Assembly (NCBI RefSeq): GCF_000737325.1
Contig: NZ_CP011125.1
Location: forward strand, 4,836,001-4,900,000
Direction: 5' to 3'
Origin: Sandaracinus amylolyticus
GTDB lineage: Bacteria > Myxococcota_A > Polyangia > Polyangiales > Sandaracinaceae
Length of the DNA: 64,000 nt
In this document: in pieces, positions 1 to 64,000 of the stretch
Layout: the number at the start of each line of letters is the position of its first letter
How positions within the stretch are numbered: the stretch's first letter is position 1
The notes under the pieces: generated by a model
Seen by the model: the letters and a program-made list of their open reading frames with translations, nothing else
Told to the model about the DNA's origin: nothing
Database searches by the model: none
Made by a program: the position numbers and the translations under genes

Positions 1-1
1 C

Positions 2-532
2 CCGTGGGCGACGGTCCTGCTCGGCATCGCGATCGTCGAGGGCTTCCTCCGGGCGAGCCCGGAGGAGCGCGATGCGCTCGGCGCAGCCGTGGTGTTCACC
101 GCGGGCATGGCGCTCGTGCTGACGCCGGTCGTGTGGGTCTGGCTCACGCGCCGTTCGATCGCGCCGCGCCAGGGCCTCGCGATGGTCATGACGCCCGCGG
201 AGCTGCTCATGCGCACGCGCGCCGGCGTGCTGCGCGTGCGGTGGTCGAACCTGCAGCGGCTGAGCATCGACACCCGCGGCCGTCTCTCGCCGATCGAAGG
301 CTGGGCGATCCATCGCGCGCTCGTCATCAAGCGCAAGGACGGACCGCCGATCACCTACGACGAGGCGTTCCTCGGCGTGCCTGCCGAGGTCGCGCTCACG
401 CTCTGCGACGCGCACGCGAGCGGCGCGCTGCTGCCCGCTTCAGGCGAGCTGTCGCGAGAGCTTCCGGAGCCCACCGCGGATCGCGGGACGGAGCGCGAGC
501 CCGGCGACACGAGCGAGCCCGGGGATCGGTGA
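2..532 (+). CDS. Membrane protein with C-terminal PH-like domain, 5' end cut by window
   Basis: The reading frame is open from base 2, so the gene starts before the window. Two hydrophobic segments are visible: one at the very start (WATVLLGIAIVEGFL) and one about 30 residues on (AVVFTAGMALVLTPVVWVWL). They are followed by a soluble part of about 110 residues with alternating beta-like stretches (MVMTPAELLMRTRAGVLRVR, WSNLQRLSID). That pattern resembles small bacterial membrane proteins with a PH-like domain, but no catalytic motif is seen. The last 40 residues are charged and low in complexity. The 3' end overlaps the SRPBCC gene on the other strand by 93 bases, tail to tail. Function unknown. 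Confidence 0.6.
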   Translation, partial: PWATVLLGIAIVEGFLRASPEERDALGAAVVFTAGMALVLTPVVWVWLTRRSIAPRQGLAMVMTPAELLMRTRAGVLRVRWSNLQRLSIDTRGRLSPIEGWAIHRALVIKRKDGPPITYDEAFLGVPAEVALTLCDAHASGALLPASGELSRELPEPTADRGTEREPGDTSEPGDR

Positions 533-880
533 CGCGAGCACGATGTCCCAGGTGAGCCGCGTGCTGTGCTCGCCGAGCTTCTCCACGATCATCTCGCCGC
601 GGTGGAAGCTCACCGGGACGCCGCGGACGATGCGGTACACGAGGCGTCCGTTGCGCCCCTCGGCGGGCGCGTCCGCGTAGACGACCTCTTCGTCGATCGT
701 GACCACGCCGCGGGCGCGGATGCGTCGCACGGTGCCCACGCCCGTGCCGTCACGACGCGCGAGCACGGTCACGCGCGCGTCCATCCAGCGCGACATGCCC
801 TCGTGATCGTTGATCGCAGCCCAGACTTGATCAGGAGACGCGGCGATCTCCTGCGTGAACACGATGCGCTCCTGGCTCAC
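440..880 (-). CDS. SRPBCC-family (polyketide cyclase/START-like) protein
   Basis: A protein of 146 residues with the typical SRPBCC opening: a strand carrying [20 protein letters not shown], then a Trp-Met pair, then alternating strands ([23 protein letters not shown]) and a long C-terminal helix ([20 protein letters not shown]). This fold binds hydrophobic ligands, and members are annotated as polyketide cyclase/dehydrase or lipid-transport proteins. The substrate cannot be told from sequence. The start is a GTG sharing GTGA with the greA stop, so the two are probably translated together. The gene's 3' end overlaps the opposite-strand membrane gene. Confidence 0.82.
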
Positions 881-1350
881 CGCCAACGCACCTTCGTGAT
901 CTCGTACGTCTTCTTGCCGCCGGGCGCGTTGACCGTGACCTCGTCGCCCGGCTCGCGTCCGATCAGCGCGCGCGCGACGGGCGACGTGACCGAGATCGTG
1001 CCCTTCTCGAGATCGGCTTCGTCCGGGCCGACGATGCGGTACTCGACGACCTTGCCGGAGTCGACGTCCTCCATCGTGACGTGCGCGCCGAAGCGGACCT
1101 TGTCGCCGGTGAACGACGAAGGATCGATCACCTCGGCGCGCGAGAGCTTGTCCTCGATCTCGTTGATGCGCGCCTCGATCATGCCCTGCTTCTCTTTCGC
1201 CGCGTGGTACTCGGCGTTCTCGCGCAGGTCGCCGTGCTCGCGCGCGACGCCGATCTCCTTCGAGATCTTCGGGCGCTCCACGGACTTGAGGTGGTTGAGC
1301 TCCTCCGTCAGGGCCGCGTGCCCTTCGGGTGTCATCGGGACCTTTTCCAT
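877..1350 (-). CDS. greA: Transcription elongation factor GreA
   Basis: GreA binds the secondary channel of RNA polymerase and stimulates cleavage of backtracked RNA. The 157-residue product has the family length (about 158). The N-terminal coiled coil is clear: [18 protein letters not shown], then [20 protein letters not shown], which carries the acidic tip residues (D and E of GDLRENAEY). The C-terminal FKBP-like domain ends [21 protein letters not shown] at 1350 is preferred because AGGTGA lies about seven bases upstream; an in-frame GTG at 1359 would add three residues. It overlaps the downstream SRPBCC gene by four bases. Confidence 0.97.
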
Positions 1351-1379
1351 GGTGCTCACCTATCGCGACGCGAGCCTCC

Positions 1380-1408
1380 GACATACGACGGGCCCGCGCG
1401 CCGAGCAA
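1380..1408 (-). promoter_or_regulatory. Candidate sigma-70 promoter for greA
   Basis: On the minus strand TTGCTC (1408-1403) and TATGTC (1385-1380) are separated by 17 bases, about 30 bases before the greA start. The -35 is a partial match. Read by eye only. Confidence 0.4.
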
Positions 1409-1436
1409 GGTTTCATCCGGCCGCGATCACACTCGA

Positions 1437-2359
1437 TCAGAGCGGCTCGTCGAGCAGCGCGCGCTCGTGGAAGAGCAGCATCTCGAGCCCACCGGGACCG
1501 CGGTTGAACGAGTAGTCGTGAGGCCCGGGAACGACGGTGAGATCGTGCGCGACGTGGCGCGCGCGCAGGCGCTCGGAGAGCTGCTCGGTGGGCGCGCGGA
1601 ACGGATCCTGATCGCTCGTGAGCAGACGGATGCGCTGCGATCCGTCGGCCGATGCGATCGCGGCGATCGCGTCCTCGCGGCTGCGCACCGCGGGCTGCAT
1701 CGCGCCGACCGTCGAGAACGTCTCCGGATGACGGAGCCCGACCTCGAGCGCGAGCATGCCGCCGAGCGAGACGCCGTCGATGCCGGTCGATGCACGACCG
1801 TGCGCCGCGCCCGGGAGCTGCTCGCGCACTTGCTCGAGCATCGATCCCGCGACCCAGTCGCCCCACGCGCGGATGCGCTCGCTGCCGGGCGCCTCGGGCA
1901 TCAGATCGGGCGTGTACGGGCACACGACCATCAGCCCTTCGAAGCGATTGCGCGCGAGCTCCGCGTTGACGACCGCGAGGTGATCGAGGCGCACCATGCC
2001 CGCGTAGTCGCGCGGCAGGAGACGCCCGCGGAGCAGCGCAGCGAACGCGTCCGGCAGTCGGTAGTCGACCGACCAACCGAGGTAGCCGCGCTCCGGACCG
2101 CGCCGCGCCTCGCCCTGCCCGTGCAGCGCGACGAGCACCGACCACCGATGATCGCGCGGGATCTCGCGCCCTGCGCCGAGCCTCGGGAACATCACGAGCA
2201 CGCGCTCGGAGCCCCATGGCGCGCTCACGCGCAGGTGGCGGTGGTGGACCGCCTCCGAGCGCGACTGCGCCTGCGAGCTCGCGCCGGGCGGCATCCCTGC
2301 GATGGCGAGCAGCGCGACGATGACGATCGCCGCGCACGCGGTGCGCGTGCGCGCGGCGA

Positions 2360-2363
<4 letters not shown>
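1437..2363 (-). CDS. Secreted alpha/beta-hydrolase (esterase-like)
   Basis: A protein of 308 residues with a Sec signal peptide (hydrophobic [13 protein letters not shown], about residues 11-23). The fold is an alpha/beta hydrolase of the esterase D/polyhydroxybutyrate-depolymerase kind: an oxyanion-type LHGQGE near residue 80, nucleophile motif GVSLGG with Ser199, an acidic residue in TSDQDPF, and a His in GPHDYSF near the C-terminus. The substrate is unknown; secretion suggests a periplasmic or extracellular ester. The ATG overlaps the carB stop as ATGA, so it is probably the last gene of the tsaE-carB transcript. The link to pyrimidine or arginine synthesis is positional only. Confidence 0.85.
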
Positions 2364-5716
<3,353 letters not shown>

Positions 5717-5810
5717 GTCGGGCGCGCGGATTACCAGCCGGAGGCGGTGCTGACAAGGCGAAGCGCACGTGCTCGCGATCGCGCGCGCCGAGGCGCGCGA
5801 GCATCCGGAA

Positions 5811-6284
5811 TCACTGGGCTTCCGGAGCGCGCAGCGCGTCGATGATCGCGACGCCACGAGGGCCACGCGACGCGATCGTCACGTGCCGCCCGCGCGCGGC
5901 GTCGCGCCCCCCGATCGTGACGACGATCCCATCGGGCGCGAGATGCTCCGCGAAGCGCGCGCCCCACTCGACGATCGTGATCGATCGCGTGATCGCCTCG
6001 GGCAGACCGAGCGCGTCGAGCTCGCCGGGATCGTCGAGGCGATAGAGATCCGCGTGGGTGATCGCGACGCGCCCGCTCGTGATCTCGTGCACGAGCGTGA
6101 ACGTCGGCGAGGTGATCGGCTCGCGCTCCGGCACGCGGAGCCCACGTGCGATCGCGCGCACGAGGAACGTCTTGCCCGCGCCGAGCGGCCCTTCGAGGAA
6201 CACGACGTCGCCCTCGCGCAGCAGCGACGCGAGGCGCGCGCCGAAGCGGCGCATCGCACGGCGCGTGGGCAGCTCGATCTCCAC
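5811..6284 (-). CDS. tsaE: tRNA threonylcarbamoyladenosine biosynthesis ATPase TsaE
   Basis: TsaE is the small ATPase that works with TsaB and TsaD to place t6A on tRNAs reading ANN codons. The 157-residue protein has Walker [10 protein letters not shown] (residues 32-40), the conserved [10 protein letters not shown] segment, the HADLYRL box, and an [12 protein letters not shown] motif. The start is GTG at 6284; the N-terminus ([20 protein letters not shown]) lines up with the family and no better ATG exists. It lies 94 bases upstream of carB in the same direction. TsaB and TsaD are not in the window. Confidence 0.95.
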
Positions 6285-6314
6285 GCGTGCTCGTATAGCG
6301 CGACGGAAGACGAA

Positions 6315-6347
6315 CGGCGCGCCGCCTCACGAAGAGGCAGCGCGCCG
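6315..6347 (-). terminator. Hairpin terminator after the giant TPR gene
   Basis: A 14-bp stem with one mismatch (6315-6328 with 6334-6347) and a five-base loop (acgaa) sits 13 bases past the TPR stop codon. On the minus strand it is followed by a moderately T-rich run (TTCGTCTTCC). Its position between the TPR gene and tsaE fits an intrinsic terminator. Confidence 0.65.
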
Positions 6348-6359
6348 CTCATCGAGGAA

Positions 6360-9300
6360 TCAAGCGACCGAGAGCTGGATCCCGAGGGCCTGGCGAAGGC
6401 GGAAGTACTCCTCGCTGACCGAGAAGAGCACGAGCTCCTTCACCTTCTCCTTCGGCGGCAGGTCCACCGGGCCCGCCGGGCCGAGCGCCGTCACCATGCG
6501 CGCGGCGGTCTCCAGATCGTTGCAGATCAGGAAGCCCGCGCGGCACGCCGTGAGCTCGACGCACTGCAGCCAGCGCTTGATGTCGGTGCGCGCGCCCGCC
6601 TCGAGGAAGCGCTTGCCGAGCGAGCGCAGCGCATCGATCTGCGCGGGGTTCAGCTTCGGCGCGAGCGTCTGCACCGTCGTCTGGATCGCGGGGTCGTTCG
6701 CCGGCACGAGACCGGCGATCGCGAGGCCCGCCATCAGCACCGTCTTCAGCTCCGAGTTCGACGGGAGCATCGTCCGGATGAAGTGCTCACCGCGGTAGTC
6801 GCTGAGGTGACGACCGCAGACGAACATCAGATCCTGCGGCTGGAACCCCTGCAGCAGCGTCGATCCGCAGAGCGAGCCCTGCGGCCACACCGGCAGGTGC
6901 ACGAGCCCGCCGGGCACGTCCTGGCGGAGGAAGAGACGCGGCGCCTGCATGCCGAGCACCTGCGCCACGAACCCGTAGGTGCGCGCGAGGGTCACGGTGC
7001 TGTTCGCCGGATCGACCTGGTACTTGGGCGCGAGGCCCGCGTCCTTGTCGGCCTTGCCCTTCAGGCTGAGCACCGCGGGCCAGATCACCTCGAAGATCTT
7101 CGACGTGACGAGGTCCTGCTCCGGATGCGCCAGATCCTTCAGCCAGCGCTCGTTGTCGAGGCGCGAGCTCGGACGGATCGGGCCCTTCTGGCGGTACTGC
7201 TCGAAGAACTGGTTCTGCTCGGCGTCGGCCTTCTTGAGGAAGACCAGCGTCGACGCGAGGCACCACGCCTTGTCGTACTGGCGCGCGTCGAAATAGAGCT
7301 TGTACAGCGCCTGGTACGAGTCGACGCGATACGGATCCTGACGGAGCAGCCACTGGTGCTCCGCGATCGCGTCGTCGGTGCGGCCCGGGATCACCGCGTA
7401 GAGCTCCGCGAGGATCTGGTGCTCCTGCGCGTTGTCGGGCTGGTACGCGAGGGCGATCTTGAACACGTCGACCGCCTGCTCGGGCTGCTTCATGCGGTCG
7501 CGGTAGATGACGCCGAGCGCGTGCGCGAGGTTGAACTTGAGGTCCGTGTCGGTCGAGTCCTTCAGGCGAAGGAGCATCTTCCGGTACGCACGCTCGAGCT
7601 GCTTCCAGTCCTTCTTCGCGTTGAGGATCTTGTTGATCGCCTCGAACGCCTTGAGCTGCGTCGAGTCGAGATCCAGCGACTTGTTGAAGTAGTCGATCGC
7701 CTTGTCGGCGTCCTTCACTTCATCGCGGAGGATGACCGCGATCGTGTAGGCGTACTTCGACTTCGCCGACGCGCGGTCGTCGAGATCGCTGACGCGCTGG
7801 ATGATCTCGACCGCCTGATCCCACTGCTTCGTGCTCTGGTAGAGCATCAGCAGCTTGTGAAGGATCTTGTGATCCTTCGGGCGCATCTCCGACGCGTCGG
7901 CGTAGCTCTCGATCGCCTTCTGCGGGTTGCGCAGCTTCTCGTTCCAGAGGTCGCCGATCTCGTCGAGCATCGCGAAGCGCTCTTCGCCGTCGAGCTGCTC
8001 GAGGATCTTCTTCTTGAAGTGGATCACCTGCTCCCAGTCGCTGCTCGACTGGTAGAGGCCGACCACCGCCTCGAGCGTCGGACGATGCTGCGCGTCCTCC
8101 TCGAGCGCCTTGTCGAACATGTTGAGCGCCTTGCGGCGATCACCCTGCTCGCGCTTGACGACGCCGAGCTTGAAGAAGACGTCGGTGATCTCGTCCTTCG
8201 CGAGCGCATCGCGATGATGGACGAGGAGCATCTGGTAGTACTTGAACGCCTGATCCCAGTTCGACGCCTGGTAGTAGGCGCTCGAGAGCGCGAGCAGCGT
8301 GGGCAGGTGCTGCTGATCGAGCTGCGACGCCTTGCTCAGCGCCTTGATCGCGGCGTCGGTGTCGCCGGTCTTCAGCGCCGCTTCACCGAGCATGAACGCG
8401 AGGCGGTGCTGCTCCGACGCGTCGCGCTTCGCCGAGCGCTTCACGAGCGCATCGAGGAGCGGCACGGCGTCCGCCCAGCGCTGCGTCTTCGTGTACTCCT
8501 CGGCGAGCGGGAGCGCGGCGTCCTCGTTGTCCGCGTCCTGCTTGAGCGCGGCCTCCCACACGTTGATCGCGCGGTCGTGCTCGTCGAGGCGCTCGTCGTA
8601 GAGACGACCGAGCTCGACGAGCAGCTTCGCGACGAGGCGCGGCTGCTGCTGGTACTGCGACTCCTGCTCGAGCACCTTCGCGGCGGCGAGCCAGTCGCCC
8701 GAGTCGAGGTGGATCTTCCGCATCGCCTCGAGCGACGCGAGGTGACCCGGCTCGACGTCGAGCGCGCTCTGGTACTGGTCGACCGCCGCGCTCCGATCGC
8801 CGAGCTGCTCGTCGAGCAGCTTGCCCATGCGGAAGCGCAGATCGACGACCTGCTGCGGATCGTTCAGCAGCCGCGAGAGCTGCTGCATCGTGTCGAACGC
8901 CTGGCCGTGATCACCGCGGCGCTCGTAGATCTTCGAGAGCGCCTCGAGCGCGCGCGCGTTGTTCGCGTTCAGCGAGAGGATGTTCAGGTACGCGTCGACC
9001 GCGCGATCGAGATCGCTCAGCTCGACCGAGAACACGTCGCCGATCGCGAGATACAGCTCCTGCTTCTCGTTGCGATCCGGCGTCGCCGAGACGTGGCGCT
9101 CGTACGTGTCGATGAGCTGATCCCACCGCTGCATGTTGCGGTAGAGGCGCTCGAGGCCACGCAGCGCAGCGTCGTTGCCCGAGTCGATCTCGACGACCTT
9201 CTCGAGGCGCTCGGCCGCCTTGTCCGGCTTGACGAACTCCTCCTCCCACATCGACGCGACGCGCAGGAGGATGGTGATGCGCTCCTTCTCGGTCGTGACG

Positions 9301-12300
9301 ACCTCGAACTGGCGCTCGAGGATCTGGAGCAGGTCCTGCCAGCGCTCACGCTGCGCGTAGAGGCGCTCGAGGCCCTTCAGCGCACGGAGGTTGAGCCCGT
9401 CCGCCTCGAGCACCTGGCGGTACGTCTCGATCGCCTCCTCGACGTTGCCGAGACGATCCTCGTAGGTCTCCGCGACCGCGAGCTTCGCCTCGATCAGCGC
9501 CTCGGCGTCCGAGAGCGCGCCGACCTTGCGCTGCTGGATGTCGAGGAGCGACTCCCACTCCTGACCGTTGCGATAGACCTTCTCGAGCGCCTCGAGCCCG
9601 GGCACGTAGCTCGGGTCGGCGTCGACGGCCTGCAGGTAGTAGCTGCGAGCCTGGTCCGCGATGTTGAGGTGCGTCTCGCAGAGCTCACCCATCTGCACGA
9701 AGGTCTCGGCCTTCACGCGCGGGTCGTTGGTGAGCCCGACGATGATCCCCAGCGTCTGCGCGAGCAGCTGCCACTGCTGCGTGCTGCGATAGAGATCCGC
9801 GAGCTGCTGCTGCGCCGGGACGTTGCCCGGATCGAGCTGCTGGATCTGCTGGTAGTACGGGATCGCGTACTCGGGGTGACCGAGCTCGAGCGAGTACCAC
9901 TTCGCGCAGCGCAGACAGATCGCGATCTTGACGTTCGGATCGGTCGTCGCGGTGAGCGCGGTGTTCGCCGTGTTGAGGAGGTCGTTCCACTTCCGCGTCG
10001 CGGCAGTGACCTTCTCGAGATCGTCGGCGGTCTTCTTGTCGGTGTAGTCCTCCTCCCACGCGAGGAGGAGCGTGTCGAAGGCCTGCAGCTTGTCGTCGAG
10101 GCGCTGGTCCTGGACCTCGGCGATGCGGCGCAGGAGATCCACGCGCTCCGCGGTGCTCTCCGCGGTCTCGGTGCGCGTGATGTACATCTCGACGAGGTTC
10201 TCCCAGCGCCCAGCGGCGCGGTGGAGCTCGTCGAGCTTCGCGAAGGCGTACTCGTGGCGCGGATCGAGGCCGAGGATGCGGTCGTACGCGCTCGTGCCGC
10301 GGTCCGCGTCCTCCTGCTTCTCCGCCCACGTCTGCGCGATCGCGAGGAGGACGGTGATCTTCTGCTCTGCGTCGTCGAGACCGTCGACGCGGCGCTCCAT
10401 CACCTGGACCTTGTCGGTCCACTGCGACTCGCTCGAGTGGATGCCCTCGAGGGCGTCCATCGCGGCGAAGTTGCGCGGGTTCAGATCGAGCGCCTTGTTG
10501 TAGGCGTCGACCGCGTCCATCGGCTGCTGCAGCGTGCGCTCGTAGAGCTCGCCGAGCTGCATGTAGACGGTCTCGAGCGTGCCGTCGTCGAGCGTCGCGG
10601 CGCCGACGTCGATCACGCGGTGCAGCGTGTCGACGAGGTCCTGGGTGTGACCCGCCGCGCGATGGATCTCCGCGAGCGCGAAGAGCGCCGTCGTGTTCGT
10701 CGGATCGATGTCGAGGACGCGCTGCCAGTTGTCGACGGCGTTCCGCTCGTTGCGGAGCTTCGCGTACCAGACGCGACCGAGGTCGCCGAAGATCTGAACG
10801 CGCTGCTCGTCCTCGAGGACGATCGCGGCCTCGCGGTCGAGGATGTCGACGAGCTCGGTCCAGCGCTCGCCCTTCGCGAAGAGCTCACCGAGCGCGTTGA
10901 GCGCCTCGTGATCCTCGCCGCGCAGCTCGAGCACGTCCTTCCAGAGCTGGATGGCCCGTGCGTCGTCGCCGAGGTGATCCTCGGCCACGCGCGCCATCTT
11001 CGCGAGCACGTCGGCGCGCCCGGTGTCGCCGAGGGCGACCTTCAGCTCGCGATCGAACGTCGAGTAGAGGCTCGTCCAGTCCTGCTTCTCGACGTAGATG
11101 TTCGCGAGGGACTTGATCGATCCCTCGTGCTCCGCGTCGAGACGATCGAGCACGTGCGTGTAGACGCCGACCGCCTCGTCGATGCGCCCGAGATCGTTCT
11201 CGAGCACCTGCGCGCGGCGGAAGTGCAGCTCGATCAGGTCGCGCGGATCTTCGGTCGCCGTGATGCGCTTCGCGAGGATCTCCTGGAGCGCCTCGCTCGC
11301 GCCGTGCTCGCTGTAGATGCGATCGAGCGCCTCGAGCGACTCGTGCTCCTTCGGCGACGCGCCGAGCACGAAGAGGTGCGCCTCGACCGCGCGCTGGATG
11401 TCGCCGACTTCCGTCTCGTACACGCGCGCGAGACGCTTGCCGACCGGCACGCGGACCTCGGCGGTCGCGCGCTGCTCGAGCACGTCCGCGAGCGTGCTCG
11501 CGAGCTGCTCCCAGTTGCCGAGCTGGCCCGCGAGACGCTCCGTCTCCGCGGTCGACTGCTCGTTGAGCGGATCCTCGAGGAGCACGCGCTGGTGCCACTC
11601 GAACGCGATCTGCGGCTCGCCTGCGCGATCCTCCGCGATCTCCGCCACGCGGTGCATCATCGCGACGCGCTCGTGCGCGTCGCTCTGGTGCTCGAGCAGC
11701 GCCTGCTGCACGCCGATGAGGCGCTCCCACGCCTCCTGCATGCGGTAGAGCGGCTCGAGGATCTCGCCGATCACGAGCGGCTGCACGCCCTCGGCGAAGA
11801 GGCCCTCGAGCGCGTCGAGCGCGGGCGCGTGCTCCGGCGCGGCGGCGAGGATCTCCTTGTACTGCTCGATCGCGCGATCGACCTGGCCGAGGTGCAGCTG
11901 GTGCACCTGACCGAGGCGGAACTGCAGATCGAGCATCGCCTCGGGGCTCGCCGCGAGCTGGATCTCCTTCGCGAGCGTCGTCGCGAGCTCACCCCAGCGC
12001 GAGGTCGCCTCGTACAGACGATCGAGCGCCTCGATCGCCTGCTGATGCGTCTCGTCTGCGGCGGCGACGACGTTGTAGCGAACGATCGCCGAGTCGACGT
12101 CGCCGAGCTGCACCTCGTAGAGCTGCGCGACGCGAAGCGCGAGCTCGACGCGGCGGTCGGACTGATCCGCCAGCTTCTCGACCTCGATGTCGTAGAGCCG
12201 CGCGACCTCACCGAACGCGTCGAGATCACCGGCGAGGCGCTCGAGGTTGCCGAGCGTGTCCGGATCGCCGTTGTCGAACGGCAGTGCGCGCGCGTACGCG

Positions 12301-15300
12301 TCGAACGCCGCGCGAGCGCTCTCGAGCTGGATCTCCTGCAGCTGCGCGATGCGGTGCAGGAGCTCGACCTTCTGGCGCGCGTCGTCCGCGTGCGCGGCCT
12401 GCACCTCGAGGACCGCGACGAGCTTCGCCCACTCGCCGAACTGCTGGTAGATCGGCTCGAGCACGAGCGCCGCCGCGACGGGCATCTTGCGCGCCGCGAT
12501 CATCGCCTCGAGCGCGTCGAGCGTGGGCTGGTGATCCGGCGCGACGCCGAGGATCTCCTGGTAGCCCTCGACCGCGCGCGCCGCGTCGTCGAGCTTGTGG
12601 TCGTAGAGATCCGCGATGCGGAACCGATACGAGATGACCTCGTTCGGATCGCTCGCGAGCTCCGCCTCGCGCTCGAGGATCGAGCGCAGCTCCTGCCAGT
12701 TGCCGGCAGCCTGATAGAGCGCGTCGAGGCGCCCGATCGCCATCAGGTCGTCGGGATCGATCTCGAGGATGCGCTGGTAGGTGTCGATCGCCTTCGCGCC
12801 GTCGCTGAGCTCGCGCTCGTAGACCGCGCCGACCTCGAGGTAGAGGCGCTTCTTCTCGTCGGGATCGACGACGACGTCCGCCTTGCGCGTGTAGACGTCG
12901 AGCAGCTCCGACCACTTCTCGAGCTTCAGGTAGTTCTCGACGAGCTTGTCGAGCGCCTGGAGGTCCTCGGAGTCGACGTCGAGGACCTTCTTGTAGACGT
13001 CGATGGCGTCGGTCGGACGCTCGAGCAGATCCTCGTGGATCGCCGCCGCGCGGAAGAGGTGCTCCTTCTGCTCGTCGGGCGACTCGAGCATCGCCGCCTT
13101 CACGAGGAGGATGTGCGCGAGGGGCTCGTAGCGCTCCGTCTGCTGGAAGAGCCGCTCGAGCGAGCTCGCCGCGCCGAGGTGCGTCGCGTCGAGATCGAGC
13201 ACGCGCTGGTGGTGCGCGATCGCGGTCTCGACGTCCGCGAGGTTGTCCTCGCGGATCTGCGCCGCCTTCGTGAGCAGGTGCGTCGCGAGGGGCACTTCCT
13301 CCTCGCTCGGACGGCCGCTCTCGTTCTCCTCGTAGAAGCGCGCGACGCGGTGCTCGTACACCGCCGCGAGCGCGTCGTAGTCGCCGGTCATCCCGGCGAT
13401 GCGCTCGAGCTGCTCCTGCGTGGTCGCGTTGCTCGCGTCCTCGCCGATCGCGCGCGCGAAGCTCTCGAACGCCTTCGGCGCGTCGTCGAGCGCGATCTCG
13501 TAGAGCTCCGCGATCCGGTGCAGCAGCTCGACGCGGCGCTCCGAGGCGCTCGCGATCGTCGCCTGGATCTCGTGGATCCCGATCAGCTTCGCGAACTCGT
13601 TCGCGTCGCGATAGAGCGGCTCGAGGATCTCGGTGATCACCGGCTGGTGCGCCGGCGTCGCGAGCAGACGTTCGAGCGCCGCGAGCGCCTCCGCGTTCGT
13701 CGCGTCGCGCTCGAGCACCTCGCGGTAGATCTCGATCGCCGCCTCGACCGCGCTCATGCGGGTCTCGCGCAGCGACGCGAGGCGCAGCATCAGCCGCGTC
13801 TGCTCTTCGGGCTCCTCCGCGATCGTCAGCTGGCGGCCGATGTTGTCGGCGAGATCGCTCCAGAGCTCCTGCTTCTCGAACAGCCGATCGAGCGACGAGA
13901 GCGCGGTGCGGCTCGTCGGATCGAGCTCGAGGATCTCGCGGTAGATCGAGATCGCGCTCGCCGGCTCGCCGAGCATCTGCTCGTGGATGTCGGCGACCTG
14001 CGAGAGCAGCTGCTCCTGGTGCGCGAGCTCGCCCGAGAGCTCCGCCTTGCGGCGCAGCACGCCGACGAGATCGCGATAGCGCTCGGTGCGGCGATAGAGC
14101 TCGTCGAGCGCGTCGAGGACCTCCGCGTCGCCGGGCTCCTGATCGAGCACCTTCGCGTACGCCGCGACCGCCGCGTCGACCGCGCCGAGCTGCGCGTCGT
14201 GCATGCGCGCCGCGCGGATCCAGAGGCGACGCGCGAGCGCGGGATCACCCGCCTCGCCCGCGAGCTCCTCGACGAGCTTCACGAGCTCCGCGAACCACGT
14301 GTGCTCGAGCGCGATCGCCTCGAGACGCTCCAGCGTCTCCTCGTGCTCCGGCACCGCGCGCAGACCGCGCGAGTACGCGCCGAACGCCTGCTTCGCGTCC
14401 TCGAGCTGGACGAGCGCGACCTCACCGACCTTCGTGAGGAGCTCGAGCTTGCGTTCCGGCTCCTGCGCGCTGCCGACGAGCACCTCGAGCGCGCGGATCA
14501 GCGACGTCCAGTCGCCGCGCACTTCGTAGATCGGCTCGAGGATCTGCGCCGCCGCGCCGCCGAGCTTCGTATCGCTCAGCATCGCCTCGAGCGCGAGGCG
14601 ACCGCCGTCGTGCTCGGGGACGATCGTCACGACCTCGCGCAGCAGCTCGAGCGCCTTCGCCTTGTCGTCGAGGTGCAGCTCGCTGACGCGCGCGAGTCGG
14701 AACTTGAGCGACGCGAGCTCTTCGTCGCTCGCGGGACCCAGATCGATCCGGCGCTCGAGCGTCGCTGCGAGATCGCCGTAGCGGTTCTGCTTCTCGAAGA
14801 GCGCGTCGAGCGCGCGATACGCGTCCTGCTCCTCGTCGCCCCACTCCGCGAGGATCGACTGGTACGCGTCGATCGCCTTGTCGGCGTCGGCGATCTCGGT
14901 CTCGAGCAGCGAGGCCCGCCCGTACGCCATGCGGCGGCGCGCGTCGGGATCCTGCTCGAGCTCCATGCGGCGGTCGTAGACCTCGAGGAGATCCGAGTGA
15001 CGACCGGTCTGGCGATACAGGCGCTCGAGCGCCTCGATCGCGCCCATGTGATCGCTGCGCGCGTCGTAGACCGCGCGGTACTGCGCGATGCTCTCGTCGA
15101 TCTGCCCGACCTGCTCGAGCACCGCACCGAGGCTGAGGCGCAGCTCGATCGTCGCGTCCTCGTCGGTGCCGTTCTCGATCGCCGTGCGGTACGTCGCGAT
15201 GACCTGCGCCCAGCCGTCGACGCCGGGCGCGAGCCGCGCGACGTCCTCGCGCAGCACCTCGCGCATCGGATCGAGCGCGAACGCCTCGAGGAAGCGCGCG

Positions 15301-16430
15301 AACGCGTCCTGCGGACGGCGCAGCTTCTCCTCGTACAGCACCGCGACCTCGCGGAGCAGCACGATGCGCTCCTCGGGATCCTGCACGTGCCCGAGGCGCA
15401 CCTCGATCACGCCCGCGAGCTTCTTCGCGTCACCGGCCGCCTCGTAGAGCGGCGCGAGCGCGACGGCCGCGTCGTGGCTCGTCGGATCGAGGTCGAGGAC
15501 CTTCTCGTACGCACGCGCGGCGCGGTCGGCCTTCTCCGACTGCATCCAGAGGCGCGCGACACGGAACATCAGATCGATCTGCTCCGCCGCCGGCGCGTCC
15601 TTGTTGCCGGCCTCGCGCTCGAGCGTGCGGATGAGCTCGTCGATCTTCCCGGTGGCCTGGTAGAAGCCCTCGAGATCGTCCCACGCCTTCAGCGCGACGT
15701 AGCGACGCTTGAGCTGCTCCTGCGCGCGGCGATCGTCGGGGTCGATCGCGAGGAGACGCTGGAACGCGCTGACCGCACCGCGATCGTCGTTCAGCTTGTC
15801 CGCGTAGATCATGCCGAGCTTGGTGAGCAGCGCCTTCTGCTCCTCCGCACCCGACACCTGCGCCGACTGCTTCTCGAGCACGTCGGCGAGCGGCTGCCAC
15901 TCGCGCGCACGCTCGTAGAGACCCGCGAGCGCGCCGAGCGCGTCCGCGTTCTCCCCGTCGTAGCGGAGGACTTTCTGCCAGAGATCGATGCAGATCTCCG
16001 GCTTGCGCAGACGCTCGGTCGCGAGCTGCGCCATCTCGATGTACCGGAGACCACGATCAGCGGGATCGAGGAGCTCGGCCTCGCGCTCCATCGCGCGGAC
16101 GAGCTTCTCCCAATCGCGACGCTTCTCGTACATCTCCTTGAGAGACGTCAGCGCCTCGATGTTGTGCTGATCGAGCTCGATCACCTGCTCGAAGCACTTG
16201 ATGGCTTCGGCCTGGTTCGAGCTCTTCTCGAGGTACATCTGACCGGCCTGCGACAGCAGTCCGATCTTGTCGCTCGGCTCGACGACGATCTCGGCCTTCG
16301 CGAGGATGCTCTTGATCACGTCGGACCATCGCTTCTGGCCCTCGAACTTCGTGATCGCCTCGTCGAGCTCGGCAAGCCGCGCCCGATCCTGATCCGTCAG
16401 CTCTCGCGTCACCTGATTCCCCGCGTCCAC
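6360..16430 (-). CDS. Giant TPR protein, 3,356 residues, GltI/AgmK-like
   Basis: Almost the whole chain is built of TPR-like helix pairs in a super-repeat of about 107 residues with recurring phrases such as ALEALERLY, WEDL, EELLLRIA.LYE and KAIEAYQ.IL..DP. This suggests a solenoid for protein-protein contact. The last 350 residues or so leave the TPR pattern and form a separate domain (PVWPQGSLCGSTLLQGFQPQ, FVCGRHLSDYRG). There is no signal peptide, so the protein should be cytoplasmic. The start is GTG 16430, preceded by GGGAGG at ideal spacing. Size, composition and position after an FHA-TonB gene resemble Myxococcus GltI (AgmK) of the gliding machine; this is inference. Paralogous TPR proteins elsewhere in myxobacteria are an alternative. 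Confidence 0.9.
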   Translation of the reverse strand: MDAGNQVTRELTDQDRARLAELDEAITKFEGQKRWSDVIKSILAKAEIVVEPSDKIGLLSQAGQMYLEKSSNQAEAIKCFEQVIELDQHNIEALTSLKEMYEKRRDWEKLVRAMEREAELLDPADRGLRYIEMAQLATERLRKPEICIDLWQKVLRYDGENADALGALAGLYERAREWQPLADVLEKQSAQVSGAEEQKALLTKLGMIYADKLNDDRGAVSAFQRLLAIDPDDRRAQEQLKRRYVALKAWDDLEGFYQATGKIDELIRTLEREAGNKDAPAAEQIDLMFRVARLWMQSEKADRAARAYEKVLDLDPTSHDAAVALAPLYEAAGDAKKLAGVIEVRLGHVQDPEERIVLLREVAVLYEEKLRRPQDAFARFLEAFALDPMREVLREDVARLAPGVDGWAQVIATYRTAIENGTDEDATIELRLSLGAVLEQVGQIDESIAQYRAVYDARSDHMGAIEALERLYRQTGRHSDLLEVYDRRMELEQDPDARRRMAYGRASLLETEIADADKAIDAYQSILAEWGDEEQDAYRALDALFEKQNRYGDLAATLERRIDLGPASDEELASLKFRLARVSELHLDDKAKALELLREVVTIVPEHDGGRLALEAMLSDTKLGGAAAQILEPIYEVRGDWTSLIRALEVLVGSAQEPERKLELLTKVGEVALVQLEDAKQAFGAYSRGLRAVPEHEETLERLEAIALEHTWFAELVKLVEELAGEAGDPALARRLWIRAARMHDAQLGAVDAAVAAYAKVLDQEPGDAEVLDALDELYRRTERYRDLVGVLRRKAELSGELAHQEQLLSQVADIHEQMLGEPASAISIYREILELDPTSRTALSSLDRLFEKQELWSDLADNIGRQLTIAEEPEEQTRLMLRLASLRETRMSAVEAAIEIYREVLERDATNAEALAALERLLATPAHQPVITEILEPLYRDANEFAKLIGIHEIQATIASASERRVELLHRIAELYEIALDDAPKAFESFARAIGEDASNATTQEQLERIAGMTGDYDALAAVYEHRVARFYEENESGRPSEEEVPLATHLLTKAAQIREDNLADVETAIAHHQRVLDLDATHLGAASSLERLFQQTERYEPLAHILLVKAAMLESPDEQKEHLFRAAAIHEDLLERPTDAIDVYKKVLDVDSEDLQALDKLVENYLKLEKWSELLDVYTRKADVVVDPDEKKRLYLEVGAVYERELSDGAKAIDTYQRILEIDPDDLMAIGRLDALYQAAGNWQELRSILEREAELASDPNEVISYRFRIADLYDHKLDDAARAVEGYQEILGVAPDHQPTLDALEAMIAARKMPVAAALVLEPIYQQFGEWAKLVAVLEVQAAHADDARQKVELLHRIAQLQEIQLESARAAFDAYARALPFDNGDPDTLGNLERLAGDLDAFGEVARLYDIEVEKLADQSDRRVELALRVAQLYEVQLGDVDSAIVRYNVVAAADETHQQAIEALDRLYEATSRWGELATTLAKEIQLAASPEAMLDLQFRLGQVHQLHLGQVDRAIEQYKEILAAAPEHAPALDALEGLFAEGVQPLVIGEILEPLYRMQEAWERLIGVQQALLEHQSDAHERVAMMHRVAEIAEDRAGEPQIAFEWHQRVLLEDPLNEQSTAETERLAGQLGNWEQLASTLADVLEQRATAEVRVPVGKRLARVYETEVGDIQRAVEAHLFVLGASPKEHESLEALDRIYSEHGASEALQEILAKRITATEDPRDLIELHFRRAQVLENDLGRIDEAVGVYTHVLDRLDAEHEGSIKSLANIYVEKQDWTSLYSTFDRELKVALGDTGRADVLAKMARVAEDHLGDDARAIQLWKDVLELRGEDHEALNALGELFAKGERWTELVDILDREAAIVLEDEQRVQIFGDLGRVWYAKLRNERNAVDNWQRVLDIDPTNTTALFALAEIHRAAGHTQDLVDTLHRVIDVGAATLDDGTLETVYMQLGELYERTLQQPMDAVDAYNKALDLNPRNFAAMDALEGIHSSESQWTDKVQVMERRVDGLDDAEQKITVLLAIAQTWAEKQEDADRGTSAYDRILGLDPRHEYAFAKLDELHRAAGRWENLVEMYITRTETAESTAERVDLLRRIAEVQDQRLDDKLQAFDTLLLAWEEDYTDKKTADDLEKVTAATRKWNDLLNTANTALTATTDPNVKIAICLRCAKWYSLELGHPEYAIPYYQQIQQLDPGNVPAQQQLADLYRSTQQWQLLAQTLGIIVGLTNDPRVKAETFVQMGELCETHLNIADQARSYYLQAVDADPSYVPGLEALEKVYRNGQEWESLLDIQQRKVGALSDAEALIEAKLAVAETYEDRLGNVEEAIETYRQVLEADGLNLRALKGLERLYAQRERWQDLLQILERQFEVVTTEKERITILLRVASMWEEEFVKPDKAAERLEKVVEIDSGNDAALRGLERLYRNMQRWDQLIDTYERHVSATPDRNEKQELYLAIGDVFSVELSDLDRAVDAYLNILSLNANNARALEALSKIYERRGDHGQAFDTMQQLSRLLNDPQQVVDLRFRMGKLLDEQLGDRSAAVDQYQSALDVEPGHLASLEAMRKIHLDSGDWLAAAKVLEQESQYQQQPRLVAKLLVELGRLYDERLDEHDRAINVWEAALKQDADNEDAALPLAEEYTKTQRWADAVPLLDALVKRSAKRDASEQHRLAFMLGEAALKTGDTDAAIKALSKASQLDQQHLPTLLALSSAYYQASNWDQAFKYYQMLLVHHRDALAKDEITDVFFKLGVVKREQGDRRKALNMFDKALEEDAQHRPTLEAVVGLYQSSSDWEQVIHFKKKILEQLDGEERFAMLDEIGDLWNEKLRNPQKAIESYADASEMRPKDHKILHKLLMLYQSTKQWDQAVEIIQRVSDLDDRASAKSKYAYTIAVILRDEVKDADKAIDYFNKSLDLDSTQLKAFEAINKILNAKKDWKQLERAYRKMLLRLKDSTDTDLKFNLAHALGVIYRDRMKQPEQAVDVFKIALAYQPDNAQEHQILAELYAVIPGRTDDAIAEHQWLLRQDPYRVDSYQALYKLYFDARQYDKAWCLASTLVFLKKADAEQNQFFEQYRQKGPIRPSSRLDNERWLKDLAHPEQDLVTSKIFEVIWPAVLSLKGKADKDAGLAPKYQVDPANSTVTLARTYGFVAQVLGMQAPRLFLRQDVPGGLVHLPVWPQGSLCGSTLLQGFQPQDLMFVCGRHLSDYRGEHFIRTMLPSNSELKTVLMAGLAIAGLVPANDPAIQTTVQTLAPKLNPAQIDALRSLGKRFLEAGARTDIKRWLQCVELTACRAGFLICNDLETAARMVTALGPAGPVDLPPKEKVKELVLFSVSEEYFRLRQALGIQLSVA

Positions 16431-16473
16431 TCTGACCTCCCGAGACCGACCCTCATCCGCGCGCTGCGAGTCC

Positions 16474-16522
16474 GATGCTCATGGATTCGAGTGCTCGATT
16501 CGAGCACTCGAGTCCGAGCATC
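16474..16522. repeat. Long imperfect inverted repeat between two TPR genes
   Basis: Arms of 25 and 23 bases pair around a single base (T16499) with one two-base bulge and one mismatch. The inner 23 bases (16488-16510) form a near-perfect palindrome. It fills most of the 110-bp gap between the TPR gene ending at 16541 and the giant TPR gene starting at 16430. No T-run follows on the minus strand, so it may be an mRNA processing or stability element, a protein site, or a terminator-attenuator. Confidence 0.75.
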
Positions 16523-16540
16523 GATATTTCGAGAGCGCGC

Positions 16541-17410
16541 TCAGGGGCCCTCGAGCTGGCCCAGGCGATCCTGGGCGGCCTTGAGGTAGTGCGCCGGCGC
16601 CTCGGCACCGGCGAGATCGATGTACCGCTTGAGGTATCGACGAGCCTCTTCGCGGTTGTTCTGGAGTCCGTACGTCCAACCGAGCGAGAAGAGCGCTTCG
16701 CGCATCGCCGGCTGGATCTGCAGCGCGGCGCGGAACTGCTCGACGGCACCGTCGTAGTTGCGCTGCTGCTGGTAGACGGTGCCGAGGAGGTGGTGGAGCT
16801 CCGCCTCGTCCTCGGTGCCCGGGATCACGACCTGGAGGCCCGCCTGGAGCACCTGCACGGCCTCGCCCTGATAGCCGAGATCCGCGTAGAGACGGCCCAG
16901 CGCGCGATAGCCCTGGATGAAGCGCGGACCTTCACGAACGGCCTGGTCGTAGCGCTGCAGCGCGGTCTGCGGATCGTCCTGACGCTCCGCGATCTGACCG
17001 AGCTTGTAATAGGCCTTGAACAGGTGGGTATCGATCTCGATCGCGCGCTCGAACGACTCGCGCGCTTGATCCCACTGCTCGAGCTCCATGAGCACCGTGC
17101 CGAGCTTCTCGTGATAGCCGGCAGCCTGAGGATTGATGTCGATCGCGCGACGGAGATCATCCGCAGCGGCATCGAAGCGCTGCATCTCCATGTGCACGAT
17201 CGCGAGGTTCCAATATGCCTGGTCGTTCGTAGGATCGATTGCCGCAGCGCTCTGCAGCTTCTCGACCGCAGCGAGGTACTGCTTCTGCGCGGCGAGCACG
17301 ACACCTTCGTTCATCCGCGTCAGAGACTCCACGCGTGCGCGCGAGCACTGACCACCGACCAACGAGACCATGACGAACGCCGCGAGGGCGACCGCTCGAA
17401 GCCGACTCAT
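16541..17410 (-). CDS. Secreted TPR-repeat protein
   Basis: The product has 289 residues. The N-terminus is a signal sequence (AVALAAFVMVSLVGG) followed by Cys22, but Gln at -1 makes a poor lipobox, so it may be a lipoprotein or a plain Sec substrate. Seven or so TPR units follow, with textbook phrases (AYWNLAIVHMEMQRFDAAAD, ALFSLGWTYGLQNNREEARR). TPR arrays in the periplasm usually act as docking scaffolds. The ATG has GGAGGAG just upstream. It has its own promoter candidate, lies after a terminator, and precedes the giant TPR gene, so it may be cotranscribed with it across the inverted repeat. It has no certain named counterpart in the Glt set. Confidence 0.88.
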   Translation of the reverse strand: MSRLRAVALAAFVMVSLVGGQCSRARVESLTRMNEGVVLAAQKQYLAAVEKLQSAAAIDPTNDQAYWNLAIVHMEMQRFDAAADDLRRAIDINPQAAGYHEKLGTVLMELEQWDQARESFERAIEIDTHLFKAYYKLGQIAERQDDPQTALQRYDQAVREGPRFIQGYRALGRLYADLGYQGEAVQVLQAGLQVVIPGTEDEAELHHLLGTVYQQQRNYDGAVEQFRAALQIQPAMREALFSLGWTYGLQNNREEARRYLKRYIDLAGAEAPAHYLKAAQDRLGQLEGP

Positions 17411-17439
17411 TCACTCCTCCCGGACACGGAGAGGTTGCG

Positions 17440-17469
17440 ATACTACGTGAGCGTCGCGTCGCGTCTCAA
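17440..17469 (-). promoter_or_regulatory. Candidate sigma-70 promoter for the secreted TPR gene
   Basis: On the minus strand TTGAGA (17469-17464) and TAGTAT (17445-17440) are 18 bases apart and about 30 bases upstream of the ATG at 17410. It starts a new unit after the FHA-gene terminator. Confidence 0.55.
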
Positions 17470-17530
17470 GGGCAAACGCAAGCCGAAACCCGAGCGACCG
17501 CGCTCTCGATCGAGACGACGGAACGCGAAC

Positions 17531-17556
17531 GGGGCAGGTCCTCTCGGACCCGCCCC
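17531..17556 (-). terminator. Hairpin terminator after the FHA/TonB-like gene
   Basis: An 11-bp stem (17531-17541 with 17546-17556) with one mismatch and loop TCTC lies about 55 bases after the stop codon of the FHA gene on the minus strand. No long T-run follows. Confidence 0.5.
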
Positions 17557-17609
17557 GCTCCTCGTCCTTGGGTAGCGTATCTACCCGATGACTCAGCTAC
17601 CCGATCGAA

Positions 17610-19682
17610 TCAGCCACCCGAGCTGTCGAGCACGAACGGGTAGTTGACGCCGACCACGCCGCCGCCGTCGGGCGCCGGGAAGGTCCAGCGACGAACTGCC
17701 TGCGTGATGCAGCCCTCGACGCGCGCGTTGCTGAGCGTGGTGTTCGACACCGTCGCGGTCTGCACCGCACCGGTCGCCGAGATGATGAAGCTGACCGTCA
17801 CGCGGCCCGCGAGGTCGGGGCGGTTCGCGAGCTCCTGCTCGTAGCAGAAGCGGACCTCGTTGATGTGACGGCGGATGACGCGGCGGATGACCTCGCGCGA
17901 GAGCGAGCCGCGGACGTCTGCATCACCGGTGCGGATGCGCGGAACCGTCGAGCGACGACCGCTGAAGCCACCGGCGCCGCTGCCGTAGCCCGAGCCCGTG
18001 CCGGTGCCCGCGCCGTGGCCGATCGTGCCGAGGTTGCCGAGACCGATCGTGCCCTCGCCGGTGCCGCCGCCGCCGCGACCGGTGCCGCGGAGACCGAGGC
18101 CGCCGAAGCCGAAGTTCGAGCCGATCTGATCACCCATCAGGGCACCGAGCGCGCTCATCGGATCGCTGCCGAGCGCGGTGTCCTGGCCGTACGGCGACGT
18201 CGGCGAGTTCCACGCGCCGGTCATCGCCTGGAGGACGCCGATCGCGCCGGCCGTCGCCGCCTGCTCACGAGCCTCCTGGCGCGCCATGTGCGGGTCCGGG
18301 TTGTCCGCGGGGCCTTCGATGCCGTAGCGGTTCTTCGACTTCTGGGCGCTCTCGTCGCCCATCTGGCCCTCGTCACCCTTGTGACGCTTGCCGGTGCCGC
18401 CCTCGGCGTCGTCCTGCTGCTCCTGCTGCTCGAGCCAGTCGGGCGTCTCCTCTTCCTGCGTCTCCGGCGGCTCCATCAGGTACTGGACCAGACGCGAGTC
18501 CGCGTTGAGCAGATCGAGCGACAGCGAGGCCGGGCGCGGCGGGAGGAAGTAGAACATCAGCAGGAACGCCGCGTGGACCGCGAGCGAGACTGCCGTCCAG
18601 GTGTGATAGCCCCAGTTGACGCTCGGGCCGCCACCGACGCCGACGCGCTTGCCGGCCGACGTCGGCTTCACCATCCACGTGAAGCCCTTGTACTTCACGC
18701 TCGCGAGCGCGCCCTGCGGGAGGACGTACTGCATCGCGCCCGCCATCTCGGAGCACGGCTGCAGCTTGCCCTGCGCCTTGAGGTCGTCCCACGACATCGA
18801 CATCTCGCCGACGGTCACGGCGCCCTCGGCGCCCTGCGGGACGACGACCGCGCTGTTGCCGCCGACCTCGACGACGAGCGGCATGCGATCCGCGCCGAGC
18901 ACTTCGCTTCCGACGAGGTAGTCGGGCGCGGCCGTCGCGGACTTCTCACCGACGTAGAACGTGCGCGGCGGCGAGAGGTGCGCGACGTGGAGGATGCTGA
19001 GGTCGCCCCACATGAGCGTGACCTCGACCGCCGTCGCAGCGCTCTCGACGTCCGCGGGGTTCACCGGAGGACCGCTCGCGGCGATGCCGTAGCGGATGTT
19101 CTCCGAGTCCTCGTCCTCGTCGTGACCGTGGCCGTGACCACCGCCGCCGTGCGTCGCGGGCGCGGGGGTCGCCGCCGCGGGCGCCGCGAACGGGTTCGGC
19201 AGCGCAGCGCCCGCCGCGAACGGATTCGCAGTCGGAGTCGCCGGCGCCGCGAACGGATTCGCGGTCGGCGGCGGGGGCGGCTTCGCAGGCTCGGGCGCGG
19301 CCTTCGCCGCCACCACTTCGCTGCGCGCAGCCATCATCGTGATGTCGTCGTCGTCGCTGGCACCGGCGGCGCCGATCTCGACCACGACGCGCGTGCCGCC
19401 GAGGACGACTTCGTCGCCGTTCTGCAGCTTCGTCTTGTTGACCTTCTTGCCGTTGACGATCGTGCCCGCGGCCGATCCGAGATCGATGATGTAGATCTCG
19501 TCCGGACCGGTGACCTCGATCACCGCGTGCATACGAGAGACGTTCTCGTCCTCGATGCGCAGGTGGCTCGAAGGCAGCTTGCCGACCTTGATGATGTCCT
19601 GGGTCAGCGTCTCCGTGCGGACCAGCTCTTCCCCGTGGAAGATCTGGAACGTCATCGAGACCTTACCGTTCGCCTGACTCAC
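17610..19682 (-). CDS. FHA - transmembrane - AgmX/TonB-type C-terminal protein, GltG-like
   Basis: The 690-residue inner-membrane protein has a cytoplasmic FHA domain (about residues 15-105) with the phosphothreonine-binding pattern VGKLPSSHLRI, SRMHAVI and GTIVNG. Next come a Pro/Ala linker with three NPFAA boxes (142-168), a His/Asp/Glu-rich stretch (HGGGGHGHGHDEDEDSE), a beta-rich domain (about 220-345), one membrane span (358-380), a Gln/Glu and Gly-rich periplasmic linker, and a C-terminal TonB-like AgmX domain (about 590-685; EVRFCYEQELANRPDLAGRV). This is the described architecture of GltG/NfsG, which links a cytoplasmic signal to the outer membrane. The start is GTG 19682 with AGGAGG five bases upstream. 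The partner proteins are inferred from gene order. Confidence 0.93.
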   Translation of the reverse strand: MSQANGKVSMTFQIFHGEELVRTETLTQDIIKVGKLPSSHLRIEDENVSRMHAVIEVTGPDEIYIIDLGSAAGTIVNGKKVNKTKLQNGDEVVLGGTRVVVEIGAAGASDDDDITMMAARSEVVAAKAAPEPAKPPPPPTANPFAAPATPTANPFAAGAALPNPFAAPAAATPAPATHGGGGHGHGHDEDEDSENIRYGIAASGPPVNPADVESAATAVEVTLMWGDLSILHVAHLSPPRTFYVGEKSATAAPDYLVGSEVLGADRMPLVVEVGGNSAVVVPQGAEGAVTVGEMSMSWDDLKAQGKLQPCSEMAGAMQYVLPQGALASVKYKGFTWMVKPTSAGKRVGVGGGPSVNWGYHTWTAVSLAVHAAFLLMFYFLPPRPASLSLDLLNADSRLVQYLMEPPETQEEETPDWLEQQEQQDDAEGGTGKRHKGDEGQMGDESAQKSKNRYGIEGPADNPDPHMARQEAREQAATAGAIGVLQAMTGAWNSPTSPYGQDTALGSDPMSALGALMGDQIGSNFGFGGLGLRGTGRGGGGTGEGTIGLGNLGTIGHGAGTGTGSGYGSGAGGFSGRRSTVPRIRTGDADVRGSLSREVIRRVIRRHINEVRFCYEQELANRPDLAGRVTVSFIISATGAVQTATVSNTTLSNARVEGCITQAVRRWTFPAPDGGGVVGVNYPFVLDSSGG

Positions 19683-19868
19683 TGCCGCCTCCTGGTAGGC
19701 ACGCGGTTCCTAGAAAGGACCCAGATCGAAAGACACGCTGCGGAGAAGAAGACCCAGCACCCTCGCCCACGCCCGCCGCGCCTGCCTCGGTCACTGACAC
19801 CCGCTCGTCCCGCGGGTTCCACCGATCGGAAGGCTCGATCGAAATCGTACGAGCGATGGCGAAGCGAA

Positions 19869-20126
19869 TCAGAGGTTCTCGACCGACTTCAGCATCTCCG
19901 GGATGAAGTGCTCCCGGACTCGGATCAGCGACGCGCGGCGGCCGCGACGGCGCACGTTGAGGAGCTCGCCGTCGGGGCGAACGAGATCGCCCTGGACGAG
20001 ATCGTCCTCGAAGTCATAGGTGGTCGCCTCGCCGTCCTGCGCGCTCGCCTGCGCCACGAACCCGCTCGCTCCGAAAGCGACGGAGATGGCGAAGGCAACG
20101 GACAGGGACATCAGCAGATTGCGCAT
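19869..20126 (-). CDS. Small secreted protein, 85 residues, in the GltF position
   Basis: ATG 20126 has GGAGGATCTCC directly upstream and opens a clear signal peptide (NLLMSLSVAFAISVAFGASG) with cleavage likely after AQASA. An earlier in-frame start at 20207 would bury this signal and was rejected. The mature part is about 55 residues: an acidic start (DGEATTYDFEDDLVQGDLV), a basic patch (NVRRRGRRASLIRVREH) and the end FIPEMLKSVENL. There is no known domain. It lies between the GltE-like and GltG-like genes, where Myxococcus has the small periplasmic GltF, so a role in the same complex is inferred from position. Confidence 0.82.
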   Translation of the reverse strand: MRNLLMSLSVAFAISVAFGASGFVAQASAQDGEATTYDFEDDLVQGDLVRPDGELLNVRRRGRRASLIRVREHFIPEMLKSVENL

Positions 20127-20177
20127 GGAGATCCTCCGAGAACCCCGCGAAATCACGGGGACGCGAGACAGCGCGAC

Positions 20178-20207
20178 ACAATACAGAAGGGCTGGCGAGA
20201 CGGTCAA
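20178..20207 (-). promoter_or_regulatory. Candidate sigma-70 promoter for the small secreted protein
   Basis: On the minus strand TTGACC (20207-20202) and TATTGT (20183-20178) are 18 bases apart. The leader of about 45 bases contains a small CCCCG/CGGGG stem near 20145-20162, just upstream of the ribosome site. Confidence 0.6.
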
Positions 20208-20364
20208 TGGCCTTCGACGCGCGAGAACGCACGTGTTTGGGTCGCGCCGCGCGATGCGCGCGTGATCGCGATGCGTGCCCCGATCTCGTGCTCACCGACG
20301 CGCGATCTCGAGCGTGATCGCGTGTGCGCAGGGCCCTTCACCGCGGCACACGCTCCAACGCGAA

Positions 20365-20392
20365 ACGGCCGGCCCCTCGCGGGACCGGCCGT
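20365..20392 (-). terminator. Hairpin terminator after the GltE-like gene
   Basis: A perfect 8-bp GC stem (20365-20372 with 20385-20392) with a further CCC/GGG pair inside lies 27 bases past the stop codon at 20419. It closes the unit formed by the two TPR genes upstream. Confidence 0.6.
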
Positions 20393-20418
20393 CTCGTCGG
20401 ATCACCTGCGCGTGACGA

Positions 20419-22029
20419 TCACTGCGCGGGCGGCGGCGTCTGGCCCTCGGGGGGCGGCGTCGCCTGCTGTTCCTGCTGCTGCTGCTGCTGCGCGGCCTGC
20501 GCCTCGATCTCGCGCGCCATGCGCTCGGCGTCGGCCTGCATCTGCGCGAGCTCGGCCTGCAGGCGGATGTTGCACTCGATCGCTTCGACGCGGCCCGACG
20601 TGCAAGCGCGGCGACGGCCGTAGCCACGCGCCGCGGCGCGAGCACGACGCGCGCTGCGACGCGCGCCACCCTGCTGCTGCTCGTGCTCGCAGCCGCAGGT
20701 GCGGTTCACGCTCTGCACGACGTCGGCGAGCTCGGGGCGGGTGCCCGCGCGCTGCGCGAAGTCGCGATAGTACTGCTGCGCGCGGCGGAGATCCGCCTCA
20801 CCGCCACCCATGTAGTCGTTGTAGAGGAGGCCGAGATTGAAATAGGCCTCCGGGCGATTCGCATCGATCTGGATCGCGCGCTCGTACGCCGCCTGCGCCT
20901 GCTCGGTCTGACGAAGACCGCGGAGCGCCGCGCCGAGGCCGAGCCACGCGTCGTAGCTGTCGCTGCGCAGCTCGGTCGCGCGCGTGAACGCGCGGCCCGC
21001 GTCCTCGTAGCCGCGGAACGAGAGCGTCAGCTCGCCGAAGTTCATGTAGGCCTCGAAGAGGTTCGGATCGAGGTTGAACGCTCGCTCGAACTTCGCGAGG
21101 GCCGCGATGATGTTGCCCTGCTGGACGTTGATCAGGCCCCAGGTGTTGTAGATCGGGGCGTATCCGCCATCGATCAGCTGCGCCTGACGGCACACGACCT
21201 CGGCGAGATCGAGCATCTGCGAGGCCTGCGCACGACGCGCCGCCGCACGACGCGCGGCGACGGTGCTCTCGTCCTCCTGCTGCTGTTGCTGCTGCGCGCC
21301 CGACGCCGCCGCGGTGCCGCCCGCGACGGTCGCCGTGCTGGCGCCGCCGCTCTGCGCGCGGCGGATCGCGCTGTCGAGATAGAGCAGCGCCATCTGGTTG
21401 AACGCGGGCAGGTACGACGACTGGATCGCGAGCGCGCGGCGGAGGTTGTTCAGCGCCTCCGCCTGCGTGCTCGGATCACGACGCTGCAGGATCGCGAGGT
21501 TCGTGTAGCCCTCGGTGCAGCGCGAGTCGTCGCGCACCGCGCGCTCGAACTCCGAGCGCGCCTGCTGCACGCGGCCCGCGCGATAGTGCTCGACGCCGAG
21601 CGCCACGCGCGCGCCGCAGAAGCGCTCGTTCGCCTGCAGCGTGCGGTTGTAGAACTCGCGCGCCTGCTCCGCGTGGCCGCAGCGCTCGTGCGTCACGCCG
21701 ATCATGTAGATCGCCTCGGTGAAGGTCCCGCCCGAGTGCTGGCGATTGACCTCGTCGAAGCGCGAGATGACGGCGGAGCACTCCTCTTCCGTCCAGCCGC
21801 CCGCGGCCGACGTGTTGAAGAGCTCCATCGCGGCCGACCAGCGCTGGCGATCGGACTCGCTCACCGCGGTGCCTGCGGGCGTCGTCACGCCCTCGCCGCC
21901 CGCAGTGCCGCCTCCGCCGCCTTCGCCACCACCGCCGCCCGCGCCGCCGCCACCGCCGCAGCCCGCGGCGATCGCGCCGAGCAGACCCGTCGCGATCGCG
22001 AGGAACATCGTGGTCCGGAGAGTACGCAT
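20419..22029 (-). CDS. TPR lipoprotein, GltE/AglT-like
   Basis: The 536-residue protein has a signal peptide with lipobox IAAGC (Cys24), then a Gly-rich tether of about 20 residues, which suits an outer-membrane lipoprotein. TPR units fill about residues 60-430 (EAYMNFGELTLSFRGYEDAG, EAYFNLGLLYNDYM), interrupted by a Gln-rich insert near 250. The C-terminal 110 residues are an Arg-rich segment followed by a Gln/Ala helix and a Pro tail. In the Glt/Nfs complexes GltE is a TPR lipoprotein that links periplasmic parts to the outer membrane. It starts 35 bases after the larger TPR gene upstream, so the two are probably one operon. Confidence 0.9.
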   Translation of the reverse strand: MRTLRTTMFLAIATGLLGAIAAGCGGGGGAGGGGGEGGGGGTAGGEGVTTPAGTAVSESDRQRWSAAMELFNTSAAGGWTEEECSAVISRFDEVNRQHSGGTFTEAIYMIGVTHERCGHAEQAREFYNRTLQANERFCGARVALGVEHYRAGRVQQARSEFERAVRDDSRCTEGYTNLAILQRRDPSTQAEALNNLRRALAIQSSYLPAFNQMALLYLDSAIRRAQSGGASTATVAGGTAAASGAQQQQQQEDESTVAARRAAARRAQASQMLDLAEVVCRQAQLIDGGYAPIYNTWGLINVQQGNIIAALAKFERAFNLDPNLFEAYMNFGELTLSFRGYEDAGRAFTRATELRSDSYDAWLGLGAALRGLRQTEQAQAAYERAIQIDANRPEAYFNLGLLYNDYMGGGEADLRRAQQYYRDFAQRAGTRPELADVVQSVNRTCGCEHEQQQGGARRSARRARAAARGYGRRRACTSGRVEAIECNIRLQAELAQMQADAERMAREIEAQAAQQQQQQEQQATPPPEGQTPPPAQ

Positions 22030-22064
22030 CGTTCCGTTCCTTCTCGTTCTCTGTCGCCTGGGTC

Positions 22065-25000
22065 TCAGGTCGAGCCGCCGCCGGTGGCCGCCGCGTCACC
22101 CGATGCCGCGCCCTCGGCGTCCGCCTCTTCGGCGTCCGTCGTGAGCTCGATCGGCTCGGGCGTGGCGATCTGGTCCTGGATGAAGCTCGCCGTGCCGCGG
22201 AGCTCGGCAGCGAGCGGATAACGCTGCGCATCGAGGCGGTTCAGCTGGACCTCGCACTGCTGCGAGAACTCGTTGAACCAGCGCACGCGCGTCGCGAGCG
22301 TGAGGCAGAACTCGAACTTGCTCATCGCCTGGCGCACCGGCGCGTTCACGCACTGGGGCTCGGTCGACTCGGGCTGACACGCGATGTCGTCGGGCGTGAA
22401 AGGACGACCATCCGGGCCGGGGCCCGAGCCGTTCAGCGCGCCTTCGAGGGCGTCGACGTAGATGCCGTAGAGCTCGTCGTCACGCTCGATCTCCTCGGGG
22501 ATCGGAGCGCTGCGCATGTCGTCGACGATGCGCTGGTACATCTCGCCGATGCGCGCGGCACCCGCGATCTGCCACTGCGGCACGTTGAGCTCGGCGATGA
22601 GGTTGTACGCCTGCTCCGCGGTCACGAGCGCTTCGCGCTTGCGCTGCAGCCAGGGCGCGAGGTCCTCCGTCGACCAACGCGTGACCGAGGCCAGCGTGCG
22701 GGTCGAGGGCAGACGCGGGAAGTGGATCGCGCGGAACTCGGCGAACCGGTACTCGGCGAGATAGAAGAGCGCTTCGCTCGTCGCGTCACGCGCACGCGCC
22801 AGCCAGAGCGAACGCTCCTCGTCGGTGCCCTCGGCGCGGTTGATCGCCTCGCCCGCACCACGCGTCCAGACCTGCGTCGCCGTGCGGAAGTAGCCCTCCG
22901 CCTGACCGCGCTCCTCGAGCTCCCACTGCGCGCGGCCCATCTGCACGTTCGCGCGAATCACTTCGTGCGGCAGTGCCTGACGACCGTACTGGCGCAGGAA
23001 CGAGCGGTAGTGATCGAACACGCGGCCCCAGTTGCCCTGGCGCTCGTAGATCGACCCGAGCGAGAACACGACCTGCGAGGTCTCGCGCGCGCGGCTGCGG
23101 CGATAGTTGCGCTCGTAGAGACGCACGTCCTCGATGGCGCGCTCTTCCTCGCCGAGACCGAGTCGGAAGAAGACTGCGTTCTCGAGCGCGGCATGCGCGA
23201 TCGCGCAGGTGCCCGCGGTGCGCTCCGCCTCGGTGCACTCCGAGCCGTCCTCACCCGGATAACGAGTGGCGAACTGCTCGTAGTAGTCCGCAGCGCGCGA
23301 GTAGATCGCGAGCGCGTGGTAGTTCGCGCCGACGAGATAGACCGCGCGCTTGGCGAGCGGGCTCTCGGGGAAGCGCTCGATCAGCGTCGTGCGCGCCTGG
23401 ATCGCGCGGCCGAGCAGACGGGCCGCCTCATACTCGATGGCGAGGTTGTAGATGACCTCGTCGAGCCGGCCGCACTCGCGGTACTGACGGATGATCCGGC
23501 GGTACGCGTCCGCGGCCTCGCGGTGGCGGTTCTGGCGCGCGAGCGTCTCGGCCTGGAGGCGGACGACGTCGCAGCGCAGGTTGACGACGACCTCGCAGAG
23601 GTCGGGGTGCGCGTCACGCTGCTCGGGCGTGCCGCAGTAGAAGCCGTGCATCGGATCGAGCGACTGCTCGAGCTCCGTGATGCACTCCGGATTCCCCTGC
23701 CCGACGCGCGTGCCCATCATGTTCAGCGAGTCGAGGTAGAGGTTCGCCGCGAACTCCGCGAGCTCGCTGTCGCGATGGTTCCACGCGATGTCGCGGAACA
23801 GGATCGCGGCCTCTTCGAAGTGGTTCGTCTCGTAGTAGATGCGTGCGCGGCGGTACTTGACCGTCGGCAGCTCTTCGCTGTTCTGGACGAAGCACACGAA
23901 GCGCTGGAAGGCGCGCAGCATGCCCTCCTGCACCGGCGTGAACGGCTGCGGCTCGAACGTCGGCGCCGCCTCCGCCTGCTCCTGCTGCGCACGGCGGCCA
24001 CGACGACCGCGGCGACCACCGCGGCCGCCCTCCTCTTCCTGCTGCTCGCCGCTGCGGCCACGAACGTCGCGCTCGTTGCCCGCGTACTGCTGCTGGTAGA
24101 GGTTGTTGTAACAGAGCACCGCGGCGTACGCGGCGTCGCTCGTGAACTCACCCTGCGGGTTCAGCTCGACGACCTGATCGAAGGCCGGACCGCACTGCGC
24201 CCAGTCCTCCATGCGCCAGAGGAGCTCCGCGTAGAAATACGAAACGCGGTAGTTGGTGGGCCAGTCCCGGCGATCGATGTCCGGGAACTCCATCTGGTCC
24301 ATGTCGGGGAAGGTATCGAGCGTCAGCCGATAGAGCTGCGACGCCAGATTCATCGTGTTCCGGTCGTTCGTACCGGGCTGCTCGTCGGTGCCGATCGCCT
24401 CGCGGTGCCACGCGGTCGAGAGCTCGACGAGGACCGACGCCGTCGCACTGCGGCACTCGTTGAGCGCCTCCTGCGGGTGCGACTGCTGACGATAGGTGTT
24501 GTACATGTCGATCAGGCGGCGGATCTCCGTCACCTGCTCGGGCTTCGGCCGAGACGACACGATCGCGTTCGTGACGCGCGACTGCCAGTAACAGAGCCTG
24601 TCGCTACTGGCCTGCTCCGCCATCAGCTCGTGATAGATGCCGATGGTCTCGGGCCATTGACCGGTGTCGTAATAGAGCTCGCCGAGCGCCTCGAGCATCT
24701 CGTACGACTGCGCGTCGTTCTCCGCGTATCGCCGGAAGAATTGCAGCGCTTGGTTCGGCCGTCCGACACGCGCGTAGGGCAGCACCATCTCGCGGCGCGA
24801 CTGGCGCGCGAGGTTCGCGGCGTCACGCGCGTCCGGGTTCTGCGTCGCGAACTCGACGGTGCGCGCGAACTGCTGCAGCGCGCCGCGGAAATCCTCGAGG
24901 TTGTAGAGCGCCCACGCCTGCTTGTAGAGCGCGTAGCCGTACACCGGGTTGCGCTCGGGCGGGAACTCCGTGACCTTCGTGTAGAACTGCTGGGCCTCGC

Positions 25001-25841
25001 GCATCTGGCCCTCGCCGAAGTAGTACTCGGCGAACGAGAGATACGCGTACGGGATGAAGCGCGACTCCGGATATCCCTTGATCAGCCGGAAGTAGACCTG
25101 TCGCGCGCGCTCGAACTGGCGCATCTCCTCGAGGCCGAAGGCCAGCGAGAAGAGCACTTCGTCCATGCGCGAGTAGTTCGGGTAGCTCTGGACCAGGCGC
25201 GCATACGTGCGGATCGCCGCCTGTCGCGCCTCGTCGAGGTGGCCATTGGCCTCCTGACGCTGGCGCTGCAGCTGCTGCAGCTGATCGCGATTGCCCGACT
25301 GCTCCGCCTCGAAGATCGGCTGGTCGAGCGAGCCCGCGCGCGTGCGCCAGTAGGTCTGGACCTCGAAATAGGTCTCCGCGAGACGAAGGAGGTAGTCCGC
25401 GCCGCGCGGATCGTCGTCGCGCATGCGGCCGATGATTCGCTCAGTGGTCTGCACCTCGCGGTTGAGCAGTTCGATCGCGCGCGCCGCGACCGCCTCACGG
25501 CCCGCGGCAGTCTGCGCGTCGATCTCGATCGACGGACCGGTCGGGCCCTGCTTCTTCTCCTCTTCGCGACGCTTCGTCTGCGTCAGGTGCGTCGCCGGAG
25601 CCGACGCGCCCGAACCGGCGCGCTGGCTCGGAGGCGGTGCGCCCGTCGGGCACTCGTCGACGCGCTGTCGCGCCGCGGGCGACATGCACATACCGCCGGA
25701 AGCCGCCGACGACGATCGCGCACCTTCTTGTGCGCCGACCGCGAGCGGCAGCCCGCCGGCGATCAACGACGCGACCGCGAGGAGTGCGAGCCGATGCGGC
25801 GTGGAGACCTTGCCGCGCCCCGGCGTTCGATTGCGACCCAT
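22065..25841 (-). CDS. Large periplasmic TPR protein, GltD/AgmU-like
   Basis: The 1,258-residue protein has a signal peptide (LALLAVASLIAGGLPLAVGA) and then many TPR-like helix pairs of the tol-pal/YbgF type (YLLRLAETYFEVQTYW, IPYAYLSFAEYYFGEGQMRE, AVYLVGANYHALAIYSRAAD). An Arg/Gly-rich insert (GGRGGRRGRRGRRAQQ) interrupts the array mid-chain, and an acidic Glu/Ala/Gly tail ends it. The length and layout match Myxococcus GltD (AgmU), described as about 1,200 residues and periplasmic. ATG 25841 is chosen because it sits just before the signal peptide and has GAAGG upstream; the open frame continues 19 codons further. It is followed directly by the GltE-like gene. Confidence 0.9.
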   Translation of the reverse strand: MGRNRTPGRGKVSTPHRLALLAVASLIAGGLPLAVGAQEGARSSSAASGGMCMSPAARQRVDECPTGAPPPSQRAGSGASAPATHLTQTKRREEEKKQGPTGPSIEIDAQTAAGREAVAARAIELLNREVQTTERIIGRMRDDDPRGADYLLRLAETYFEVQTYWRTRAGSLDQPIFEAEQSGNRDQLQQLQRQRQEANGHLDEARQAAIRTYARLVQSYPNYSRMDEVLFSLAFGLEEMRQFERARQVYFRLIKGYPESRFIPYAYLSFAEYYFGEGQMREAQQFYTKVTEFPPERNPVYGYALYKQAWALYNLEDFRGALQQFARTVEFATQNPDARDAANLARQSRREMVLPYARVGRPNQALQFFRRYAENDAQSYEMLEALGELYYDTGQWPETIGIYHELMAEQASSDRLCYWQSRVTNAIVSSRPKPEQVTEIRRLIDMYNTYRQQSHPQEALNECRSATASVLVELSTAWHREAIGTDEQPGTNDRNTMNLASQLYRLTLDTFPDMDQMEFPDIDRRDWPTNYRVSYFYAELLWRMEDWAQCGPAFDQVVELNPQGEFTSDAAYAAVLCYNNLYQQQYAGNERDVRGRSGEQQEEEGGRGGRRGRRGRRAQQEQAEAAPTFEPQPFTPVQEGMLRAFQRFVCFVQNSEELPTVKYRRARIYYETNHFEEAAILFRDIAWNHRDSELAEFAANLYLDSLNMMGTRVGQGNPECITELEQSLDPMHGFYCGTPEQRDAHPDLCEVVVNLRCDVVRLQAETLARQNRHREAADAYRRIIRQYRECGRLDEVIYNLAIEYEAARLLGRAIQARTTLIERFPESPLAKRAVYLVGANYHALAIYSRAADYYEQFATRYPGEDGSECTEAERTAGTCAIAHAALENAVFFRLGLGEEERAIEDVRLYERNYRRSRARETSQVVFSLGSIYERQGNWGRVFDHYRSFLRQYGRQALPHEVIRANVQMGRAQWELEERGQAEGYFRTATQVWTRGAGEAINRAEGTDEERSLWLARARDATSEALFYLAEYRFAEFRAIHFPRLPSTRTLASVTRWSTEDLAPWLQRKREALVTAEQAYNLIAELNVPQWQIAGAARIGEMYQRIVDDMRSAPIPEEIERDDELYGIYVDALEGALNGSGPGPDGRPFTPDDIACQPESTEPQCVNAPVRQAMSKFEFCLTLATRVRWFNEFSQQCEVQLNRLDAQRYPLAAELRGTASFIQDQIATPEPIELTTDAEEADAEGAASGDAAATGGGST

Positions 25842-25988
25842 CCTTGCCACCCTTCTTGCTCTCTCGAGGAGGGGATTCGTCTCAAGCGACCCGAACAAAA
25901 GCGTGCCGGCGATCTTAGAGGAGCCCGCCGGCCACGAGTTCCTGATTTCGACTCACGCGCACGCGCGCGCGGAGCCTTGGAACCACGA

Positions 25989-26020
25989 GAGGGCGGCAGG
26001 TTGGATCCCCTACCGCCCTC
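25989..26020 (-). terminator. Hairpin terminator after the GltC-like gene
   Basis: An 8-bp perfect stem (GAGGGCGG, 25989-25996, with 26013-26020) and a 16-base loop lies 15 bases past the stop codon on the minus strand. A T-run is on the plus-strand side only, so it is weakly placed for the minus gene but well placed structurally. Confidence 0.5.
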
Positions 26021-26035
26021 TTTCGTCGTTTTAGA

Positions 26036-27691
26036 TCAGCGACCGCACTGCGACGTGACCTGCTGTCGGTAGAAGCCCAGCTCGTCGCGCCAGTACTCAC
26101 CGTCGAAGGGCCACATCTGGTGCTCTTCGTCGACGTTGACCGTCAGACCCGCGCTGCGCGCGAGCTCGGTCATCTGCTGCTGCGCTTCGGCGTCGAGCTG
26201 ACCGCGCTGGTAGGTCGCGATCTCGAGCTCGACCGTGTCCACCTGCGTCATGAGCTCGTTGAGCTCGTCGATGAGGCGGTTGTAGCGAGCGCGCGCGAGA
26301 TCGCCCGTCTGGTCGATCGCGAACGACTTCGCCACGAAGATGTCCTGGAGGATGCGCGCGCCGAGCGAGCTGTTCTTGAACTCCGCGGGCGACTGTTCGA
26401 GGCGCTGCTCCTCGCTCTCGAGGAGACGCACGTACTCGAGGTTGCGCAGCAGCGTGCGATCCGAGAGCGCCGACGCGACGATGCCGCGGATCCGCGGGCT
26501 GAGCTGCGCCTCACCGCTCCGGACGCGCTGGAGGAACTCGAAGAACTGCTGGTTGTCCTGGAACTGCTCGAGCGTCGCGTTCAGCTCGGTCGCGACCGGG
26601 TCGTAACGCTCGTGGAACTGCGAGACCATCGCGCTCGCGTTCTCGATCTGACACGCCGAGAAGAAGACGACGGACTTCAGGACGAGCGCCTCGGGGTAGT
26701 ACGCGTCGTCGAAGTACGGCGAGAACAGCGTGTGGATGTTGCCCATCGAGCGCGCGTACTCGTCCGCGAGGAAGAACGCCCAGCTCTCCTCGAAGAGCGC
26801 GTCGAGCCAGTACTCGCTGTCCTGACCGACGCGGTTCCACGCCTCGACGGCGTTGCCGAGCAGGCGGCCGTCGATCGCGCGCTCACCGGTCTCCGCGTCG
26901 GTGCGGTTCGCGGCGGTGTAGTAGACGCGCGCGAGCGAGATCCACGCGAGGTTGCGCATGCGCTGCGTGTCCTCGACGCCCTCGACGCCCGAGTCGATCG
27001 CCTCGATGATCGCGCGGAACGCCTCGACGGCCGGCGACGCGCGGCGGAGGCGGACCTGCGAGATGCCCTCGAAGAACTTCGCGTTGACGTAGAAGCGCGA
27101 GCGGCGATCGACGCGCTGGAAGAGGCCGATCGCCTCCTCGAACTCGCCCTGGTTGTACTTGAACCGGCCCATCAGGAAGAGGAGCTGGTTGTACAGATCG
27201 GCGCTCTCGGCGGTGTTGAACTGATCGAGCTGATCGGTGCCGTAGCGACCGACGCGCTCGATGATGCCCGCGGGCTCCGGCAGCTGCGACGCGAGCTGCG
27301 CGAGCCACTGCAGCGTCTGGCCGAAGTAGAGGTGTGCCTGACCCTGCTGCGTGATCTCGTCGAAGATCGCGAGGGCCGACTGGTAGTAGCGCAGGTGGTA
27401 GAGCGCCTTGCCCAGGAAGAACTGCGCCTTCTGCACGTTCGCCGGCGCGTCGTCGGTCTCACCACCGACCACGCGCTGGAACTGCACCGACGCCTCCATG
27501 TAGCGCTCCTGCTGATAGAGCCGGAGCGCGTTCGCGAGGGCTTCGGAGGGTGGCCCTTCCGCCGGCGGTGCGGCCGGAGCGCCTGTGTCCTCGACGCTGA
27601 AGACCATGTCTTGAGCGCTCACGCGTGACGACGCGAGCGTCGATGCCGCGACGAGCGGGAGCACCCACAGGAAGACTCGATCACGCCGCAT
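26036..27691 (-). CDS. Secreted TPR protein, GltC-like
   Basis: The product has 551 residues. The signal peptide (VFLWVLPLVAASTLASSRVS) is cleaved probably after VSA, giving a mature start QDMVFSVEDTG. A short Pro/Ala linker leads into TPR-like helices (ALRLYQQERYMEASVQFQRV, QLLFLMGRFKYNQGEFEEAI) over about 400 residues, then a C-terminal helical part (ARYNRLIDELNELMTQVDTV) with a terminal QVTSQCGR. A secreted TPR protein grouped with two outer-membrane barrels is what GltC/NfsC is in Myxococcus. The mature N-terminus resembles that of the barrel protein at 34107. It has a strong own promoter and heads the minus-strand block. Confidence 0.88.
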   Translation of the reverse strand: MRRDRVFLWVLPLVAASTLASSRVSAQDMVFSVEDTGAPAAPPAEGPPSEALANALRLYQQERYMEASVQFQRVVGGETDDAPANVQKAQFFLGKALYHLRYYQSALAIFDEITQQGQAHLYFGQTLQWLAQLASQLPEPAGIIERVGRYGTDQLDQFNTAESADLYNQLLFLMGRFKYNQGEFEEAIGLFQRVDRRSRFYVNAKFFEGISQVRLRRASPAVEAFRAIIEAIDSGVEGVEDTQRMRNLAWISLARVYYTAANRTDAETGERAIDGRLLGNAVEAWNRVGQDSEYWLDALFEESWAFFLADEYARSMGNIHTLFSPYFDDAYYPEALVLKSVVFFSACQIENASAMVSQFHERYDPVATELNATLEQFQDNQQFFEFLQRVRSGEAQLSPRIRGIVASALSDRTLLRNLEYVRLLESEEQRLEQSPAEFKNSSLGARILQDIFVAKSFAIDQTGDLARARYNRLIDELNELMTQVDTVELEIATYQRGQLDAEAQQQMTELARSAGLTVNVDEEHQMWPFDGEYWRDELGFYRQQVTSQCGR

Positions 27692-27861
27692 GGGGCTTTC
27701 CTCTCCGAGAGTTCACGAGGCGGTCGGACGATCGATCACGATCGAACGCCGCGCTGATCGAAGGAGCATCTGATCCACGAAGCTTCCGGCTCGCCTTCGA
27801 GAGTGTCTTTCGCGGGCAAAAACCGGAGCAAAATCGAGAAGTTACAATCAGAGTGTGCGCG

Positions 27862-27891
27862 ATGATAGAAAGCGCACGGCGTCTTTGTCAA
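27862..27891 (-). promoter_or_regulatory. Sigma-70 promoter heading the GltC-like gene
   Basis: On the minus strand TTGACA (27891-27886) and TATCAT (27867-27862) are 18 bases apart, in the most AT-rich stretch of the divergent gap 27692-28079. The predicted leader is about 160 bases; apart from the two promoters nothing else is visible in this gap. Confidence 0.7.
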
Positions 27892-27953
27892 TAGGCAACG
27901 TCCACCGCGCCACGGTGCGTCGCGGCACGCTCCCGCGCGTTCCAACGTCGCGC

Positions 27954-27983
27954 TTGACATGCTCGCGGACGGCCACGTACGGT
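27954..27983 (+). promoter_or_regulatory. Candidate sigma-70 promoter for the Cys-rich lipoprotein
   Basis: TTGACA (27954-27959) and TACGGT (27978-27983) are 18 bases apart, leaving a leader of about 90 bases to the ATG at 28080. The -35 is perfect and the -10 partial. Confidence 0.5.
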
Positions 27984-28079
27984 CCGCGCTCGACTGGAAA
28001 CGTCCTCGAGTGCCATCGACAGACTCCGTCGACTTCGCGACGAGTGATGGCAGTTGGTGCTCGAACGAGGTGAACGAGA

Positions 28080-28613
28080 ATGCAGCGAAGCGTGAGGACC
28101 GGATCGCTCCAGTTCGTGACGATCGCGGGAGTCATCCTGCTGGGGGCGATGATGTCGGGCTGCCCGGCGCGCGGCATCGGTGATCCATGCGTGCCCGAGG
28201 CCATCCCCGGCGGTGGCTTCGACGAGCGCGAGATCTACGTCGAGACGAGCTCGGTGCAGTGCCGCACGCGCACGTGCATGGTGTTCCGCCTCAACGGCGA
28301 TCCGTCGAAGGTCCTGGAAGACGGCACCTGCCCGGACAACATCGATTGTGTGAGCCGAGAGCTGCCGGTGACCGTCGACACGAGCCTCGAGCGCGTGTTC
28401 TGCACCTGCCGATGCAGCGCGACCGACGGCGACAGCAATACGCCGCTCTGTGATTGCAGCGACGGATTCCACTGCGTCGACGTGCTCACGGCGGGTGGCG
28501 CGGGCGTGCGCGGTGGCTACTGCGTGCCGAACGATCTCTGCACGGCGGACGAGGACTGCGCGTCGGGACGCTGCGACCTCGACACCGGCGTGTGCCTGGT
28601 GAACGAGACCTGA
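28080..28613 (+). CDS. Cysteine-rich lipoprotein
   Basis: The 177-residue protein has a lipobox MMSGC (Cys28) after a clear signal peptide. The mature part holds about 18 further cysteines, many in short CxC or CxxxC patterns (CTCRCSATD, CDCSDGFHCVD, CTADEDCASGRCDLDTGVC). The last part resembles the Dickkopf-like or EGF-like Cys repeats common in myxobacterial surface lipoproteins. It probably forms a disulfide-locked extracytoplasmic domain. No enzyme motif is seen and the function is unknown. It runs divergently from the GltC-like gene and is followed 24 bases later by yraN. Confidence 0.85.
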   Translation: MQRSVRTGSLQFVTIAGVILLGAMMSGCPARGIGDPCVPEAIPGGGFDEREIYVETSSVQCRTRTCMVFRLNGDPSKVLEDGTCPDNIDCVSRELPVTVDTSLERVFCTCRCSATDGDSNTPLCDCSDGFHCVDVLTAGGAGVRGGYCVPNDLCTADEDCASGRCDLDTGVCLVNET

Positions 28614-28637
28614 GCGTCGGACTCGATTCCAGATAAG

Positions 28638-29000
28638 ATGCTCGCGATGCGCACTCGCGCAGAGACGGGCAGCGAAGCAGAGGCCCTGGTCGCGGCGAAG
28701 CTCGCGAGCCAGGGCTTCGCAATTCTGGGTCGCAACGTGCGCGTCGGGCGTCTCGAGCTCGACGTGATCGCGCGGCGAGGATCGATGATCGTGGTCTGCG
28801 AGGTGCGAGCGCGATCGAGCGCGCGGATCGCGGAGCCCGTCGAGTCGATCGACCGCGCGAAGATCGCGCGCATCCGCCGCGCGACCGCGCAGTGGCTGAC
28901 GACCGCGGGGCTCGGCGGCGTGAGCGTGCGCTTCGACGCGGCGAGCGTCGTGTTCGATCAGGATCCGCCGCGCATCGAGTACTACGAAGAGGCGTTCTAG
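28638..29000 (+). CDS. yraN: UPF0102 (YraN) family endonuclease-like protein
   Basis: The 120-residue protein matches the YraN family, which has a restriction-endonuclease-like fold and an uncertain role. The core motifs are present: GSEAEALVAAKLASQGFAIL, then NVRVGRLELDVIARR and VVCEVRARS, giving the usual G..E, LD.I and EV.R catalytic-type residues, with Arg where many members have Lys. Two ATGs are possible (28638, 28647); the ribosome site does not decide. It ends nine bases before a strong hairpin shared with the convergent HAMP gene. Confidence 0.9.
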   Translation: MLAMRTRAETGSEAEALVAAKLASQGFAILGRNVRVGRLELDVIARRGSMIVVCEVRARSSARIAEPVESIDRAKIARIRRATAQWLTTAGLGGVSVRFDAASVVFDQDPPRIEYYEEAF

Positions 29001-29008
29001 AAGAACGA

Positions 29009-29045
29009 CGAAGCCCCTCGGCGCAGATCGCGCGGAGGGGCTTCG
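29009..29045. terminator. Bidirectional hairpin terminator
   Basis: A perfect 11-bp stem (29009-29019 with 29035-29045) lies between yraN and the convergent HAMP-domain gene. Its inner 15 bases can pair partly as well. It can serve both genes. Confidence 0.75.
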
Positions 29046-29066
29046 TGGCAATCGAGCGCGGAGATC

Positions 29067-29693
29067 TCAGTCGAGCGCGCGCTGCATGCGCTCCTTGAGC
29101 GCGACGAGCTCCCGCACCGCGTCCTCGCTCGCGCCTGCGGCGCGCGCGCGCTCGATGCCGGACTCGAGCAGGCCGATCTCCTCGCGCTGACGCTCTCGCA
29201 GCGTCTCGATCATCTTCTCGTACACGAGGAAGACGTCCTGCAGCTCGTCGCCCTTGCGCAGCCGGCCCTTGAGCGAGAGGTGCCCGTCGGCGACGTGCTG
29301 GAACAGGAGCTTCATCTTGTACGCCGGGCCCACCACGCGATGCGTGATGAAGATCCCGACGATCGCGAGCGCGAGGGTCAGCACGAGCACGCCGCCGACG
29401 ATCGCCGTCAGCAGGTTGCGGTCGTACTCCGCGGCCTGCTGCTCGATGAAGGCCTCGGTCTCGCCCTGCATCGCCCAGCCGATCGAGAGCATCTCGGTCT
29501 GCGCGTGCGACTGCTGGTACGCGAGGTAGCCGAGCGTGCCCGCGACCAGCACGGTCACGATCACGACGTAACCCGTGTACTTCAGCTGGAAGCCGGGATC
29601 GAGCAGGTAGTTGCGCAGGCGGCGCTTGGGCGGACCGCCACCCTGCTGTGCTCGTCCGCCAGGCGGAGCGGCGCTCTGTGCGTCGACGGCCAT
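29067..29693 (-). CDS. Two-TM HAMP-domain protein without output domain
   Basis: The 208-residue protein has two membrane spans (39-59 and 94-116) around a short periplasmic loop of about 35 residues, then a HAMP domain (117-165; THRVVGPAYKMKLLFQHVAD) and a helical end (ERQREEIGLLESGIERARAA). Chemoreceptors and sensor kinases have a long signalling or kinase domain after HAMP; here only about 40 residues follow, so it must work through a partner or as a modulator. GGAGGG upstream supports the start. It lies 105 bases downstream of the HEAT-repeat gene in the same direction. Confidence 0.85.
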   Translation of the reverse strand: MAVDAQSAAPPGGRAQQGGGPPKRRLRNYLLDPGFQLKYTGYVVIVTVLVAGTLGYLAYQQSHAQTEMLSIGWAMQGETEAFIEQQAAEYDRNLLTAIVGGVLVLTLALAIVGIFITHRVVGPAYKMKLLFQHVADGHLSLKGRLRKGDELQDVFLVYEKMIETLRERQREEIGLLESGIERARAAGASEDAVRELVALKERMQRALD

Positions 29694-29798
29694 GTCACTG
29701 CCCTCCAGACGGCGTCGCAGCTCCGTGCGGAGTTGCAGCCGTAGACGAATCGTATGAGAGGCTCCCTCGGAGATCCATTTCTTCGGCGCGCGCTGCGG

Positions 29799-30692
29799 TC
29801 ATCGCGGGCTCCCTGCGCCCATGGCGGTCCCGAGATTCCGTAGCGCGCCGTTGAGCGCGCCTTCGATCGCGGCCCGCTGGGCAGCGACCCCGGTCTCGCC
29901 CATCACGGTCGCGGCGCCGTTCAGCATGCTGCGCACGTTGCGATCGGGGTACGTCTGCACGACGACGGAGACCTGCGCGCGCACACCGCCGTCGGGACGC
30001 GTCTCGAGGCTCACGATCGAGCTGTCGAGATAGAAGCCCGTCAGCGAGCGCTGACGGATCACCTGCTGCGCCTGGCGCGGCGTCTCGGAGTCGGGCGCGA
30101 CCACGACGCCCTCGAGCTGCTGCACGCGGCTCGCGATGAACCCGCGCGCGCTCGCGAGCACCGAGCGATCGATCGCCGCGACCTTCGTGCCCGGCATGCC
30201 GACGCCGACGTAGAAACGAGGCGTGCCGCGGGGCTCGACGGTGGCTCCCGTCGACGCGGTCGTGGTGCCCGTGCCCGTGCCCGCGCCGGATCCACTCCGC
30301 GCGACACGCTCGAGCGCTCGCACCGCGCTGCGCGCCGCCTCCGCGACGGCGCGCTCGCGATCGCTCGACGCCGCACGAAGCGCGGGCAGCGCCGAAGGAT
30401 CCCCGAGACGCTCGAGCGACGAGGCCGCGGCGGCACGCACCGCGGGCTCGCTGTCGCGCAGCGCGCCGGTGAGCGCCTCGATGACCTGCGGCTCGGCCGC
30501 GACGGAGCCGAGCGAGAGCGCGGCCTGGGCGCGCACGCGGAACGCCTCCGACGTGCGCAGGAGACGCACGAGATAGTCCGTGCGTGCGTCGGCGTGCGCG
30601 AGCAGCGGCGCGATGCCCACCGAGAGCGCAGCCGAGAGGAAGGCCGACACCACCACGACGATCGCGAGCCTGCGCAGCCGCCCAGGGACCAT
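29799..30692 (-). CDS. Membrane-anchored or secreted HEAT-repeat protein
   Basis: The product has 297 residues. An N-terminal hydrophobic stretch (LAIVVVVSAFLSAALSVGIA) is a signal or anchor. Residues about 38-130 are PBS/HEAT-type repeats (FRVRAQAALSLGSVAAEP, PAVRAAAASSLERLGDPSA), then a Gly/Thr linker, then a C-terminal domain of about 140 residues with no recognised fold (GTPRFYVGVGMPGTKVAAID, VSVVVQTYPDRNVRSML). HEAT arrays bind other proteins. The function is unknown. It runs divergently from the Ig-like surface protein at 30855. Confidence 0.82.
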   Translation of the reverse strand: MVPGRLRRLAIVVVVSAFLSAALSVGIAPLLAHADARTDYLVRLLRTSEAFRVRAQAALSLGSVAAEPQVIEALTGALRDSEPAVRAAAASSLERLGDPSALPALRAASSDRERAVAEAARSAVRALERVARSGSGAGTGTGTTTASTGATVEPRGTPRFYVGVGMPGTKVAAIDRSVLASARGFIASRVQQLEGVVVAPDSETPRQAQQVIRQRSLTGFYLDSSIVSLETRPDGGVRAQVSVVVQTYPDRNVRSMLNGAATVMGETGVAAQRAAIEGALNGALRNLGTAMGAGSPR

Positions 30693-30854
30693 CCGCGCGC
30701 GCCTCCCCCCGCTCCGTCAACCCACGCCGGAGCCGCCGCTCTGACGCGCAGCCCAGGTGAATCTTCACCGGGCTGCGGCACGAGAGCCGAGCGCGAGTAT
30801 CGCCCGATCGCGCGACGCGGATCAACGGCTTTCCTTGCCGACGAAAGAGCGCAC

Positions 30855-32576
30855 GTGCATCGTGCTCTCGTGCTCGTGTGGGCCGCGATTCGTGGGCGAT
30901 CTCTCGCGCTCGTCGTCGGTGGGCTGATCCTGATCGCGCCCGCGACGGTCGGCGCGCAGCCGCGGGTCCAGGTGCGCGCCGAGACGCGCATCGAGCTGCG
31001 GCCGCGGCGGGATGCCGATCATCAGATCGTCGAGGGCGTGCTCCGCGACGATCTCGGTGCGCCGATGCCCGATCGCGCGGTGCGGGTCTCGGTGCACGAA
31101 GGAGGACCGACCGGCGTCCGGCGCGACGCGCGCGAGGTGCGCACCGGCCCGGACGGCTCCTTCTCGTCCGTCTTCGAGCTGCCGGTCGGGAGCTGGTGGG
31201 TGCGCGCCGAGTTCGACGGCGACGAGCACCACCGCCCTCACCCGCCGGTCGTGCGTCAGGTCGTGCTCGATCGCGCGCACGTGCGCCTCGACATCGACAT
31301 CGAGGGCGGGCCGACGCTCGATCTCGATCGTGCCGAGCATCGCCTCCGTGTGATCGCGAGCTCGGACGCGGGCGGCGCCGATCTCGCGGTGACGATCACC
31401 GAGAACGAGCGCGAGCTCACGCGCGGGACGACGGGCGCCGATGGATCGCTCGACGTCGTGATCCGTACCGCGGCGCTCGGCACGACACCCTCGGCGGCGC
31501 GTCTCGTCGTTCGATCGGCCGCCGATGCGCATCGCGCGGACGCGCAGACCGAGGTGCCGGTGGTGCGCTTCCGCGGGACCACGCTGACACTCGAGGCCGA
31601 TCGCTCGCAGGTCGGACGCGGCGAGAGCGTGCGGTTCGGCGGCGAGCTGCGCAGCTCCGAGGGGCCGCTCGCGCGCAAGGCGGTCGGGCTGTGGGCCGGC
31701 GGTCGCCACCTCGCGACGGTGCTCACCGACGACTCGGGCACGTACCGCGCGACGCTCGGATTCGACGAGCTCGGCGCGTTCGACGGCGCCGTGACCGCGC
31801 GTTTCGAGAGCGACGCGCCCTGGTGGGGCGCGAGCGAGGCGCCGCCGATCGCATTGCGCGTGGAGACGCCGGGCGGGACGCCGTGGACGTGGATCGTCGT
31901 GTCGATCGCCGCGAGCGCGCTCGCGTTCGTGCTCGCGGGCCGTCGTCGTCGTGCGCCCGCCGCGAGCCCGGCTGCGCTGCCGGTGGTCGCGCCTGCGCTC
32001 GAGCTCGCGGATCGCCGAGGTCTGCTGCCGGACTCGATCGACATCGCGGGCCGCGTGATCGACGCGCGACGTGAGCACGCGATCGCCGGCGCGAAGGTGC
32101 GCGCGCGGCGCGCCGACGGAGCGGTGATCGAAGTCGAGACCGAGGCGAGCGGACGCTTCGCGATGACCCTCGCGGCGGGCGCGCACGTGATCGAGATCGA
32201 CGCGCCGGGATACGAGGCGTCGCGTCATCGCGCGACGCTCCCGCACCGTGGAGAGTGGTCGGCGATCGTCGTGCGCCTCCGGAGCCTGCGCGAGCTCGCG
32301 TGGGCTCCGCTCGAGCCGCTCGCCGCGCGTCTCCTTCCGTCGGCGGATCTGTACGGCGTGTGGACGGCGCGCGATCTCGAGAGCGCCGCGCGCGCGAAGC
32401 CTCCGCTCCCGCGCGCGCTGCCCTCGCTGATCGCGGCGATCGAGCGCGCCGCCTACGCGGAGGAGCCTCCTGCGGAGGCCGAGCTGGAGTCGATCCGCGA
32501 CGCTGCGCGCACGATCGAAGCGGAGATGGATGCGCGCGCACCGCGCTCGACTCCGCGCGAGCTCGAACGTCGCTGA
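30855..32576 (+). CDS. Single-pass membrane protein with Ig-like/carboxypeptidase-regulatory domains
   Basis: GTG 30855 opens a signal peptide (SLALVVGGLILIAPATVGA); the open frame extends further upstream but only into Arg-rich non-protein-like sequence. The 573-residue product has three beta-sandwich repeats outside the membrane: one CarboxypepD_reg-like unit (VEGVLRDDLGAPMPDRAVRV), then two similar Ig-like ones. A membrane span at about 343-361 (WIVVSIAASALAFVLAG) is followed by RRRRR. The cytoplasmic side has another carboxypeptidase-regulatory-like unit (IAGRVIDARREHAIAGAKVR) and a helical tail. No catalytic site is seen; it is probably structural or adhesive. It ends 10 bases before the ftsY promoter. 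Confidence 0.8.
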   Translation: MHRALVLVWAAIRGRSLALVVGGLILIAPATVGAQPRVQVRAETRIELRPRRDADHQIVEGVLRDDLGAPMPDRAVRVSVHEGGPTGVRRDAREVRTGPDGSFSSVFELPVGSWWVRAEFDGDEHHRPHPPVVRQVVLDRAHVRLDIDIEGGPTLDLDRAEHRLRVIASSDAGGADLAVTITENERELTRGTTGADGSLDVVIRTAALGTTPSAARLVVRSAADAHRADAQTEVPVVRFRGTTLTLEADRSQVGRGESVRFGGELRSSEGPLARKAVGLWAGGRHLATVLTDDSGTYRATLGFDELGAFDGAVTARFESDAPWWGASEAPPIALRVETPGGTPWTWIVVSIAASALAFVLAGRRRRAPAASPAALPVVAPALELADRRGLLPDSIDIAGRVIDARREHAIAGAKVRARRADGAVIEVETEASGRFAMTLAAGAHVIEIDAPGYEASRHRATLPHRGEWSAIVVRLRSLRELAWAPLEPLAARLLPSADLYGVWTARDLESAARAKPPLPRALPSLIAAIERAAYAEEPPAEAELESIRDAARTIEAEMDARAPRSTPRELERR

Positions 32577-32585
32577 CGACCACCG

Positions 32586-32615
32586 TTGACCGGCGTCGAT
32601 TCGCCTCTCTATAGT
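32586..32615 (+). promoter_or_regulatory. Sigma-70 promoter for ftsY, implying a nearly leaderless mRNA
   Basis: TTGACC (32586-32591) and TATAGT (32610-32615) are 18 bases apart. The expected start of transcription is near 32622, only three to five bases before the ftsY ATG, and no Shine-Dalgarno fits in that space. Confidence 0.65.
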
Positions 32616-32625
32616 CGGCCCCGCC

Positions 32626-33942
32626 ATGGAACCGGGCACGATCGTCGCCATCGTCGTCGTCGCGGTCCTGATCGTCGTCGCGGTCGTCTTCGCGATGCGC
32701 CGTCAGGCTCCCGAAGCGCCGAGTGGCGAAGCCACTCCACCCTCTCCCGCGAAGCCGTCGCCGGAGAAGAAGGCGGAGCCCGCGCCGGCCAAGGCGCCCG
32801 AGCCTGCCAAGGCCGCACCGGAGAAGAAGCCGGTCAAGTCGGAGCCCTCGCGCCCCGCGGCCGAGAAGCCGATCGAGCCGAAGGCCGCAGAGGTGGAGAC
32901 GCCCGCGTCGCCGAAGGTCGAAGCGCCGCGAGCGGAGGCTCCGGTCGCGAAGGCCGAGGTCGCGAAGGCCGAGGCCGCGAAGCCCGCGAAGGAGAAGGCC
33001 GACGGCAAGGAGCAGGTCGCGGCGCTGCGCCGTGGCCTCGCGTCGACGCGCGGTGGGTTCATCGCGCGCCTCGCGCAGATCTTCGGCGGGAAGAAGGAGA
33101 TCGATCCCGCCCTCCTCGATCAGATCCAAGAGGTGCTGATCACCGCCGACATCGGCGTGCGCACGAGCGAGAAGATGCTCGAGACGCTGCGCGCGAAGAT
33201 GGAGCGCGCGGAGCTGCGCGACGAGGACGCCGTGTGGTCGGCGATCCGCGAGGAGGCGCGCGCGATCCTCGGCGCGTCGGCCGGTGGGATCGAGGTGCGC
33301 TCCAAGCCGACGACGATCCTCGTCGTGGGCGTGAACGGCGTCGGGAAGACGACGACGATCGGCAAGCTCGCGAGCCGCTTCCACGAAGAGGGGAAGAAGG
33401 TCGTCCTCGCCGCCGGCGATACGTTCCGCGCCGCGGCCGTGCTCCAGCTCGAGGTGTGGGCGCGCCGCGTGGGATGCGAGATCGTGAAGGGCAAGGATCG
33501 CGCGGATCCCGCGTCGGTGATCTTCGAGGCGATCAAGAAGGCGCAGGGCGACGGCGCCGACGTGGTGATCGCGGACACCGCGGGCCGACTCCACACCAAG
33601 TCGAACTTGATGGAGGAGCTCAAGAAGGTCGTCCGCACCGCAGAAAAGGCGCTCGAGCGCCCTGTGGATGAAATCCTCCTCGTGCTCGACTCAACGACTG
33701 GGCAGAACGCGATCCAGCAGGCCCAGCTCTTCAAGGATGCGATTCCGGTGAGCGGAATCGTGCTCACGAAGCTCGATGGCACCGCGAAGGGCGGTGTCGT
33801 GCTCGGCATCGTCGACGAGCACCGGATTCCCGTGCGCTACGTCGGCATCGGCGAGCGCATCGAAGATCTACGCGAGTTCGATACCGACGCGTTCGTTCAG
33901 GCTCTCTTCGCGAAGCCGGACGACGAGACGGCAGCGGCGTAG
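32626..33942 (+). CDS. ftsY: Signal recognition particle receptor FtsY
   Basis: FtsY is the GTPase that docks SRP-ribosome complexes at the inner membrane for cotranslational insertion. The 438-residue protein has an N-terminal membrane span (IVAIVVVAVLIVVAVVFAM), an Ala/Pro/Lys/Glu-rich linker (about 27-127) in place of the usual acidic A domain, and a complete NG domain: G1 GVNGVGKTTT (about 235), DTFRAAA, DTAGRLHTK (about 317) and TKLDGTAKGG (about 380). The built-in membrane span is typical of deltaproteobacterial and actinobacterial FtsY. The promoter is almost adjacent to the ATG. Confidence 0.97.
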   Translation: MEPGTIVAIVVVAVLIVVAVVFAMRRQAPEAPSGEATPPSPAKPSPEKKAEPAPAKAPEPAKAAPEKKPVKSEPSRPAAEKPIEPKAAEVETPASPKVEAPRAEAPVAKAEVAKAEAAKPAKEKADGKEQVAALRRGLASTRGGFIARLAQIFGGKKEIDPALLDQIQEVLITADIGVRTSEKMLETLRAKMERAELRDEDAVWSAIREEARAILGASAGGIEVRSKPTTILVVGVNGVGKTTTIGKLASRFHEEGKKVVLAAGDTFRAAAVLQLEVWARRVGCEIVKGKDRADPASVIFEAIKKAQGDGADVVIADTAGRLHTKSNLMEELKKVVRTAEKALERPVDEILLVLDSTTGQNAIQQAQLFKDAIPVSGIVLTKLDGTAKGGVVLGIVDEHRIPVRYVGIGERIEDLREFDTDAFVQALFAKPDDETAAA

Positions 33943-33953
33943 TTCGGTCGCCA

Positions 33954-33983
33954 TTGAATTCGCGAATTCGCGCGTGGTATAGT
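33954..33983 (+). promoter_or_regulatory. Promoter with embedded palindrome for the barrel-protein operon
   Basis: TTGAAT (33954-33959) and TATAGT (33978-33983) are 18 bases apart, right after the ftsY stop. The 14-bp perfect palindrome GAATTCGCGAATTC (33956-33969) overlaps the -35 and the spacer and could be an operator. The leader to ATG 34107 is about 115 bases. Confidence 0.6.
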
Positions 33984-34106
33984 CCCGCCCAGCTTCCGCT
34001 AGACTGGCGATTTCTTCAACGATTCCAGATGTTTGCAGCACGGCACAATGCCTCTGCCAGAGACGATGTCGCGTCTCGAGAGGCTGCCTCGAATCAAGGG
34101 GTTGCG

Positions 34107-35117
34107 ATGAGGAAGGCTTCCGTAGCGCTGCTCGCACGTGCACTCGCGGGAGCGGTGCCGCTGCCACGCGGCGCAGTGCTTCTCGCCGGTGCGGCGCTCG
34201 TCAGCGGCTCAGTGCTGCTCGCGGGTCCAGCGCACGCACAGGACATGGAGTTCAGTCTCGACGAGGCCGAGCAGCAACAGCAGCAAGAAGGCTCTGCTGA
34301 AGGCGCTGACATGAGCTTCGAAGAGGGCGAGACGCAGCCGACGCAAGAGTCGGGCAGCGGCGACGTCATCGGTGATCTCGCGACGTCCGAAGCGGGCGCT
34401 GCGGAGGGCGAGACGCGCGAGGCGCCGACTCAGGTGCAGGAAGCGCGTGAAGAGATCTTCGCGGTGCAGCAGGTCTATGCGCTGCGCATCAATCGCGTGG
34501 AGATCACGCCGACGGTCTCGTTCTCGCTGAACGATCCCTTCGTCCAGCACACCGGCGTCGGAGTCGGGCTCAACTACTGGTGGACGAACGTTCTCGCGCT
34601 CGGCGTGAACTTCATCTGGTACGAGGGCCTCGAGAACGAGTCGGACATCGGCTATTTCGTGCGTCGCGCGACCCGCCTCGCGGTGCCGGTCAACAGCTAC
34701 CAGTTCGGCGCGCACCTCGCGTTCACGTACGTGCCGATCTACGGCAAGTTCGCGATGTTCAACGAGTTCATCTTCCAGTACGACATCTACGTGCTGGGCG
34801 GCGTGGGCCTGATGAACACGCGGCCGATCCCCGTGATCGACCCCGAGGTCCGCAGCTTCAACTTCGACATCCGCGTCGCGTTCAACGTGGGTATCGGTCT
34901 GCGCGTGTTCGTGACTCGCTGGCTCGCGATCGTCGCCGAGCTCCGCGACTACATGTATCTCGAGCAGCTCGAGAATCTGGAAGTCGCGCTCGGCGCGGAG
35001 CGCACGAATCCGGAGACGTGGACCCAGAACAGCCCGGCGTTCATCAACAACGTCACGGCGCATCTCGGTCTGACGATCTTCCTGCCCTTCGATTTCGAGT
35101 ACCGCCTCCCGCGGTGA
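34107..35117 (+). CDS. Outer-membrane beta-barrel-type protein, GltA/GltB-like
   Basis: The 336-residue protein has a long signal peptide (about 44 residues, ending GPAHA) and a mature start QDMEFSLDEAE, followed by a Gln/Glu-rich tether with a second copy of the motif (DMSFEEGE). From about residue 135 the chain alternates in the manner of beta strands with aromatic girdles (NRVEITPTVSFSLNDPFVQH, VGVGLNYWWTNVLALGVNFI, FNFDIRVAFNVGIGLRVFV). AAGGGG before ATG 34107 supports the start. It is paralogous to the next gene, 17 bases downstream. GltA and GltB of Myxococcus are adjacent outer-membrane barrels of this kind; assignment to A or B is not possible by eye. Confidence 0.85.
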   Translation: MRKASVALLARALAGAVPLPRGAVLLAGAALVSGSVLLAGPAHAQDMEFSLDEAEQQQQQEGSAEGADMSFEEGETQPTQESGSGDVIGDLATSEAGAAEGETREAPTQVQEAREEIFAVQQVYALRINRVEITPTVSFSLNDPFVQHTGVGVGLNYWWTNVLALGVNFIWYEGLENESDIGYFVRRATRLAVPVNSYQFGAHLAFTYVPIYGKFAMFNEFIFQYDIYVLGGVGLMNTRPIPVIDPEVRSFNFDIRVAFNVGIGLRVFVTRWLAIVAELRDYMYLEQLENLEVALGAERTNPETWTQNSPAFINNVTAHLGLTIFLPFDFEYRLPR

Positions 35118-35134
35118 TCAGAGGAGCGCTGGAC

Positions 35135-36040
35135 ATGCTCACTCAGAAGAATCGTCGCCTCCTCGGCGTCCTCGCAGCGCTCGCGCTCGGGACAGCGATC
35201 ACCACGATCGGCAGTGCTGCGAGCGCGCAGGACGTGCAGATCACCGGCCCTCTCGCCGGTCAGCCCGCGGTGCGCCACATGCGCCAGTACCGCGTCAATC
35301 GCTTCTTCATCACTCCGTCGGTCGGCTACACGCTGCAGGACGAGTTCTCGCGCGCGCTGTTCTTCGGCGGCTCGCTCGGGTTCCACTTCACCGACTGGCT
35401 CGGAATCGGTGCGTGGGGCGGCGGCGCCCCGATCGACATCGACACCGACCTCACGTCGCAGATCGCCGACAACGGCCAGGTGAGCCCGCAGAACCGGCTC
35501 AGCCTTCCGAGCGCGGCGGGCTTCCCCGACCAGGTCGGGCGCATCCGCTGGGGCGCGTCGCTGCACGTCCTGTTCATCCCGCTTCGCGGCAAGCTCTCGC
35601 TGTTCCAGGCGGGCTTCGTCGACACCGACCTCTACATCCTCGCGGGTGTGGGCCTGTTCGGCGTCGACGAGCGCCAGGACGTGTCGCGCGAGCAGTATCG
35701 CGCCGCCTGCGTGGATCAGCCGCAGCCGCCGGGGAGCAGCGCGCCGGACTGCCTCGCGACGCAGTCGCGCACGTCGCGCATCCTGCCCGCGCCGATGCTC
35801 GGTGTCGGTCTGAGCATGTACTTCAACGAGTTCATCGGTCTGCAGATCGAGTGGCGCGCGTTCCCGTTCTCGTGGCGCGCGAGCGGCTTCGACGAGAGCG
35901 GTGAGGACGCGAACGGCGAGCCCGGCAGCGGGTTCCCCGACGAGCAGATCAACGGCTCGGACGCGCGCACGACGTTCAATCAGATGCTGAACATCGGCCT
36001 GGTGATCTACCTGCCGACGGAAGTTCAGATCACGGACTGA
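35135..36040 (+). CDS. Outer-membrane beta-barrel-type protein, paralogue of the preceding gene
   Basis: The 301-residue protein has a signal peptide (LLGVLAALALGTAITTIGSA, cleavage after AASA). The mature part begins QDVQITGPLAG and shares with its neighbour the line [VI]NR..ITP[ST]V...L.D.F and a following GG.LGFHFTDWLGIGAW strand pair. Aromatic, alternating strands fill most of the chain, with one longer loop containing a Cys pair (RAACVDQPQPPGSSAPDC). GAGGAG lies upstream of the ATG. It is the last gene before a strong terminator, so the two barrel genes form a two-gene operon. Predicted partner of the periplasmic TPR proteins encoded at 20-27 kb. Confidence 0.85.
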   Translation: MLTQKNRRLLGVLAALALGTAITTIGSAASAQDVQITGPLAGQPAVRHMRQYRVNRFFITPSVGYTLQDEFSRALFFGGSLGFHFTDWLGIGAWGGGAPIDIDTDLTSQIADNGQVSPQNRLSLPSAAGFPDQVGRIRWGASLHVLFIPLRGKLSLFQAGFVDTDLYILAGVGLFGVDERQDVSREQYRAACVDQPQPPGSSAPDCLATQSRTSRILPAPMLGVGLSMYFNEFIGLQIEWRAFPFSWRASGFDESGEDANGEPGSGFPDEQINGSDARTTFNQMLNIGLVIYLPTEVQITD

Positions 36041-36066
36041 GACGCATCTCCGTTCGCTCGAACGCG

Positions 36067-36107
36067 AAAACGGCCGGTGGAGACACCGGCCGTTTTTCTT
36101 TTTTCCT
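36067..36107 (+). terminator. Strong intrinsic terminator of the barrel-protein operon
   Basis: A perfect 13-bp stem (36067-36079 with 36084-36096), loop GAGA, is followed by TTTTTCTTTTTT on the plus strand. It is the clearest terminator in the window. Confidence 0.93.
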
Positions 36108-36140
36108 AGCTGCGAGACGCAGGAGCGTGGCAGTCCGAGC

Positions 36141-36860
36141 TCAGCCCTTCTTGCGCGGCACTCCCGCCTTGTCGAGCGACCAGCCCGCGGGGAGCACGTT
36201 CTCGATCGCAGCGCGCCCTTCCCCGACGTCCCAGCCGCGCTCCGCGAACGCCTCGAGGAAGCGAGCACGCCCGCGCACGCTGTCCTCGCGGCTCAGCGCC
36301 TTCTGCGCGGCGGCGCGCGCCGGCGTCGGGTCCTCTTGCGCGAAGAGCGCAGCGATGGCGTGGAAGCGCGCCGTCTCGTTCACGTCCTCGAGGAAGCGCG
36401 CGACCGCAGGCGCGATGCGCTCGTCGCGACGGTCCTCGAGCGCCTGGAGCAGCTGGATCTTGCGCGTGGGGTCGCGCTCGTACTCCGTGTCCATCTTCTC
36501 GAGGACCGCGAGGAGCTCGGTGACGACGCGCTCCGCGGGCACGAGACGGTCGAGCAGCTTCAGCGGCCAACCGAGCGACTCGCTGCGGCGCAGGAACGCG
36601 ACGACGGGGTCGATCGCGGGCGCGCCGGTCTCGATGATCAGGCGGAAGGTCTCGTCCTTCTCCTCCTGGTCCGTGATGCTCGGGTCCGCGTAGATCGTGA
36701 AGCGCGCGAGGAGCGCCTGGACGGCCTCCGACGACTTCAGCGCGCCGAGCGCCTGGATCGAGTCCCACCGATCCGGCGCCTGCGCGCGACGATCCGCGAC
36801 GCGGCCCGCGTGCTTCTCGACCGGAGACTTCTTGCTGCCGAAGAAATCGAAAAGGCCCAC
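36141..36860 (-). CDS. Cytoplasmic HEAT-repeat protein
   Basis: The 239-residue protein has no signal peptide or membrane span. It begins MGLFDFFGSKKSPVEKHAGR and contains HEAT-like helix pairs (WDSIQALGALKSSEAVQALL, ALEDRRDERIAPAVARFLED, TARFHAIAALFAQEDP), suggesting a small protein-binding solenoid. The C-terminal phrase GWSLDKAGVPRKKG is basic. The start is GTG 36860 with GGGAG upstream. No enzymatic motif is visible; the function is unknown. It lies 71 bases downstream of the MXAN_5187-type gene and may share its transcript. Confidence 0.85.
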   Translation of the reverse strand: MGLFDFFGSKKSPVEKHAGRVADRRAQAPDRWDSIQALGALKSSEAVQALLARFTIYADPSITDQEEKDETFRLIIETGAPAIDPVVAFLRRSESLGWPLKLLDRLVPAERVVTELLAVLEKMDTEYERDPTRKIQLLQALEDRRDERIAPAVARFLEDVNETARFHAIAALFAQEDPTPARAAAQKALSREDSVRGRARFLEAFAERGWDVGEGRAAIENVLPAGWSLDKAGVPRKKG

Positions 36861-36931
36861 CGTAGCGTTCTCCCGCTCCGGTGGGCCCCGATGCGCGTCC
36901 GGCCCCTCGCCGTCGCGCGCTCAGCGGCGCG

Positions 36932-38437
36932 TCACCGGATGATCACCGGCTTCAGGTTCACCTGCGTGCCGCGGGTCTGTACCTGGAAGCGAACCATCCG
37001 GCAATCGTGCTTCTTGATGAGCGACTGCTCGTTCGCGCGGAGGCGCTGCACGAACTTGTCCTGCGGGATGTTGCTGACGTCCTCGCCGACCGACTGCTTC
37101 GCCGCCACGTACTCGCGGTAGACGCGCGCGTAGTAGGCGTCCTCGGGCTCCGACGCGAGCTGCGCGGCCACGGCGGGATCGACCTCGTCCTCGCCGGCGC
37201 CCGCTCCCTGCGCGACCGGAGCCGTCGCGGGCGGCGTCGCGCCCGGCTCGGCGATCGAGCTCTGCGCGATGCTGTCGTCCTGCCAGCGCCCACCGCCGCC
37301 CGGAGGCGAGCTGACGCGGCCCTGCTCGTCCTCCTCCGGCGTGCCCGTGAAGACGTTGAGCAGCTGGTTGATGCGGTACGCGAGGCCTCCGTACTCGGCG
37401 CTCTCGAGCTCGATCCGCGTGTCGGTGCGGCCGTTGATGACCGCGAGGATCGCCTCTTCCATCTGCTCGATCGGGCGGATGAAGCTCGTCCCGATCAGGA
37501 AGCCGTACACGAGTACGACGATCGCGCCGATCACCGTGAGCAGCAGGATGACGTTCGTCGCGCCCGCCTTGCCGATCTGCGCGGTGCGGTTCGCGAGCAC
37601 GACCATCGCGAGCGGCGTCTGCGAGCCGCCCGAGGGCACCGGGCCCACGACGCCGACGTACTCGTCGCCCGCGAGCTGCACCGTGAACGGCGCGCTCGGG
37701 TTGCCCTGCATCGCCCCCTGCACCGCGGCCTGACCGGGCCCGAACAGGTGCGCGCCGAGCGCCTCGCTGACCGCGCCCTCCGCGAGCGACGAGCTGTAGA
37801 CGCGATCGCCGAGCAGGAACGCGACGTCACGGCCGAGCAGCTCGCCCTCTGCGCGCGCGAGGCCGTTCGAGACGTCGTAGCCGACGAGCAGCGCGCCGAG
37901 GACGCGGTGATCCTCGCCCCGGATCGGCGCGACCGCGACCTGTAGGACCTTGTTCTCGTCCTGCTTCTGCCAGATGCCCGTCGCGGTGTCGCCGCGGAGC
38001 GCGCGCTGCACGGCGGGCAGCGCGCCCGCGAGATCCTGGCCGTACATGCGGTTGCGATCGGCGTTGCGCGCGACGGCGTTGCCGCGATCGTCGACGACCA
38101 CGACGATGTCCGGCGTCGCGCCGCGGCGCGACGGATCGGCGAGCCACGACGCGACACGATCCGCGGCCTCGTAGGCGCGCGTGCGGCGGCTCGCCTCGTC
38201 GAGCGCGCTCACGAAGATGTCGATCATCGCGCGCTGCTGCGACTGCTCGTCTGCGAGCTCCGAGAGCTCGCGCGCGGAGAGACGGAAGGAGCGATCGAGA
38301 AGCCGGTAGTCGGAGACGATCCGCGTGTCGACCTCGCCGACCAGCTCGGCCTCGAGGCTCGCCTTCACCATCGCATACGACACGAGCCCGACGACGAGGA
38401 CAGCAGCAAGATTTCCCGCGATGATCTTGGTCCGCAT
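36932..38437 (-). CDS. HAMP-domain membrane sensor with MXAN_5187-type C-terminal domain
   Basis: The 501-residue protein has a first membrane span (about 5-27), a periplasmic sensor of about 265 residues with a Cache-like segment (PDIVVVVDDRGNAVARNAD, VAPIRGEDHRVLGALLVGYD), a second span (294-316), HAMP (317-366), a Pro/Gly/Ser linker, and a C-terminal domain of about 70 residues (YYARVYREYVAAKQSVGED, QSLIKKHDCRMVRFQVQTR). That end resembles a family described in Myxococcus as MXAN_5187. No kinase or methyl-accepting domain follows HAMP, so the C-terminal domain should be the output. Ligand and target are unknown. Confidence 0.87.
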   Translation of the reverse strand: MRTKIIAGNLAAVLVVGLVSYAMVKASLEAELVGEVDTRIVSDYRLLDRSFRLSARELSELADEQSQQRAMIDIFVSALDEASRRTRAYEAADRVASWLADPSRRGATPDIVVVVDDRGNAVARNADRNRMYGQDLAGALPAVQRALRGDTATGIWQKQDENKVLQVAVAPIRGEDHRVLGALLVGYDVSNGLARAEGELLGRDVAFLLGDRVYSSSLAEGAVSEALGAHLFGPGQAAVQGAMQGNPSAPFTVQLAGDEYVGVVGPVPSGGSQTPLAMVVLANRTAQIGKAGATNVILLLTVIGAIVVLVYGFLIGTSFIRPIEQMEEAILAVINGRTDTRIELESAEYGGLAYRINQLLNVFTGTPEEDEQGRVSSPPGGGGRWQDDSIAQSSIAEPGATPPATAPVAQGAGAGEDEVDPAVAAQLASEPEDAYYARVYREYVAAKQSVGEDVSNIPQDKFVQRLRANEQSLIKKHDCRMVRFQVQTRGTQVNLKPVIIR

Positions 38438-38468
38438 GCGCTGCGTTCTCCCCCCGAGACTGCAAAGG

Positions 38469-38498
38469 TGGATATCACCCTGCGACTTTGAGGGTCAA
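38469..38498 (-). promoter_or_regulatory. Candidate sigma-70 promoter for the HAMP/MXAN_5187-type gene
   Basis: On the minus strand TTGACC (38498-38493) and TATCCA (38474-38469) are 18 bases apart, about 30 bases upstream of the ATG at 38437. Confidence 0.45.
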
Positions 38499-38544
38499 TA
38501 GAGCCGACTTGTCCGACGACGTGCGCGCGCGTCAGTGTTCGCGG

Positions 38545-39588
38545 ATGATCGCGAGCAAGACGATCGCCATCGTCGACGACGAGAGCTTCGACGCGCACCG
38601 CGCGCCTCGCAAGCACGTCGAGTGTCCGGAGCGCCTCGATGCGGCGCGCAGCGGTGTGGCGCGTGCGCTGGGGAGCGCGCCGCGCACGACGATCGCGGCG
38701 CGCGAGGTGCGCGAGGACGAGATCCTCCGTGTGCACTCGCGCGAGCACCTCCGGGCGCTCGAGGGCGCGCTGCGCGGATCGTTCGGCAGCATCGACGCGG
38801 ACACGTACGTCGCGCCCGGGAGTCGGACCGCGGCGTGGCGCGCCGCGGGAGGCGCGGCGGAGCTCGCGCGCGCGCTGGTCGAGGATCGTGCACGGCGCGG
38901 ATTCGCGCTCCTGCGGCCGCCGGGGCATCACGCCGAGCGCGATCGCGCGATGGGGTTCTGCCTGCTCAACAACGTCGCGATCGCGGCGGCGGCGGCGCTC
39001 GACGCCGGCGCGCAGCGCGTCGCGATCGTCGACTGGGACGTGCACCACGGCAATGGCACCCAGGACGCGTTCGAGTCGGATCCGCGCGTGATGTTCGTGA
39101 GCCTGCACCAGTGGCCGCTCTACCCGGGCACCGGCGCGCCGGGCGAGATCGGGCGCGGAGCGGGGGTGGGCACGACCGCGAACCTCGCGATGCCGCCGGG
39201 CTCCGGGCCCGAGGAGTACGGCCAGGCCTTCCGGCGCGTCGTGCTGCCGCTCGTGTCCGGGTTCGCGCCGGATCTCGTGCTGGTGTCCGCCGGGTACGAC
39301 GCGCACGCATCGGATCCGCTCGCGTCGATGCGGCTCGATGCCGCGAGCTACGGCGCGATGGCGACCGCGCTCGTCGACGTCGCGGAGCAGCTCGGGCACG
39401 GGCGCGTCGGGTTCGTGCTCGAGGGCGGCTACGACCTCGACGCGCTCGAGAGCTCGGTGGAAGCGACGGTGCGCGCGGCGCTGGGCGCGCGCGTGGCGCT
39501 GCCGGAGGGCCGCACGTCGGGCACGTCACAGGCCGCGCTCGATCACACGATCCGCGCGCTCGCGCCGCACCGACCCGAGCTGCGGTGA
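38545..39588 (+). CDS. Histone deacetylase family protein (class II-like)
   Basis: The 347-residue protein has the complete arginase-fold deacetylase site: RPPGHHAE with the His-His pair (128-129), GFCLLNNVAIAA, zinc ligands in VDWDVHHGNGTQ (D163, D165, H167 region) and SAGYDAHASDPL (D252), and EGGYDLDAL near the end. Bacterial members remove acyl groups from lysines, polyamines or small molecules such as acetoin-related compounds; the substrate cannot be told here. ATG 38545 fits the family start; the open frame runs 19 codons further up into unrelated residues. It runs divergently from the HAMP sensor and ends six bases from the convergent TPR/PEGA gene. Confidence 0.95.
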   Translation: MIASKTIAIVDDESFDAHRAPRKHVECPERLDAARSGVARALGSAPRTTIAAREVREDEILRVHSREHLRALEGALRGSFGSIDADTYVAPGSRTAAWRAAGGAAELARALVEDRARRGFALLRPPGHHAERDRAMGFCLLNNVAIAAAAALDAGAQRVAIVDWDVHHGNGTQDAFESDPRVMFVSLHQWPLYPGTGAPGEIGRGAGVGTTANLAMPPGSGPEEYGQAFRRVVLPLVSGFAPDLVLVSAGYDAHASDPLASMRLDAASYGAMATALVDVAEQLGHGRVGFVLEGGYDLDALESSVEATVRAALGARVALPEGRTSGTSQAALDHTIRALAPHRPELR

Positions 39589-39593
39589 CGTCG

Positions 39594-40481
39594 TCACTCC
39601 GTCGGCGGCGGGATCACCTCGGTCCCGACCGCGCGGCCCTCGAGGAACCACAAGATCGCGCCGAGCGCGCCGAACCCGATCGCCGCACCGAGCGCGGCGT
39701 CCGACCACGCGCTCCACTCGCGCGCGTTGTCGAGATCGGTGCCCTGCCGCGATCCCGCCTCGACACCGAGCCCGATCGCGACGCCGAGCGACGCCGCGGA
39801 CAGGCCCCACGCGATCCACGTGAAGATGCGCTCGCCCTCGATCGCGCGGTAGCGCGTCTCGGGCTCCAGATCGACGTACGCGGCCGTGCGCAGCCCCGGC
39901 TCGATCGCGACCTCCGAGCGGAACGGCAGGTAGCCCTCGCGCGTGACGAGCAGCGGATGACGGCCGGGATCGAGCGGGAGCTCGTCGCCGATCGGGCTCT
40001 GGCCGACGTCGCGCTCTCCGACGCGCACCGACGCGCCCTCGACGTCCACGCGGACCGTGAGCGTGCCCGTCGTCGGCCTCGTCAGACGCGCGGCGCGCGC
40101 GGCCTCAGCGCGCTCCTCGAGCTCGCGGATGTGCCCCTCGACCTGCGCACGATCGGGCGGATCCACGCGATCACGCAGATATCGCCGGTAGTGCTCGATC
40201 GCCTGGTCCCACTCGCCGAGCTCTTCGTGGGCGCGCGCGACGTTGAACCAGAGGTCCGCGCTGGGGACGAGCTGCGCTGCGACCTGGAACTCGTGGATCG
40301 CGTCGCGATACCGGCGCGCCTCGAAGTGCGCCACGCCCGCCTCGAACGCGGCGCGCGCACGGCGCGCGACGTCGGCGTCCTGCTCGGCGACCGTCGCGTC
40401 GTGAGGTGGCTGCGGTGTCTCCTGCGCCGAGAGCGCGCTCGGGAGCGCGAGGATCACGAGGGCGACGAGCGCGGCACGCAC
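39594..40481 (-). CDS. Secreted TPR and PEGA-domain protein with C-terminal membrane spans
   Basis: The 295-residue protein has a signal peptide (ALVALVILALPSALSA), two or three TPR units (about 40-120; FEARRYRDAIHEFQVAAQLV, LWFNVARAHEELGEWDQAIE), a PEGA domain (about 135-205; GTLTVRVDVEGASVRVGERD, PGRHPLLVTREGYLPF), and two hydrophobic segments near the C-terminus (FTWIAWGLSAASLGVAIGLG, AALGAAIGFGALGAILWFL). PEGA domains are associated with cell-surface layers. This TPR-PEGA-2TM plan recurs many times in myxobacterial genomes. The function is unknown. The start is GTG 40481. Confidence 0.9.
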   Translation of the reverse strand: MRAALVALVILALPSALSAQETPQPPHDATVAEQDADVARRARAAFEAGVAHFEARRYRDAIHEFQVAAQLVPSADLWFNVARAHEELGEWDQAIEHYRRYLRDRVDPPDRAQVEGHIRELEERAEAARAARLTRPTTGTLTVRVDVEGASVRVGERDVGQSPIGDELPLDPGRHPLLVTREGYLPFRSEVAIEPGLRTAAYVDLEPETRYRAIEGERIFTWIAWGLSAASLGVAIGLGVEAGSRQGTDLDNAREWSAWSDAALGAAIGFGALGAILWFLEGRAVGTEVIPPPTE

Positions 40482-40557
40482 CGCGCGACGATATCACGAG
40501 GCCCGCACGAACTTGGCGTGGGTGGCGCGAGGAAGGAACAATGAGCGCGAGGTGTCG

Positions 40558-41019
40558 ATGCGCTCGCTCCGCTCGCTCGCTCCGGGGGTCGCGCTCGCGA
40601 GCACGATCGTGCTCGTCGCGTCGCTCGCGGTCGCCCAGGCCGTCGATCCGTTCGCGCTCCTTCGCGAGACGGGCGGCGCGCCGGTGCCCGTCCCGCCGCG
40701 CGCGCTCGCGGTGATCCCCGAGCGGCACACCGGCCGCGCGATCCGTCTGGTCGACGAGCTGGAGCGCATCGAGCCGCAGTTCGACGATCTCGCGGTGGGC
40801 GCGGGGCTGAGCAGCCGCGTCGCCATCCAGCTGCGCACGCGCGAGGCGAACGTGCCCATCTTCGTCGCGAAGAGCGACGCATCGATCGCGACGGTGCTCG
40901 CGCTGCGGCTGGGCGCGCCGGTCGAGGTCACGGGCGTGATCGTCGAGCGCGGCGGACGCTACCTGATGCTCGCGTCGGACGTGCGCAGCGCCGCCACCGG
41001 GAGCGCCCGCGGGCGCTGA
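40558..41019 (+). CDS. Secreted protein of unknown function, 153 residues
   Basis: ATG 40558 begins a signal peptide (APGVALASTIVLVASLAVAQA). The mature part of about 125 residues ends in a beta-rich stretch (NVPIFVAKSDASIATVLALR, GAPVEVTGVIVERGGRYLML) that has the look of a small OB-like domain. An in-frame ATG at 40513 was rejected because it would put 15 charged residues before the signal. It is followed seven bases later by the ATP-grasp-like gene, so both are probably one operon. No recognised family. Confidence 0.72.
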   Translation: MRSLRSLAPGVALASTIVLVASLAVAQAVDPFALLRETGGAPVPVPPRALAVIPERHTGRAIRLVDELERIEPQFDDLAVGAGLSSRVAIQLRTREANVPIFVAKSDASIATVLALRLGAPVEVTGVIVERGGRYLMLASDVRSAATGSARGR

Positions 41020-41026
41020 TCGAGCC

Positions 41027-42397
41027 GTGGCCGAGCGACGCGCGTCCGCCTCTCCTCCGCCGCCGATCGCGGTCGTCTGCGACGACGCCGATCTCGCGGT
41101 GGAGCTCGCGCGCCTCGGCGCGGAGATCGATCTCGCGATCGCGCCCTCCGTCTCGCGCGCGCCGGTCGAGGAGGCCGCCACGATCCTCGGCGAAGGTCGC
41201 GCGTGCGGCGTCGCGCTGTCCCGTGCGCCCGAGCCGATCGAGCTCGTCACGCTCGCGCGCGCGTGCTTCGCGTCGGGCTCGAGCTGCGCGATCGTGGGGC
41301 TCGGCGAGCGCGCCGAGGTCGAGGATCGCACGGCGATCGCGGCGGATCTCGGGCTCGTCGCCGTGGACGAGGTGCGCCCGATGGTCGCGGCGCTCGCTCT
41401 GATGCGCGCGGGCGCGACGCAGCCGTGGTCGTCTTCGGCGCGCGGTCTGCCGGCGCTCGATCGCGCGCGGGTGCAGCTGCGCGGCGGCGGCTCGACGGGG
41501 GGTCGTCTCGCGCGGCTCGACGACGGACGCATCGGCTGGGGGCGTGCCGCGCAGGGCGAGCTCGTCGCGCTCGGTGAGCCGCGCGACGTGCGCGAGGCGC
41601 TCCGTGCGATGCGCGACGCCGCGGGCGCGACGCCGCCCGGACGCGCGGTGATGGAAGGCGTCGACGAGCGCGCCGCGACCGACGTGCTCTTCGGTCCGCC
41701 GCGCGCTCTCTCGGATCCCGCGAGCAAGGCCGCGCTGCAACCGTACGGCTTGCCGCTGCCGGTCGAAGAGCTCTGCTCGAGCCCGTCGCGCGCCGCCGCC
41801 GAGGCCGCGCGCATCGGCTTCCCGGTGCGCATCGCCCTCGCCTCGCCCGACCTGCGCATCTGGGATCATCCCGATCTCGCGGTCGACGGCGTCGACAACG
41901 CCGCGCGCGTCCGGGACGTGTTCCGCCAGATCATGAGCATGGCGAGCGAGCGCAGCCCCGACGCGCGCCTGCTCGGCGTGACCGTCACCGCGACCACCAC
42001 GCCGATCGCGCTGCTCGGTGTGCGCGCGATGCCGCTCGAGGGCGGCTGGGTGCTCGCCGAGATCGGCTTCGCCGATCCGCACGGGCTCGCGTCCGGCGAC
42101 CGCACGCGCACCGTGCTGCCTGCGAGCGCGGAGCGGCTCGAGCGCACCCTCGCACGCCTCCGCGGCAGCGATCTCGTGCTCGCGGGAACGCCCGCGCGTC
42201 GACGCACCGTGCTCGAGGCGATCGACGACGCGATGCTGCGCCTCACGGCGTTCGTCGATCGGCGCCGCGACGAGATCGTCTCGGTCGAGATCCGACCGCT
42301 CGCGATCCTGGTCGGCGGCGGCGTCGAAGTGCGCGAGGCGTGTGTGACCGTCGGCGAGGCGTTCGTGCGCCGCCTCGACGCGCCCGCGCGAGGCTGA
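41027..42397 (+). CDS. Degenerate ATP-grasp / acyl-CoA synthetase (NDP-forming)-like protein
   Basis: The 456-residue product starts at GTG 41027. The N-terminal half contains Rossmann-like segments (PIAVVCDDADLAVELARLGA, CAIVGLGERAEVEDRTAIAA). The C-terminal half (about 228-430) follows the ATP-grasp_5 domain of ADP-forming acyl-CoA synthetases: SDPASKAALQPYGLPLP, EAARIGFPVRIALASPDLR, LLGVTVTATTTPIALLGVR, VEIRPLAILVGG. Key positions differ: the nucleotide-binding Lys of the usual VVLK is absent in VRIAL (267-271), the HKSD segment is replaced by IWDHPDL, and the metal-binding Asn of EINPL is Arg (EIRPL, 421-425). It is therefore probably not an active ligase. It shares a transcript with the upstream secreted protein. 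Confidence 0.72.
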   Translation: MAERRASASPPPPIAVVCDDADLAVELARLGAEIDLAIAPSVSRAPVEEAATILGEGRACGVALSRAPEPIELVTLARACFASGSSCAIVGLGERAEVEDRTAIAADLGLVAVDEVRPMVAALALMRAGATQPWSSSARGLPALDRARVQLRGGGSTGGRLARLDDGRIGWGRAAQGELVALGEPRDVREALRAMRDAAGATPPGRAVMEGVDERAATDVLFGPPRALSDPASKAALQPYGLPLPVEELCSSPSRAAAEAARIGFPVRIALASPDLRIWDHPDLAVDGVDNAARVRDVFRQIMSMASERSPDARLLGVTVTATTTPIALLGVRAMPLEGGWVLAEIGFADPHGLASGDRTRTVLPASAERLERTLARLRGSDLVLAGTPARRRTVLEAIDDAMLRLTAFVDRRRDEIVSVEIRPLAILVGGGVEVREACVTVGEAFVRRLDAPARG

Positions 42398-42421
42398 GCC
42401 TCTCGTTCGCGAGCCGGAATG

Positions 42422-42462
42422 CGACGGGGGCTGCACCCGCGCACGGCGGGCGGCCCCCGTCG
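42422..42462. terminator. Bidirectional hairpin between convergent genes
   Basis: A perfect 10-bp stem (42422-42431 with 42453-42462) with a partly self-complementary 21-base interior lies between the ATP-grasp-like gene and the small membrane protein, in position to stop both. Confidence 0.65.
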
Positions 42463-42468
42463 TTCACG

Positions 42469-42627
42469 TCACTGCTGGATCCCGCGCGTCTGCTGGATCT
42501 CGTCGCCGACCTGACTGCCGTACGGCGGCAGGCCGATCGCCCACGCGGCGAGGAAGTACACGATCAGGAGACCACCGACGACGATCGCGCCCTTCACGAC
42601 GGGGCTCGCATCCTGCCAGAAACCCAT
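42469..42627 (-). CDS. Small single-span membrane protein, 52 residues
   Basis: ATG 42627 has an excellent ribosome site (GGAGGTGATCTC) just upstream. The product begins MGFWQDASPVVKG, followed by one membrane span (AIVVGGLLIVYFLAAWAIG) and a polar tail ending QQTRGIQQ. It has its own promoter candidate and terminator, so a real short gene is likely. A longer in-frame version up to 43080 was rejected because it would overlap the ligase on the other strand and lacks protein-like sequence. The function is unknown; single-span proteins of this size often regulate or stabilise a larger membrane complex. Confidence 0.75.
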   Translation of the reverse strand: MGFWQDASPVVKGAIVVGGLLIVYFLAAWAIGLPPYGSQVGDEIQQTRGIQQ

Positions 42628-42678
42628 GAGATCACCTCCACACGGCCAACGGCCGACGAGCGGCGTTCGCGTGCCATC

Positions 42679-42708
42679 ATCGTAGGGAAGAGGCGCTTGG
42701 ATGGTCAA
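42679..42708 (-). promoter_or_regulatory. Candidate sigma-70 promoter for the small membrane protein
   Basis: On the minus strand TTGACC (42708-42703) and TACGAT (42684-42679) are 18 bases apart, about 50 bases before ATG 42627. The -35 overlaps the annotated ATG of the divergent ligase gene, which hints that the ligase may start later (GTG 42746). Confidence 0.55.
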
Positions 42709-44413
42709 CAGAATAAATTCTAGCGGCCGCGAAGGAATCCGTTCCGTGCGTAATCTGGTGAGCGCCACGGTCCGTCGCGTGAGGGCACCGGTCGACCTGG
42801 CTCGCGTCGCGACGAGGCTCGGCGTTCGCAGCGGGATCGCGTTCGACGTCTCGCCGCGCGGCGTGATCGCGCTCGCGCGCGCGCGGCTCTCGGGCTCGCT
42901 CGGCCTCGCGACGATCTTCCGGGTGCACGCCGCGAACACGCCCGACGCGATCGCGATCGTGTGCGAAGGACGGCGGCTGACGTACCGCGCGCTCGACGAG
43001 CGCATCGATCGGCTCGCGTCGCGCCTCCGCCACGAGCACGGGATCGGTCGCGGCGACGCGGCGATCCTGCTGATGCACAACCGCGCCGAGTTCGTGGAGG
43101 TGCAGGCGGCGATGACGCGCCTCGGCGGCGCTGCGGTCTCCGCGAGCTATCGCTCGACGCCCGAGGAGCTCGAGTTCCTCGCGTCGCACTCGGGCGCGCG
43201 CGCGATCTTCGTCGAGGCCGAGCTCGCTGCCCCCATCGTCGCCTCCCGCGCGAAGCTCACGGGCGTGCCCGACGCGAACCTGATCGCGGTGGGCGGCACG
43301 CACCCCGGCACGACGAGCTACGACGCGCTGGTCGCGCCCGGTCGCGTGCGCCCGATCGACGAGGCGAGCGGCGACGACGCCGCAGTCGTCGTCTACACGA
43401 GCGGCACGACGGGCAAGCCGAAGGGCGCCGTGCGTCGCTTCCCGAAGGACGCGCACCTCGCGTTCCTCCAGTCGATCGACGAGCTCGACATCCGCCACGA
43501 CGATCGACACCTCGCGGTGTGCCCGCTCTATCACACGACCGCGTTCGGCTTCGCGTCGTTCACGTTCGTGCTCGGCGGGACCGTCGTGATCGAGCCGCGC
43601 TTCGACGCGCAGCGCGCGCTCGCGAAGATCGAGGAGCACGCGATCACCACGACCGCGATGGTCCCGACGATGCTTCACCGCATCCTCGAGCTGCCCGCCG
43701 CCGCGCGTCGCGAGCACGACACACGCAGCCTGCGCGCGGTGTTCTCGGCCGGCGCGCCGCTCTCGGGCGCGGTCGCGCGCGACTTCATGCAGGAGTTCGG
43801 GCACGTCCTCTACAACATCTACGGCGCGACCGAGACCGGGCTGAACACGATCGCGACGCCCGACGAGCTGCTGCGCGCGCCGGGGACGATCGGTCACGTC
43901 GTGCCCGGCAACGAGATCCGGATCCTCGACGAGCGCGGGCGCGACGTGCCGCGCGGCGCGACCGGCGAGCTCTTCGTGCGCAACACGATGCTCGTCGACT
44001 ACCACCGCGACGACGCGGCCACGCGCGCGTCGATGCGCGACGGGTTCTTCAGCGTCGGCGACCTCGCGCACGTCGACGAGCACGGCCTCGTGCACCTCGA
44101 CGGACGCAAGCGCGACATGATCATCTCGGGGGGCGTGAACGTGTATCCCGCCGAGGTGGAGGAGGTGCTCGCGCGTCATCCCGCGGTGCGCGAGGCGGCG
44201 GTCGTGGGCGTGCCCGATCGCGAGTGGGGCGAGCGCGTGCGCGCCTTCGTCGCGCTGCGCGAAGGTGCCTACGCCGACGTGCCCTCGCTGATCGCGTGGT
44301 GCCGCGATCGGCTCTCCGGGCCGAAGGTGCCGCGCGACGTGCGCGTGATGCAGGAGCTGCCGAAGAACCCCACCGGCAAGGTGCTCAAGCGCGAGCTGCG
44401 CGAGATGGCCTGA
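42701..44413 (+). CDS. AMP-forming acyl-CoA ligase (long-chain fatty acid-CoA ligase type)
   Basis: The product has up to 570 residues. It is an ANL-superfamily adenylate-forming enzyme that activates a carboxylic acid with ATP and joins it to CoA. Motifs are complete: VVYTSGTTGKPKGAVRRFPK (P-loop), PLYHTTAFGFAS, YNIYGATETGLNT (A5), the GD and R of FFSVGDLAHVD...LDGRKRDMI, and the catalytic Lys in NPTGKVLKREL at the C-terminus. An extra N-terminal region of about 75 residues precedes the core. ATG 42701 has AGAGG upstream; GTG 42746 with GAAGGA upstream is an alternative that would clear the divergent promoter. Chain-length preference is not visible. It ends three bases from the convergent ATPase-like gene. 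Confidence 0.92.
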   Translation: MVNRINSSGREGIRSVRNLVSATVRRVRAPVDLARVATRLGVRSGIAFDVSPRGVIALARARLSGSLGLATIFRVHAANTPDAIAIVCEGRRLTYRALDERIDRLASRLRHEHGIGRGDAAILLMHNRAEFVEVQAAMTRLGGAAVSASYRSTPEELEFLASHSGARAIFVEAELAAPIVASRAKLTGVPDANLIAVGGTHPGTTSYDALVAPGRVRPIDEASGDDAAVVVYTSGTTGKPKGAVRRFPKDAHLAFLQSIDELDIRHDDRHLAVCPLYHTTAFGFASFTFVLGGTVVIEPRFDAQRALAKIEEHAITTTAMVPTMLHRILELPAAARREHDTRSLRAVFSAGAPLSGAVARDFMQEFGHVLYNIYGATETGLNTIATPDELLRAPGTIGHVVPGNEIRILDERGRDVPRGATGELFVRNTMLVDYHRDDAATRASMRDGFFSVGDLAHVDEHGLVHLDGRKRDMIISGGVNVYPAEVEEVLARHPAVREAAVVGVPDREWGERVRAFVALREGAYADVPSLIAWCRDRLSGPKVPRDVRVMQELPKNPTGKVLKRELREMA

Positions 44414-44416
44414 CGC

Positions 44417-46666
44417 TCACCCGCGCGCGGGCAGGCGCAGCTCGATGCGGCGCAGCAGACGCGCGGCGGCGGGCAGCGCGAGCACGTCCACCGCGATCGC
44501 GCCGAGCGCGACGACGCCCGGCGCCGCGAGCCCGTTCGCCGCGAGCACCGCGAGCGCCAGGCCCGCCGTCGCCGCCACCGCCACCGCGCGGTTCGCCTCG
44601 CGACGCGCGGCGTTCGCCAGCCACAGCGCGGCCGCCGCGTCGCGCACGTCGTCGCCGGTCAGCGCGATCGCGCGCTCGCCCTCGGGCGACCCCGCGGCCG
44701 CGAGCACGACCGGCACGTCGGCCGCGGCGAGCACCACGTCGTCGGGCCCGGCGCGACCGATCACCGCGACCGTCCCGCCGCCCGCCTCGCGCAGCCGGCG
44801 CACCTCGGCACCGCGCTCCTCGGGCGTGAGCTCGGCCTTCACGTGATCGACGTCGAGCGGGCGCGCGAGGCTCTCCACCGTGCTGCGGTGATCGCCCGAC
44901 ACGAGGAGCACCTCGGCGTCGAGGTCGATCAGCCGCTGCACCGCGGCGCGCGCGCCCGGACGATCCTCGTCGCGCAGCATCACCAGCGCGCGCAGCTTGC
45001 GATCGACGCCGACGAACACGACGCTGAGGCCCCGCTTCTCCGCGCGCTCCGCGTCCACGTCGCCCACCGCGACGCTGATGCCCTCGTCGAGCAGGAGCTG
45101 GCGGCTGCCCACGACGATCGCCTCGCTCGCCGCGCCGACCGCGGTGATGCCGCGCCCGGGCACCTGCGTGACGCGACGCACCGCGCCCTTGGCCACGCGA
45201 CGGCGCTCGACGTGCCGGAGGATCGCGCGCGCGATCGGGTTGCCCTCGAGCGACGCCTCGGCGGCCGCCGCGAGGCCGAGCGCCTCGTCGACGGAGCCCT
45301 CGCCGATCGGATGCACCTCGACGACCTCGGGCTCGCCCTCGGTGATCGTGCCGTGCGTGCAGAGCGCGACGACGCGCACCCGTCCCGCGCGATCGAGCGA
45401 GCGCGCGCTCTGGAACACGATCCCGCGCTCGGCCGCGGTCGCGCCCGCCGCCACGAAGGGCGCCTCGGCCGCGCGTCGCAGCGAGAGCAGCGGCACCGCG
45501 ACCAGCACGCCCGCCGCCGCCGACAGCCGCATCGCGAGGCCGCCGCCCGAGTCACCCAGCCAGAGGCCGAGCACGCCGAACGCCAGCACCGCGAGCCCGC
45601 CCCACTGGATGCCGCGCGTCGTGATCCGCGTGACCCGCGCCGCGTCGTCCGCGGTGCCGTCGCCGAAGCGCGCCGGTCGCAGCAGCGCGCGGTGCTCGCC
45701 GACCCGCGTCGCGAGCACGCGGATCGCGCCGTCGATGACGCGCGCGCCCGCGATCACCGGATCGCCCGCGCGACGTCGCACCGGAGAGCGCGCGGCGGGG
45801 TGCGCGAGCACGTAGCCCTCCCCCGCGCGCACCACGCCGTCGACCGGCACGACGCCACCGTCGCTGACGATGACCTCCTCGCCGGCGCGCACGCGGTCGG
45901 CCTCGAGCACGCGCGAGCCGACCTGCAGCGGACGCGTGGCGTCGTCGACGGGCCCTTGCGCGCGCGCGGGGATGCGGCGGCGCAGCGCATCGAGGAGCCG
46001 CTCCAGCGGGCGCGCCGCGCTGGCGTCGAGCCACGCCCGCAGGATCGCCGCGGCGGCGGCCAGCGCTGCGCCGGCGAGCGCGAGCCGCGCGTCGTGTCCG
46101 CCTTCGAACGAGAGGAGCGCGGCGACGCACGCGAGCGACGCTCCGCTCGGCGCGGTCGCCCACGCGAGCCAGCCCGCGTCGCGCCGCAGCGGCAGCGGCC
46201 CGAGCACCGCGAGCGCCGCCGCGGCCCCGGTGAGCACCGCGCTGATCCCGACGAGCGTCCAGCTGGTCGCGAACGCGGCCGCGACGAGCGCCATGCCCGC
46301 CACCGCGAGCGGCAGCACCGGCAGCGGCACCGGCGGCTCGGGGGCCTCGGGCTGCGGCGCGGTCCACTCGGACGAGGAGCTCGACGCGCTCGGCGGTCGC
46401 TGCGAGCGGCGCTTGCGCACCGCGCGGAGCATCGGATCGCTGCTCGACGCCGACGCGCTGGCCGACGCCCGCGGGGGCTCGCTCCGCTCCCGATGGCGCT
46501 CGCCGCGCAGGAAGCGGTCGCGGCACTCGGGGCTGCAGAGGAAGCGCAGCCCGTCCTCGAGCGCGATCACCGCACGCGCGCGCAGCGGCTCGACGCTCGT
46601 GCCGCACACGGGGCAGGGGCGCGACGGGAGCTGCGCGCGCGACGGGGGGATCGAGGAAGCGTCCAC
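44417..46666 (-). CDS. Catalytically degenerate P1B-type ATPase homologue with zinc-ribbon N-terminus
   Basis: The 749-residue frame is intact and aligns by eye with heavy-metal P-type ATPases: an N-terminal CPVCG...CSPEC ribbon (18-48), a low-complexity linker, membrane spans, actuator-like region (250-315), paired spans, P/N domain (430-660) and two final spans. Nearly all hallmark residues are gone. The phosphorylated Asp of DKTGT is Cys (CTHGTITEG, C436). The CPC membrane site is VPLLSL (391-396). TGES is AARS. The His of the HP motif is Asn (EGNPIARAIL). GDGxND is GRAGPD (637-642). SGD (590-592) and flanking fold residues persist. It probably acts as a metal-binding or regulatory membrane protein. 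The start is GTG 46666. Confidence 0.88.
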   Translation of the reverse strand: MDASSIPPSRAQLPSRPCPVCGTSVEPLRARAVIALEDGLRFLCSPECRDRFLRGERHRERSEPPRASASASASSSDPMLRAVRKRRSQRPPSASSSSSEWTAPQPEAPEPPVPLPVLPLAVAGMALVAAAFATSWTLVGISAVLTGAAAALAVLGPLPLRRDAGWLAWATAPSGASLACVAALLSFEGGHDARLALAGAALAAAAAILRAWLDASAARPLERLLDALRRRIPARAQGPVDDATRPLQVGSRVLEADRVRAGEEVIVSDGGVVPVDGVVRAGEGYVLAHPAARSPVRRRAGDPVIAGARVIDGAIRVLATRVGEHRALLRPARFGDGTADDAARVTRITTRGIQWGGLAVLAFGVLGLWLGDSGGGLAMRLSAAAGVLVAVPLLSLRRAAEAPFVAAGATAAERGIVFQSARSLDRAGRVRVVALCTHGTITEGEPEVVEVHPIGEGSVDEALGLAAAAEASLEGNPIARAILRHVERRRVAKGAVRRVTQVPGRGITAVGAASEAIVVGSRQLLLDEGISVAVGDVDAERAEKRGLSVVFVGVDRKLRALVMLRDEDRPGARAAVQRLIDLDAEVLLVSGDHRSTVESLARPLDVDHVKAELTPEERGAEVRRLREAGGGTVAVIGRAGPDDVVLAAADVPVVLAAAGSPEGERAIALTGDDVRDAAAALWLANAARREANRAVAVAATAGLALAVLAANGLAAPGVVALGAIAVDVLALPAAARLLRRIELRLPARG

Positions 46667-46677
46667 CGGAGCCGTGG

Positions 46678-46706
46678 GGCGTACGCGGGGAGCGCGGGCG
46701 CGTCAA
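46678..46706 (-). promoter_or_regulatory. Candidate sigma-70 promoter for the pseudo-ATPase gene
   Basis: On the minus strand TTGACG (46706-46701) and TACGCC (46683-46678) are 17 bases apart, only 12 bases upstream of GTG 46666. The -10 is weak. Confidence 0.35.
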
Positions 46707-46723
46707 ACGCGGGGCGAGCGCGA

Positions 46724-48076
46724 TCAGCGGTAAGGCGCGAACCGCTCGGCGCTCACGCGCGAGGCGTTGAGCTGCTCGAGCTCGCCGTCGGAGTAGGCGT
46801 CGGCGGAGCCTTCGGGGAGCTCCTCGCGCACGAAGCGCTCGATCGCGTCGCGCGCGGTGCGGCCCACCTCGTCCTCGCTGGCGTCGTCCCACAGCGCGAA
46901 GAGCGCCCGCCGGCGATCGGCCGCGGGGCCCGAGCCCGCCCAGATGCGCCGCACGCGCGCGCGCAGCCGGGACAGCGCCGCGGCGCGCTCGCGCGCGGCG
47001 TGCGCGTCGGTCAGGCGATCGCGGAGCTCCTCGGTCTCCTCGAGGAACCGCAGCCGCTCCGCGAGGTTCGGGTCCTGTCCCGCGGCGCGCATCGCCGCGC
47101 CCTGCGTGTCGAACGTGCCGCCGATGCCGAACGCGGTCCCGGGAGGGGCGATCGTGGCGATCGCTCCGGCCGGCTCGGTGAGGAGCTCGGGCAGCGCGGA
47201 GGTTCCGTCGGGCGCGCGCACCTGGTTCGGATCGACCGAGATCGCGGTCAGCGGATCGAGGATCGGCGCGAGGGGCTCCACGAGCTCGGCGAGCGCGTCG
47301 GGGAGCTCCGGGTCGTGCCGCCGCTCGACCGCCGCGCCCGAGCCGTCGGTCTGCACGGCATCGCGCGCGCCCAGCTCGGCGTGGCCCCGATCCTCGAACT
47401 GCACCGACCCGTCGGGCCGGATGACGGCGGTGAACCCGACGCCGCGATGCACGTAGCTGCCGTCGGACCTGCGCACGAGCTCGATCGCGGTGCGCGTGAC
47501 GTGGGCCTTCGTCATCGCGCGCGCGTGCAGGTCCGCGTCGAGCCGCTGCTCGATCGCGCGCTCTTCGCGTGCCGCGTCCGCTTCGGGCGTGCTCGGCCCG
47601 ATCGACAGCCACGCGCTCGCGACGCGCTCGGGATCGAGCGACGGGAGCTCGCGCGGCGTGTCCGGCGCGGTCGGCGTCGTGTCGGTCGACGGTGCCTCCG
47701 TCGCGGGCCTCGCCGCGCCCAGCGTCGTCCGCGCGTCCGACACGCTCCGATCGACCACCGCACGCGCCGGCGCAGCCCGACGCGCGCGCACGCGCTCGGG
47801 CACGTCGGCGCCGTCCCGCGGGCGAGCGAGCGCGCCTTCCTGCGAGCGCTCGGCGACGCTCAGCTCGAGCACGACGACGTCCGCGACATCGGTGCGCGGG
47901 GCCGTTGGCTCGCCCGAGCGAGCGCTCGGCACGACCGCGATCACGACGACGTGCGCGCCCGCCGAGAGCACCCACGGCAAGAGTCGCGGCCCTGTCGCTC
48001 GTGCCTGCACGTCGGGACCTGAGCACGCCGCGCGCTCAGTCCATTCCCGCGCCTCGGGCGCGGCGGCGCGGATCAA
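46724..48076 (-). CDS. TonB-like single-span protein of unknown function
   Basis: The product has 450 residues. A short cytoplasmic start, one span (about 32-50; LPWVLSAGAHVVVIAVV) and a Pro/Ala/Thr/Asp-rich stretch follow the layout of TonB/energy-transducer proteins. The periplasmic part has a beta-like segment (YVHRGVGFTAVIRPDGSVQF) and a long helix (AERLRFLEETEELRDRLTDA) and ends in RDAIERFVREELPEGSADAY. The TonB C-terminal fold is not evident. The frame opens with TTG 48076, which shares TTGA with the stop of the L,D-transpeptidase gene; GTG 48013 just before the span is an alternative. Coupling to the transpeptidase suggests an envelope role. Confidence 0.75.
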   Translation of the reverse strand: MIRAAAPEAREWTERAACSGPDVQARATGPRLLPWVLSAGAHVVVIAVVPSARSGEPTAPRTDVADVVVLELSVAERSQEGALARPRDGADVPERVRARRAAPARAVVDRSVSDARTTLGAARPATEAPSTDTTPTAPDTPRELPSLDPERVASAWLSIGPSTPEADAAREERAIEQRLDADLHARAMTKAHVTRTAIELVRRSDGSYVHRGVGFTAVIRPDGSVQFEDRGHAELGARDAVQTDGSGAAVERRHDPELPDALAELVEPLAPILDPLTAISVDPNQVRAPDGTSALPELLTEPAGAIATIAPPGTAFGIGGTFDTQGAAMRAAGQDPNLAERLRFLEETEELRDRLTDAHAARERAAALSRLRARVRRIWAGSGPAADRRRALFALWDDASEDEVGRTARDAIERFVREELPEGSADAYSDGELEQLNASRVSAERFAPYR

Positions 48077-49671
48077 TCAGTCACGTGGATCCACGTCCCC
48101 GGCCGGCGCGGCAGCGTGATCACCCCGTGCCATCCGGGCGGCAGCGCCGGCGTCGTCCACTGGAACAGCCAGCGCGCGTCCGCGGGCGCGAGGTTCACGC
48201 AGCCGTGGCTCCGCACGTGCCCGAAGTGGTCGTGCCAGAACGCTCCGTGCAGCGCGTAGCTGCCCTCGAAGTACATGGTCCACGGCACGTCTTCGATGCT
48301 GTACGCCTCGGTGGCCGAGTCGGGGTCGTCCATCGTCGTCGACACGTGCTTGCTCTGGATGCGGAACGTGCCGACCGGCGTCTCGTAGCCCGCGCGCCCC
48401 GTCGACACGAGCGTCGCGAACACCGGCACGTCGCCCTCGTACGCGACCAGCGTCTGCTCGCCGCGATCGACGTGGATCCAGCGCTCGCCCTCCCCGACGC
48501 CCGCCGGGCGCGGGATCACCGGCACGATGCGCAGCGCGCTCTCGCGGATCACCCGCCCGTCGCGCGCGATCCGGTACCGCGAGCCGCGCCGCTCCAGCAC
48601 CTCGTCCTCGAGGAGCAGCGGCGTGTGGAACTCCACCGCGTCGCTCTGCGTGAGCGCGCCGCTCACCGCATCGCGCACCAGCGCGCGCACGCCGCGGCGA
48701 TAGACGAACGCGAGCGGCGGGCGCCACTCGCCGCCCAGCACGACGCCGCGCATCGCGGGCGGCTGCGCCTCCGCGAGCACCCCGGCGGGCACGTACGTGC
48801 CGCGCACCGTGCGGAAGAACGCGCGCTCGCCGTCGAGCTCCTCGCGATCGATGCTGACGTAGAACCCGCGCAGCATGCGCATGCGCAGGAACGACGGGAG
48901 CGTCGGGCCCTCGGGCACGCCGGCGTCGGCGCTCGCCTCGAGCGTCGGCGCCACCACGCCCGGCGGCGCCTCGAGATCGGGCTCGGCGCTCGGCGCACCG
49001 ACCTCGGTGACCGCGGCCGCGCGCGCCGCGGCCTGCGCGCGCAGCGACTCGATCATCGTGCCGGCCTCGCGCTCCTCGGCGACGCTGGGGATGCGCCAGT
49101 ACTGCGGCGCGTCCTCGCGGGCGACGTAGGCGTACGCGTAGGGCAGCGCGTCGTGCAGCGCCGCCGGCACCGGCGACGGCTCGAAGCTCTGCGGCCCCTG
49201 CCCGAGCAAGAAGCCCTCGCCGCGGCACACGAAGCCGCCTCCCACGACCTCGTGCCATCCGCGCGCGCACCCGGGACCGCGCAGCCCCTCCTTCGCGCGG
49301 AAGCGCGAGCCGCGACGGACGTAGCCGATCACCGGGCTCGTCACGTCGGGGCGCGCGCGGACCTGCGCGAGGAAGTGATACGCGATGCCGTGGAGCGGCC
49401 ACTCCGCCTCGAACGCGGCGCGCGCCGCTTCCTCGCGGGCGCGCGCCTCGGCCTCGGCGTCGTGGGGTGGTGCCGGCGGCGGCGGCGCGGGGGGCGGCGG
49501 GAGCACCACGGGCGCGGGCTCGATCACGGGCTCGACGGCGACGGGCTCGGTGTCGACCACCGGAGCCGCCGTGATGGACGCGTCGACCGCGCTCCCATCG
49601 TCGAGGACCGTGTCGCACGCGCCGAGCCCCGCGATCGACGCCGCGAGCAGGAGTGTGCGAGCCATCCGCAT
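48073..49671 (-). CDS. L,D-transpeptidase (YkuD) lipoprotein
   Basis: L,D-transpeptidases form 3-3 peptidoglycan crosslinks or attach proteins to the wall. The 532-residue protein has a lipobox GLGAC (Cys19), a Pro-rich tether, an SH3-like segment (RARPDVTSPVIGYVRRGSRF), a middle region of unknown fold, and a C-terminal YkuD domain with the catalytic motif SHGCVNL preceded by HGAFWHDHFGH and by the strand RAGYETPVGTFRI. Start 49671 (or 49665) lies right before the signal peptide with GGAG upstream. The frame stays open to 50085 through the hairpin array, but that stretch is not protein-like. Translationally coupled to the TonB-like gene. Confidence 0.93.
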   Translation of the reverse strand: MRMARTLLLAASIAGLGACDTVLDDGSAVDASITAAPVVDTEPVAVEPVIEPAPVVLPPPPAPPPPAPPHDAEAEARAREEAARAAFEAEWPLHGIAYHFLAQVRARPDVTSPVIGYVRRGSRFRAKEGLRGPGCARGWHEVVGGGFVCRGEGFLLGQGPQSFEPSPVPAALHDALPYAYAYVAREDAPQYWRIPSVAEEREAGTMIESLRAQAAARAAAVTEVGAPSAEPDLEAPPGVVAPTLEASADAGVPEGPTLPSFLRMRMLRGFYVSIDREELDGERAFFRTVRGTYVPAGVLAEAQPPAMRGVVLGGEWRPPLAFVYRRGVRALVRDAVSGALTQSDAVEFHTPLLLEDEVLERRGSRYRIARDGRVIRESALRIVPVIPRPAGVGEGERWIHVDRGEQTLVAYEGDVPVFATLVSTGRAGYETPVGTFRIQSKHVSTTMDDPDSATEAYSIEDVPWTMYFEGSYALHGAFWHDHFGHVRSHGCVNLAPADARWLFQWTTPALPPGWHGVITLPRRPGTWIHVTD

Positions 49672-49909
49672 CGTGCTCCGCGCATCGCACGGCGGAGCGA
49701 ACGACGTCCAGAAAGCGACAGACGACCGGCGCGCGTGGCGCCCGGTCGGGGCGCGACGATCCGCGCCGCGCCGCGAGCCGCCGTCCGCACCGAGGGACAG
49801 GCGCGCCCTTCGGCCGTCGCGGACCGCCCGTCCCGCGAGAACGCGGCGCCGCAGACCTCGACCAGGGACGCGTCGAGGCCGGCGAGGGCCTCGTCCGGTG
49901 CCGACGGGC
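49672..49909. other. Intergenic leader upstream of the L,D-transpeptidase
   Basis: This 238-base stretch holds no supported gene. Two short dyads are visible: GACCGG/CCGGTC near 49725-49750 and CCTCGAC/GTCGAGG near 49855-49880. No good promoter was recognised, so the transpeptidase promoter is unplaced. Confidence 0.5.
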
Positions 49910-50233
49910 CGCCCGTCAGAGCTGACGGGTGCCTCTTCGACATCCGACGACCCACCCGTCAGGGCGGACGGGTGCCTCTTCGACATCCGATGACCCACCC
50001 GGTCAGGGCGGACGGGTGCCTCTTCGACATCCGACGACCCACCCGTCAGGGCGGACGGGTGCCTCTTCGACATCCGATGGCGCACCCGTCAGGGCGGACG
50101 GGTGCCTCTTCGACATGCGACGACCCACCCGTCAGGGCTGACGGGTGCATCATCGAGACAAGATGGCGCACCCGTCGGTCCCGGCGGGTGCCTCGCACGG
50201 CTCCGATGACGAGCCCGTCGGCTCGGACGGGTG
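49910..50233. repeat. Tandem array of eight 43-bp units, each with a conserved hairpin
   Basis: Units begin at 49910, 49953, 49996, 50040, 50083, 50126, 50169 and 50212, a spacing of 43 bases throughout except one of 44. The core is CACCCGTC, a 6-base loop, GACGGGTG, then GCCTCTTCGACATCCGA and a linker. Unit 1 and unit 6 lengthen the stem to GTCAG/CTGAC, unit 7 keeps pairing by a T-G wobble, and unit 8 is the most diverged. Both hairpin and linker are conserved in units 2-5. The array starts four bases past the stop codon of the minus-strand esterase gene. Because 43 is not a multiple of three, a repeated peptide is excluded. Confidence 0.95.
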
Positions 50234-50235
50234 CC

Positions 50236-53130
50236 TCAGCGCACGAAGATGCGCGGGTCGTCGGGGCGGGCGTCCACGTGGATGTGGTTCCGGTGTCCCT
50301 CGTTGTAGTTGGGCGTCAGCACCGACGAGAACAGCCGCGACTCCGCGAGCGCGCACGAGATCTCGAGAAGCGCGCGCGCACGTGGCTCCTCCGGCAGCGG
50401 CGCGTCGCAGGTGCGGTGCGCGGGCGTCTCGAGGAAGTGGTCGTACACGCTCAGCAGCGCGCCGCCCTCCTGCTCGAACGCGAAGAGGTCGAGCCCGAGG
50501 CCCATGCGGTGGAAGCTCTGCTGCGGCGAGCTGCGGTGCGCGCTCAGCACGTCGATCGCGCGCACCCCGTGGGCCCGCACGATCTCGGCGACGGCCGGCA
50601 GCCGCGACGCGAGCTCGCACGAGATCACGAGCGGCTCGTCCTCGGGGCGGATCATCCGGAAGTGCACGCCCCCGATCGGCCCGGTGATCACCACCGGCGA
50701 CGGCATCGGCGTGCGCTGCGCCGGCACCGGGCGCGCCGGCACCCCCGCGGTCGGGAGCGCCGCGTAGCACTCGTCCTGCGCGCGCACCTGCCAGACCGCG
50801 CCGCGCTCCACGCGCCACTCGCCGCCCGGGATGATCGCGCGGTAGTTGAGGAACGTCGGGATCTGCGTCGCGATGCGGCGCGCGATGCGCCCCGCGGGGT
50901 CGCTCGCGGGCGCGAGGAAGCGCCGAGGGAGCGGCGGCGCCGCGGGCACCTGCGCGGGCGGCAGCACCGGCGCGGGATCCTGCGCGAGCACCGCGCTCGG
51001 GATCACGAAGTCCGCCGGCGCGCCGATCCGCGCGTTGAGCTCGAGCCTCCGCGCGCGCTCCTCGGGCGTCTCGTCGATCGGCGGCGCTGCGCTCTGCGCG
51101 CCGTCGATCTCGGCCTGCGCGTAGAGGATCTCGCCCTCGCCTCCGCCGAGCACGTCGTGGCGCGCGTCGATGCGCGCGCTCGCGCCGCTCTCCGGCAGCG
51201 CCCACTGATCGTCGAAGAAGCCCTGCGCGAGCTGTCCGTTGCGCCCGCTGATCAGGCGCTGCCGCGTGCGCGTGGTGCGTCCCTCGTAGACGACCCAGTC
51301 GGGCAGGAAGTCCGGCAGGTTGTGCCCGGCGGCGACCGCCTCGACCGTCGGCGCCGCCTGTACGATGACGTAGCGGCTCGGCGCGAGCGGGTTCGGGTAC
51401 ACGAAGCGCGTGCCCACGCCCTGCGCGCGATAGGTGCGCGAGCCGACCTGCACGCCCTCGCTCGTGACGCGGATCGGCAAGCGATCCTGCATGCGCTCGA
51501 TCAGCGCGTTCGAGCCCGGCGTGCCGTAGAGCACGAGGTGCGAGCGCGCCATCATCGCGTCGGTCACGTCGGTGTCCGCGACCACGCGCTGCTGGTGCTG
51601 CCAGAGCCAGAGCGGCCATCCGCGCGCGCCGCGCTGCGCGGCCTCGCGCAGCGCCTCGGTGCGCTCGGGATCGCGCGTGCCGTACACGTGGATCATCCCG
51701 TCGCGATACGGATCGGTCAGCGGCCCCGAGAGCCCCGGCACCTTCTCGAGCCGCCCCTCCTCGCGCGGGAGGAACCCGAGGCGCCACGCGCCGTCGACGC
51801 GCGACAGATGGATCACGTGACCGAGCGGACCGCGCGCGCCGCGATACACCTCCGCGCCGTCGGCGCTGATGCGCAGCACGTCGCCCTCGCCCACCGGTGC
51901 GTCGCGCAGATCGAGCGCGACCTCGCGCGCGTGCTCGGTCTCGATCGTGATCGCGCCCTCCTCGGCGTGGGCGCGCACCTTCGCGAGCCGCGGGTACCCC
52001 TCGATGCGCGTGATCGTGACCCAGTGCTGGCGGTTGGCGCGGTAGTCGGCGCTCACCACGCGCACGTCGGCGGGGCGCGACTGCTGGGTGAACTGGGCCC
52101 AGTCGGGGTACGCGCGGCCGTGGCGGTGCACGAGGTAGAGCAGGTCGTGCCCGAAGTCGTACCAGCGCACGCGAGGCTCGAGCCCGAGCCCGCGCATGTG
52201 CTCCTCCATCTCGGTCACGTAGCGCGGGCGCATCGGGCCGGGATCGCGCGAGCCGTGGAAGAAGCGGAACTCGGTGTTCAGCGAGTTCTCGACGAGGTGC
52301 ATGCCGCTGACCTGGTGGAGCAGGCGCATCTCGTCGCTCGTCGGCGAGCCGCCCGCGTACTGCACCCAGCTCGGCGCGCCCGCGATCGCCATGACCATCG
52401 AGAAGCGCCACGCGTGGCGCATGCCGATCGCGTACGCGCCGAGCCCGCCGTTGCTGAGCCCACCGAGCACGACGCGGCTCGCATCGACCGAGTAGTGGCG
52501 CTGCACGTCGTCGACGACGTCGAGCACGTCCTGCTCGCCCATCCATCGCCACAGCACCTGACCGAACCCGTCGGGCGCGACGACGATCCACTCGGGGGAC
52601 CAGCGCGGCTCGTACTCGTCCCACAGGTGCTGCGAGTACGTGAGCCAGTCCATGTTGTTCCCCATGACGACGCCGAGGAACAGGTTCCCGTTGCTCGATC
52701 CGCCGTGCATCATGATCAGCAGCGGATAGCGGCGGCTCGGGTCGTAGTTCGGCGGCAGGTAGATCGCGTATCCCTGGCGCGTCTCCGAGACCGGCGAGAC
52801 GTAACCGCGGTTCGTGATGCGATTCGCTTCGCCCACGTAGGGGTCGCGGCCCTCGCGCACCGCCGCGAGATAACGCGCGGCCGTGGCGCGCCAGCGCGCG
52901 GACTGCGGCCCTTCGCCGCGCTCGATCCGCTCCGCGACGTCGAGCAGGTACTCGATGCTCGTGAGCGTGCCCTCGGGGACGGCGGCGGGGCGCGACGTGC
53001 GCAGCCGTGCGACCTCCTCTCGCATGGAGGCGACGGTGGGCGGCGCGTCCTGCGCAGCGACCTCGGACGCAGGAACGACGAGCAGCGCAACGACCGCGAG
53101 CAACGCGAACCACAACGAGCTTCGGATCAT
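50236..53130 (-). CDS. Secreted fusion of alpha/beta-hydrolase and extensin/M15-like peptidase domain
   Basis: The product has 964 residues. ATG 53130 opens a signal peptide (LWFALLAVVALLVVPASEVA). The N-terminal half is an esterase-type hydrolase: IYLPPNYDPSRRYPLLIMMH with HGG, VVAPDGFGQ, nucleophile motif GGLSNGG (about 222-228) and GSRDPGPMRP. A middle part of unknown fold follows (about 400-800). The C-terminal 150 residues are extensin-like/M15-like, with the zinc-site pattern SFHRMGLGLDL (about 872) and HRNHIHVD (about 947), plus CELASRLP and CDAP cysteines. M15 enzymes cut peptidoglycan peptides. The fusion suggests an envelope enzyme acting on an esterified wall or polymer. The longer frame to 53358 has no signal and was rejected. 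Confidence 0.88.
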   Translation of the reverse strand: MIRSSLWFALLAVVALLVVPASEVAAQDAPPTVASMREEVARLRTSRPAAVPEGTLTSIEYLLDVAERIERGEGPQSARWRATAARYLAAVREGRDPYVGEANRITNRGYVSPVSETRQGYAIYLPPNYDPSRRYPLLIMMHGGSSNGNLFLGVVMGNNMDWLTYSQHLWDEYEPRWSPEWIVVAPDGFGQVLWRWMGEQDVLDVVDDVQRHYSVDASRVVLGGLSNGGLGAYAIGMRHAWRFSMVMAIAGAPSWVQYAGGSPTSDEMRLLHQVSGMHLVENSLNTEFRFFHGSRDPGPMRPRYVTEMEEHMRGLGLEPRVRWYDFGHDLLYLVHRHGRAYPDWAQFTQQSRPADVRVVSADYRANRQHWVTITRIEGYPRLAKVRAHAEEGAITIETEHAREVALDLRDAPVGEGDVLRISADGAEVYRGARGPLGHVIHLSRVDGAWRLGFLPREEGRLEKVPGLSGPLTDPYRDGMIHVYGTRDPERTEALREAAQRGARGWPLWLWQHQQRVVADTDVTDAMMARSHLVLYGTPGSNALIERMQDRLPIRVTSEGVQVGSRTYRAQGVGTRFVYPNPLAPSRYVIVQAAPTVEAVAAGHNLPDFLPDWVVYEGRTTRTRQRLISGRNGQLAQGFFDDQWALPESGASARIDARHDVLGGGEGEILYAQAEIDGAQSAAPPIDETPEERARRLELNARIGAPADFVIPSAVLAQDPAPVLPPAQVPAAPPLPRRFLAPASDPAGRIARRIATQIPTFLNYRAIIPGGEWRVERGAVWQVRAQDECYAALPTAGVPARPVPAQRTPMPSPVVITGPIGGVHFRMIRPEDEPLVISCELASRLPAVAEIVRAHGVRAIDVLSAHRSSPQQSFHRMGLGLDLFAFEQEGGALLSVYDHFLETPAHRTCDAPLPEEPRARALLEISCALAESRLFSSVLTPNYNEGHRNHIHVDARPDDPRIFVR

Positions 53131-53375
53131 GGCGGGCGCATGCGTAGCAGAACGGAACGGCGAGCCCCCGGAATGTGGCGTGCGCGCGACGATCACGCTC
53201 GCGACGGTCGACGTCGCGCGCGGTTTGTGACACCGTCGGCCGCGCGATCCGCAGCATCGGAAAGCGACGGCGACCCGGCACAGTAGCTGCTCATCATCCG
53301 CGTCGAGGCGGGGAGACCGGAGACGGTGGCGACGGGCGCTCCCAGGGGACCGGGGCACCTCGTCTCGTTTTGACT

Positions 53376-54791
53376 ATGGCCAGGAAAACGGGGCTGATTC
53401 GGCCAACGGGCGGGGGGAACACGGCGGGGCTCGCGCGGCTCGCCGACACCGTCTGCATCATCGCGGGCTACGTCGCTGCGGTCTGGTTCTACGACCAGGC
53501 GGACTGGCGGACCGACGACACCGTCGCGACGCTGCTCGCGGTGCTCGCGTACCTCCTCGTCGCGGAGACCACGGGTCTCTACCAGACCTGGCGCGGCGTA
53601 CCGATCCCGAAGGAGCTGATGCGGGTGTGGGGCACGTGGGTGCCCGTCATCCCGATGCTCCTCGGCGTCGCCTTCTTGCTCAAGCTGAGCGAGGAGTTCT
53701 CGCGCGTCGCGACGATCACGTGGTTCGTGCTCTCGCCGCTCGCGATGTGCAGCGTGCGCATCGTCGCGCGGCTGACGCTGCGGAGGCTGCGCGAGCAGGG
53801 CCGGAACACGCGGCAGGTCGCGATCGTCGGCGTCACCGAGATCGGCGAGATGCTCGCGCGGCGCATCTCGACGTCGCCGTGGCTCGGCATGAACATCCTC
53901 GGGTTCTTCGACGACCGCACGCCGGACCGTCTGCCCGAGCTGCCGACCGGTCGCGCGCAGCTCGTCGGCACCTTCGAGGACGTGGTCGAGCGCAGCAAGC
54001 GCGGCGAGATCGACGCGGTGTACATCGCGCTCCCGCTGCGCGCCGAGCCGCGCGTGCAGGACCTGCTGCGTCGTCTCGCGGACTCGACGGCGAGCGTGTA
54101 CCTGGTGCCCGACTTCTTCGTGTTCGACCTGCTCCACGGTCGCTGGAGCAGCCTCGGGGACCTGCCGGTGATCAGCATCTTCGAGACGCCGTTCTACGGC
54201 GTCGACGGAGTGCTCAAGCGGCTCGAGGACGTCGTGCTCGGCACGATGGCGCTGCTGGTCGCGTCGCCGGTGATGATCGTCGTGTCGGTGATCATCAAGC
54301 TCACGAGCAAGGGCCCGATCTTCTTCAAGCAGCGCCGCTACGGCCTCAACGGCGAGGTCATCGAGGTGCTGAAGTTCCGCTCGATGCGCGTCGCGGAGGA
54401 CGGGCCCGTCGTGAAGCAGGCGACGAAGGACGACCCGCGCATCACGCCGATCGGGAAGTTCATCCGGCGCACGTCGATCGACGAGCTGCCGCAGCTCTTC
54501 CACGTGGTCGGCGGCTCGATGAGCCTCGTCGGTCCGCGCCCCCACGCGGTCGCGCACAACGAGGAGTATCGCAAGCGGATCCAGGGCTACATGCTGCGCC
54601 ACAAGGTGAAGCCGGGGCTCACCGGCTGGGCGCAGGTGAACGGCTGGCGCGGCGAGACGGACACGCTGGAGAAGATGGAGAAGCGGATCGAGCACGACCT
54701 CGAGTACATCCGCCGGTGGGGCCTCTTCTTCGACCTGTGGATCATCTTCCTGACCGTGTTCGGTCGGAAGGTCCGCCAGAACGCGTACTGA
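53376..54791 (+). CDS. Undecaprenyl-phosphate sugar phosphotransferase (WcaJ/WbaP type)
   Basis: The 471-residue polyisoprenyl-phosphate hexose-1-phosphate transferase starts exopolysaccharide repeat units on undecaprenyl phosphate at the inner membrane. Four N-terminal spans (about 20-125) precede a CoA-binding-like Rossmann domain (RQVAIVGVTEIGEMLARRIS). Then comes the membrane-re-entrant catalytic domain: KRLEDVVLGTMALLVASPVM, GPIFFKQRRYGLNG, LKFRSMR, RRTSIDELPQLFHVVGGSMS and LVGPRPHAVAHN. ATG 53376 is chosen since the family starts there; the frame continues upstream into non-homologous residues. No other polysaccharide genes are close by, so it stands alone. Confidence 0.95.
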   Translation: MARKTGLIRPTGGGNTAGLARLADTVCIIAGYVAAVWFYDQADWRTDDTVATLLAVLAYLLVAETTGLYQTWRGVPIPKELMRVWGTWVPVIPMLLGVAFLLKLSEEFSRVATITWFVLSPLAMCSVRIVARLTLRRLREQGRNTRQVAIVGVTEIGEMLARRISTSPWLGMNILGFFDDRTPDRLPELPTGRAQLVGTFEDVVERSKRGEIDAVYIALPLRAEPRVQDLLRRLADSTASVYLVPDFFVFDLLHGRWSSLGDLPVISIFETPFYGVDGVLKRLEDVVLGTMALLVASPVMIVVSVIIKLTSKGPIFFKQRRYGLNGEVIEVLKFRSMRVAEDGPVVKQATKDDPRITPIGKFIRRTSIDELPQLFHVVGGSMSLVGPRPHAVAHNEEYRKRIQGYMLRHKVKPGLTGWAQVNGWRGETDTLEKMEKRIEHDLEYIRRWGLFFDLWIIFLTVFGRKVRQNAY

Positions 54792-54814
54792 GAGCCGGCG
54801 CGGACGTCGCGACG

Positions 54815-54846
54815 AGACCTCGAGAGGCTCCGGCCGCTCGGGGTCT
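54815..54846. terminator. Hairpin between the convergent sugar transferase and CinA-type genes
   Basis: A 10-bp stem (54815-54824 with 54837-54846) with one T-G wobble and a 12-base loop that can itself pair (GGC/GCC) lies between the two stop codons and can serve both. Confidence 0.6.
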
Positions 54847-54854
54847 TCGTCGTC

Positions 54855-55589
54855 TCAGCGGTCCGCGCGGACGATCTTCTCGGTCGGCAGCTCGCTCAGA
54901 CAGGCCTCGAGCGCCTGCTTCACCAGCGCGTCGTCGCGGCCGTCGAACGTGAGCTTCACGGTGTACTCGGGGTCGCCGATGCGCGGGTAGCTGCCGATCG
55001 CGACGCCCGGGAACGCGCGCTCGACGCGCTCGAGCAGCGCCGCGATCTCGCCCTCGTCGCAGCGCGTGTAGATGGCACGCGACACGAAGGGCACGTCGCG
55101 CCCGAGGCGATCGCGCACGAGCTCGAACTTGAGCCGGAAGATCTCGGGCACGCCGGGCATCACGAACACGTTGTCGACGCGCAGCACCGGCCACGTGATG
55201 CGATCGTTCGCGACGAGCTCGGCGCCCTCGGGCAGCTCGGCCATGCGCAGGTGTCCGTCGGTGGTGCGCGCGCCGAAGTGCTCGCGGATCATCCGCTCGA
55301 GCACCGGATCGCGCACGAGGGGCCGGCAGAACGCCTGCGCGATCGCGGGGATCGTGAGGTCGTCGTGGGTGGGGCCGACGCCGCCGCTCGTGAACACGAG
55401 GTCGTGGCGCGCGCGCAGCAGGTTGAGGTCCTCGGCGATGACGTCGGCCTCGTCGCTGCACATCACGACGCGACGGAGCGAGATGCCGAGCGCGAAGAGC
55501 TCCTTCGCGAGGAACGCGACGTTCGCCTCCTGGATCTTGCCGGTGAGGAGCTCGTTTCCGATCACCAGCGCCGCCGCGGTCCGGGTCAT
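54855..55589 (-). CDS. CinA/MoaB-like molybdopterin-binding domain protein
   Basis: The product has 244 residues. It matches the N-terminal COG1058 domain of CinA: ALVIGNELLTGKIQEANVAF, VFTSGGVGPTHDDLTIPAIA, LVANDRITWPVLRVDNVFVM and PGVPEIFRLKF. In CinA this domain has ADP-ribose or NMN-related pyrophosphatase activity; the C-terminal nicotinamide-mononucleotide deamidase domain is absent here. Stand-alone versions are common. ATG 55589 is well placed at the family start. It runs divergently from the lipoprotein hydrolase at 55694. Confidence 0.92.
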   Translation of the reverse strand: MTRTAAALVIGNELLTGKIQEANVAFLAKELFALGISLRRVVMCSDEADVIAEDLNLLRARHDLVFTSGGVGPTHDDLTIPAIAQAFCRPLVRDPVLERMIREHFGARTTDGHLRMAELPEGAELVANDRITWPVLRVDNVFVMPGVPEIFRLKFELVRDRLGRDVPFVSRAIYTRCDEGEIAALLERVERAFPGVAIGSYPRIGDPEYTVKLTFDGRDDALVKQALEACLSELPTEKIVRADR

Positions 55590-55693
55590 CGCGAGGCATC
55601 ATAGGTGCGGCCCTCCGCTCCGTCGACGCGTGGAGATCGCGCCACCATTCGAAGGCCGACGACGAAATCGCGACGCGAAGGTAGAGTGCGCGC

Positions 55694-56542
55694 ATGCGCC
55701 GCCGAACGTGCTGGCTCGCGCCGATCCTCGCGACGTCGATCGTCGCGCTCGCGTGCACGCGCGCCGAGCCCGCGGAGCGCGCGAGCGAGCGTCCGGCCGC
55801 GGCCCCTGCCGCGCCCGCGCCGCCGACCCCGAGCGAGCCCGAGGCGCCTCCGCCCGAGCCGCGCGACGTGCGCTTCACGACCTCCGACGGCGTGACGATC
55901 ACCGGCACGCTGCGCGCCGCGGCCGCGCCCGACGCGCCCCTCGTGATCCTCGTGCACCAGCTCGGCTCGGATCGCAGCGAGTGGGCCCCGCTGCTCGAGC
56001 GGCTCGAGCGCACGCCGCGCATCGCGACGCTCGCGATCGATCTGCGCGGCCACGGCGCGAGCACCGAGGGCGACGGTGGGGCGACGCTCTCGTGGCGCGA
56101 CTTCGACGACGCGACGTGGGCGCGCACCGCGGACGACGTGATCGCGGCGATCGAGTTCGTGCGCGGCGACGCGTCGGGCGTGCGCCCCGCGCGCGTCGGG
56201 CTCGTGGGATCGAGCATCGGATCGACCGCGGTGATCGCGGCGAGCGCGCGCAGCGAGGGCATCGGGCCGGTGGTCGCGATCTCGCCCGGTCGCGCGTACC
56301 GAGGGTTCGACGCGATCACACCGGCGCTCGCGCTCGCGGGGCACGACTTCCTTGCGGTCGTCGCCCGCGAGGAGCCGGACTCGGTGGAGACCGCGAGCGC
56401 GATGGGTCGCATCACGTCGACCGAGCCCATGATCGTCGAGAGCGGCGCGCACGGCGTCGCGCTGCTGCGGAATCACGTCGAGGTGCTCGATCGGGTCGAG
56501 GCGGTGCTGCGGCGCGCGCTCGGCGCGGAGCGCGAGGGATGA
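55694..56542 (+). CDS. Alpha/beta-hydrolase lipoprotein
   Basis: The 282-residue protein has a lipobox VALAC (Cys21), a Pro/Ala/Glu tether (about 22-58) and an alpha/beta-hydrolase fold: a strand VILVHQLGSDRSEWAPLLER with the oxyanion His-Gln, AIDLRGHGAST, and nucleophile motif GSSIGS. A C-terminal His lies in ESGAHGVALL and an Asp in REEPDSVETA may be the acid. It is probably an esterase or lipase-like enzyme facing the periplasm; the substrate is unknown. TAGAGT sits six bases before the ATG and could be a -10 for a leaderless message, but no -35 was seen. It overlaps the Sir2 start as ATGA. Confidence 0.88.
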   Translation: MRRRTCWLAPILATSIVALACTRAEPAERASERPAAAPAAPAPPTPSEPEAPPPEPRDVRFTTSDGVTITGTLRAAAAPDAPLVILVHQLGSDRSEWAPLLERLERTPRIATLAIDLRGHGASTEGDGGATLSWRDFDDATWARTADDVIAAIEFVRGDASGVRPARVGLVGSSIGSTAVIAASARSEGIGPVVAISPGRAYRGFDAITPALALAGHDFLAVVAREEPDSVETASAMGRITSTEPMIVESGAHGVALLRNHVEVLDRVEAVLRRALGAEREG

Positions 56543-57312
56543 GCACGAACGAGCGCGTGCGAGAGCTCGGGACGTGGCTGCGCGAGAGCAAGCGCACCGT
56601 CGCGCTCACGGGCGCGGGGGTCTCGACGGACTCGGGGATCCCCGACTTCCGCAGCCCGCGCAGCGGGCTCTGGGCGAAGCACGACCCGATGCAGGTCGCT
56701 TCGATCTCGGGGTTCCGCTCGGATCCGGCGGCGTTCTACGGGTTCTGGTCGGAGCGCTTCGGCGCGCTCGGTCAGGCCGAGCCCAACGTCGCGCACCGCG
56801 TGCTCGCGAAGCTCGAGGCGCGCGGGCTCGTGCACGCGATCGTCACGCAGAACATCGACGGTCTGCACCAGCGCGCGGGCTCGCGGCGCGTGCTCGAGGT
56901 GCACGGCACCTGGCGCACGGCGCGCTGCACGACGTGCGGCGCGCGCTTCGACACGCTGCGGCTCTTCGACGACGTGCCGCCGGGCGCGAGCGCGCGGGAG
57001 CGCGTGCCGACGTGTGATCGCTGCGGCGGGCTCGTGAAGCCCGACGTGGTGCTCTTCGGCGAGGCGCTCGCGGACGACTTCGCGGAGGCGGAGCGCGCCG
57101 TGGATCGCTGCGATCTGCTGGTCGTGCTCGGGACGTCGCTCGAGGTGTGGCCGGTCGCGGGGCTCGCGCCGCGCGCACGGGCAGCAGGCGCGCGCGTCGT
57201 CGTGATCAACCGCGAGGCGACGGTCGCGGATCAGGAGGCGGATCTCGTGATCCACGCCGAGCTGCGCGAGGCGATGCAGCGCCTCGCGCGCGAGCTCGAC
57301 GTCACTCGCTGA
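56539..57312 (+). CDS. Sir2-family NAD-dependent protein deacylase
   Basis: Sirtuins remove acyl groups from lysines using NAD. The 257-residue protein has the full site: GAGVSTDSGIPDFR (25-38), TQNIDGLHQRAG (103-114), catalytic His122 in EVHGTW, zinc Cys130, 133, 159 and 162, then GLVKPDVVLFGEAL, GTSLEVWPVAGL and VINREAT. The Tyr/Arg pair seen in desuccinylases is not obvious, so simple deacetylation is likely. It is translationally coupled to the lipoprotein hydrolase by the ATGA overlap. Its 3' end overlaps convergent rlmB by 11 bases. Confidence 0.96.
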   Translation: MSTNERVRELGTWLRESKRTVALTGAGVSTDSGIPDFRSPRSGLWAKHDPMQVASISGFRSDPAAFYGFWSERFGALGQAEPNVAHRVLAKLEARGLVHAIVTQNIDGLHQRAGSRRVLEVHGTWRTARCTTCGARFDTLRLFDDVPPGASARERVPTCDRCGGLVKPDVVLFGEALADDFAEAERAVDRCDLLVVLGTSLEVWPVAGLAPRARAAGARVVVINREATVADQEADLVIHAELREAMQRLARELDVTR

Positions 57313-58042
57313 GCTCGCGCGCCCGCGCGCGGCTCGCGGCATGGAGCGCGATGCCCGCGGCGACCGATGCGTTGAGCGACGCGACGGGACCTTCCATGTC
57401 GATCCGCGCGACGACGGTGCACTGCTTGCGCACCAGCGGCCGCATGCCCTTGCCCTCGGAGCCGATCACCAGCACGCGACCGCGCTCCGCGGCGGGCAGC
57501 TCGTCGATCGCGACGTCGCCGTCCATCGCGAGACCGACGATCTGCATCTCGTGATCCTCGGCGAGCGACGCGAGGGTGCGCGCGAGGTTCGTCACCCGCG
57601 CGATGCGCGCGTGCTCGGTCGCGCCCGCGCTCGCGCGCACGACGACCGGCGTGACCGGCGCGGCGCGGTCCTTCAGCGTCAGGACGCCGTCGGCGCCGAA
57701 CGCGACGGCGCTGCGCACGATCGCGCCGAAGTTGTGGGGATCCGTGATCTCGTCGAGCGCGACGAAGAGCGGGCGCTCGCGCGCCGCGACCAGCGCTTCC
57801 TCGAGCGACGCGTACGGGTACTCGCCGGTGATCGCGACGATCCCCTGGTGCCGTCCGTCGGGCGCGAGGGCCTCGAGCTCGGCGCGCGGGCGCGGCTCGA
57901 CCTTCACGTTCTTCGCGCGCAGCTCGGTCTCGAGCTCGCGACTCGGCTTCGCGCCCTCTTCGACGTAGATGACGTGGATCGCGCCCGCGCGCGCCCGCAG
58001 CGCCTCGATCACCGCGCGCGGCCCTGCGACGACGCGCTTCAT
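57302..58042 (-). CDS. rlmB: 23S rRNA (guanosine-2'-O-)-methyltransferase RlmB
   Basis: RlmB methylates the ribose of a P-loop guanosine of 23S rRNA using S-adenosylmethionine; it is a SPOUT (TrmH) enzyme with a trefoil knot. The 246-residue protein has an N-terminal substrate domain (VVAGPRAVIEALRARAGAIH) and the three SPOUT motifs: ALDEITDPHNFGAIVRSA, VLVIGSEGKGM, and VASLNASVAAGIALH. The length is as expected (about 245). The ATG shares ATGA with the upstream pyrF stop, so the two genes form an operon. The 3' end overlaps sir2. Confidence 0.95.
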   Translation of the reverse strand: MKRVVAGPRAVIEALRARAGAIHVIYVEEGAKPSRELETELRAKNVKVEPRPRAELEALAPDGRHQGIVAITGEYPYASLEEALVAARERPLFVALDEITDPHNFGAIVRSAVAFGADGVLTLKDRAAPVTPVVVRASAGATEHARIARVTNLARTLASLAEDHEMQIVGLAMDGDVAIDELPAAERGRVLVIGSEGKGMRPLVRKQCTVVARIDMEGPVASLNASVAAGIALHAASRARARELSE

Positions 58043-58758
58043 CGGATCGCCGCCTCGATCTCGCTCGCGATCGCGCGCGCGGCGGACTCGGGATCGCGCG
58101 CGTTGCGGATCGGTCGACCGACGACGAGCAGATCCGCGCCCGCCGCGATCGCATCCGTCGGCGTCGCGACGCGACGCTGATCACCGGCATCCGCGCCGGC
58201 GGGACGCACCCCCGGCACGACGATCACGCCGCCCTCCCCGACCACACCGCGCAGCGTCGCGACCTCGTGCGGCGAGCACACGAGGCCGAGCACGCCCGCG
58301 TCACGCGCGACCCCGGCCAGGCGCGTCGCGGCGTCGGCCGGCTCACCGCGCATGCCGATCGCGTCGAGCTCGCCGCGATCGAGGCTCGTCAGCACCGTCA
58401 CCGCGAGCAACGTCGTCCCGCTGTTTGCCGCCGCGCCCGCGACCGCGCGCAGCGCCGCGGGGCCCGCTGCCGCGTGGACGGTCAGGTACCGCACGCCGAG
58501 GCGCACCGCGCTCGCGGTCGCGCCCGCCATCGTCGCGGGGATGTCGTGCAGCTTGAGATCGAGGAAGCACGCAGCGCCCGCGTCGTGGACCGCGCGCACC
58601 GCGTCGGGCCCGATCGCGGTGAACAGCTCGAGCCCGACCTTGAAGACCCCGACGTGATCGCGCAGCCGCGCGATCCACTGGCGCGCCTCCGCGAGATCTT
58701 CGACGTCGAGCGGGAACACCAGGCGCTCGCGACCCGATCGCATCATGGCGCGCTGCAT
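58039..58758 (-). CDS. pyrF: Orotidine 5'-phosphate decarboxylase
   Basis: PyrF converts OMP to UMP, the last step of de novo pyrimidine synthesis. The 239-residue protein has FPLDVEDLAEA, FKVGLELFTAIGP, the catalytic Asp-Lys-Asp set in FLDLKLHDIPATM, VTVLTSLD, and the phosphate-binding PGVRP and DLLVVGRPIRNARDP. ATG 58758 has GGAG eight bases upstream; two more in-frame ATGs at 58746 and 58743 are possible. It is translationally coupled to rlmB. It shares the pathway with carB at the other end of the window but is not linked to it. Confidence 0.96.
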   Translation of the reverse strand: MQRAMMRSGRERLVFPLDVEDLAEARQWIARLRDHVGVFKVGLELFTAIGPDAVRAVHDAGAACFLDLKLHDIPATMAGATASAVRLGVRYLTVHAAAGPAALRAVAGAAANSGTTLLAVTVLTSLDRGELDAIGMRGEPADAATRLAGVARDAGVLGLVCSPHEVATLRGVVGEGGVIVVPGVRPAGADAGDQRRVATPTDAIAAGADLLVVGRPIRNARDPESAARAIASEIEAAIR

Positions 58759-58785
58759 ACCACGGACTCCGCGCCCCGAAAGCGC

Positions 58786-58817
58786 GAAGGGCCGCGCGAT
58801 CACTCGCGCAGCCCCTC
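58786..58817 (-). terminator. Hairpin terminator after the coiled-coil gene
   Basis: A 14-bp stem with two mismatches (58786-58799 with 58804-58817) and loop TCAC lies 24 bases past the stop of the coiled-coil gene, just before pyrF. Confidence 0.6.
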
Positions 58818-58840
58818 GTCTCACCCGATCTCGCGAAGGC

Positions 58841-59647
58841 TCAGAGCCCCTCGAGGCCCGCCAACGGATCGTCGTCGTCCCCGCCGCGGCGACCGCCGCC
58901 CGACGAGCCCGTGCTGCCGCTGCTGCGGCTGCCCGACGACGCGCCGCTCGACGCCGCCGCGCGGCGCGGCGAGGTGGTGCGGACGCGACGCGCCTCGGCG
59001 CGCACCTGCTCCGCGGCCTGCGTGTCGCCCGACGCCTCGAGCTGCGCCGCGCGCGACTCCATCTCGGCCACGCGACGCTGCGCTTCTTCCGCCGCGCGAC
59101 GCGCCTCGTCGGCCTGCGCCTGCAGCTGCTGCGCCTCGGCGGCGCGACGCTCGGCCTCGCGCTGCGCGGCCTCCTGCGCGATCCGGTTCGCCTCGAGCTG
59201 CGGCGAGACCACGCCGAACCACACCCCCGCGGCGATGCCGACCACGAGCAGACCGACCGCCGCGAACACGCCCGGGTGGACGCCCTTGCGGCGCGTCGCC
59301 TCGATGCGCTTGACCTCCTGCTCGTGCGCGAGGAGGCGCTCCTGCTCCGCGAGGCGCGCCTTCTGCTCGGCCTCGAGGCGGATGCGCAGCTCGGCCTCTT
59401 CCTTCGCGCGGACCTTGCGCTCTTCCTCTTCGCGCGCAGCGCGCTCCGCAGCGACGCGCGCCTCTTCCTCGGCGCGCTGCTTCGCCGCGATCTCCTCGCG
59501 CTTCTTGCGCTCCTCGGCCTCCCGGGCGAGCCGCGCGTCCTCTTCCGCCTTGCGCTTCGTCGCCTCTTCGTCGCTGATGCGCTGCTCCTCCAGGTTCATC
59601 AGCTCCCGAAGGTTGAAGAGGACCGAGGACTCCTTCTGCTCCGCCAT
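58841..59647 (-). CDS. Bitopic coiled-coil membrane protein
   Basis: The 268-residue protein starts MAEQKESSVLFNLRELMNLE. A long charged coiled coil rich in Glu/Arg/Lys/Ala occupies about residues 22-120, one membrane span follows (about 127-148; GVFAAVGLLVVGIAAGVWFG), then a second coiled coil (QREAERRAAEAQQLQAQADE) and a Ser/Gly/Arg tail ending DDDDPLAGLEGL. The TolA-like composition suggests a bridging or scaffold protein with coils on both sides of the membrane. ATG 59647 is preceded by GGGAG; an extra 19-residue upstream extension was rejected. It has a strong own promoter. Function unknown. Confidence 0.85.
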   Translation of the reverse strand: MAEQKESSVLFNLRELMNLEEQRISDEEATKRKAEEDARLAREAEERKKREEIAAKQRAEEEARVAAERAAREEEERKVRAKEEAELRIRLEAEQKARLAEQERLLAHEQEVKRIEATRRKGVHPGVFAAVGLLVVGIAAGVWFGVVSPQLEANRIAQEAAQREAERRAAEAQQLQAQADEARRAAEEAQRRVAEMESRAAQLEASGDTQAAEQVRAEARRVRTTSPRRAAASSGASSGSRSSGSTGSSGGGRRGGDDDDPLAGLEGL

Positions 59648-59777
59648 CGGGTTCTCCCGCTCTCGCGCTTTCTCGGCGCCGCTCGCGGCGGGCCGCACAT
59701 CCACTGGGTCAGGGTCGTCGGCGTCGGCTCGCGCCGACCATCTCGTCGCGCATGCCTGTTCGACGATATCGCCGGCG

Positions 59778-59807
59778 AATCTAGCAGGGCCGAATTGTGA
59801 GTGTCAA
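59778..59807 (-). promoter_or_regulatory. Sigma-70 promoter for the coiled-coil gene
   Basis: On the minus strand TTGACA (59807-59802) and TAGATT (59783-59778) are 18 bases apart. The leader is about 125 bases. The divergent gap 59648-59986 holds this and the lipoprotein promoter and nothing else recognised. Confidence 0.68.
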
Positions 59808-59951
59808 CGCCGTCGGCCGCTCGGTTTCCTAGTGATTTCCGCTTCGTCGGCGCGTTTGCGCACGTCCGGCCACACACGCGCCGAGCACGCGTGCGAAGGC
59901 GGGTCGCGCGGTCATGGACACGACCCTTCGGCGCGACCTTGGGTGCCTCGC

Positions 59952-59980
59952 TTGGATCGATCCGACGCGCGGCGTAGGCT
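59952..59980 (+). promoter_or_regulatory. Candidate promoter giving a leaderless lipoprotein mRNA
   Basis: TTGGAT (59952-59957) and TAGGCT (59975-59980) are 17 bases apart. The expected transcription start is at or next to the A of the ATG at 59987. Confidence 0.5.
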
Positions 59981-59986
59981 CGTCGC

Positions 59987-60418
59987 ATGCGCCCAGCCCG
60001 TGTGTGGTGGAGCCTCGTCGCGACGATGCTGTTCGCCGTCGGCTGCAGCGGCGCGCCGAGCAACCTCGCGGAGGGCGCGGCGTGCGTGAGATCGACGCAG
60101 TGCTCGGCGGGGCTCGCGTGCAACATGGGCGTGTGCACGAGTGACCTGAGCGGGTTCGGCATGGGCACCGTGCCGAGCGCCGATGCGAGCGTCGGCGTGG
60201 ACGCGGCGATGGAGATCGACGCGGGCGAGCAGATCGACGCGGGCACGCCGGTCGAGATGGACGCGGGGCCGCCGGGCATGGACTCGGGGCCGCCCGACGA
60301 GCCCGACGCGGGACCGCCCGACGAGCCCGACGCGGGACCGCCCGACGAGCCCGACGCCGGGCCGCCCGACGAGCCCGACGCGGGACCGCCTGAAGAGATC
60401 GACGCAGGCGGCGCGTAG
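59987..60418 (+). CDS. Asp/Pro-rich repeat lipoprotein
   Basis: The 143-residue protein has a lipobox FAVGC (Cys20). A short Cys-containing head (EGAACVRSTQCSAGLACNMG) is followed by an acidic tail built of Asp-Ala-Gly phrases and four perfect GPPDEPDA octapeptides, ending in EEIDAGGA. Such tails are common in Sandaracinus-type lipoproteins and probably act as an extended spacer. The short Cys-rich head is the only likely folded part. There is no Shine-Dalgarno; the promoter lies so close that the message may be leaderless. The phosphoesterase gene follows 10 bases later. Confidence 0.83.
   Translation: MRPARVWWSLVATMLFAVGCSGAPSNLAEGAACVRSTQCSAGLACNMGVCTSDLSGFGMGTVPSADASVGVDAAMEIDAGEQIDAGTPVEMDAGPPGMDSGPPDEPDAGPPDEPDAGPPDEPDAGPPDEPDAGPPEEIDAGGA
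60287..60382 (+). repeat. Four tandem 24-bp coding repeats (GPPDEPDA)
   Basis: Four copies of a 24-base unit encode GPPDEPDA in frame. Units differ only at a few third positions, which suggests recent slippage expansion. Confidence 0.9.
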
Positions 60419-60428
60419 CGCGCCGGCG

Positions 60429-61064
60429 ATGCGCCTCGCGCGATTCGGGATCGTCGGAGACGTGCACGGCGAGCACCTCGCGCTCGCGCGAGCGCTCGAC
60501 TCGCTCCGCGCGTGGGGCGCCGAGCGCATCCTCGTCGTGGGCGACGTGCTCGACGGTCCGGGCGACGTCGAGCGATGCCTCGACCAGCTCCGCGCGCCCG
60601 ACGTCGACGTCGTCGCGGGTAACCACGAGCGCTGGTTCCTCGAGCGCACCATGCGCAAGCTCCCGCACGCGACGAGCGAGCTCTCCCCGAGCGCGCTCGC
60701 ATTCGTACGCACCCTCCCCCGCACCCTGCGATACGAAACGCCCGCCGGTCCGCTGCTCCTCTGCCACGGGCTCGGCGACGACGACATGGCGGGCGTTCGC
60801 CCGTGGGACGAGGGCTACGCCCTCGCGAGCAACACCGCGCTGCAGCAGCTGCTCGACGGACGCGAGATCCGCTGGGTCGCGCGCGGGCACACGCATCAGC
60901 GCATGATCCGGCACTTCGGCGCGGCGCTCACGATCCTGAACGCCGGCACGCTCGCGCGGGACGAACAGCCGGGACTGCTGCGCGTCGATCTGCACGCTCG
61001 CGTCGCCGAGCGGCTCGACGTGATCGGCGAGCGCGTCGTCCTCGTGGACGCCGAGTCGATCTGA
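60429..61064 (+). CDS. Metallophosphoesterase (calcineurin-like, YfcE/diadenosine-type)
   Basis: The 211-residue protein has the full two-metal site: GIVGDVHGEHLAL (D-x-H), VVGDVLDGPGD (GD..D), VAGNHERW (GNHE), LLCHGLGDDD (His) and ARGHTHQRM (GHTH). The compact single domain resembles phosphodiesterases of the YfcE or Ppp/ApaH-like groups; the substrate is unknown. ATG 60429 is at the family start. It probably shares the transcript of the lipoprotein gene just upstream and ends seven bases from convergent mlaD. Confidence 0.93.
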   Translation: MRLARFGIVGDVHGEHLALARALDSLRAWGAERILVVGDVLDGPGDVERCLDQLRAPDVDVVAGNHERWFLERTMRKLPHATSELSPSALAFVRTLPRTLRYETPAGPLLLCHGLGDDDMAGVRPWDEGYALASNTALQQLLDGREIRWVARGHTHQRMIRHFGAALTILNAGTLARDEQPGLLRVDLHARVAERLDVIGERVVLVDAESI

Positions 61065-61070
61065 AGCGCG

Positions 61071-62084
61071 CTACTCGCGCCAGAAGAACTTCCACGGGTT
61101 GTGCTTCAGGTCGCGGATGAGCTCCTGGAGATCGTCGTAGACCTCCTCGTCCATCAGCAGCGCGCCGACCGTGCCCTCCCCGCCGCGTACGTGCGCGACG
61201 ATGCGCTCCGCATCCGCAGCAGTGCGCTCGGCCGTCGCGGCGACGCGCGCTGCTGCGCGGATCGTCTCGCGCAGATCCTCGCGCTCTTCGGGGCCGATCG
61301 CGTCGAGCGTCTCGCGCGCGCTGCTCGCGACCTCGCGCACGTCGGTCACGAGCGGCCCGGTCTCGCGATCGAGCGTCGCGGTCAGACGGTCGAGGCGCGC
61401 GAGCATGCGCTGCGGGCGTGGTCCCTCGACGTACTCGCGCCGCGCGCCGCGCAGCAGCTCCACGCCCTCGCCCGCGACCGTGTCGACGTTCTCGAGGATG
61501 TGCGCGACGCGATCGCGGTTCTGCTCGAGCAGCTCGCGCACGGCGTGGATGAGCGCGACGATGTCGTCGAGCAGCGAGCCGAGCTCCTCGCGGTTGGTGC
61601 GCAGCCCGTCGACCACCGCCTCGAGCAGCTCGTACCCGAGCGCGAGCGCGAGATCGAGGCGCGGTGGATCGACTCCGTCGAGGATCGCGCCCTCCGCGAT
61701 CGCCGGGCGCTCCGCGGTGCCGGGATCGATCGCGATGAACTGCTCGCCGAGCACGCCCTGCGAGGTCACGTAGAGCAGCGCGTCGTCGTGGATCGTCTCG
61801 CGTACGTCGCGATCGATCTCGAGCCGGAGGCGCACCAGCGGACGGCGTCCGGTCTCGGGGTCGAGCCGGCGGCCCATGTAGCGCACCTCTTCCACGCTCC
61901 CGACGCGCACGCCGCCGACGCGCACCGGCGCGCCCGCCTGAACCGCGCCTGGATTGTCGAAGTCCGCGTAGATCGTGAAGCCGTCGCGGAAGTCGATCCC
62001 GCCGAGCAGGAACACGAAGCCGCCGAGCAACGCCAGCGCGACGAGCACCAGCAGGCCGACCCGCGCTTCGAGCGAGAGCTTCAT
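61071..62084 (-). CDS. mlaD: MlaD/MCE-domain lipid transport protein
   Basis: The substrate-binding part of an Mla/Mce ABC lipid transporter is anchored in the inner membrane and faces the periplasm. The 337-residue protein has an N-terminal span ([19 protein letters not shown]), one MCE domain (about 30-125; [38 protein letters not shown]), and a long helical tail (about 140-330) longer than E. coli MlaD (183 residues). It is more like the longer members that form tunnels. ATG 62084 overlaps the ATPase stop as ATGA. Confidence 0.94.
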
Positions 62085-62827
62085 GTCTCGTACGGCCCCT
62101 CGGAACGGCCTTCGATGAACTGGCGCACCACGGGATCCTCGGTGCGCCGGAGCTCTTCGGGCGTCCCCACCACGCGAACGCGACCCTTGTACAGCATCGC
62201 GATTCGGTCGGCGATCGTGAAGATGGACGTGAGATCGTGCGAGACGACGATCGCGGTCACGCCGAGCCGATCGCAGAGCTCGCGGATCATCTGATCGACG
62301 CGCCGCGCCGACACCGGATCGAGCGACGTCGTGGGCTCGTCGAAGAGCACGTAGCGTGGCTCGAGCGTCAACGCGCGCGCGATCGCGACGCGCTTGCGCA
62401 TGCCGTCGCCGAGCTCCGCCGGATAGCGATCGCCGAACGCCTCCATGTGGACCTGCTCGAGCCTTCGTCGCGCCTCGACGCGCGCGTCCCTCAGCGAGAG
62501 CCCGCGGTGCATGCGCAGCGGGAGCGCGACGTTCTCCTCGCACGTCATGGAGTCGAAGAGCGTCGAGCTCTGGAAGACCATCGCGCAGCGCTTCCGCACC
62601 GGATGGAAGTCGGCCTCGGACAGGCGCGAGACTTCCTGCCCGTCGAGCCAGATCTCCCCGGAATCCGGGCGCAGAAGGCCGATGAGGTGCTTGATCAGCA
62701 CGCTCTTGCCGACGCCCGATCCGCCGATGACGAAGAAGCACTCTCCGTCGTTCACGTCGATCGACACGTCGTCGAGCACGACCTTCGGACCGAACGCCTT
62801 GCGTAGGTGCTTGAACTGGATCGGCAC
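62081..62827 (-). CDS. mlaF: MlaF-type ABC transporter ATPase
   Basis: The 248-residue ABC ATPase of the Mce/Mla lipid transporter has Walker [12 protein letters not shown]-loop [10 protein letters not shown], a signature [15 protein letters not shown] (degenerate LSGGQ, usual for MlaF), Walker [14 protein letters not shown] and the switch His in VVSHDLTS. The start is GTG 62827, two bases after the mlaE stop. It works with the permease genes upstream and MlaD downstream in a tightly spaced operon. Confidence 0.95.
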
Positions 62828-62828
62828 G

Positions 62829-63608
62829 TCAGCCCGGGAAGAGCAGGAAGCCCACGCTGCTGATCACGAAGTTCAGCACGATGACCGCGAGCGAGCTCTG
62901 CACGACCGCGTTCGTCGTCGCCCAGCCCACGCCCTCCGAGCCGCCGAACGTCGTGAGCCCACAGCGCGCGCTGACGATCGGGATCGCCGCGCCGTACGCG
63001 AGCATCTTCGTCAGCCCGACGATCACGTCGCCGGCATCGACCATCGAGAAGTTCGCGAACGTCGCGTAGTTGACCTCGAACACCACGTTCGCGGTGACCA
63101 TCCCCGCGCCGAACGCGACGACCGCTGCCCAGATCAGCAGACAGAACGTCATCAGCACCGAGGCGAGGAAGCGCGGCACAACGAGGTACTCGATCGGATC
63201 GGCGGCGCACATGCGCATCGCGTCGACCTGCTCGGTGACGACCATCGATCCGATCTCCGCGGCGATGCCCGCGCCCACGCGCGTCGCGAGCATCATCGCG
63301 CCGATCGACGCAGCGAGATCGCGCACCAGCAGCTCGGCGAACGTCGCGCCCAGCATGCTGAGCTCGGGCACGAGCTTGAGCGCCTGCAGGCCCGCTTGGA
63401 ACACCATGATGGTGCCGATGAAGCCCATCGTGACGCTCACGAAGAACACCGAGCGATTGCCCATCTGATAGGCCTGCTCGACGATCGTGCGGCGATCACG
63501 ACGGCCGCGGATCGCGAGCACGATGATGCGAGCGAGCATCGCGAAGAGGTCGCGGAGCTCGCGCACGAGGTGCAGCACCGGGGCTCCGATCGTCTCGAGC
63601 GCGCTCAT
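62829..63608 (-). CDS. mlaE: MlaE-type permease
   Basis: The 259-residue integral membrane subunit of the lipid transporter has the MlaE features: an N-terminal amphipathic helix ([19 protein letters not shown]), [20 protein letters not shown], the conserved [20 protein letters not shown] coupling region with TEQVDAMRM, and five or six spans. It is 43 bases downstream of a second permease gene, so the operon encodes two different permeases. Confidence 0.95.
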
Positions 63609-63651
63609 CAGCTGGAGAGCTCCGCCGGCGAGCCGATGTGGGACCAGCCGC

Positions 63652-64000
63652 TCATCCGAGCAGGTACGTGGAGAAGTAGTCGAGCACGAAGATGCCGCTC
63701 GCTGCCGCGACGACCGCCGCGTTCACGGCGCGTCCGACGCCCGGCGCGCCACCCTTCACGCTCAGCCCGAAGTGGCACGAGGTGAGCGCGATCATCACGC
63801 CGAACGCGACGCTCTTGATGAGCCCCGTCGCGAGATCCCACTCGTCGAGCAGCACGGTCAGGGAGCTGACGAACGAGCGCGGATCGACGTCGAGCAGCAC
63901 CTTCGCTGCGCCGATCGCGCCGACGATCGCGACCGCGTCGCCGACGATCGTCAGCAAGAAGAGCATCACGATCATCGAGATCACGCGCGGCAGGATCAGG
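63652..64000 (-). CDS. Second MlaE-type permease, 5' part outside window
   Basis: Only the C-terminal 115 residues are present; the start lies beyond 64000. The segment fits the end of an MlaE/YrbE permease: LPRVISMIVMLFLLTIVGDA, DLATGLIKSVAFGVMIALTS, CHFGLSVKGGAPGVGRAVNA and AVVAAASGIFVLDYF, the last two matching the conserved end of the permease downstream ([20 protein letters not shown]). It is the first visible gene of the operon. Confidence 0.9.
   Translation of the reverse strand, partial: LILPRVISMIVMLFLLTIVGDAVAIVGAIGAAKVLLDVDPRSFVSSLTVLLDEWDLATGLIKSVAFGVMIALTSCHFGLSVKGGAPGVGRAVNAAVVAAASGIFVLDYFSTYLLG

What the first reader, a model, noticed from the sequence alone, without database searches (positions are those of the whole stretch)
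6360..36040. A nearly complete Glt/Nfs-like trans-envelope complex in one locus
Seen: on the minus strand, in order, a secreted TPR protein, a 1,258-residue periplasmic TPR protein, a TPR lipoprotein, an 85-residue secreted protein, an FHA-TM-AgmX protein, a secreted TPR protein and a 3,356-residue TPR protein, with two outer-membrane-type proteins on the plus strand 6 kb away. Known (from memory of Myxococcus work): GltA/B are outer-membrane barrels, GltC and GltD are TPR proteins, GltE a TPR lipoprotein, GltF small and periplasmic, GltG an FHA/TonB protein, GltI a giant TPR protein; in Myxococcus they lie in separate loci. Inference: this is a consolidated, perhaps ancestral, version. GltJ, GltH and the AglRQS motor are not in the window.
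Basis: partly seen in the sequence, partly recalled or inferred. Interest (0 to 1): 0.8.

Follow-up and report, generated by a model that had tools for sequence, protein, structure and literature searches.

The report
Order-wide Glt gliding-machine gene locus
This stretch carries, almost end to end, the genes for the cell-envelope part of the machine that drives gliding in myxobacteria; the layout is the normal, inherited one in this bacterial group rather than an oddity, but it holds one always-present gene (a small repeat-protein that looks like a lipoprotein) that the textbook parts list of the machine leaves out.

Summary
Seven same-strand genes (6360-27691, minus) are, in order, GltC, GltD, GltE, GltF, GltG, an unassigned TPR protein ("T1") and the giant GltI. 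Two OmpA-like outer-membrane barrels follow on the plus strand. GltC, GltG and GltF hit curated Glt/Cgl models; both barrels pass the OMP_myx_plus cut-off. The genome has a single full-length GltG. GltJ exists but lies 1.5 Mb away. The best AglRQS candidate is 4.3 Mb away. No GltH or GltK was identified.

The locus is not exceptional. Wherever GltG and GltI fall on one contig in the sampled Myxococcota they lie 11-15 kb apart (43 of 43 genomes), and a GltC tree is one clade following kinship: vertical inheritance of a compact locus. Published work already reported grouped G1+G2 genes in Anaeromyxobacter and one-piece nfs clusters, so "consolidated, perhaps ancestral" is supported but mostly not new.

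What looks new is T1. It sits between GltG and GltI in all 28 complete examples, is absent from 7 related clusters lacking GltI, and has a conserved lipoprotein-type cysteine. M. xanthus has agmV (MXAN_4865) at this place, dismissed as not a gene in 2011, yet its protein was later found in vesicles. Whether T1 is AgmV could not be tested.

The parts
26036..27691 (-). GltC-type periplasmic TPR protein (551 aa, signal peptide)
   Evidence: NCBIfam NF033756 GltC 271.8 bits over residues 51-549 (cut-off 450); best GltC match among the own-genome clusters examined (129 and 114 bits for the two paralogues); tree
22065..25841 (-). GltD-type periplasmic TPR protein (1258 aa, from the ATG at MGRNRTP)
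   Evidence: size, position and order as M. xanthus gltD (1191 aa, PMC3169522); TPR matches only, no NCBIfam GltD model hit; conserved in place in relatives
20419..22029 (-). GltE-type TPR lipoprotein (536 aa; lipobox-like AAGC)
   Evidence: NF033758 GltE 61.4 bits, no better than a generic TPR model (MamA 64 bits); assignment rests on place, lipobox and conservation
19869..20126 (-). GltF/CglF, 85-aa secreted protein
   Evidence: NF033764 CglF 71.1 bits (cut-off 90) over nearly the whole model
17610..19682 (-). GltG: cytoplasmic FHA, one TM, glycine-rich linker, periplasmic AgmX/TonB_C domain (690 aa)
   Evidence: NF033760 GltG 437.9 bits full length (cut-off 650), myxo_SS_tail 111 bits; only full-length GltG in the genome
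16541..17410 (-). T1: all-TPR protein, probably a lipoprotein (289 aa), no Glt name
   Evidence: between GltG and GltI in 28 of 28 complete loci, absent from 7 clusters without GltI; near-invariant Cys22 after the signal peptide; model pLDDT 93, TPR solenoid
6360..16430 (-). GltI: 3356-aa cytoplasmic TPR protein with a 270-aa C-terminal domain without a Pfam family
   Evidence: no signal peptide; conserved whole in relatives; C-terminal domain 11-15 kb from GltG in 43 of 43 genomes where both are on one contig; Pfam none
34107..35117 (+). GltA/GltB-type outer-membrane barrel 1 (336 aa)
   Evidence: TIGR04565 79-81 bits, cut-off 60; 8-strand barrel model, best PDB matches OmpA transmembrane domain
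35135..36040 (+). GltA/GltB-type outer-membrane barrel 2 (301 aa), paralogue of barrel 1
   Evidence: TIGR04565 60.6 bits in the genome search; paralogous to barrel 1 (57-58 bits)
28080..33942 (.). intervening genes kept in order in relatives: lipoprotein-like ORF, YraN-like, 208-aa two-TM protein, HEAT protein, CarboxypepD_reg protein, FtsY; no evidence that they belong to the machine
   Evidence: FtsY TIGR00064 331.8 bits; synteny; Pfam
2360..6284 (-). housekeeping flank: TsaE then CarB, downstream of GltI
   Evidence: PF02367 113 bits; NF003671 1650 bits

Best explanation
The locus encodes the envelope-spanning transducer of a Glt-type machine, in the arrangement inherited by the order Polyangiales and related Myxococcota. 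SHOWN here by sequence: the parts, their order, their conservation and their likely compartments. INFERRED from M. xanthus work: a proton-driven AglRQS-type motor (encoded elsewhere) in the inner membrane engages GltG, whose FHA end faces the cytoplasm with the giant GltI scaffold and whose AgmX/TonB-like end reaches into the periplasm. Periplasmic TPR proteins GltC, GltD and the lipoprotein GltE, with GltF, carry the movement to two OmpA-like barrels (GltA/GltB) in the outer membrane, which hold the surface contacts, so that travelling complexes move the cell or its surface material. T1 is proposed as an extra periplasm-facing TPR lipoprotein that works with GltI-type machines, for instance in assembling or coupling the barrel subcomplex (inference).
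For: Curated-model hits for GltC, GltG, GltF and the barrels; single full-length GltG in the genome; GltJ elsewhere in the genome, matching M. xanthus GltJ structures 7z3c (GYF, E 5e-12) and 7zok (zinc ribbon, E 8e-7); conserved order in relatives; GltG-GltI spacing 11.1-15.4 kb in 43 of 43; one clade following kinship in the GltC tree, 99/99 support; AglRQS-like ExbB-ExbD-ExbD operon at C1:583.0-585.0 kb whose type sits 4-8 kb from a GltG in two other genomes, while the other two ExbB-ExbD-ExbD trios are followed by TonB receptors. S. amylolyticus, the likely source, is described as gliding (PMC5010890).
Against: Model scores stay below NCBIfam equivalog cut-offs. No M. xanthus Glt, Nfs or Agl protein sequence (other than two short GltJ chains) could be compared directly. 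GltH and GltK/CglC were not identified. GltI is found in every genome of the order in the sample, including genomes of about 3.1-3.3 Mb, so a role other than gliding in some members is possible. No expression or phenotype data.
Confidence: 0.72

Rival explanations
1. An Nfs-like machine: the same parts used to move or wrap polysaccharide over the cell surface (spore coat or capsule) and not to glide.
For: Nfs is built from homologues of GltA-H in one cluster and Nfs/Glt are said to be a recent duplication (PMC3858216), so this locus may predate the split; the species is described as forming spores; window GltC scores on the GltC model about like clusters without GltI (272 versus 219-267 bits).
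Against: GltI and GltJ homologues are present, which Nfs lacks (PMC3858216); GltI lies in the same locus in all complete examples.
Confidence: 0.15
2. A general envelope transport machine (polysaccharide, lipid or protein) of the whole order, with gliding only in some species.
For: The GltI C-terminal domain was found in every order-level genome of the sample, including small ones; published work proposes that the core complex has non-motility functions (PMC3169522, PMC3858216).
Against: Gliding is described for this species; the part list including GltI and GltJ is that of the motility machine.
Confidence: 0.2
3. A chance neighbourhood of unrelated TPR, FHA and barrel genes.
For: TPR proteins are abundant, and GltE and T1 score no better on Glt models than on generic TPR models.
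Against: Full-length GltG and GltC model hits, strict conservation of order across classes, 43 of 43 spacing.
Confidence: 0.02

Closest known systems
M. xanthus Glt machine: G1 (gltD-E-F-G-H-I-J), G2 (gltK-B-A-C), M1 aglRQS (PMC3169522)
   Same: GltA/B-type barrels, C, D, E, F, G and I, with D-E-F-G-...-I in the same order
   Different: GltC joined to D-I in one run; barrels on the opposite strand beside ftsY; T1 in the place of gltH; no GltH/K identified; GltJ and motor unlinked
M. xanthus Nfs spore-coat machine, nfsA-H (PMC3858216)
   Same: one-piece cluster of A-G homologues
   Different: Nfs lacks GltI, J and K; here GltI and T1 are present and NfsH/GltH is not identified
Anaeromyxobacter grouped G1+G2 homologues (PMC3169522)
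   Same: G1 and G2 genes grouped on the chromosome
   Different: exact order there not seen by me (supplementary figure not held)
A-B-C-D-E-(F)-G clusters without GltI in other Myxococcota (G073, G193, G003 and others)
   Same: barrels, GltC, GltD, GltE, GltG, sometimes GltF
   Different: no T1, no GltI; three have an ExbB-ExbD-TonB set upstream; separate clade in the GltC tree
AgmV, MXAN_4865 of M. xanthus (PMC3169522, PMC4158809)
   Same: lies between gltH and gltI, the place T1 holds here; detected in outer-membrane vesicles
   Different: sequence not available here, so homology with T1 is untested; dismissed as probably not a gene in 2011

Membership tests
Glt gliding machine | GltG: FHA + TM + AgmX/TonB periplasmic domain | tested here: met
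   NF033760 437.9 bits full length, below the equivalog cut-off of 650
Glt gliding machine | GltC periplasmic TPR protein | tested here: met
   NF033756 271.8 bits, below cut-off 450
Glt gliding machine | GltD and GltE TPR proteins next to GltF-GltG | tested here: met
   by order, size and signal only; sequence models are no better than generic TPR
Glt gliding machine | GltF small periplasmic protein | tested here: met
   CglF model 71.1 bits, cut-off 90
Glt gliding machine | GltA and GltB OmpA-like barrels | tested here: met
   two TIGR04565 barrels over cut-off, OmpA-like model for barrel 1; which is A and which is B not resolved
Glt gliding machine | GltI giant cytoplasmic TPR protein | tested here: met
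   3356 aa, no signal peptide, in the same place relative to GltG; not compared with MXAN_4863
Glt gliding machine | GltJ | tested here: met
   in the genome, C1:6328949, matches 7z3c and 7zok; not in the locus
Glt gliding machine | GltH and GltK/CglC | tested here: inconclusive
   not seen in the locus; no models available; a third TIGR04565 barrel lies at C1:7258996 beside a paralogous cluster
Glt gliding machine | AglRQS motor (one TolQ-like, two TolR-like) | tested here: inconclusive
   candidate at C1:583.0-585.0 kb (237/158/179 aa) with a divergent paralogous trio beside it; no AglRQS sequence to compare
Glt gliding machine | required for gliding | not testable with these tools
   needs mutants
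Nfs sporulation machine | cluster of A-H homologues without GltI, J, K | tested here: not met
   GltI present in the locus, GltJ in the genome

The most novel reading that the evidence does not exclude
T1 is an overlooked obligate part of every GltI-type machine: an outer-membrane TPR lipoprotein coded between gltG and gltI throughout Myxococcota, and M. xanthus AgmV (MXAN_4865), struck off the gene list in 2011, is its counterpart.
Probability: 0.4. Interest if true: 0.62.

Novelty: new member of a known kind. Interest (0 to 1): 0.42.

Why it matters
The Glt machine is the model for focal-adhesion gliding in bacteria, and its parts list comes almost wholly from one species in which the genes are split and rearranged. 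The order-wide compact locus gives a cleaner parts list by comparison: it supports C, D, E, F, G, I and the two barrels as linked parts, shows that H, J, K and the motor are not tied to the locus, and points to one consistently present extra lipoprotein that can be tested at once in M. xanthus.

Tried and rejected
Motor candidates at C1:2363 kb and C1:8130 kb (ExbB-ExbD-ExbD): rejected as AglRQS because a TonB-dependent receptor follows each and their ExbDs are short. T1 as Tgl: a better Tgl-model match lies elsewhere in the genome (95.6 versus 58.5 bits). T1 as GltH: GltH is described as a 209-aa outer-membrane barrel protein, T1 is an all-TPR solenoid. Glt versus Nfs by GltC model score: not discriminating. 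PDB searches with GltC and barrel 1 gave nothing useful. Foldseek on T1 gave only generic TPR solenoids. The papers on GltJ (Attia 2024) and CglB (Islam 2023) are not held.

Full report
WHERE. The window is C1:4836001-4900000 of a single-contig genome of 10,327,335 bases. The size and the single contig fit Sandaracinus amylolyticus DSM 53668 (10.33 Mb, Polyangiales; PMC5010890).

WHAT IS THERE. Reading on the minus strand: GltC-type 26036-27691, GltD-type 22065-25841, GltE-type lipoprotein 20419-22029, GltF 19869-20126, GltG 17610-19682, T1 16541-17410, GltI 6360-16430, then TsaE and CarB. On the plus strand: FtsY 32626-33942, barrel 1 34107-35117, barrel 2 35135-36040. Between gltC and the barrels lie further genes with no known link to motility.

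SPECIFICITY. NCBIfam gives GltG 437.9 bits over the full model, GltC 271.8 and CglF (GltF) 71.1; all three are below the cut-offs that NCBI sets for naming M. xanthus-like equivalogs. Both barrels pass the TIGR04565 cut-off in the genome search; the genome has three members of that family in all. GltD, GltE, GltI and T1 cannot be told from generic TPR proteins by these models; their assignment rests on order, size, signal and conservation. The genome has one full-length GltG and at least two partial, much diverged Glt-like clusters, near C1:4.128-4.139 Mb and C1:7.244-7.259 Mb, whose GltC-like proteins score 114 and 129 bits. The window locus is the best match in its genome.

PARTS ELSEWHERE. 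GltJ: a 629-aa protein at C1:6328949 matches the two solved M. xanthus GltJ domains, 7z3c and 7zok. Motor: of the MotA/ExbB places in the genome, one is Tol (tolQ over cut-off), two are ExbB-ExbD-TonB sets, and two ExbB-ExbD-ExbD trios are followed by TonB-dependent receptors. The pair of divergent ExbB-ExbD-ExbD operons at C1:583.0-587.3 kb has ExbD sizes (158/179 and 185/200 aa) near those of AglQ and AglS (162 and 194; PMC3169522). Its ExbB is 63-100% identical across the order, and the same type lies about 4 kb and 8 kb from a GltG in G154 and G349. It is the best AglRQS candidate, 4.27 Mb from the locus, but no AglRQS sequence was available to prove it.

COMPARATIVE ORDER. In 42 regions read (including the window), GltG, T1 and GltI occur in that order in 28; no region has GltI without T1; the one with T1 and no GltI ends at a contig edge; seven clusters with at least 11 kb of DNA after GltG have neither (the script's list of seven included G094, whose contig ends at GltG; I replaced it by G174, which has GltD, E, F and G without GltC found). 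In the order Polyangiales the block from barrels and ftsY to gltI is also kept. Across the listed matches of two 377-genome searches, GltG and the GltI C-terminal domain are on the same contig in 43 genomes and then always 11.1-15.4 kb apart. A maximum-likelihood GltC tree puts the T1/GltI type in one clade (99/99), the clusters without GltI in another (100/99), with branching by kinship inside. The own-genome paralogues are long branches that meet, so their place is unsure.

T1. Twenty T1 proteins align over their length (25-70% identity to the window copy) with a near-invariant cysteine at residue 22, at the end of the signal peptide. Several copies have canonical lipobox sequences (for example LVAGC, LLAGC); the copies of the window's family have an unusual residue before the cysteine (GGNC, GGQC), so lipoprotein status is likely but not certain. 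The AlphaFold model is a TPR solenoid (pLDDT 93.4), and Foldseek returns only generic TPR folds. In M. xanthus the place before gltI holds MXAN_4865/4864 (agmV), hit by transposons in gliding screens, then set aside as probably not genes (PMC3169522). A later proteome lists AgmV MXAN_4865 among outer-membrane-vesicle proteins (PMC4158809). Position and compartment fit T1; sequence homology was not testable here.

BARRELS. Barrel 1 is predicted as eight strands (residues 130-326, mostly pLDDT above 80) after a disordered stretch, and its best solved matches are OmpA transmembrane domains, as described for GltA and GltB (PMC4488436).

WHAT IS KNOWN ALREADY. M. xanthus has the parts in G1, G2 and M1 (PMC3169522). 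The same paper reports one-piece core clusters outside the Deltaproteobacteria and grouped G1/G2 genes in Anaeromyxobacter, and studied Sorangium, Haliangium and Plesiocystis. nfsA-H is a single cluster (PMC3858216). So the locus is a member of a known kind, and its consolidation is not a discovery in itself.

MECHANISM. Shown: parts, order, likely compartments, conservation, presence of GltJ and of a candidate motor in the genome. Inferred from M. xanthus: motor to GltG and GltI, to periplasmic TPR proteins, to barrels and surface. Inferred without direct precedent: T1 as a periplasm-facing lipoprotein adaptor of GltI-type machines. Function as gliding is likely but not shown; Nfs-like or other surface transport remains open.

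Noticed in passing
L182:5373-12978 (G193), also G073 and G003 regions: Clusters of the form ExbB-ExbD-TonB, a large ORF, a lipoprotein-like ORF, two barrels, then GltC-D-E-(F)-G in other Myxococcota classes: a Glt/Nfs-like core apparently tied to a TonB-type motor. In G193 the large ORF carries a TonB_C domain joined to a TonB-receptor plug.
   Followed up: partly
window 6363-7172: The last 270 residues of GltI form a non-TPR domain without a Pfam family; two other large proteins of the genome share it at 33-35% identity (C1:8882200, C1:7308794).
   Followed up: partly
L233:7007-11270 (C1:583.0-587.3 kb): Two divergent ExbB-ExbD-ExbD operons side by side, the first followed by a 411-aa protein with one predicted TM and no Pfam match.
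   Followed up: partly
L226:28-11206 (C1:4.128-4.139 Mb) and L224/L225 (C1:7.244-7.259 Mb): Two further, much diverged Glt-like clusters in the same genome (GltC-like, GltE-like, AgmX proteins; one with the third TIGR04565 barrel).
   Followed up: partly
window 29067-29693: A 208-aa protein with two apparent TM stretches and no Pfam or NCBIfam match is kept next to gltC in the order; function unknown.
   Followed up: no
L136:18399-19421 (G353, same genus): A second, shorter GltE-like gene between gltE and gltF in the sister species, absent from the window.
   Followed up: no

What the first reader, a model, noticed from the sequence alone, without database searches (positions are those of the whole stretch)
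49910..50233. Eight-unit 43-bp hairpin array between two cell-wall genes
Each unit carries a CACCCGTC/GACGGGTG stem plus a conserved linker. Stem changes are compensated: units 1 and 6 gain two extra pairs, unit 7 keeps pairing by wobble. The period is fixed at 43 bases (one 44), close to four helical turns, and the array begins four bases after a stop codon. It is not coding because the frame rotates. It could be a multiplied terminator, a multi-hairpin RNA, or a phased protein-binding array. Units far from the gene (2-5) are the most alike, as if expansion occurred there.
Basis: seen in the sequence. Interest (0 to 1): 0.82.

Follow-up and report, generated by a model that had tools for sequence, protein, structure and literature searches.

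The report
Helically phased extragenic dyad-repeat array
The repeat array is real, and it is one of an estimated 200 intergenic arrays in this soil bacterium that have unrelated sequences yet mostly repeat every 41-43 bases (about four DNA turns), usually just after genes; why so many unrelated repeats share one spacing is not explained.

Summary
In detail: eight 43-bp units (one 44) lie between two minus-strand genes. The RNA-hairpin reading gets no support: stem changes are one-sided and covariation equals shuffled controls. Each unit is two alternating dyads (22 + 21 bp, centres 21.5 bp apart), i.e. a ~21-bp monomer in alternating orientation.

The larger finding: in 1.26 Mb sampled, non-coding tandem arrays cluster at period 41-43 bp (15 of 38 with period >=27) plus multiples (82-87, 125). 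In a sister species 8 of 9 fit. 34 arrays of this period fall into 25 sequence families. 27 of 41 arrays tested are self-reverse-complementary beyond a column-shuffled null. They favour convergent gene ends (pooled P = 2e-8) and avoid promoters. Orthologous loci show copy-number change, concerted drift, family exchange and one 2-bp empty site.

Best reading: a REP/BIME-like extragenic dyad array without RAYT transposase, acting (inferred) as DNA at gene 3' ends. Rivals: a duplication ruler with no function, or RNA 3'-end hairpins. A shared two/four-turn period across unrelated sequences is the novel point. Mechanism unproven.

The parts
49910..50252 (.). Tandem array, eight units of 43 bp (unit 3 is 44 bp); the last half-unit overlaps the 3' end of the right-hand gene
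   Evidence: TRF, unit table
49910..49931 (.). Dyad A of unit 1 (CGCCCGTCAGAGCTGACGGGTG)
49953..49974 (.). Dyad A of unit 2
   Evidence: exact pattern hit
49996..50018 (.). Dyad A of unit 3, with one inserted G
50040..50061 (.). Dyad A of unit 4
50083..50104 (.). Dyad A of unit 5
50126..50147 (.). Dyad A of unit 6
50169..50190 (.). Dyad A of unit 7
50212..50233 (.). Dyad A of unit 8, two bases from the stop codon of the right-hand gene
49932..49952 (.). Dyad B (second, degenerate dyad) of unit 1; repeated in every unit between successive A dyads
50236..53025 (-). Esterase / extensin-like C-terminal domain gene; its 3' end abuts the array
   Evidence: gene model, Pfam PF00756 and PF06904
48073..49665 (-). 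L,D-transpeptidase (YkuD) gene downstream of the array
   Evidence: gene model, Pfam PF03734

Best explanation
The array belongs to a class of extragenic, REP/BIME-like dyad arrays found in both Sandaracinus genomes sampled. SHOWN: many of these arrays are built from ~21-bp quasi-monomers, usually in alternating orientation, so the tandem period is 41-43 bp; they lie mostly at gene 3' ends, especially between convergent genes; they change unit number and drift in concert between species; and a given unit family can occupy different loci. INFERRED: they act as double-stranded DNA rather than as RNA. Dyads set every two helical turns face one side of the duplex and form a docking or topology site (for gyrase or another nucleoid protein, or as dyads that extrude under supercoiling) where transcription of the flanking genes piles up supercoils. 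INFERRED: new arrays arise by local tandem duplication whose step is held near 42 bp by duplex geometry or by selection for phasing, and by occasional copying of arrays to new sites. The functional step is the weakest (about 0.35 on its own).
For: Period peak at 41-43 bp and multiples in non-coding arrays of two species. 34 arrays fall into 25 sequence families, so the period is not inherited from one sequence. Self-reverse-complementarity above a column-shuffled null in 27 of 41. Dyad-centre spacing 19.5-22.5 bp in 34 and 40-44 bp in 37 of 86. Even harmonics of the unit raised against intergenic controls. Convergent enrichment and divergent depletion. No covariation and no G.U bias. Species differences at orthologous loci. 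Literature: REPs lie mostly between tandem and convergent genes (PMC3733652); gyrase cleaves BIME-2 in vivo and has a motif with 10-bp phased G/C content (PMC6379681).
Against: No protein is known to bind. Unrelated sequences argue against any single sequence-specific binder. About a third of the arrays have no detectable dyad but share the period. The 10.5-bp purine signal is matched by an equal 7-bp one. The sister species lacks the array at secA, so it is dispensable there.
Confidence: 0.45

Rival explanations
1. Neutral minisatellites made by a mutational ruler. A duplication process (slippage or hairpin-templated copying) with a preferred ~21/42-bp step makes arrays anywhere; they survive only where harmless, i.e. 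downstream of genes. The dyads are a by-product of inverted copying. There is no function.
For: Copy number and sequence turn over between sister species; one site is empty; substitutions break pairs as if unconstrained; avoidance of divergent regions is what purifying selection on promoters would give; L122 grew from about two to six units.
Against: Convergent regions are enriched well beyond tandem ones, although both are promoter-poor in part. No known mechanism has a 42-bp step that ignores sequence.
Confidence: 0.3
2. RNA-level element: tandem hairpins at mRNA 3' ends act as bidirectional terminators or as exonuclease blocks. Any sequence serves as long as it folds.
For: Location after stop codons and between convergent genes; dyad A folds at about -16 to -20 kcal/mol in many units; explains unrelated sequences.
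Against: No covariation, no G.U excess, no T-run, arrays without dyads with the same period, and no reason for a fixed 41-43 period.
Confidence: 0.15
3. Centromere-like protein array similar to F-plasmid parS/sopC, or a remnant of a plasmid.
For: Same 43-bp unit length with an inverted repeat in most units; F parS is twelve 43-bp tandem repeats containing ten 16-bp inverted repeats (PMC6238139).
Against: Four chromosomal arrays of this unit, no plasmid or phage match, the flanking genes identified are not par genes, and other arrays share the period but not the sequence.
Confidence: 0.04

Closest known systems
REP / BIME elements (bacterial interspersed mosaic elements)
   Same: Extragenic dyads in alternating orientation at regular spacing, between tandem or convergent genes, species-specific (PMC2817692; PMC3733652).
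   Different: No Y1/RAYT transposase detected; the window's unit has only four loci rather than hundreds; many unrelated unit sequences share one period; no GTAG/CGTC tag at the foot of the dyad.
F-plasmid centromere parS (sopC)
   Same: 43-bp direct repeats with an inverted repeat (PMC6238139).
   Different: Chromosomal, four loci, two dyads per unit, no plasmid match, no par genes among the flanking genes identified.
Bacterial VNTR / minisatellites
   Same: Intergenic tandem arrays whose copy number differs between related genomes.
   Different: I know of no shared period across unrelated sequences, and literature searches found none.
Borg tandem repeats (PMC9879509)
   Same: Rapidly evolving, independently arising direct repeats with unrelated sequences (abstract).
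   Different: Those lie in archaeal extrachromosomal elements; only the abstract was read, and a shared unit length is not mentioned there.

Membership tests
REP/BIME | alternating extragenic palindromes at gene 3' ends | tested here: met
REP/BIME | cognate RAYT (Y1, PF01797) in the genome | tested here: not met
   0 hits; the control rang in 5 of 14 genomes, E. coli among them
REP/BIME | one sequence family in high copy (>100) | tested here: not met
   this unit has four loci
REP/BIME | GTAG or CGTC tag at the foot of the palindrome | tested here: not met
   dyads start CACCCGTC; CGTC lies inside the stem, not at its foot
REP/BIME | gyrase binding | not testable with these tools
   needs Topo-seq
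Known structured RNA (Rfam) | match at gathering score | tested here: not met
   none reached the gathering score
Known structured RNA (Rfam) | covarying stem | tested here: not met
Intrinsic terminator | stem followed by T-run | tested here: not met
   0 found
CRISPR array | conserved repeats separated by variable spacers | tested here: not met
   both halves of the unit are conserved across units
Plasmid centromere (parS/sopC) | 43-bp tandem units, each with an inverted repeat | tested here: met
   yardstick PMC6238139
Plasmid centromere (parS/sopC) | linked parAB operon / plasmid location | tested here: not met
   flanking genes carry YkuD, esterase, SecA, CAP, EamA, amidase and FHA/sigma-54 domains, one has no Pfam match; no plasmid match

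The most novel reading that the evidence does not exclude
In Sandaracinus the length of intergenic tandem repeats is quantised: unrelated sequences become ~21-bp quasi-monomers in 41-43-bp units, so some cellular activity either measures out two or four helical turns when duplicating DNA, or selects arrays by phase rather than by sequence.
Probability: 0.4. Interest if true: 0.85.

Novelty: new variant of a known kind. Interest (0 to 1): 0.62.

Why it matters
Bacterial minisatellites are usually treated as sequence accidents of variable unit length. Many unrelated arrays in one genus sharing a unit length, a dyad pitch and a gene-end location point to a common generator or a common reader of DNA geometry. 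The question is directly testable: copy-number change, gyrase or protein occupancy, and array deletion can each separate a duplication ruler from a functional gene-end element.

Tried and rejected
Rfam search: three hits, all below gathering score; one overlaps the L011 array (MIR1883, a microRNA precursor family, 39.5 bits against a cut-off of 128) and is not credible. Phage, plasmid and viral-contig searches: nothing; bacterial genomes: one isolated pattern hit in a Lentisphaeria MAG, about what chance gives. Nucleotide search of 55 relatives: no other array of this sequence, only short weak hits in three genomes. A weak fifth covariance-model hit at 8897118 was read and shows no tandem units. 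The first circular reflection test was too strict for unequal linkers and was replaced by local self-reverse-complement scoring. The 82-88-bp 'CTACCGTCCGCGCG...' repeat family (L100, L115, L120, L121, L069, L141) lacks a 41-bp sub-period; it was left out of the dyad-spacing and family counts, but it is included in the period, context and 41-array dyad counts. Helical phasing as such: the 10.5-bp purine signal is significant but the 7-bp one is equally strong, so it is not claimed as proof. Transposon-like insertion with target duplication at secA: none seen.

Full report
WHAT IS THERE. The array is as described: eight units starting at 49910, 49953, 49996, 50040, 50083, 50126, 50169 and 50212, period 43 with one 44-bp unit. 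The genome is a single 10,327,335-bp chromosome; the size fits Sandaracinus amylolyticus (10.33 Mb, PMC5010890), an inference. Both neighbours are on the minus strand: an L,D-transpeptidase (48073-49665) and an esterase/extensin-like protein (50236-53025) whose stop codon lies 2 bases from the last dyad. The array therefore sits at a gene's 3' end.

ANATOMY. Each unit holds two dyads: A, CACCCGTC-MGNNCK-GACGGGTG (22 bp), and B, CCTCTTCGA-NNN-TCGAAGAGG (21 bp; degenerate in the window, clean in sister arrays), with centres 21.5 bp apart. Equivalently, a ~21-bp monomer alternates in orientation, which is why the array also matches itself on the other strand. The same unit forms three more arrays, at 6169720 (between a CAP-domain gene and secA, convergent), 6813489 (between an EamA transporter and an amidase) and 2546871 (between a 256-aa gene with no Pfam match and an FHA/sigma-54 activator), each downstream of a gene's stop codon. 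No other array of this sequence was found in 55 relatives, in phages, plasmids or viral contigs; bacterial genomes gave one chance-level pattern match.

NO SIGN OF A COVARYING RNA. Across 29 units, pairing equals the expectation from independent columns, and the 9/14 column pair is mostly mismatched. A formal count gives 80.0% paired cells and covariation 0.098, against 80.2% and 0.101 in shuffles. Wobble pairs in the transcribed sense are not in excess (G.U 23, A.C 20). No T-run terminator was found, and Rfam gave only sub-threshold hits.

A GENOME-WIDE CLASS. I sampled sixty further 20-kb stretches (1.26 Mb with the window), built a codon-usage gene model and ran TRF. Non-coding arrays pile up at 41 (7), 42 (6) and 43 (2) bp, at 82-87 (9) and at 125. 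Against a flat 27-160 range the 41-43 class has P = 2e-15; this treats arrays as independent, and a few are related. In sister species G002, 8 of 9 non-coding arrays have periods of 41-43, 84, 86 or 124; the ninth is 88. All-against-all blastn puts 34 arrays (from G000, G002 and one G007 array) into 25 sequence families. Smaller samples of other relatives show few or none, apart from one strongly dyadic array with a 41-bp period in G007 (L219). At ~20 per Mb the chromosome should hold about 200 (extrapolation).

DYADS AND PITCH. 27 of 41 arrays are self-reverse-complementary beyond a null that permutes columns within the unit. Neighbouring dyad centres lie 19.5-22.5 bp apart in 34, and 40-44 bp apart in 37, of the 86 spacings up to 60 bp. 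Even harmonics of the unit are raised against ordinary intergenic windows, showing a ~21-bp quasi-monomer inside the 42-bp unit; the purine signal at 10.5 bp is significant, but so is one at 7 bp. An array without dyads (L103) still consists of two ~20.5-bp direct half-units, read by eye.

CONTEXT. Arrays with period near 42 or its multiples lie in 12 convergent, 10 tandem and 1 divergent intergenic regions, against 58, 255 and 162 overall (convergent P = 1.7e-6, divergent depletion P = 0.001; pooled with G002, convergent P = 2e-8).

DYNAMICS. At the secA locus the sister species has a 2-bp junction where this genome has ~410 bp of array; gain seems likelier than precise loss, but no outgroup could be read. 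L122 has 5.8 units here and about two diverged ones in G002. L103 has 11 units in both species but clearly diverged, internally homogenised sequence. L106, L109 and L126 keep their unit. The family at L089 here is found in G002 at the L121 locus, so families change places. The window's own intergenic region in G002 holds a different, 21-bp, five-copy array found at no other place in that genome.

INTERPRETATION. The closest known kind is the REP/BIME element: alternating palindromes at gene ends (PMC2817692, PMC3733652). Membership fails: no Y1/RAYT transposase, no high-copy family, no foot tag. It can still work like one. In E. coli, BIME-2 are gyrase sites in vivo (PMC6379681), and gene 3' ends, convergent pairs above all, are where positive supercoils collect (established model). 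I therefore favour a DNA-level, phase-dependent role, but the functional step is inference. A neutral duplication ruler is the strongest rival and accounts better for dyads without covariation. The F-plasmid centromere parallel (43-bp units with inverted repeats, PMC6238139) is noted as a likeness of structure only.

LIMITS. The gene model is home-made; 12% of this genome and 4% of the sister were sampled; 'non-coding' calls may include a few missed genes; the statistics assume array independence; the context, period and 41-array dyad counts include the 82-88-bp 'CTACCGTCC...' family, which lacks a 41-bp sub-period. No published description was found in the searches made, which cover open-access papers only.

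Noticed in passing
L100:6924-7263, L115:4577-4847, L120:18441-18692, L121:16076-16320, L069:3330-3488, L141:16005-16267: A second dispersed repeat family with 82-88-bp units (CTACCGTCCGCGCGCTTCGCGCGCTCCCGT...GACGAGCACTC) present in both Sandaracinus species; no 41-bp sub-period.
   Followed up: partly
L048:3360-3490 (G002): Five-copy 21-bp direct array (GGCCCTGTTTCGTCGATCGGC) at the sister species' orthologue of the window's intergenic region; found at no other place in that genome.
   Followed up: partly
L206:1695, 3858, 6881 (G005): Three nearby arrays of one 42-bp unit that may encode a 14-residue peptide repeat.
   Followed up: no
window:60281-60405: 24-bp tandem repeat, five copies (GACGCGGGACCGCCCGACGAGCCC); unit length is a multiple of three, so probably a protein repeat.
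   Followed up: no
L219:1468-1702 (G007): Array with a 41-bp period and a long dyad (CACAGTTCAGTTGA...TCAACTGGACTGTG) in another genus of the family, suggesting the class is not confined to Sandaracinus.
   Followed up: partly
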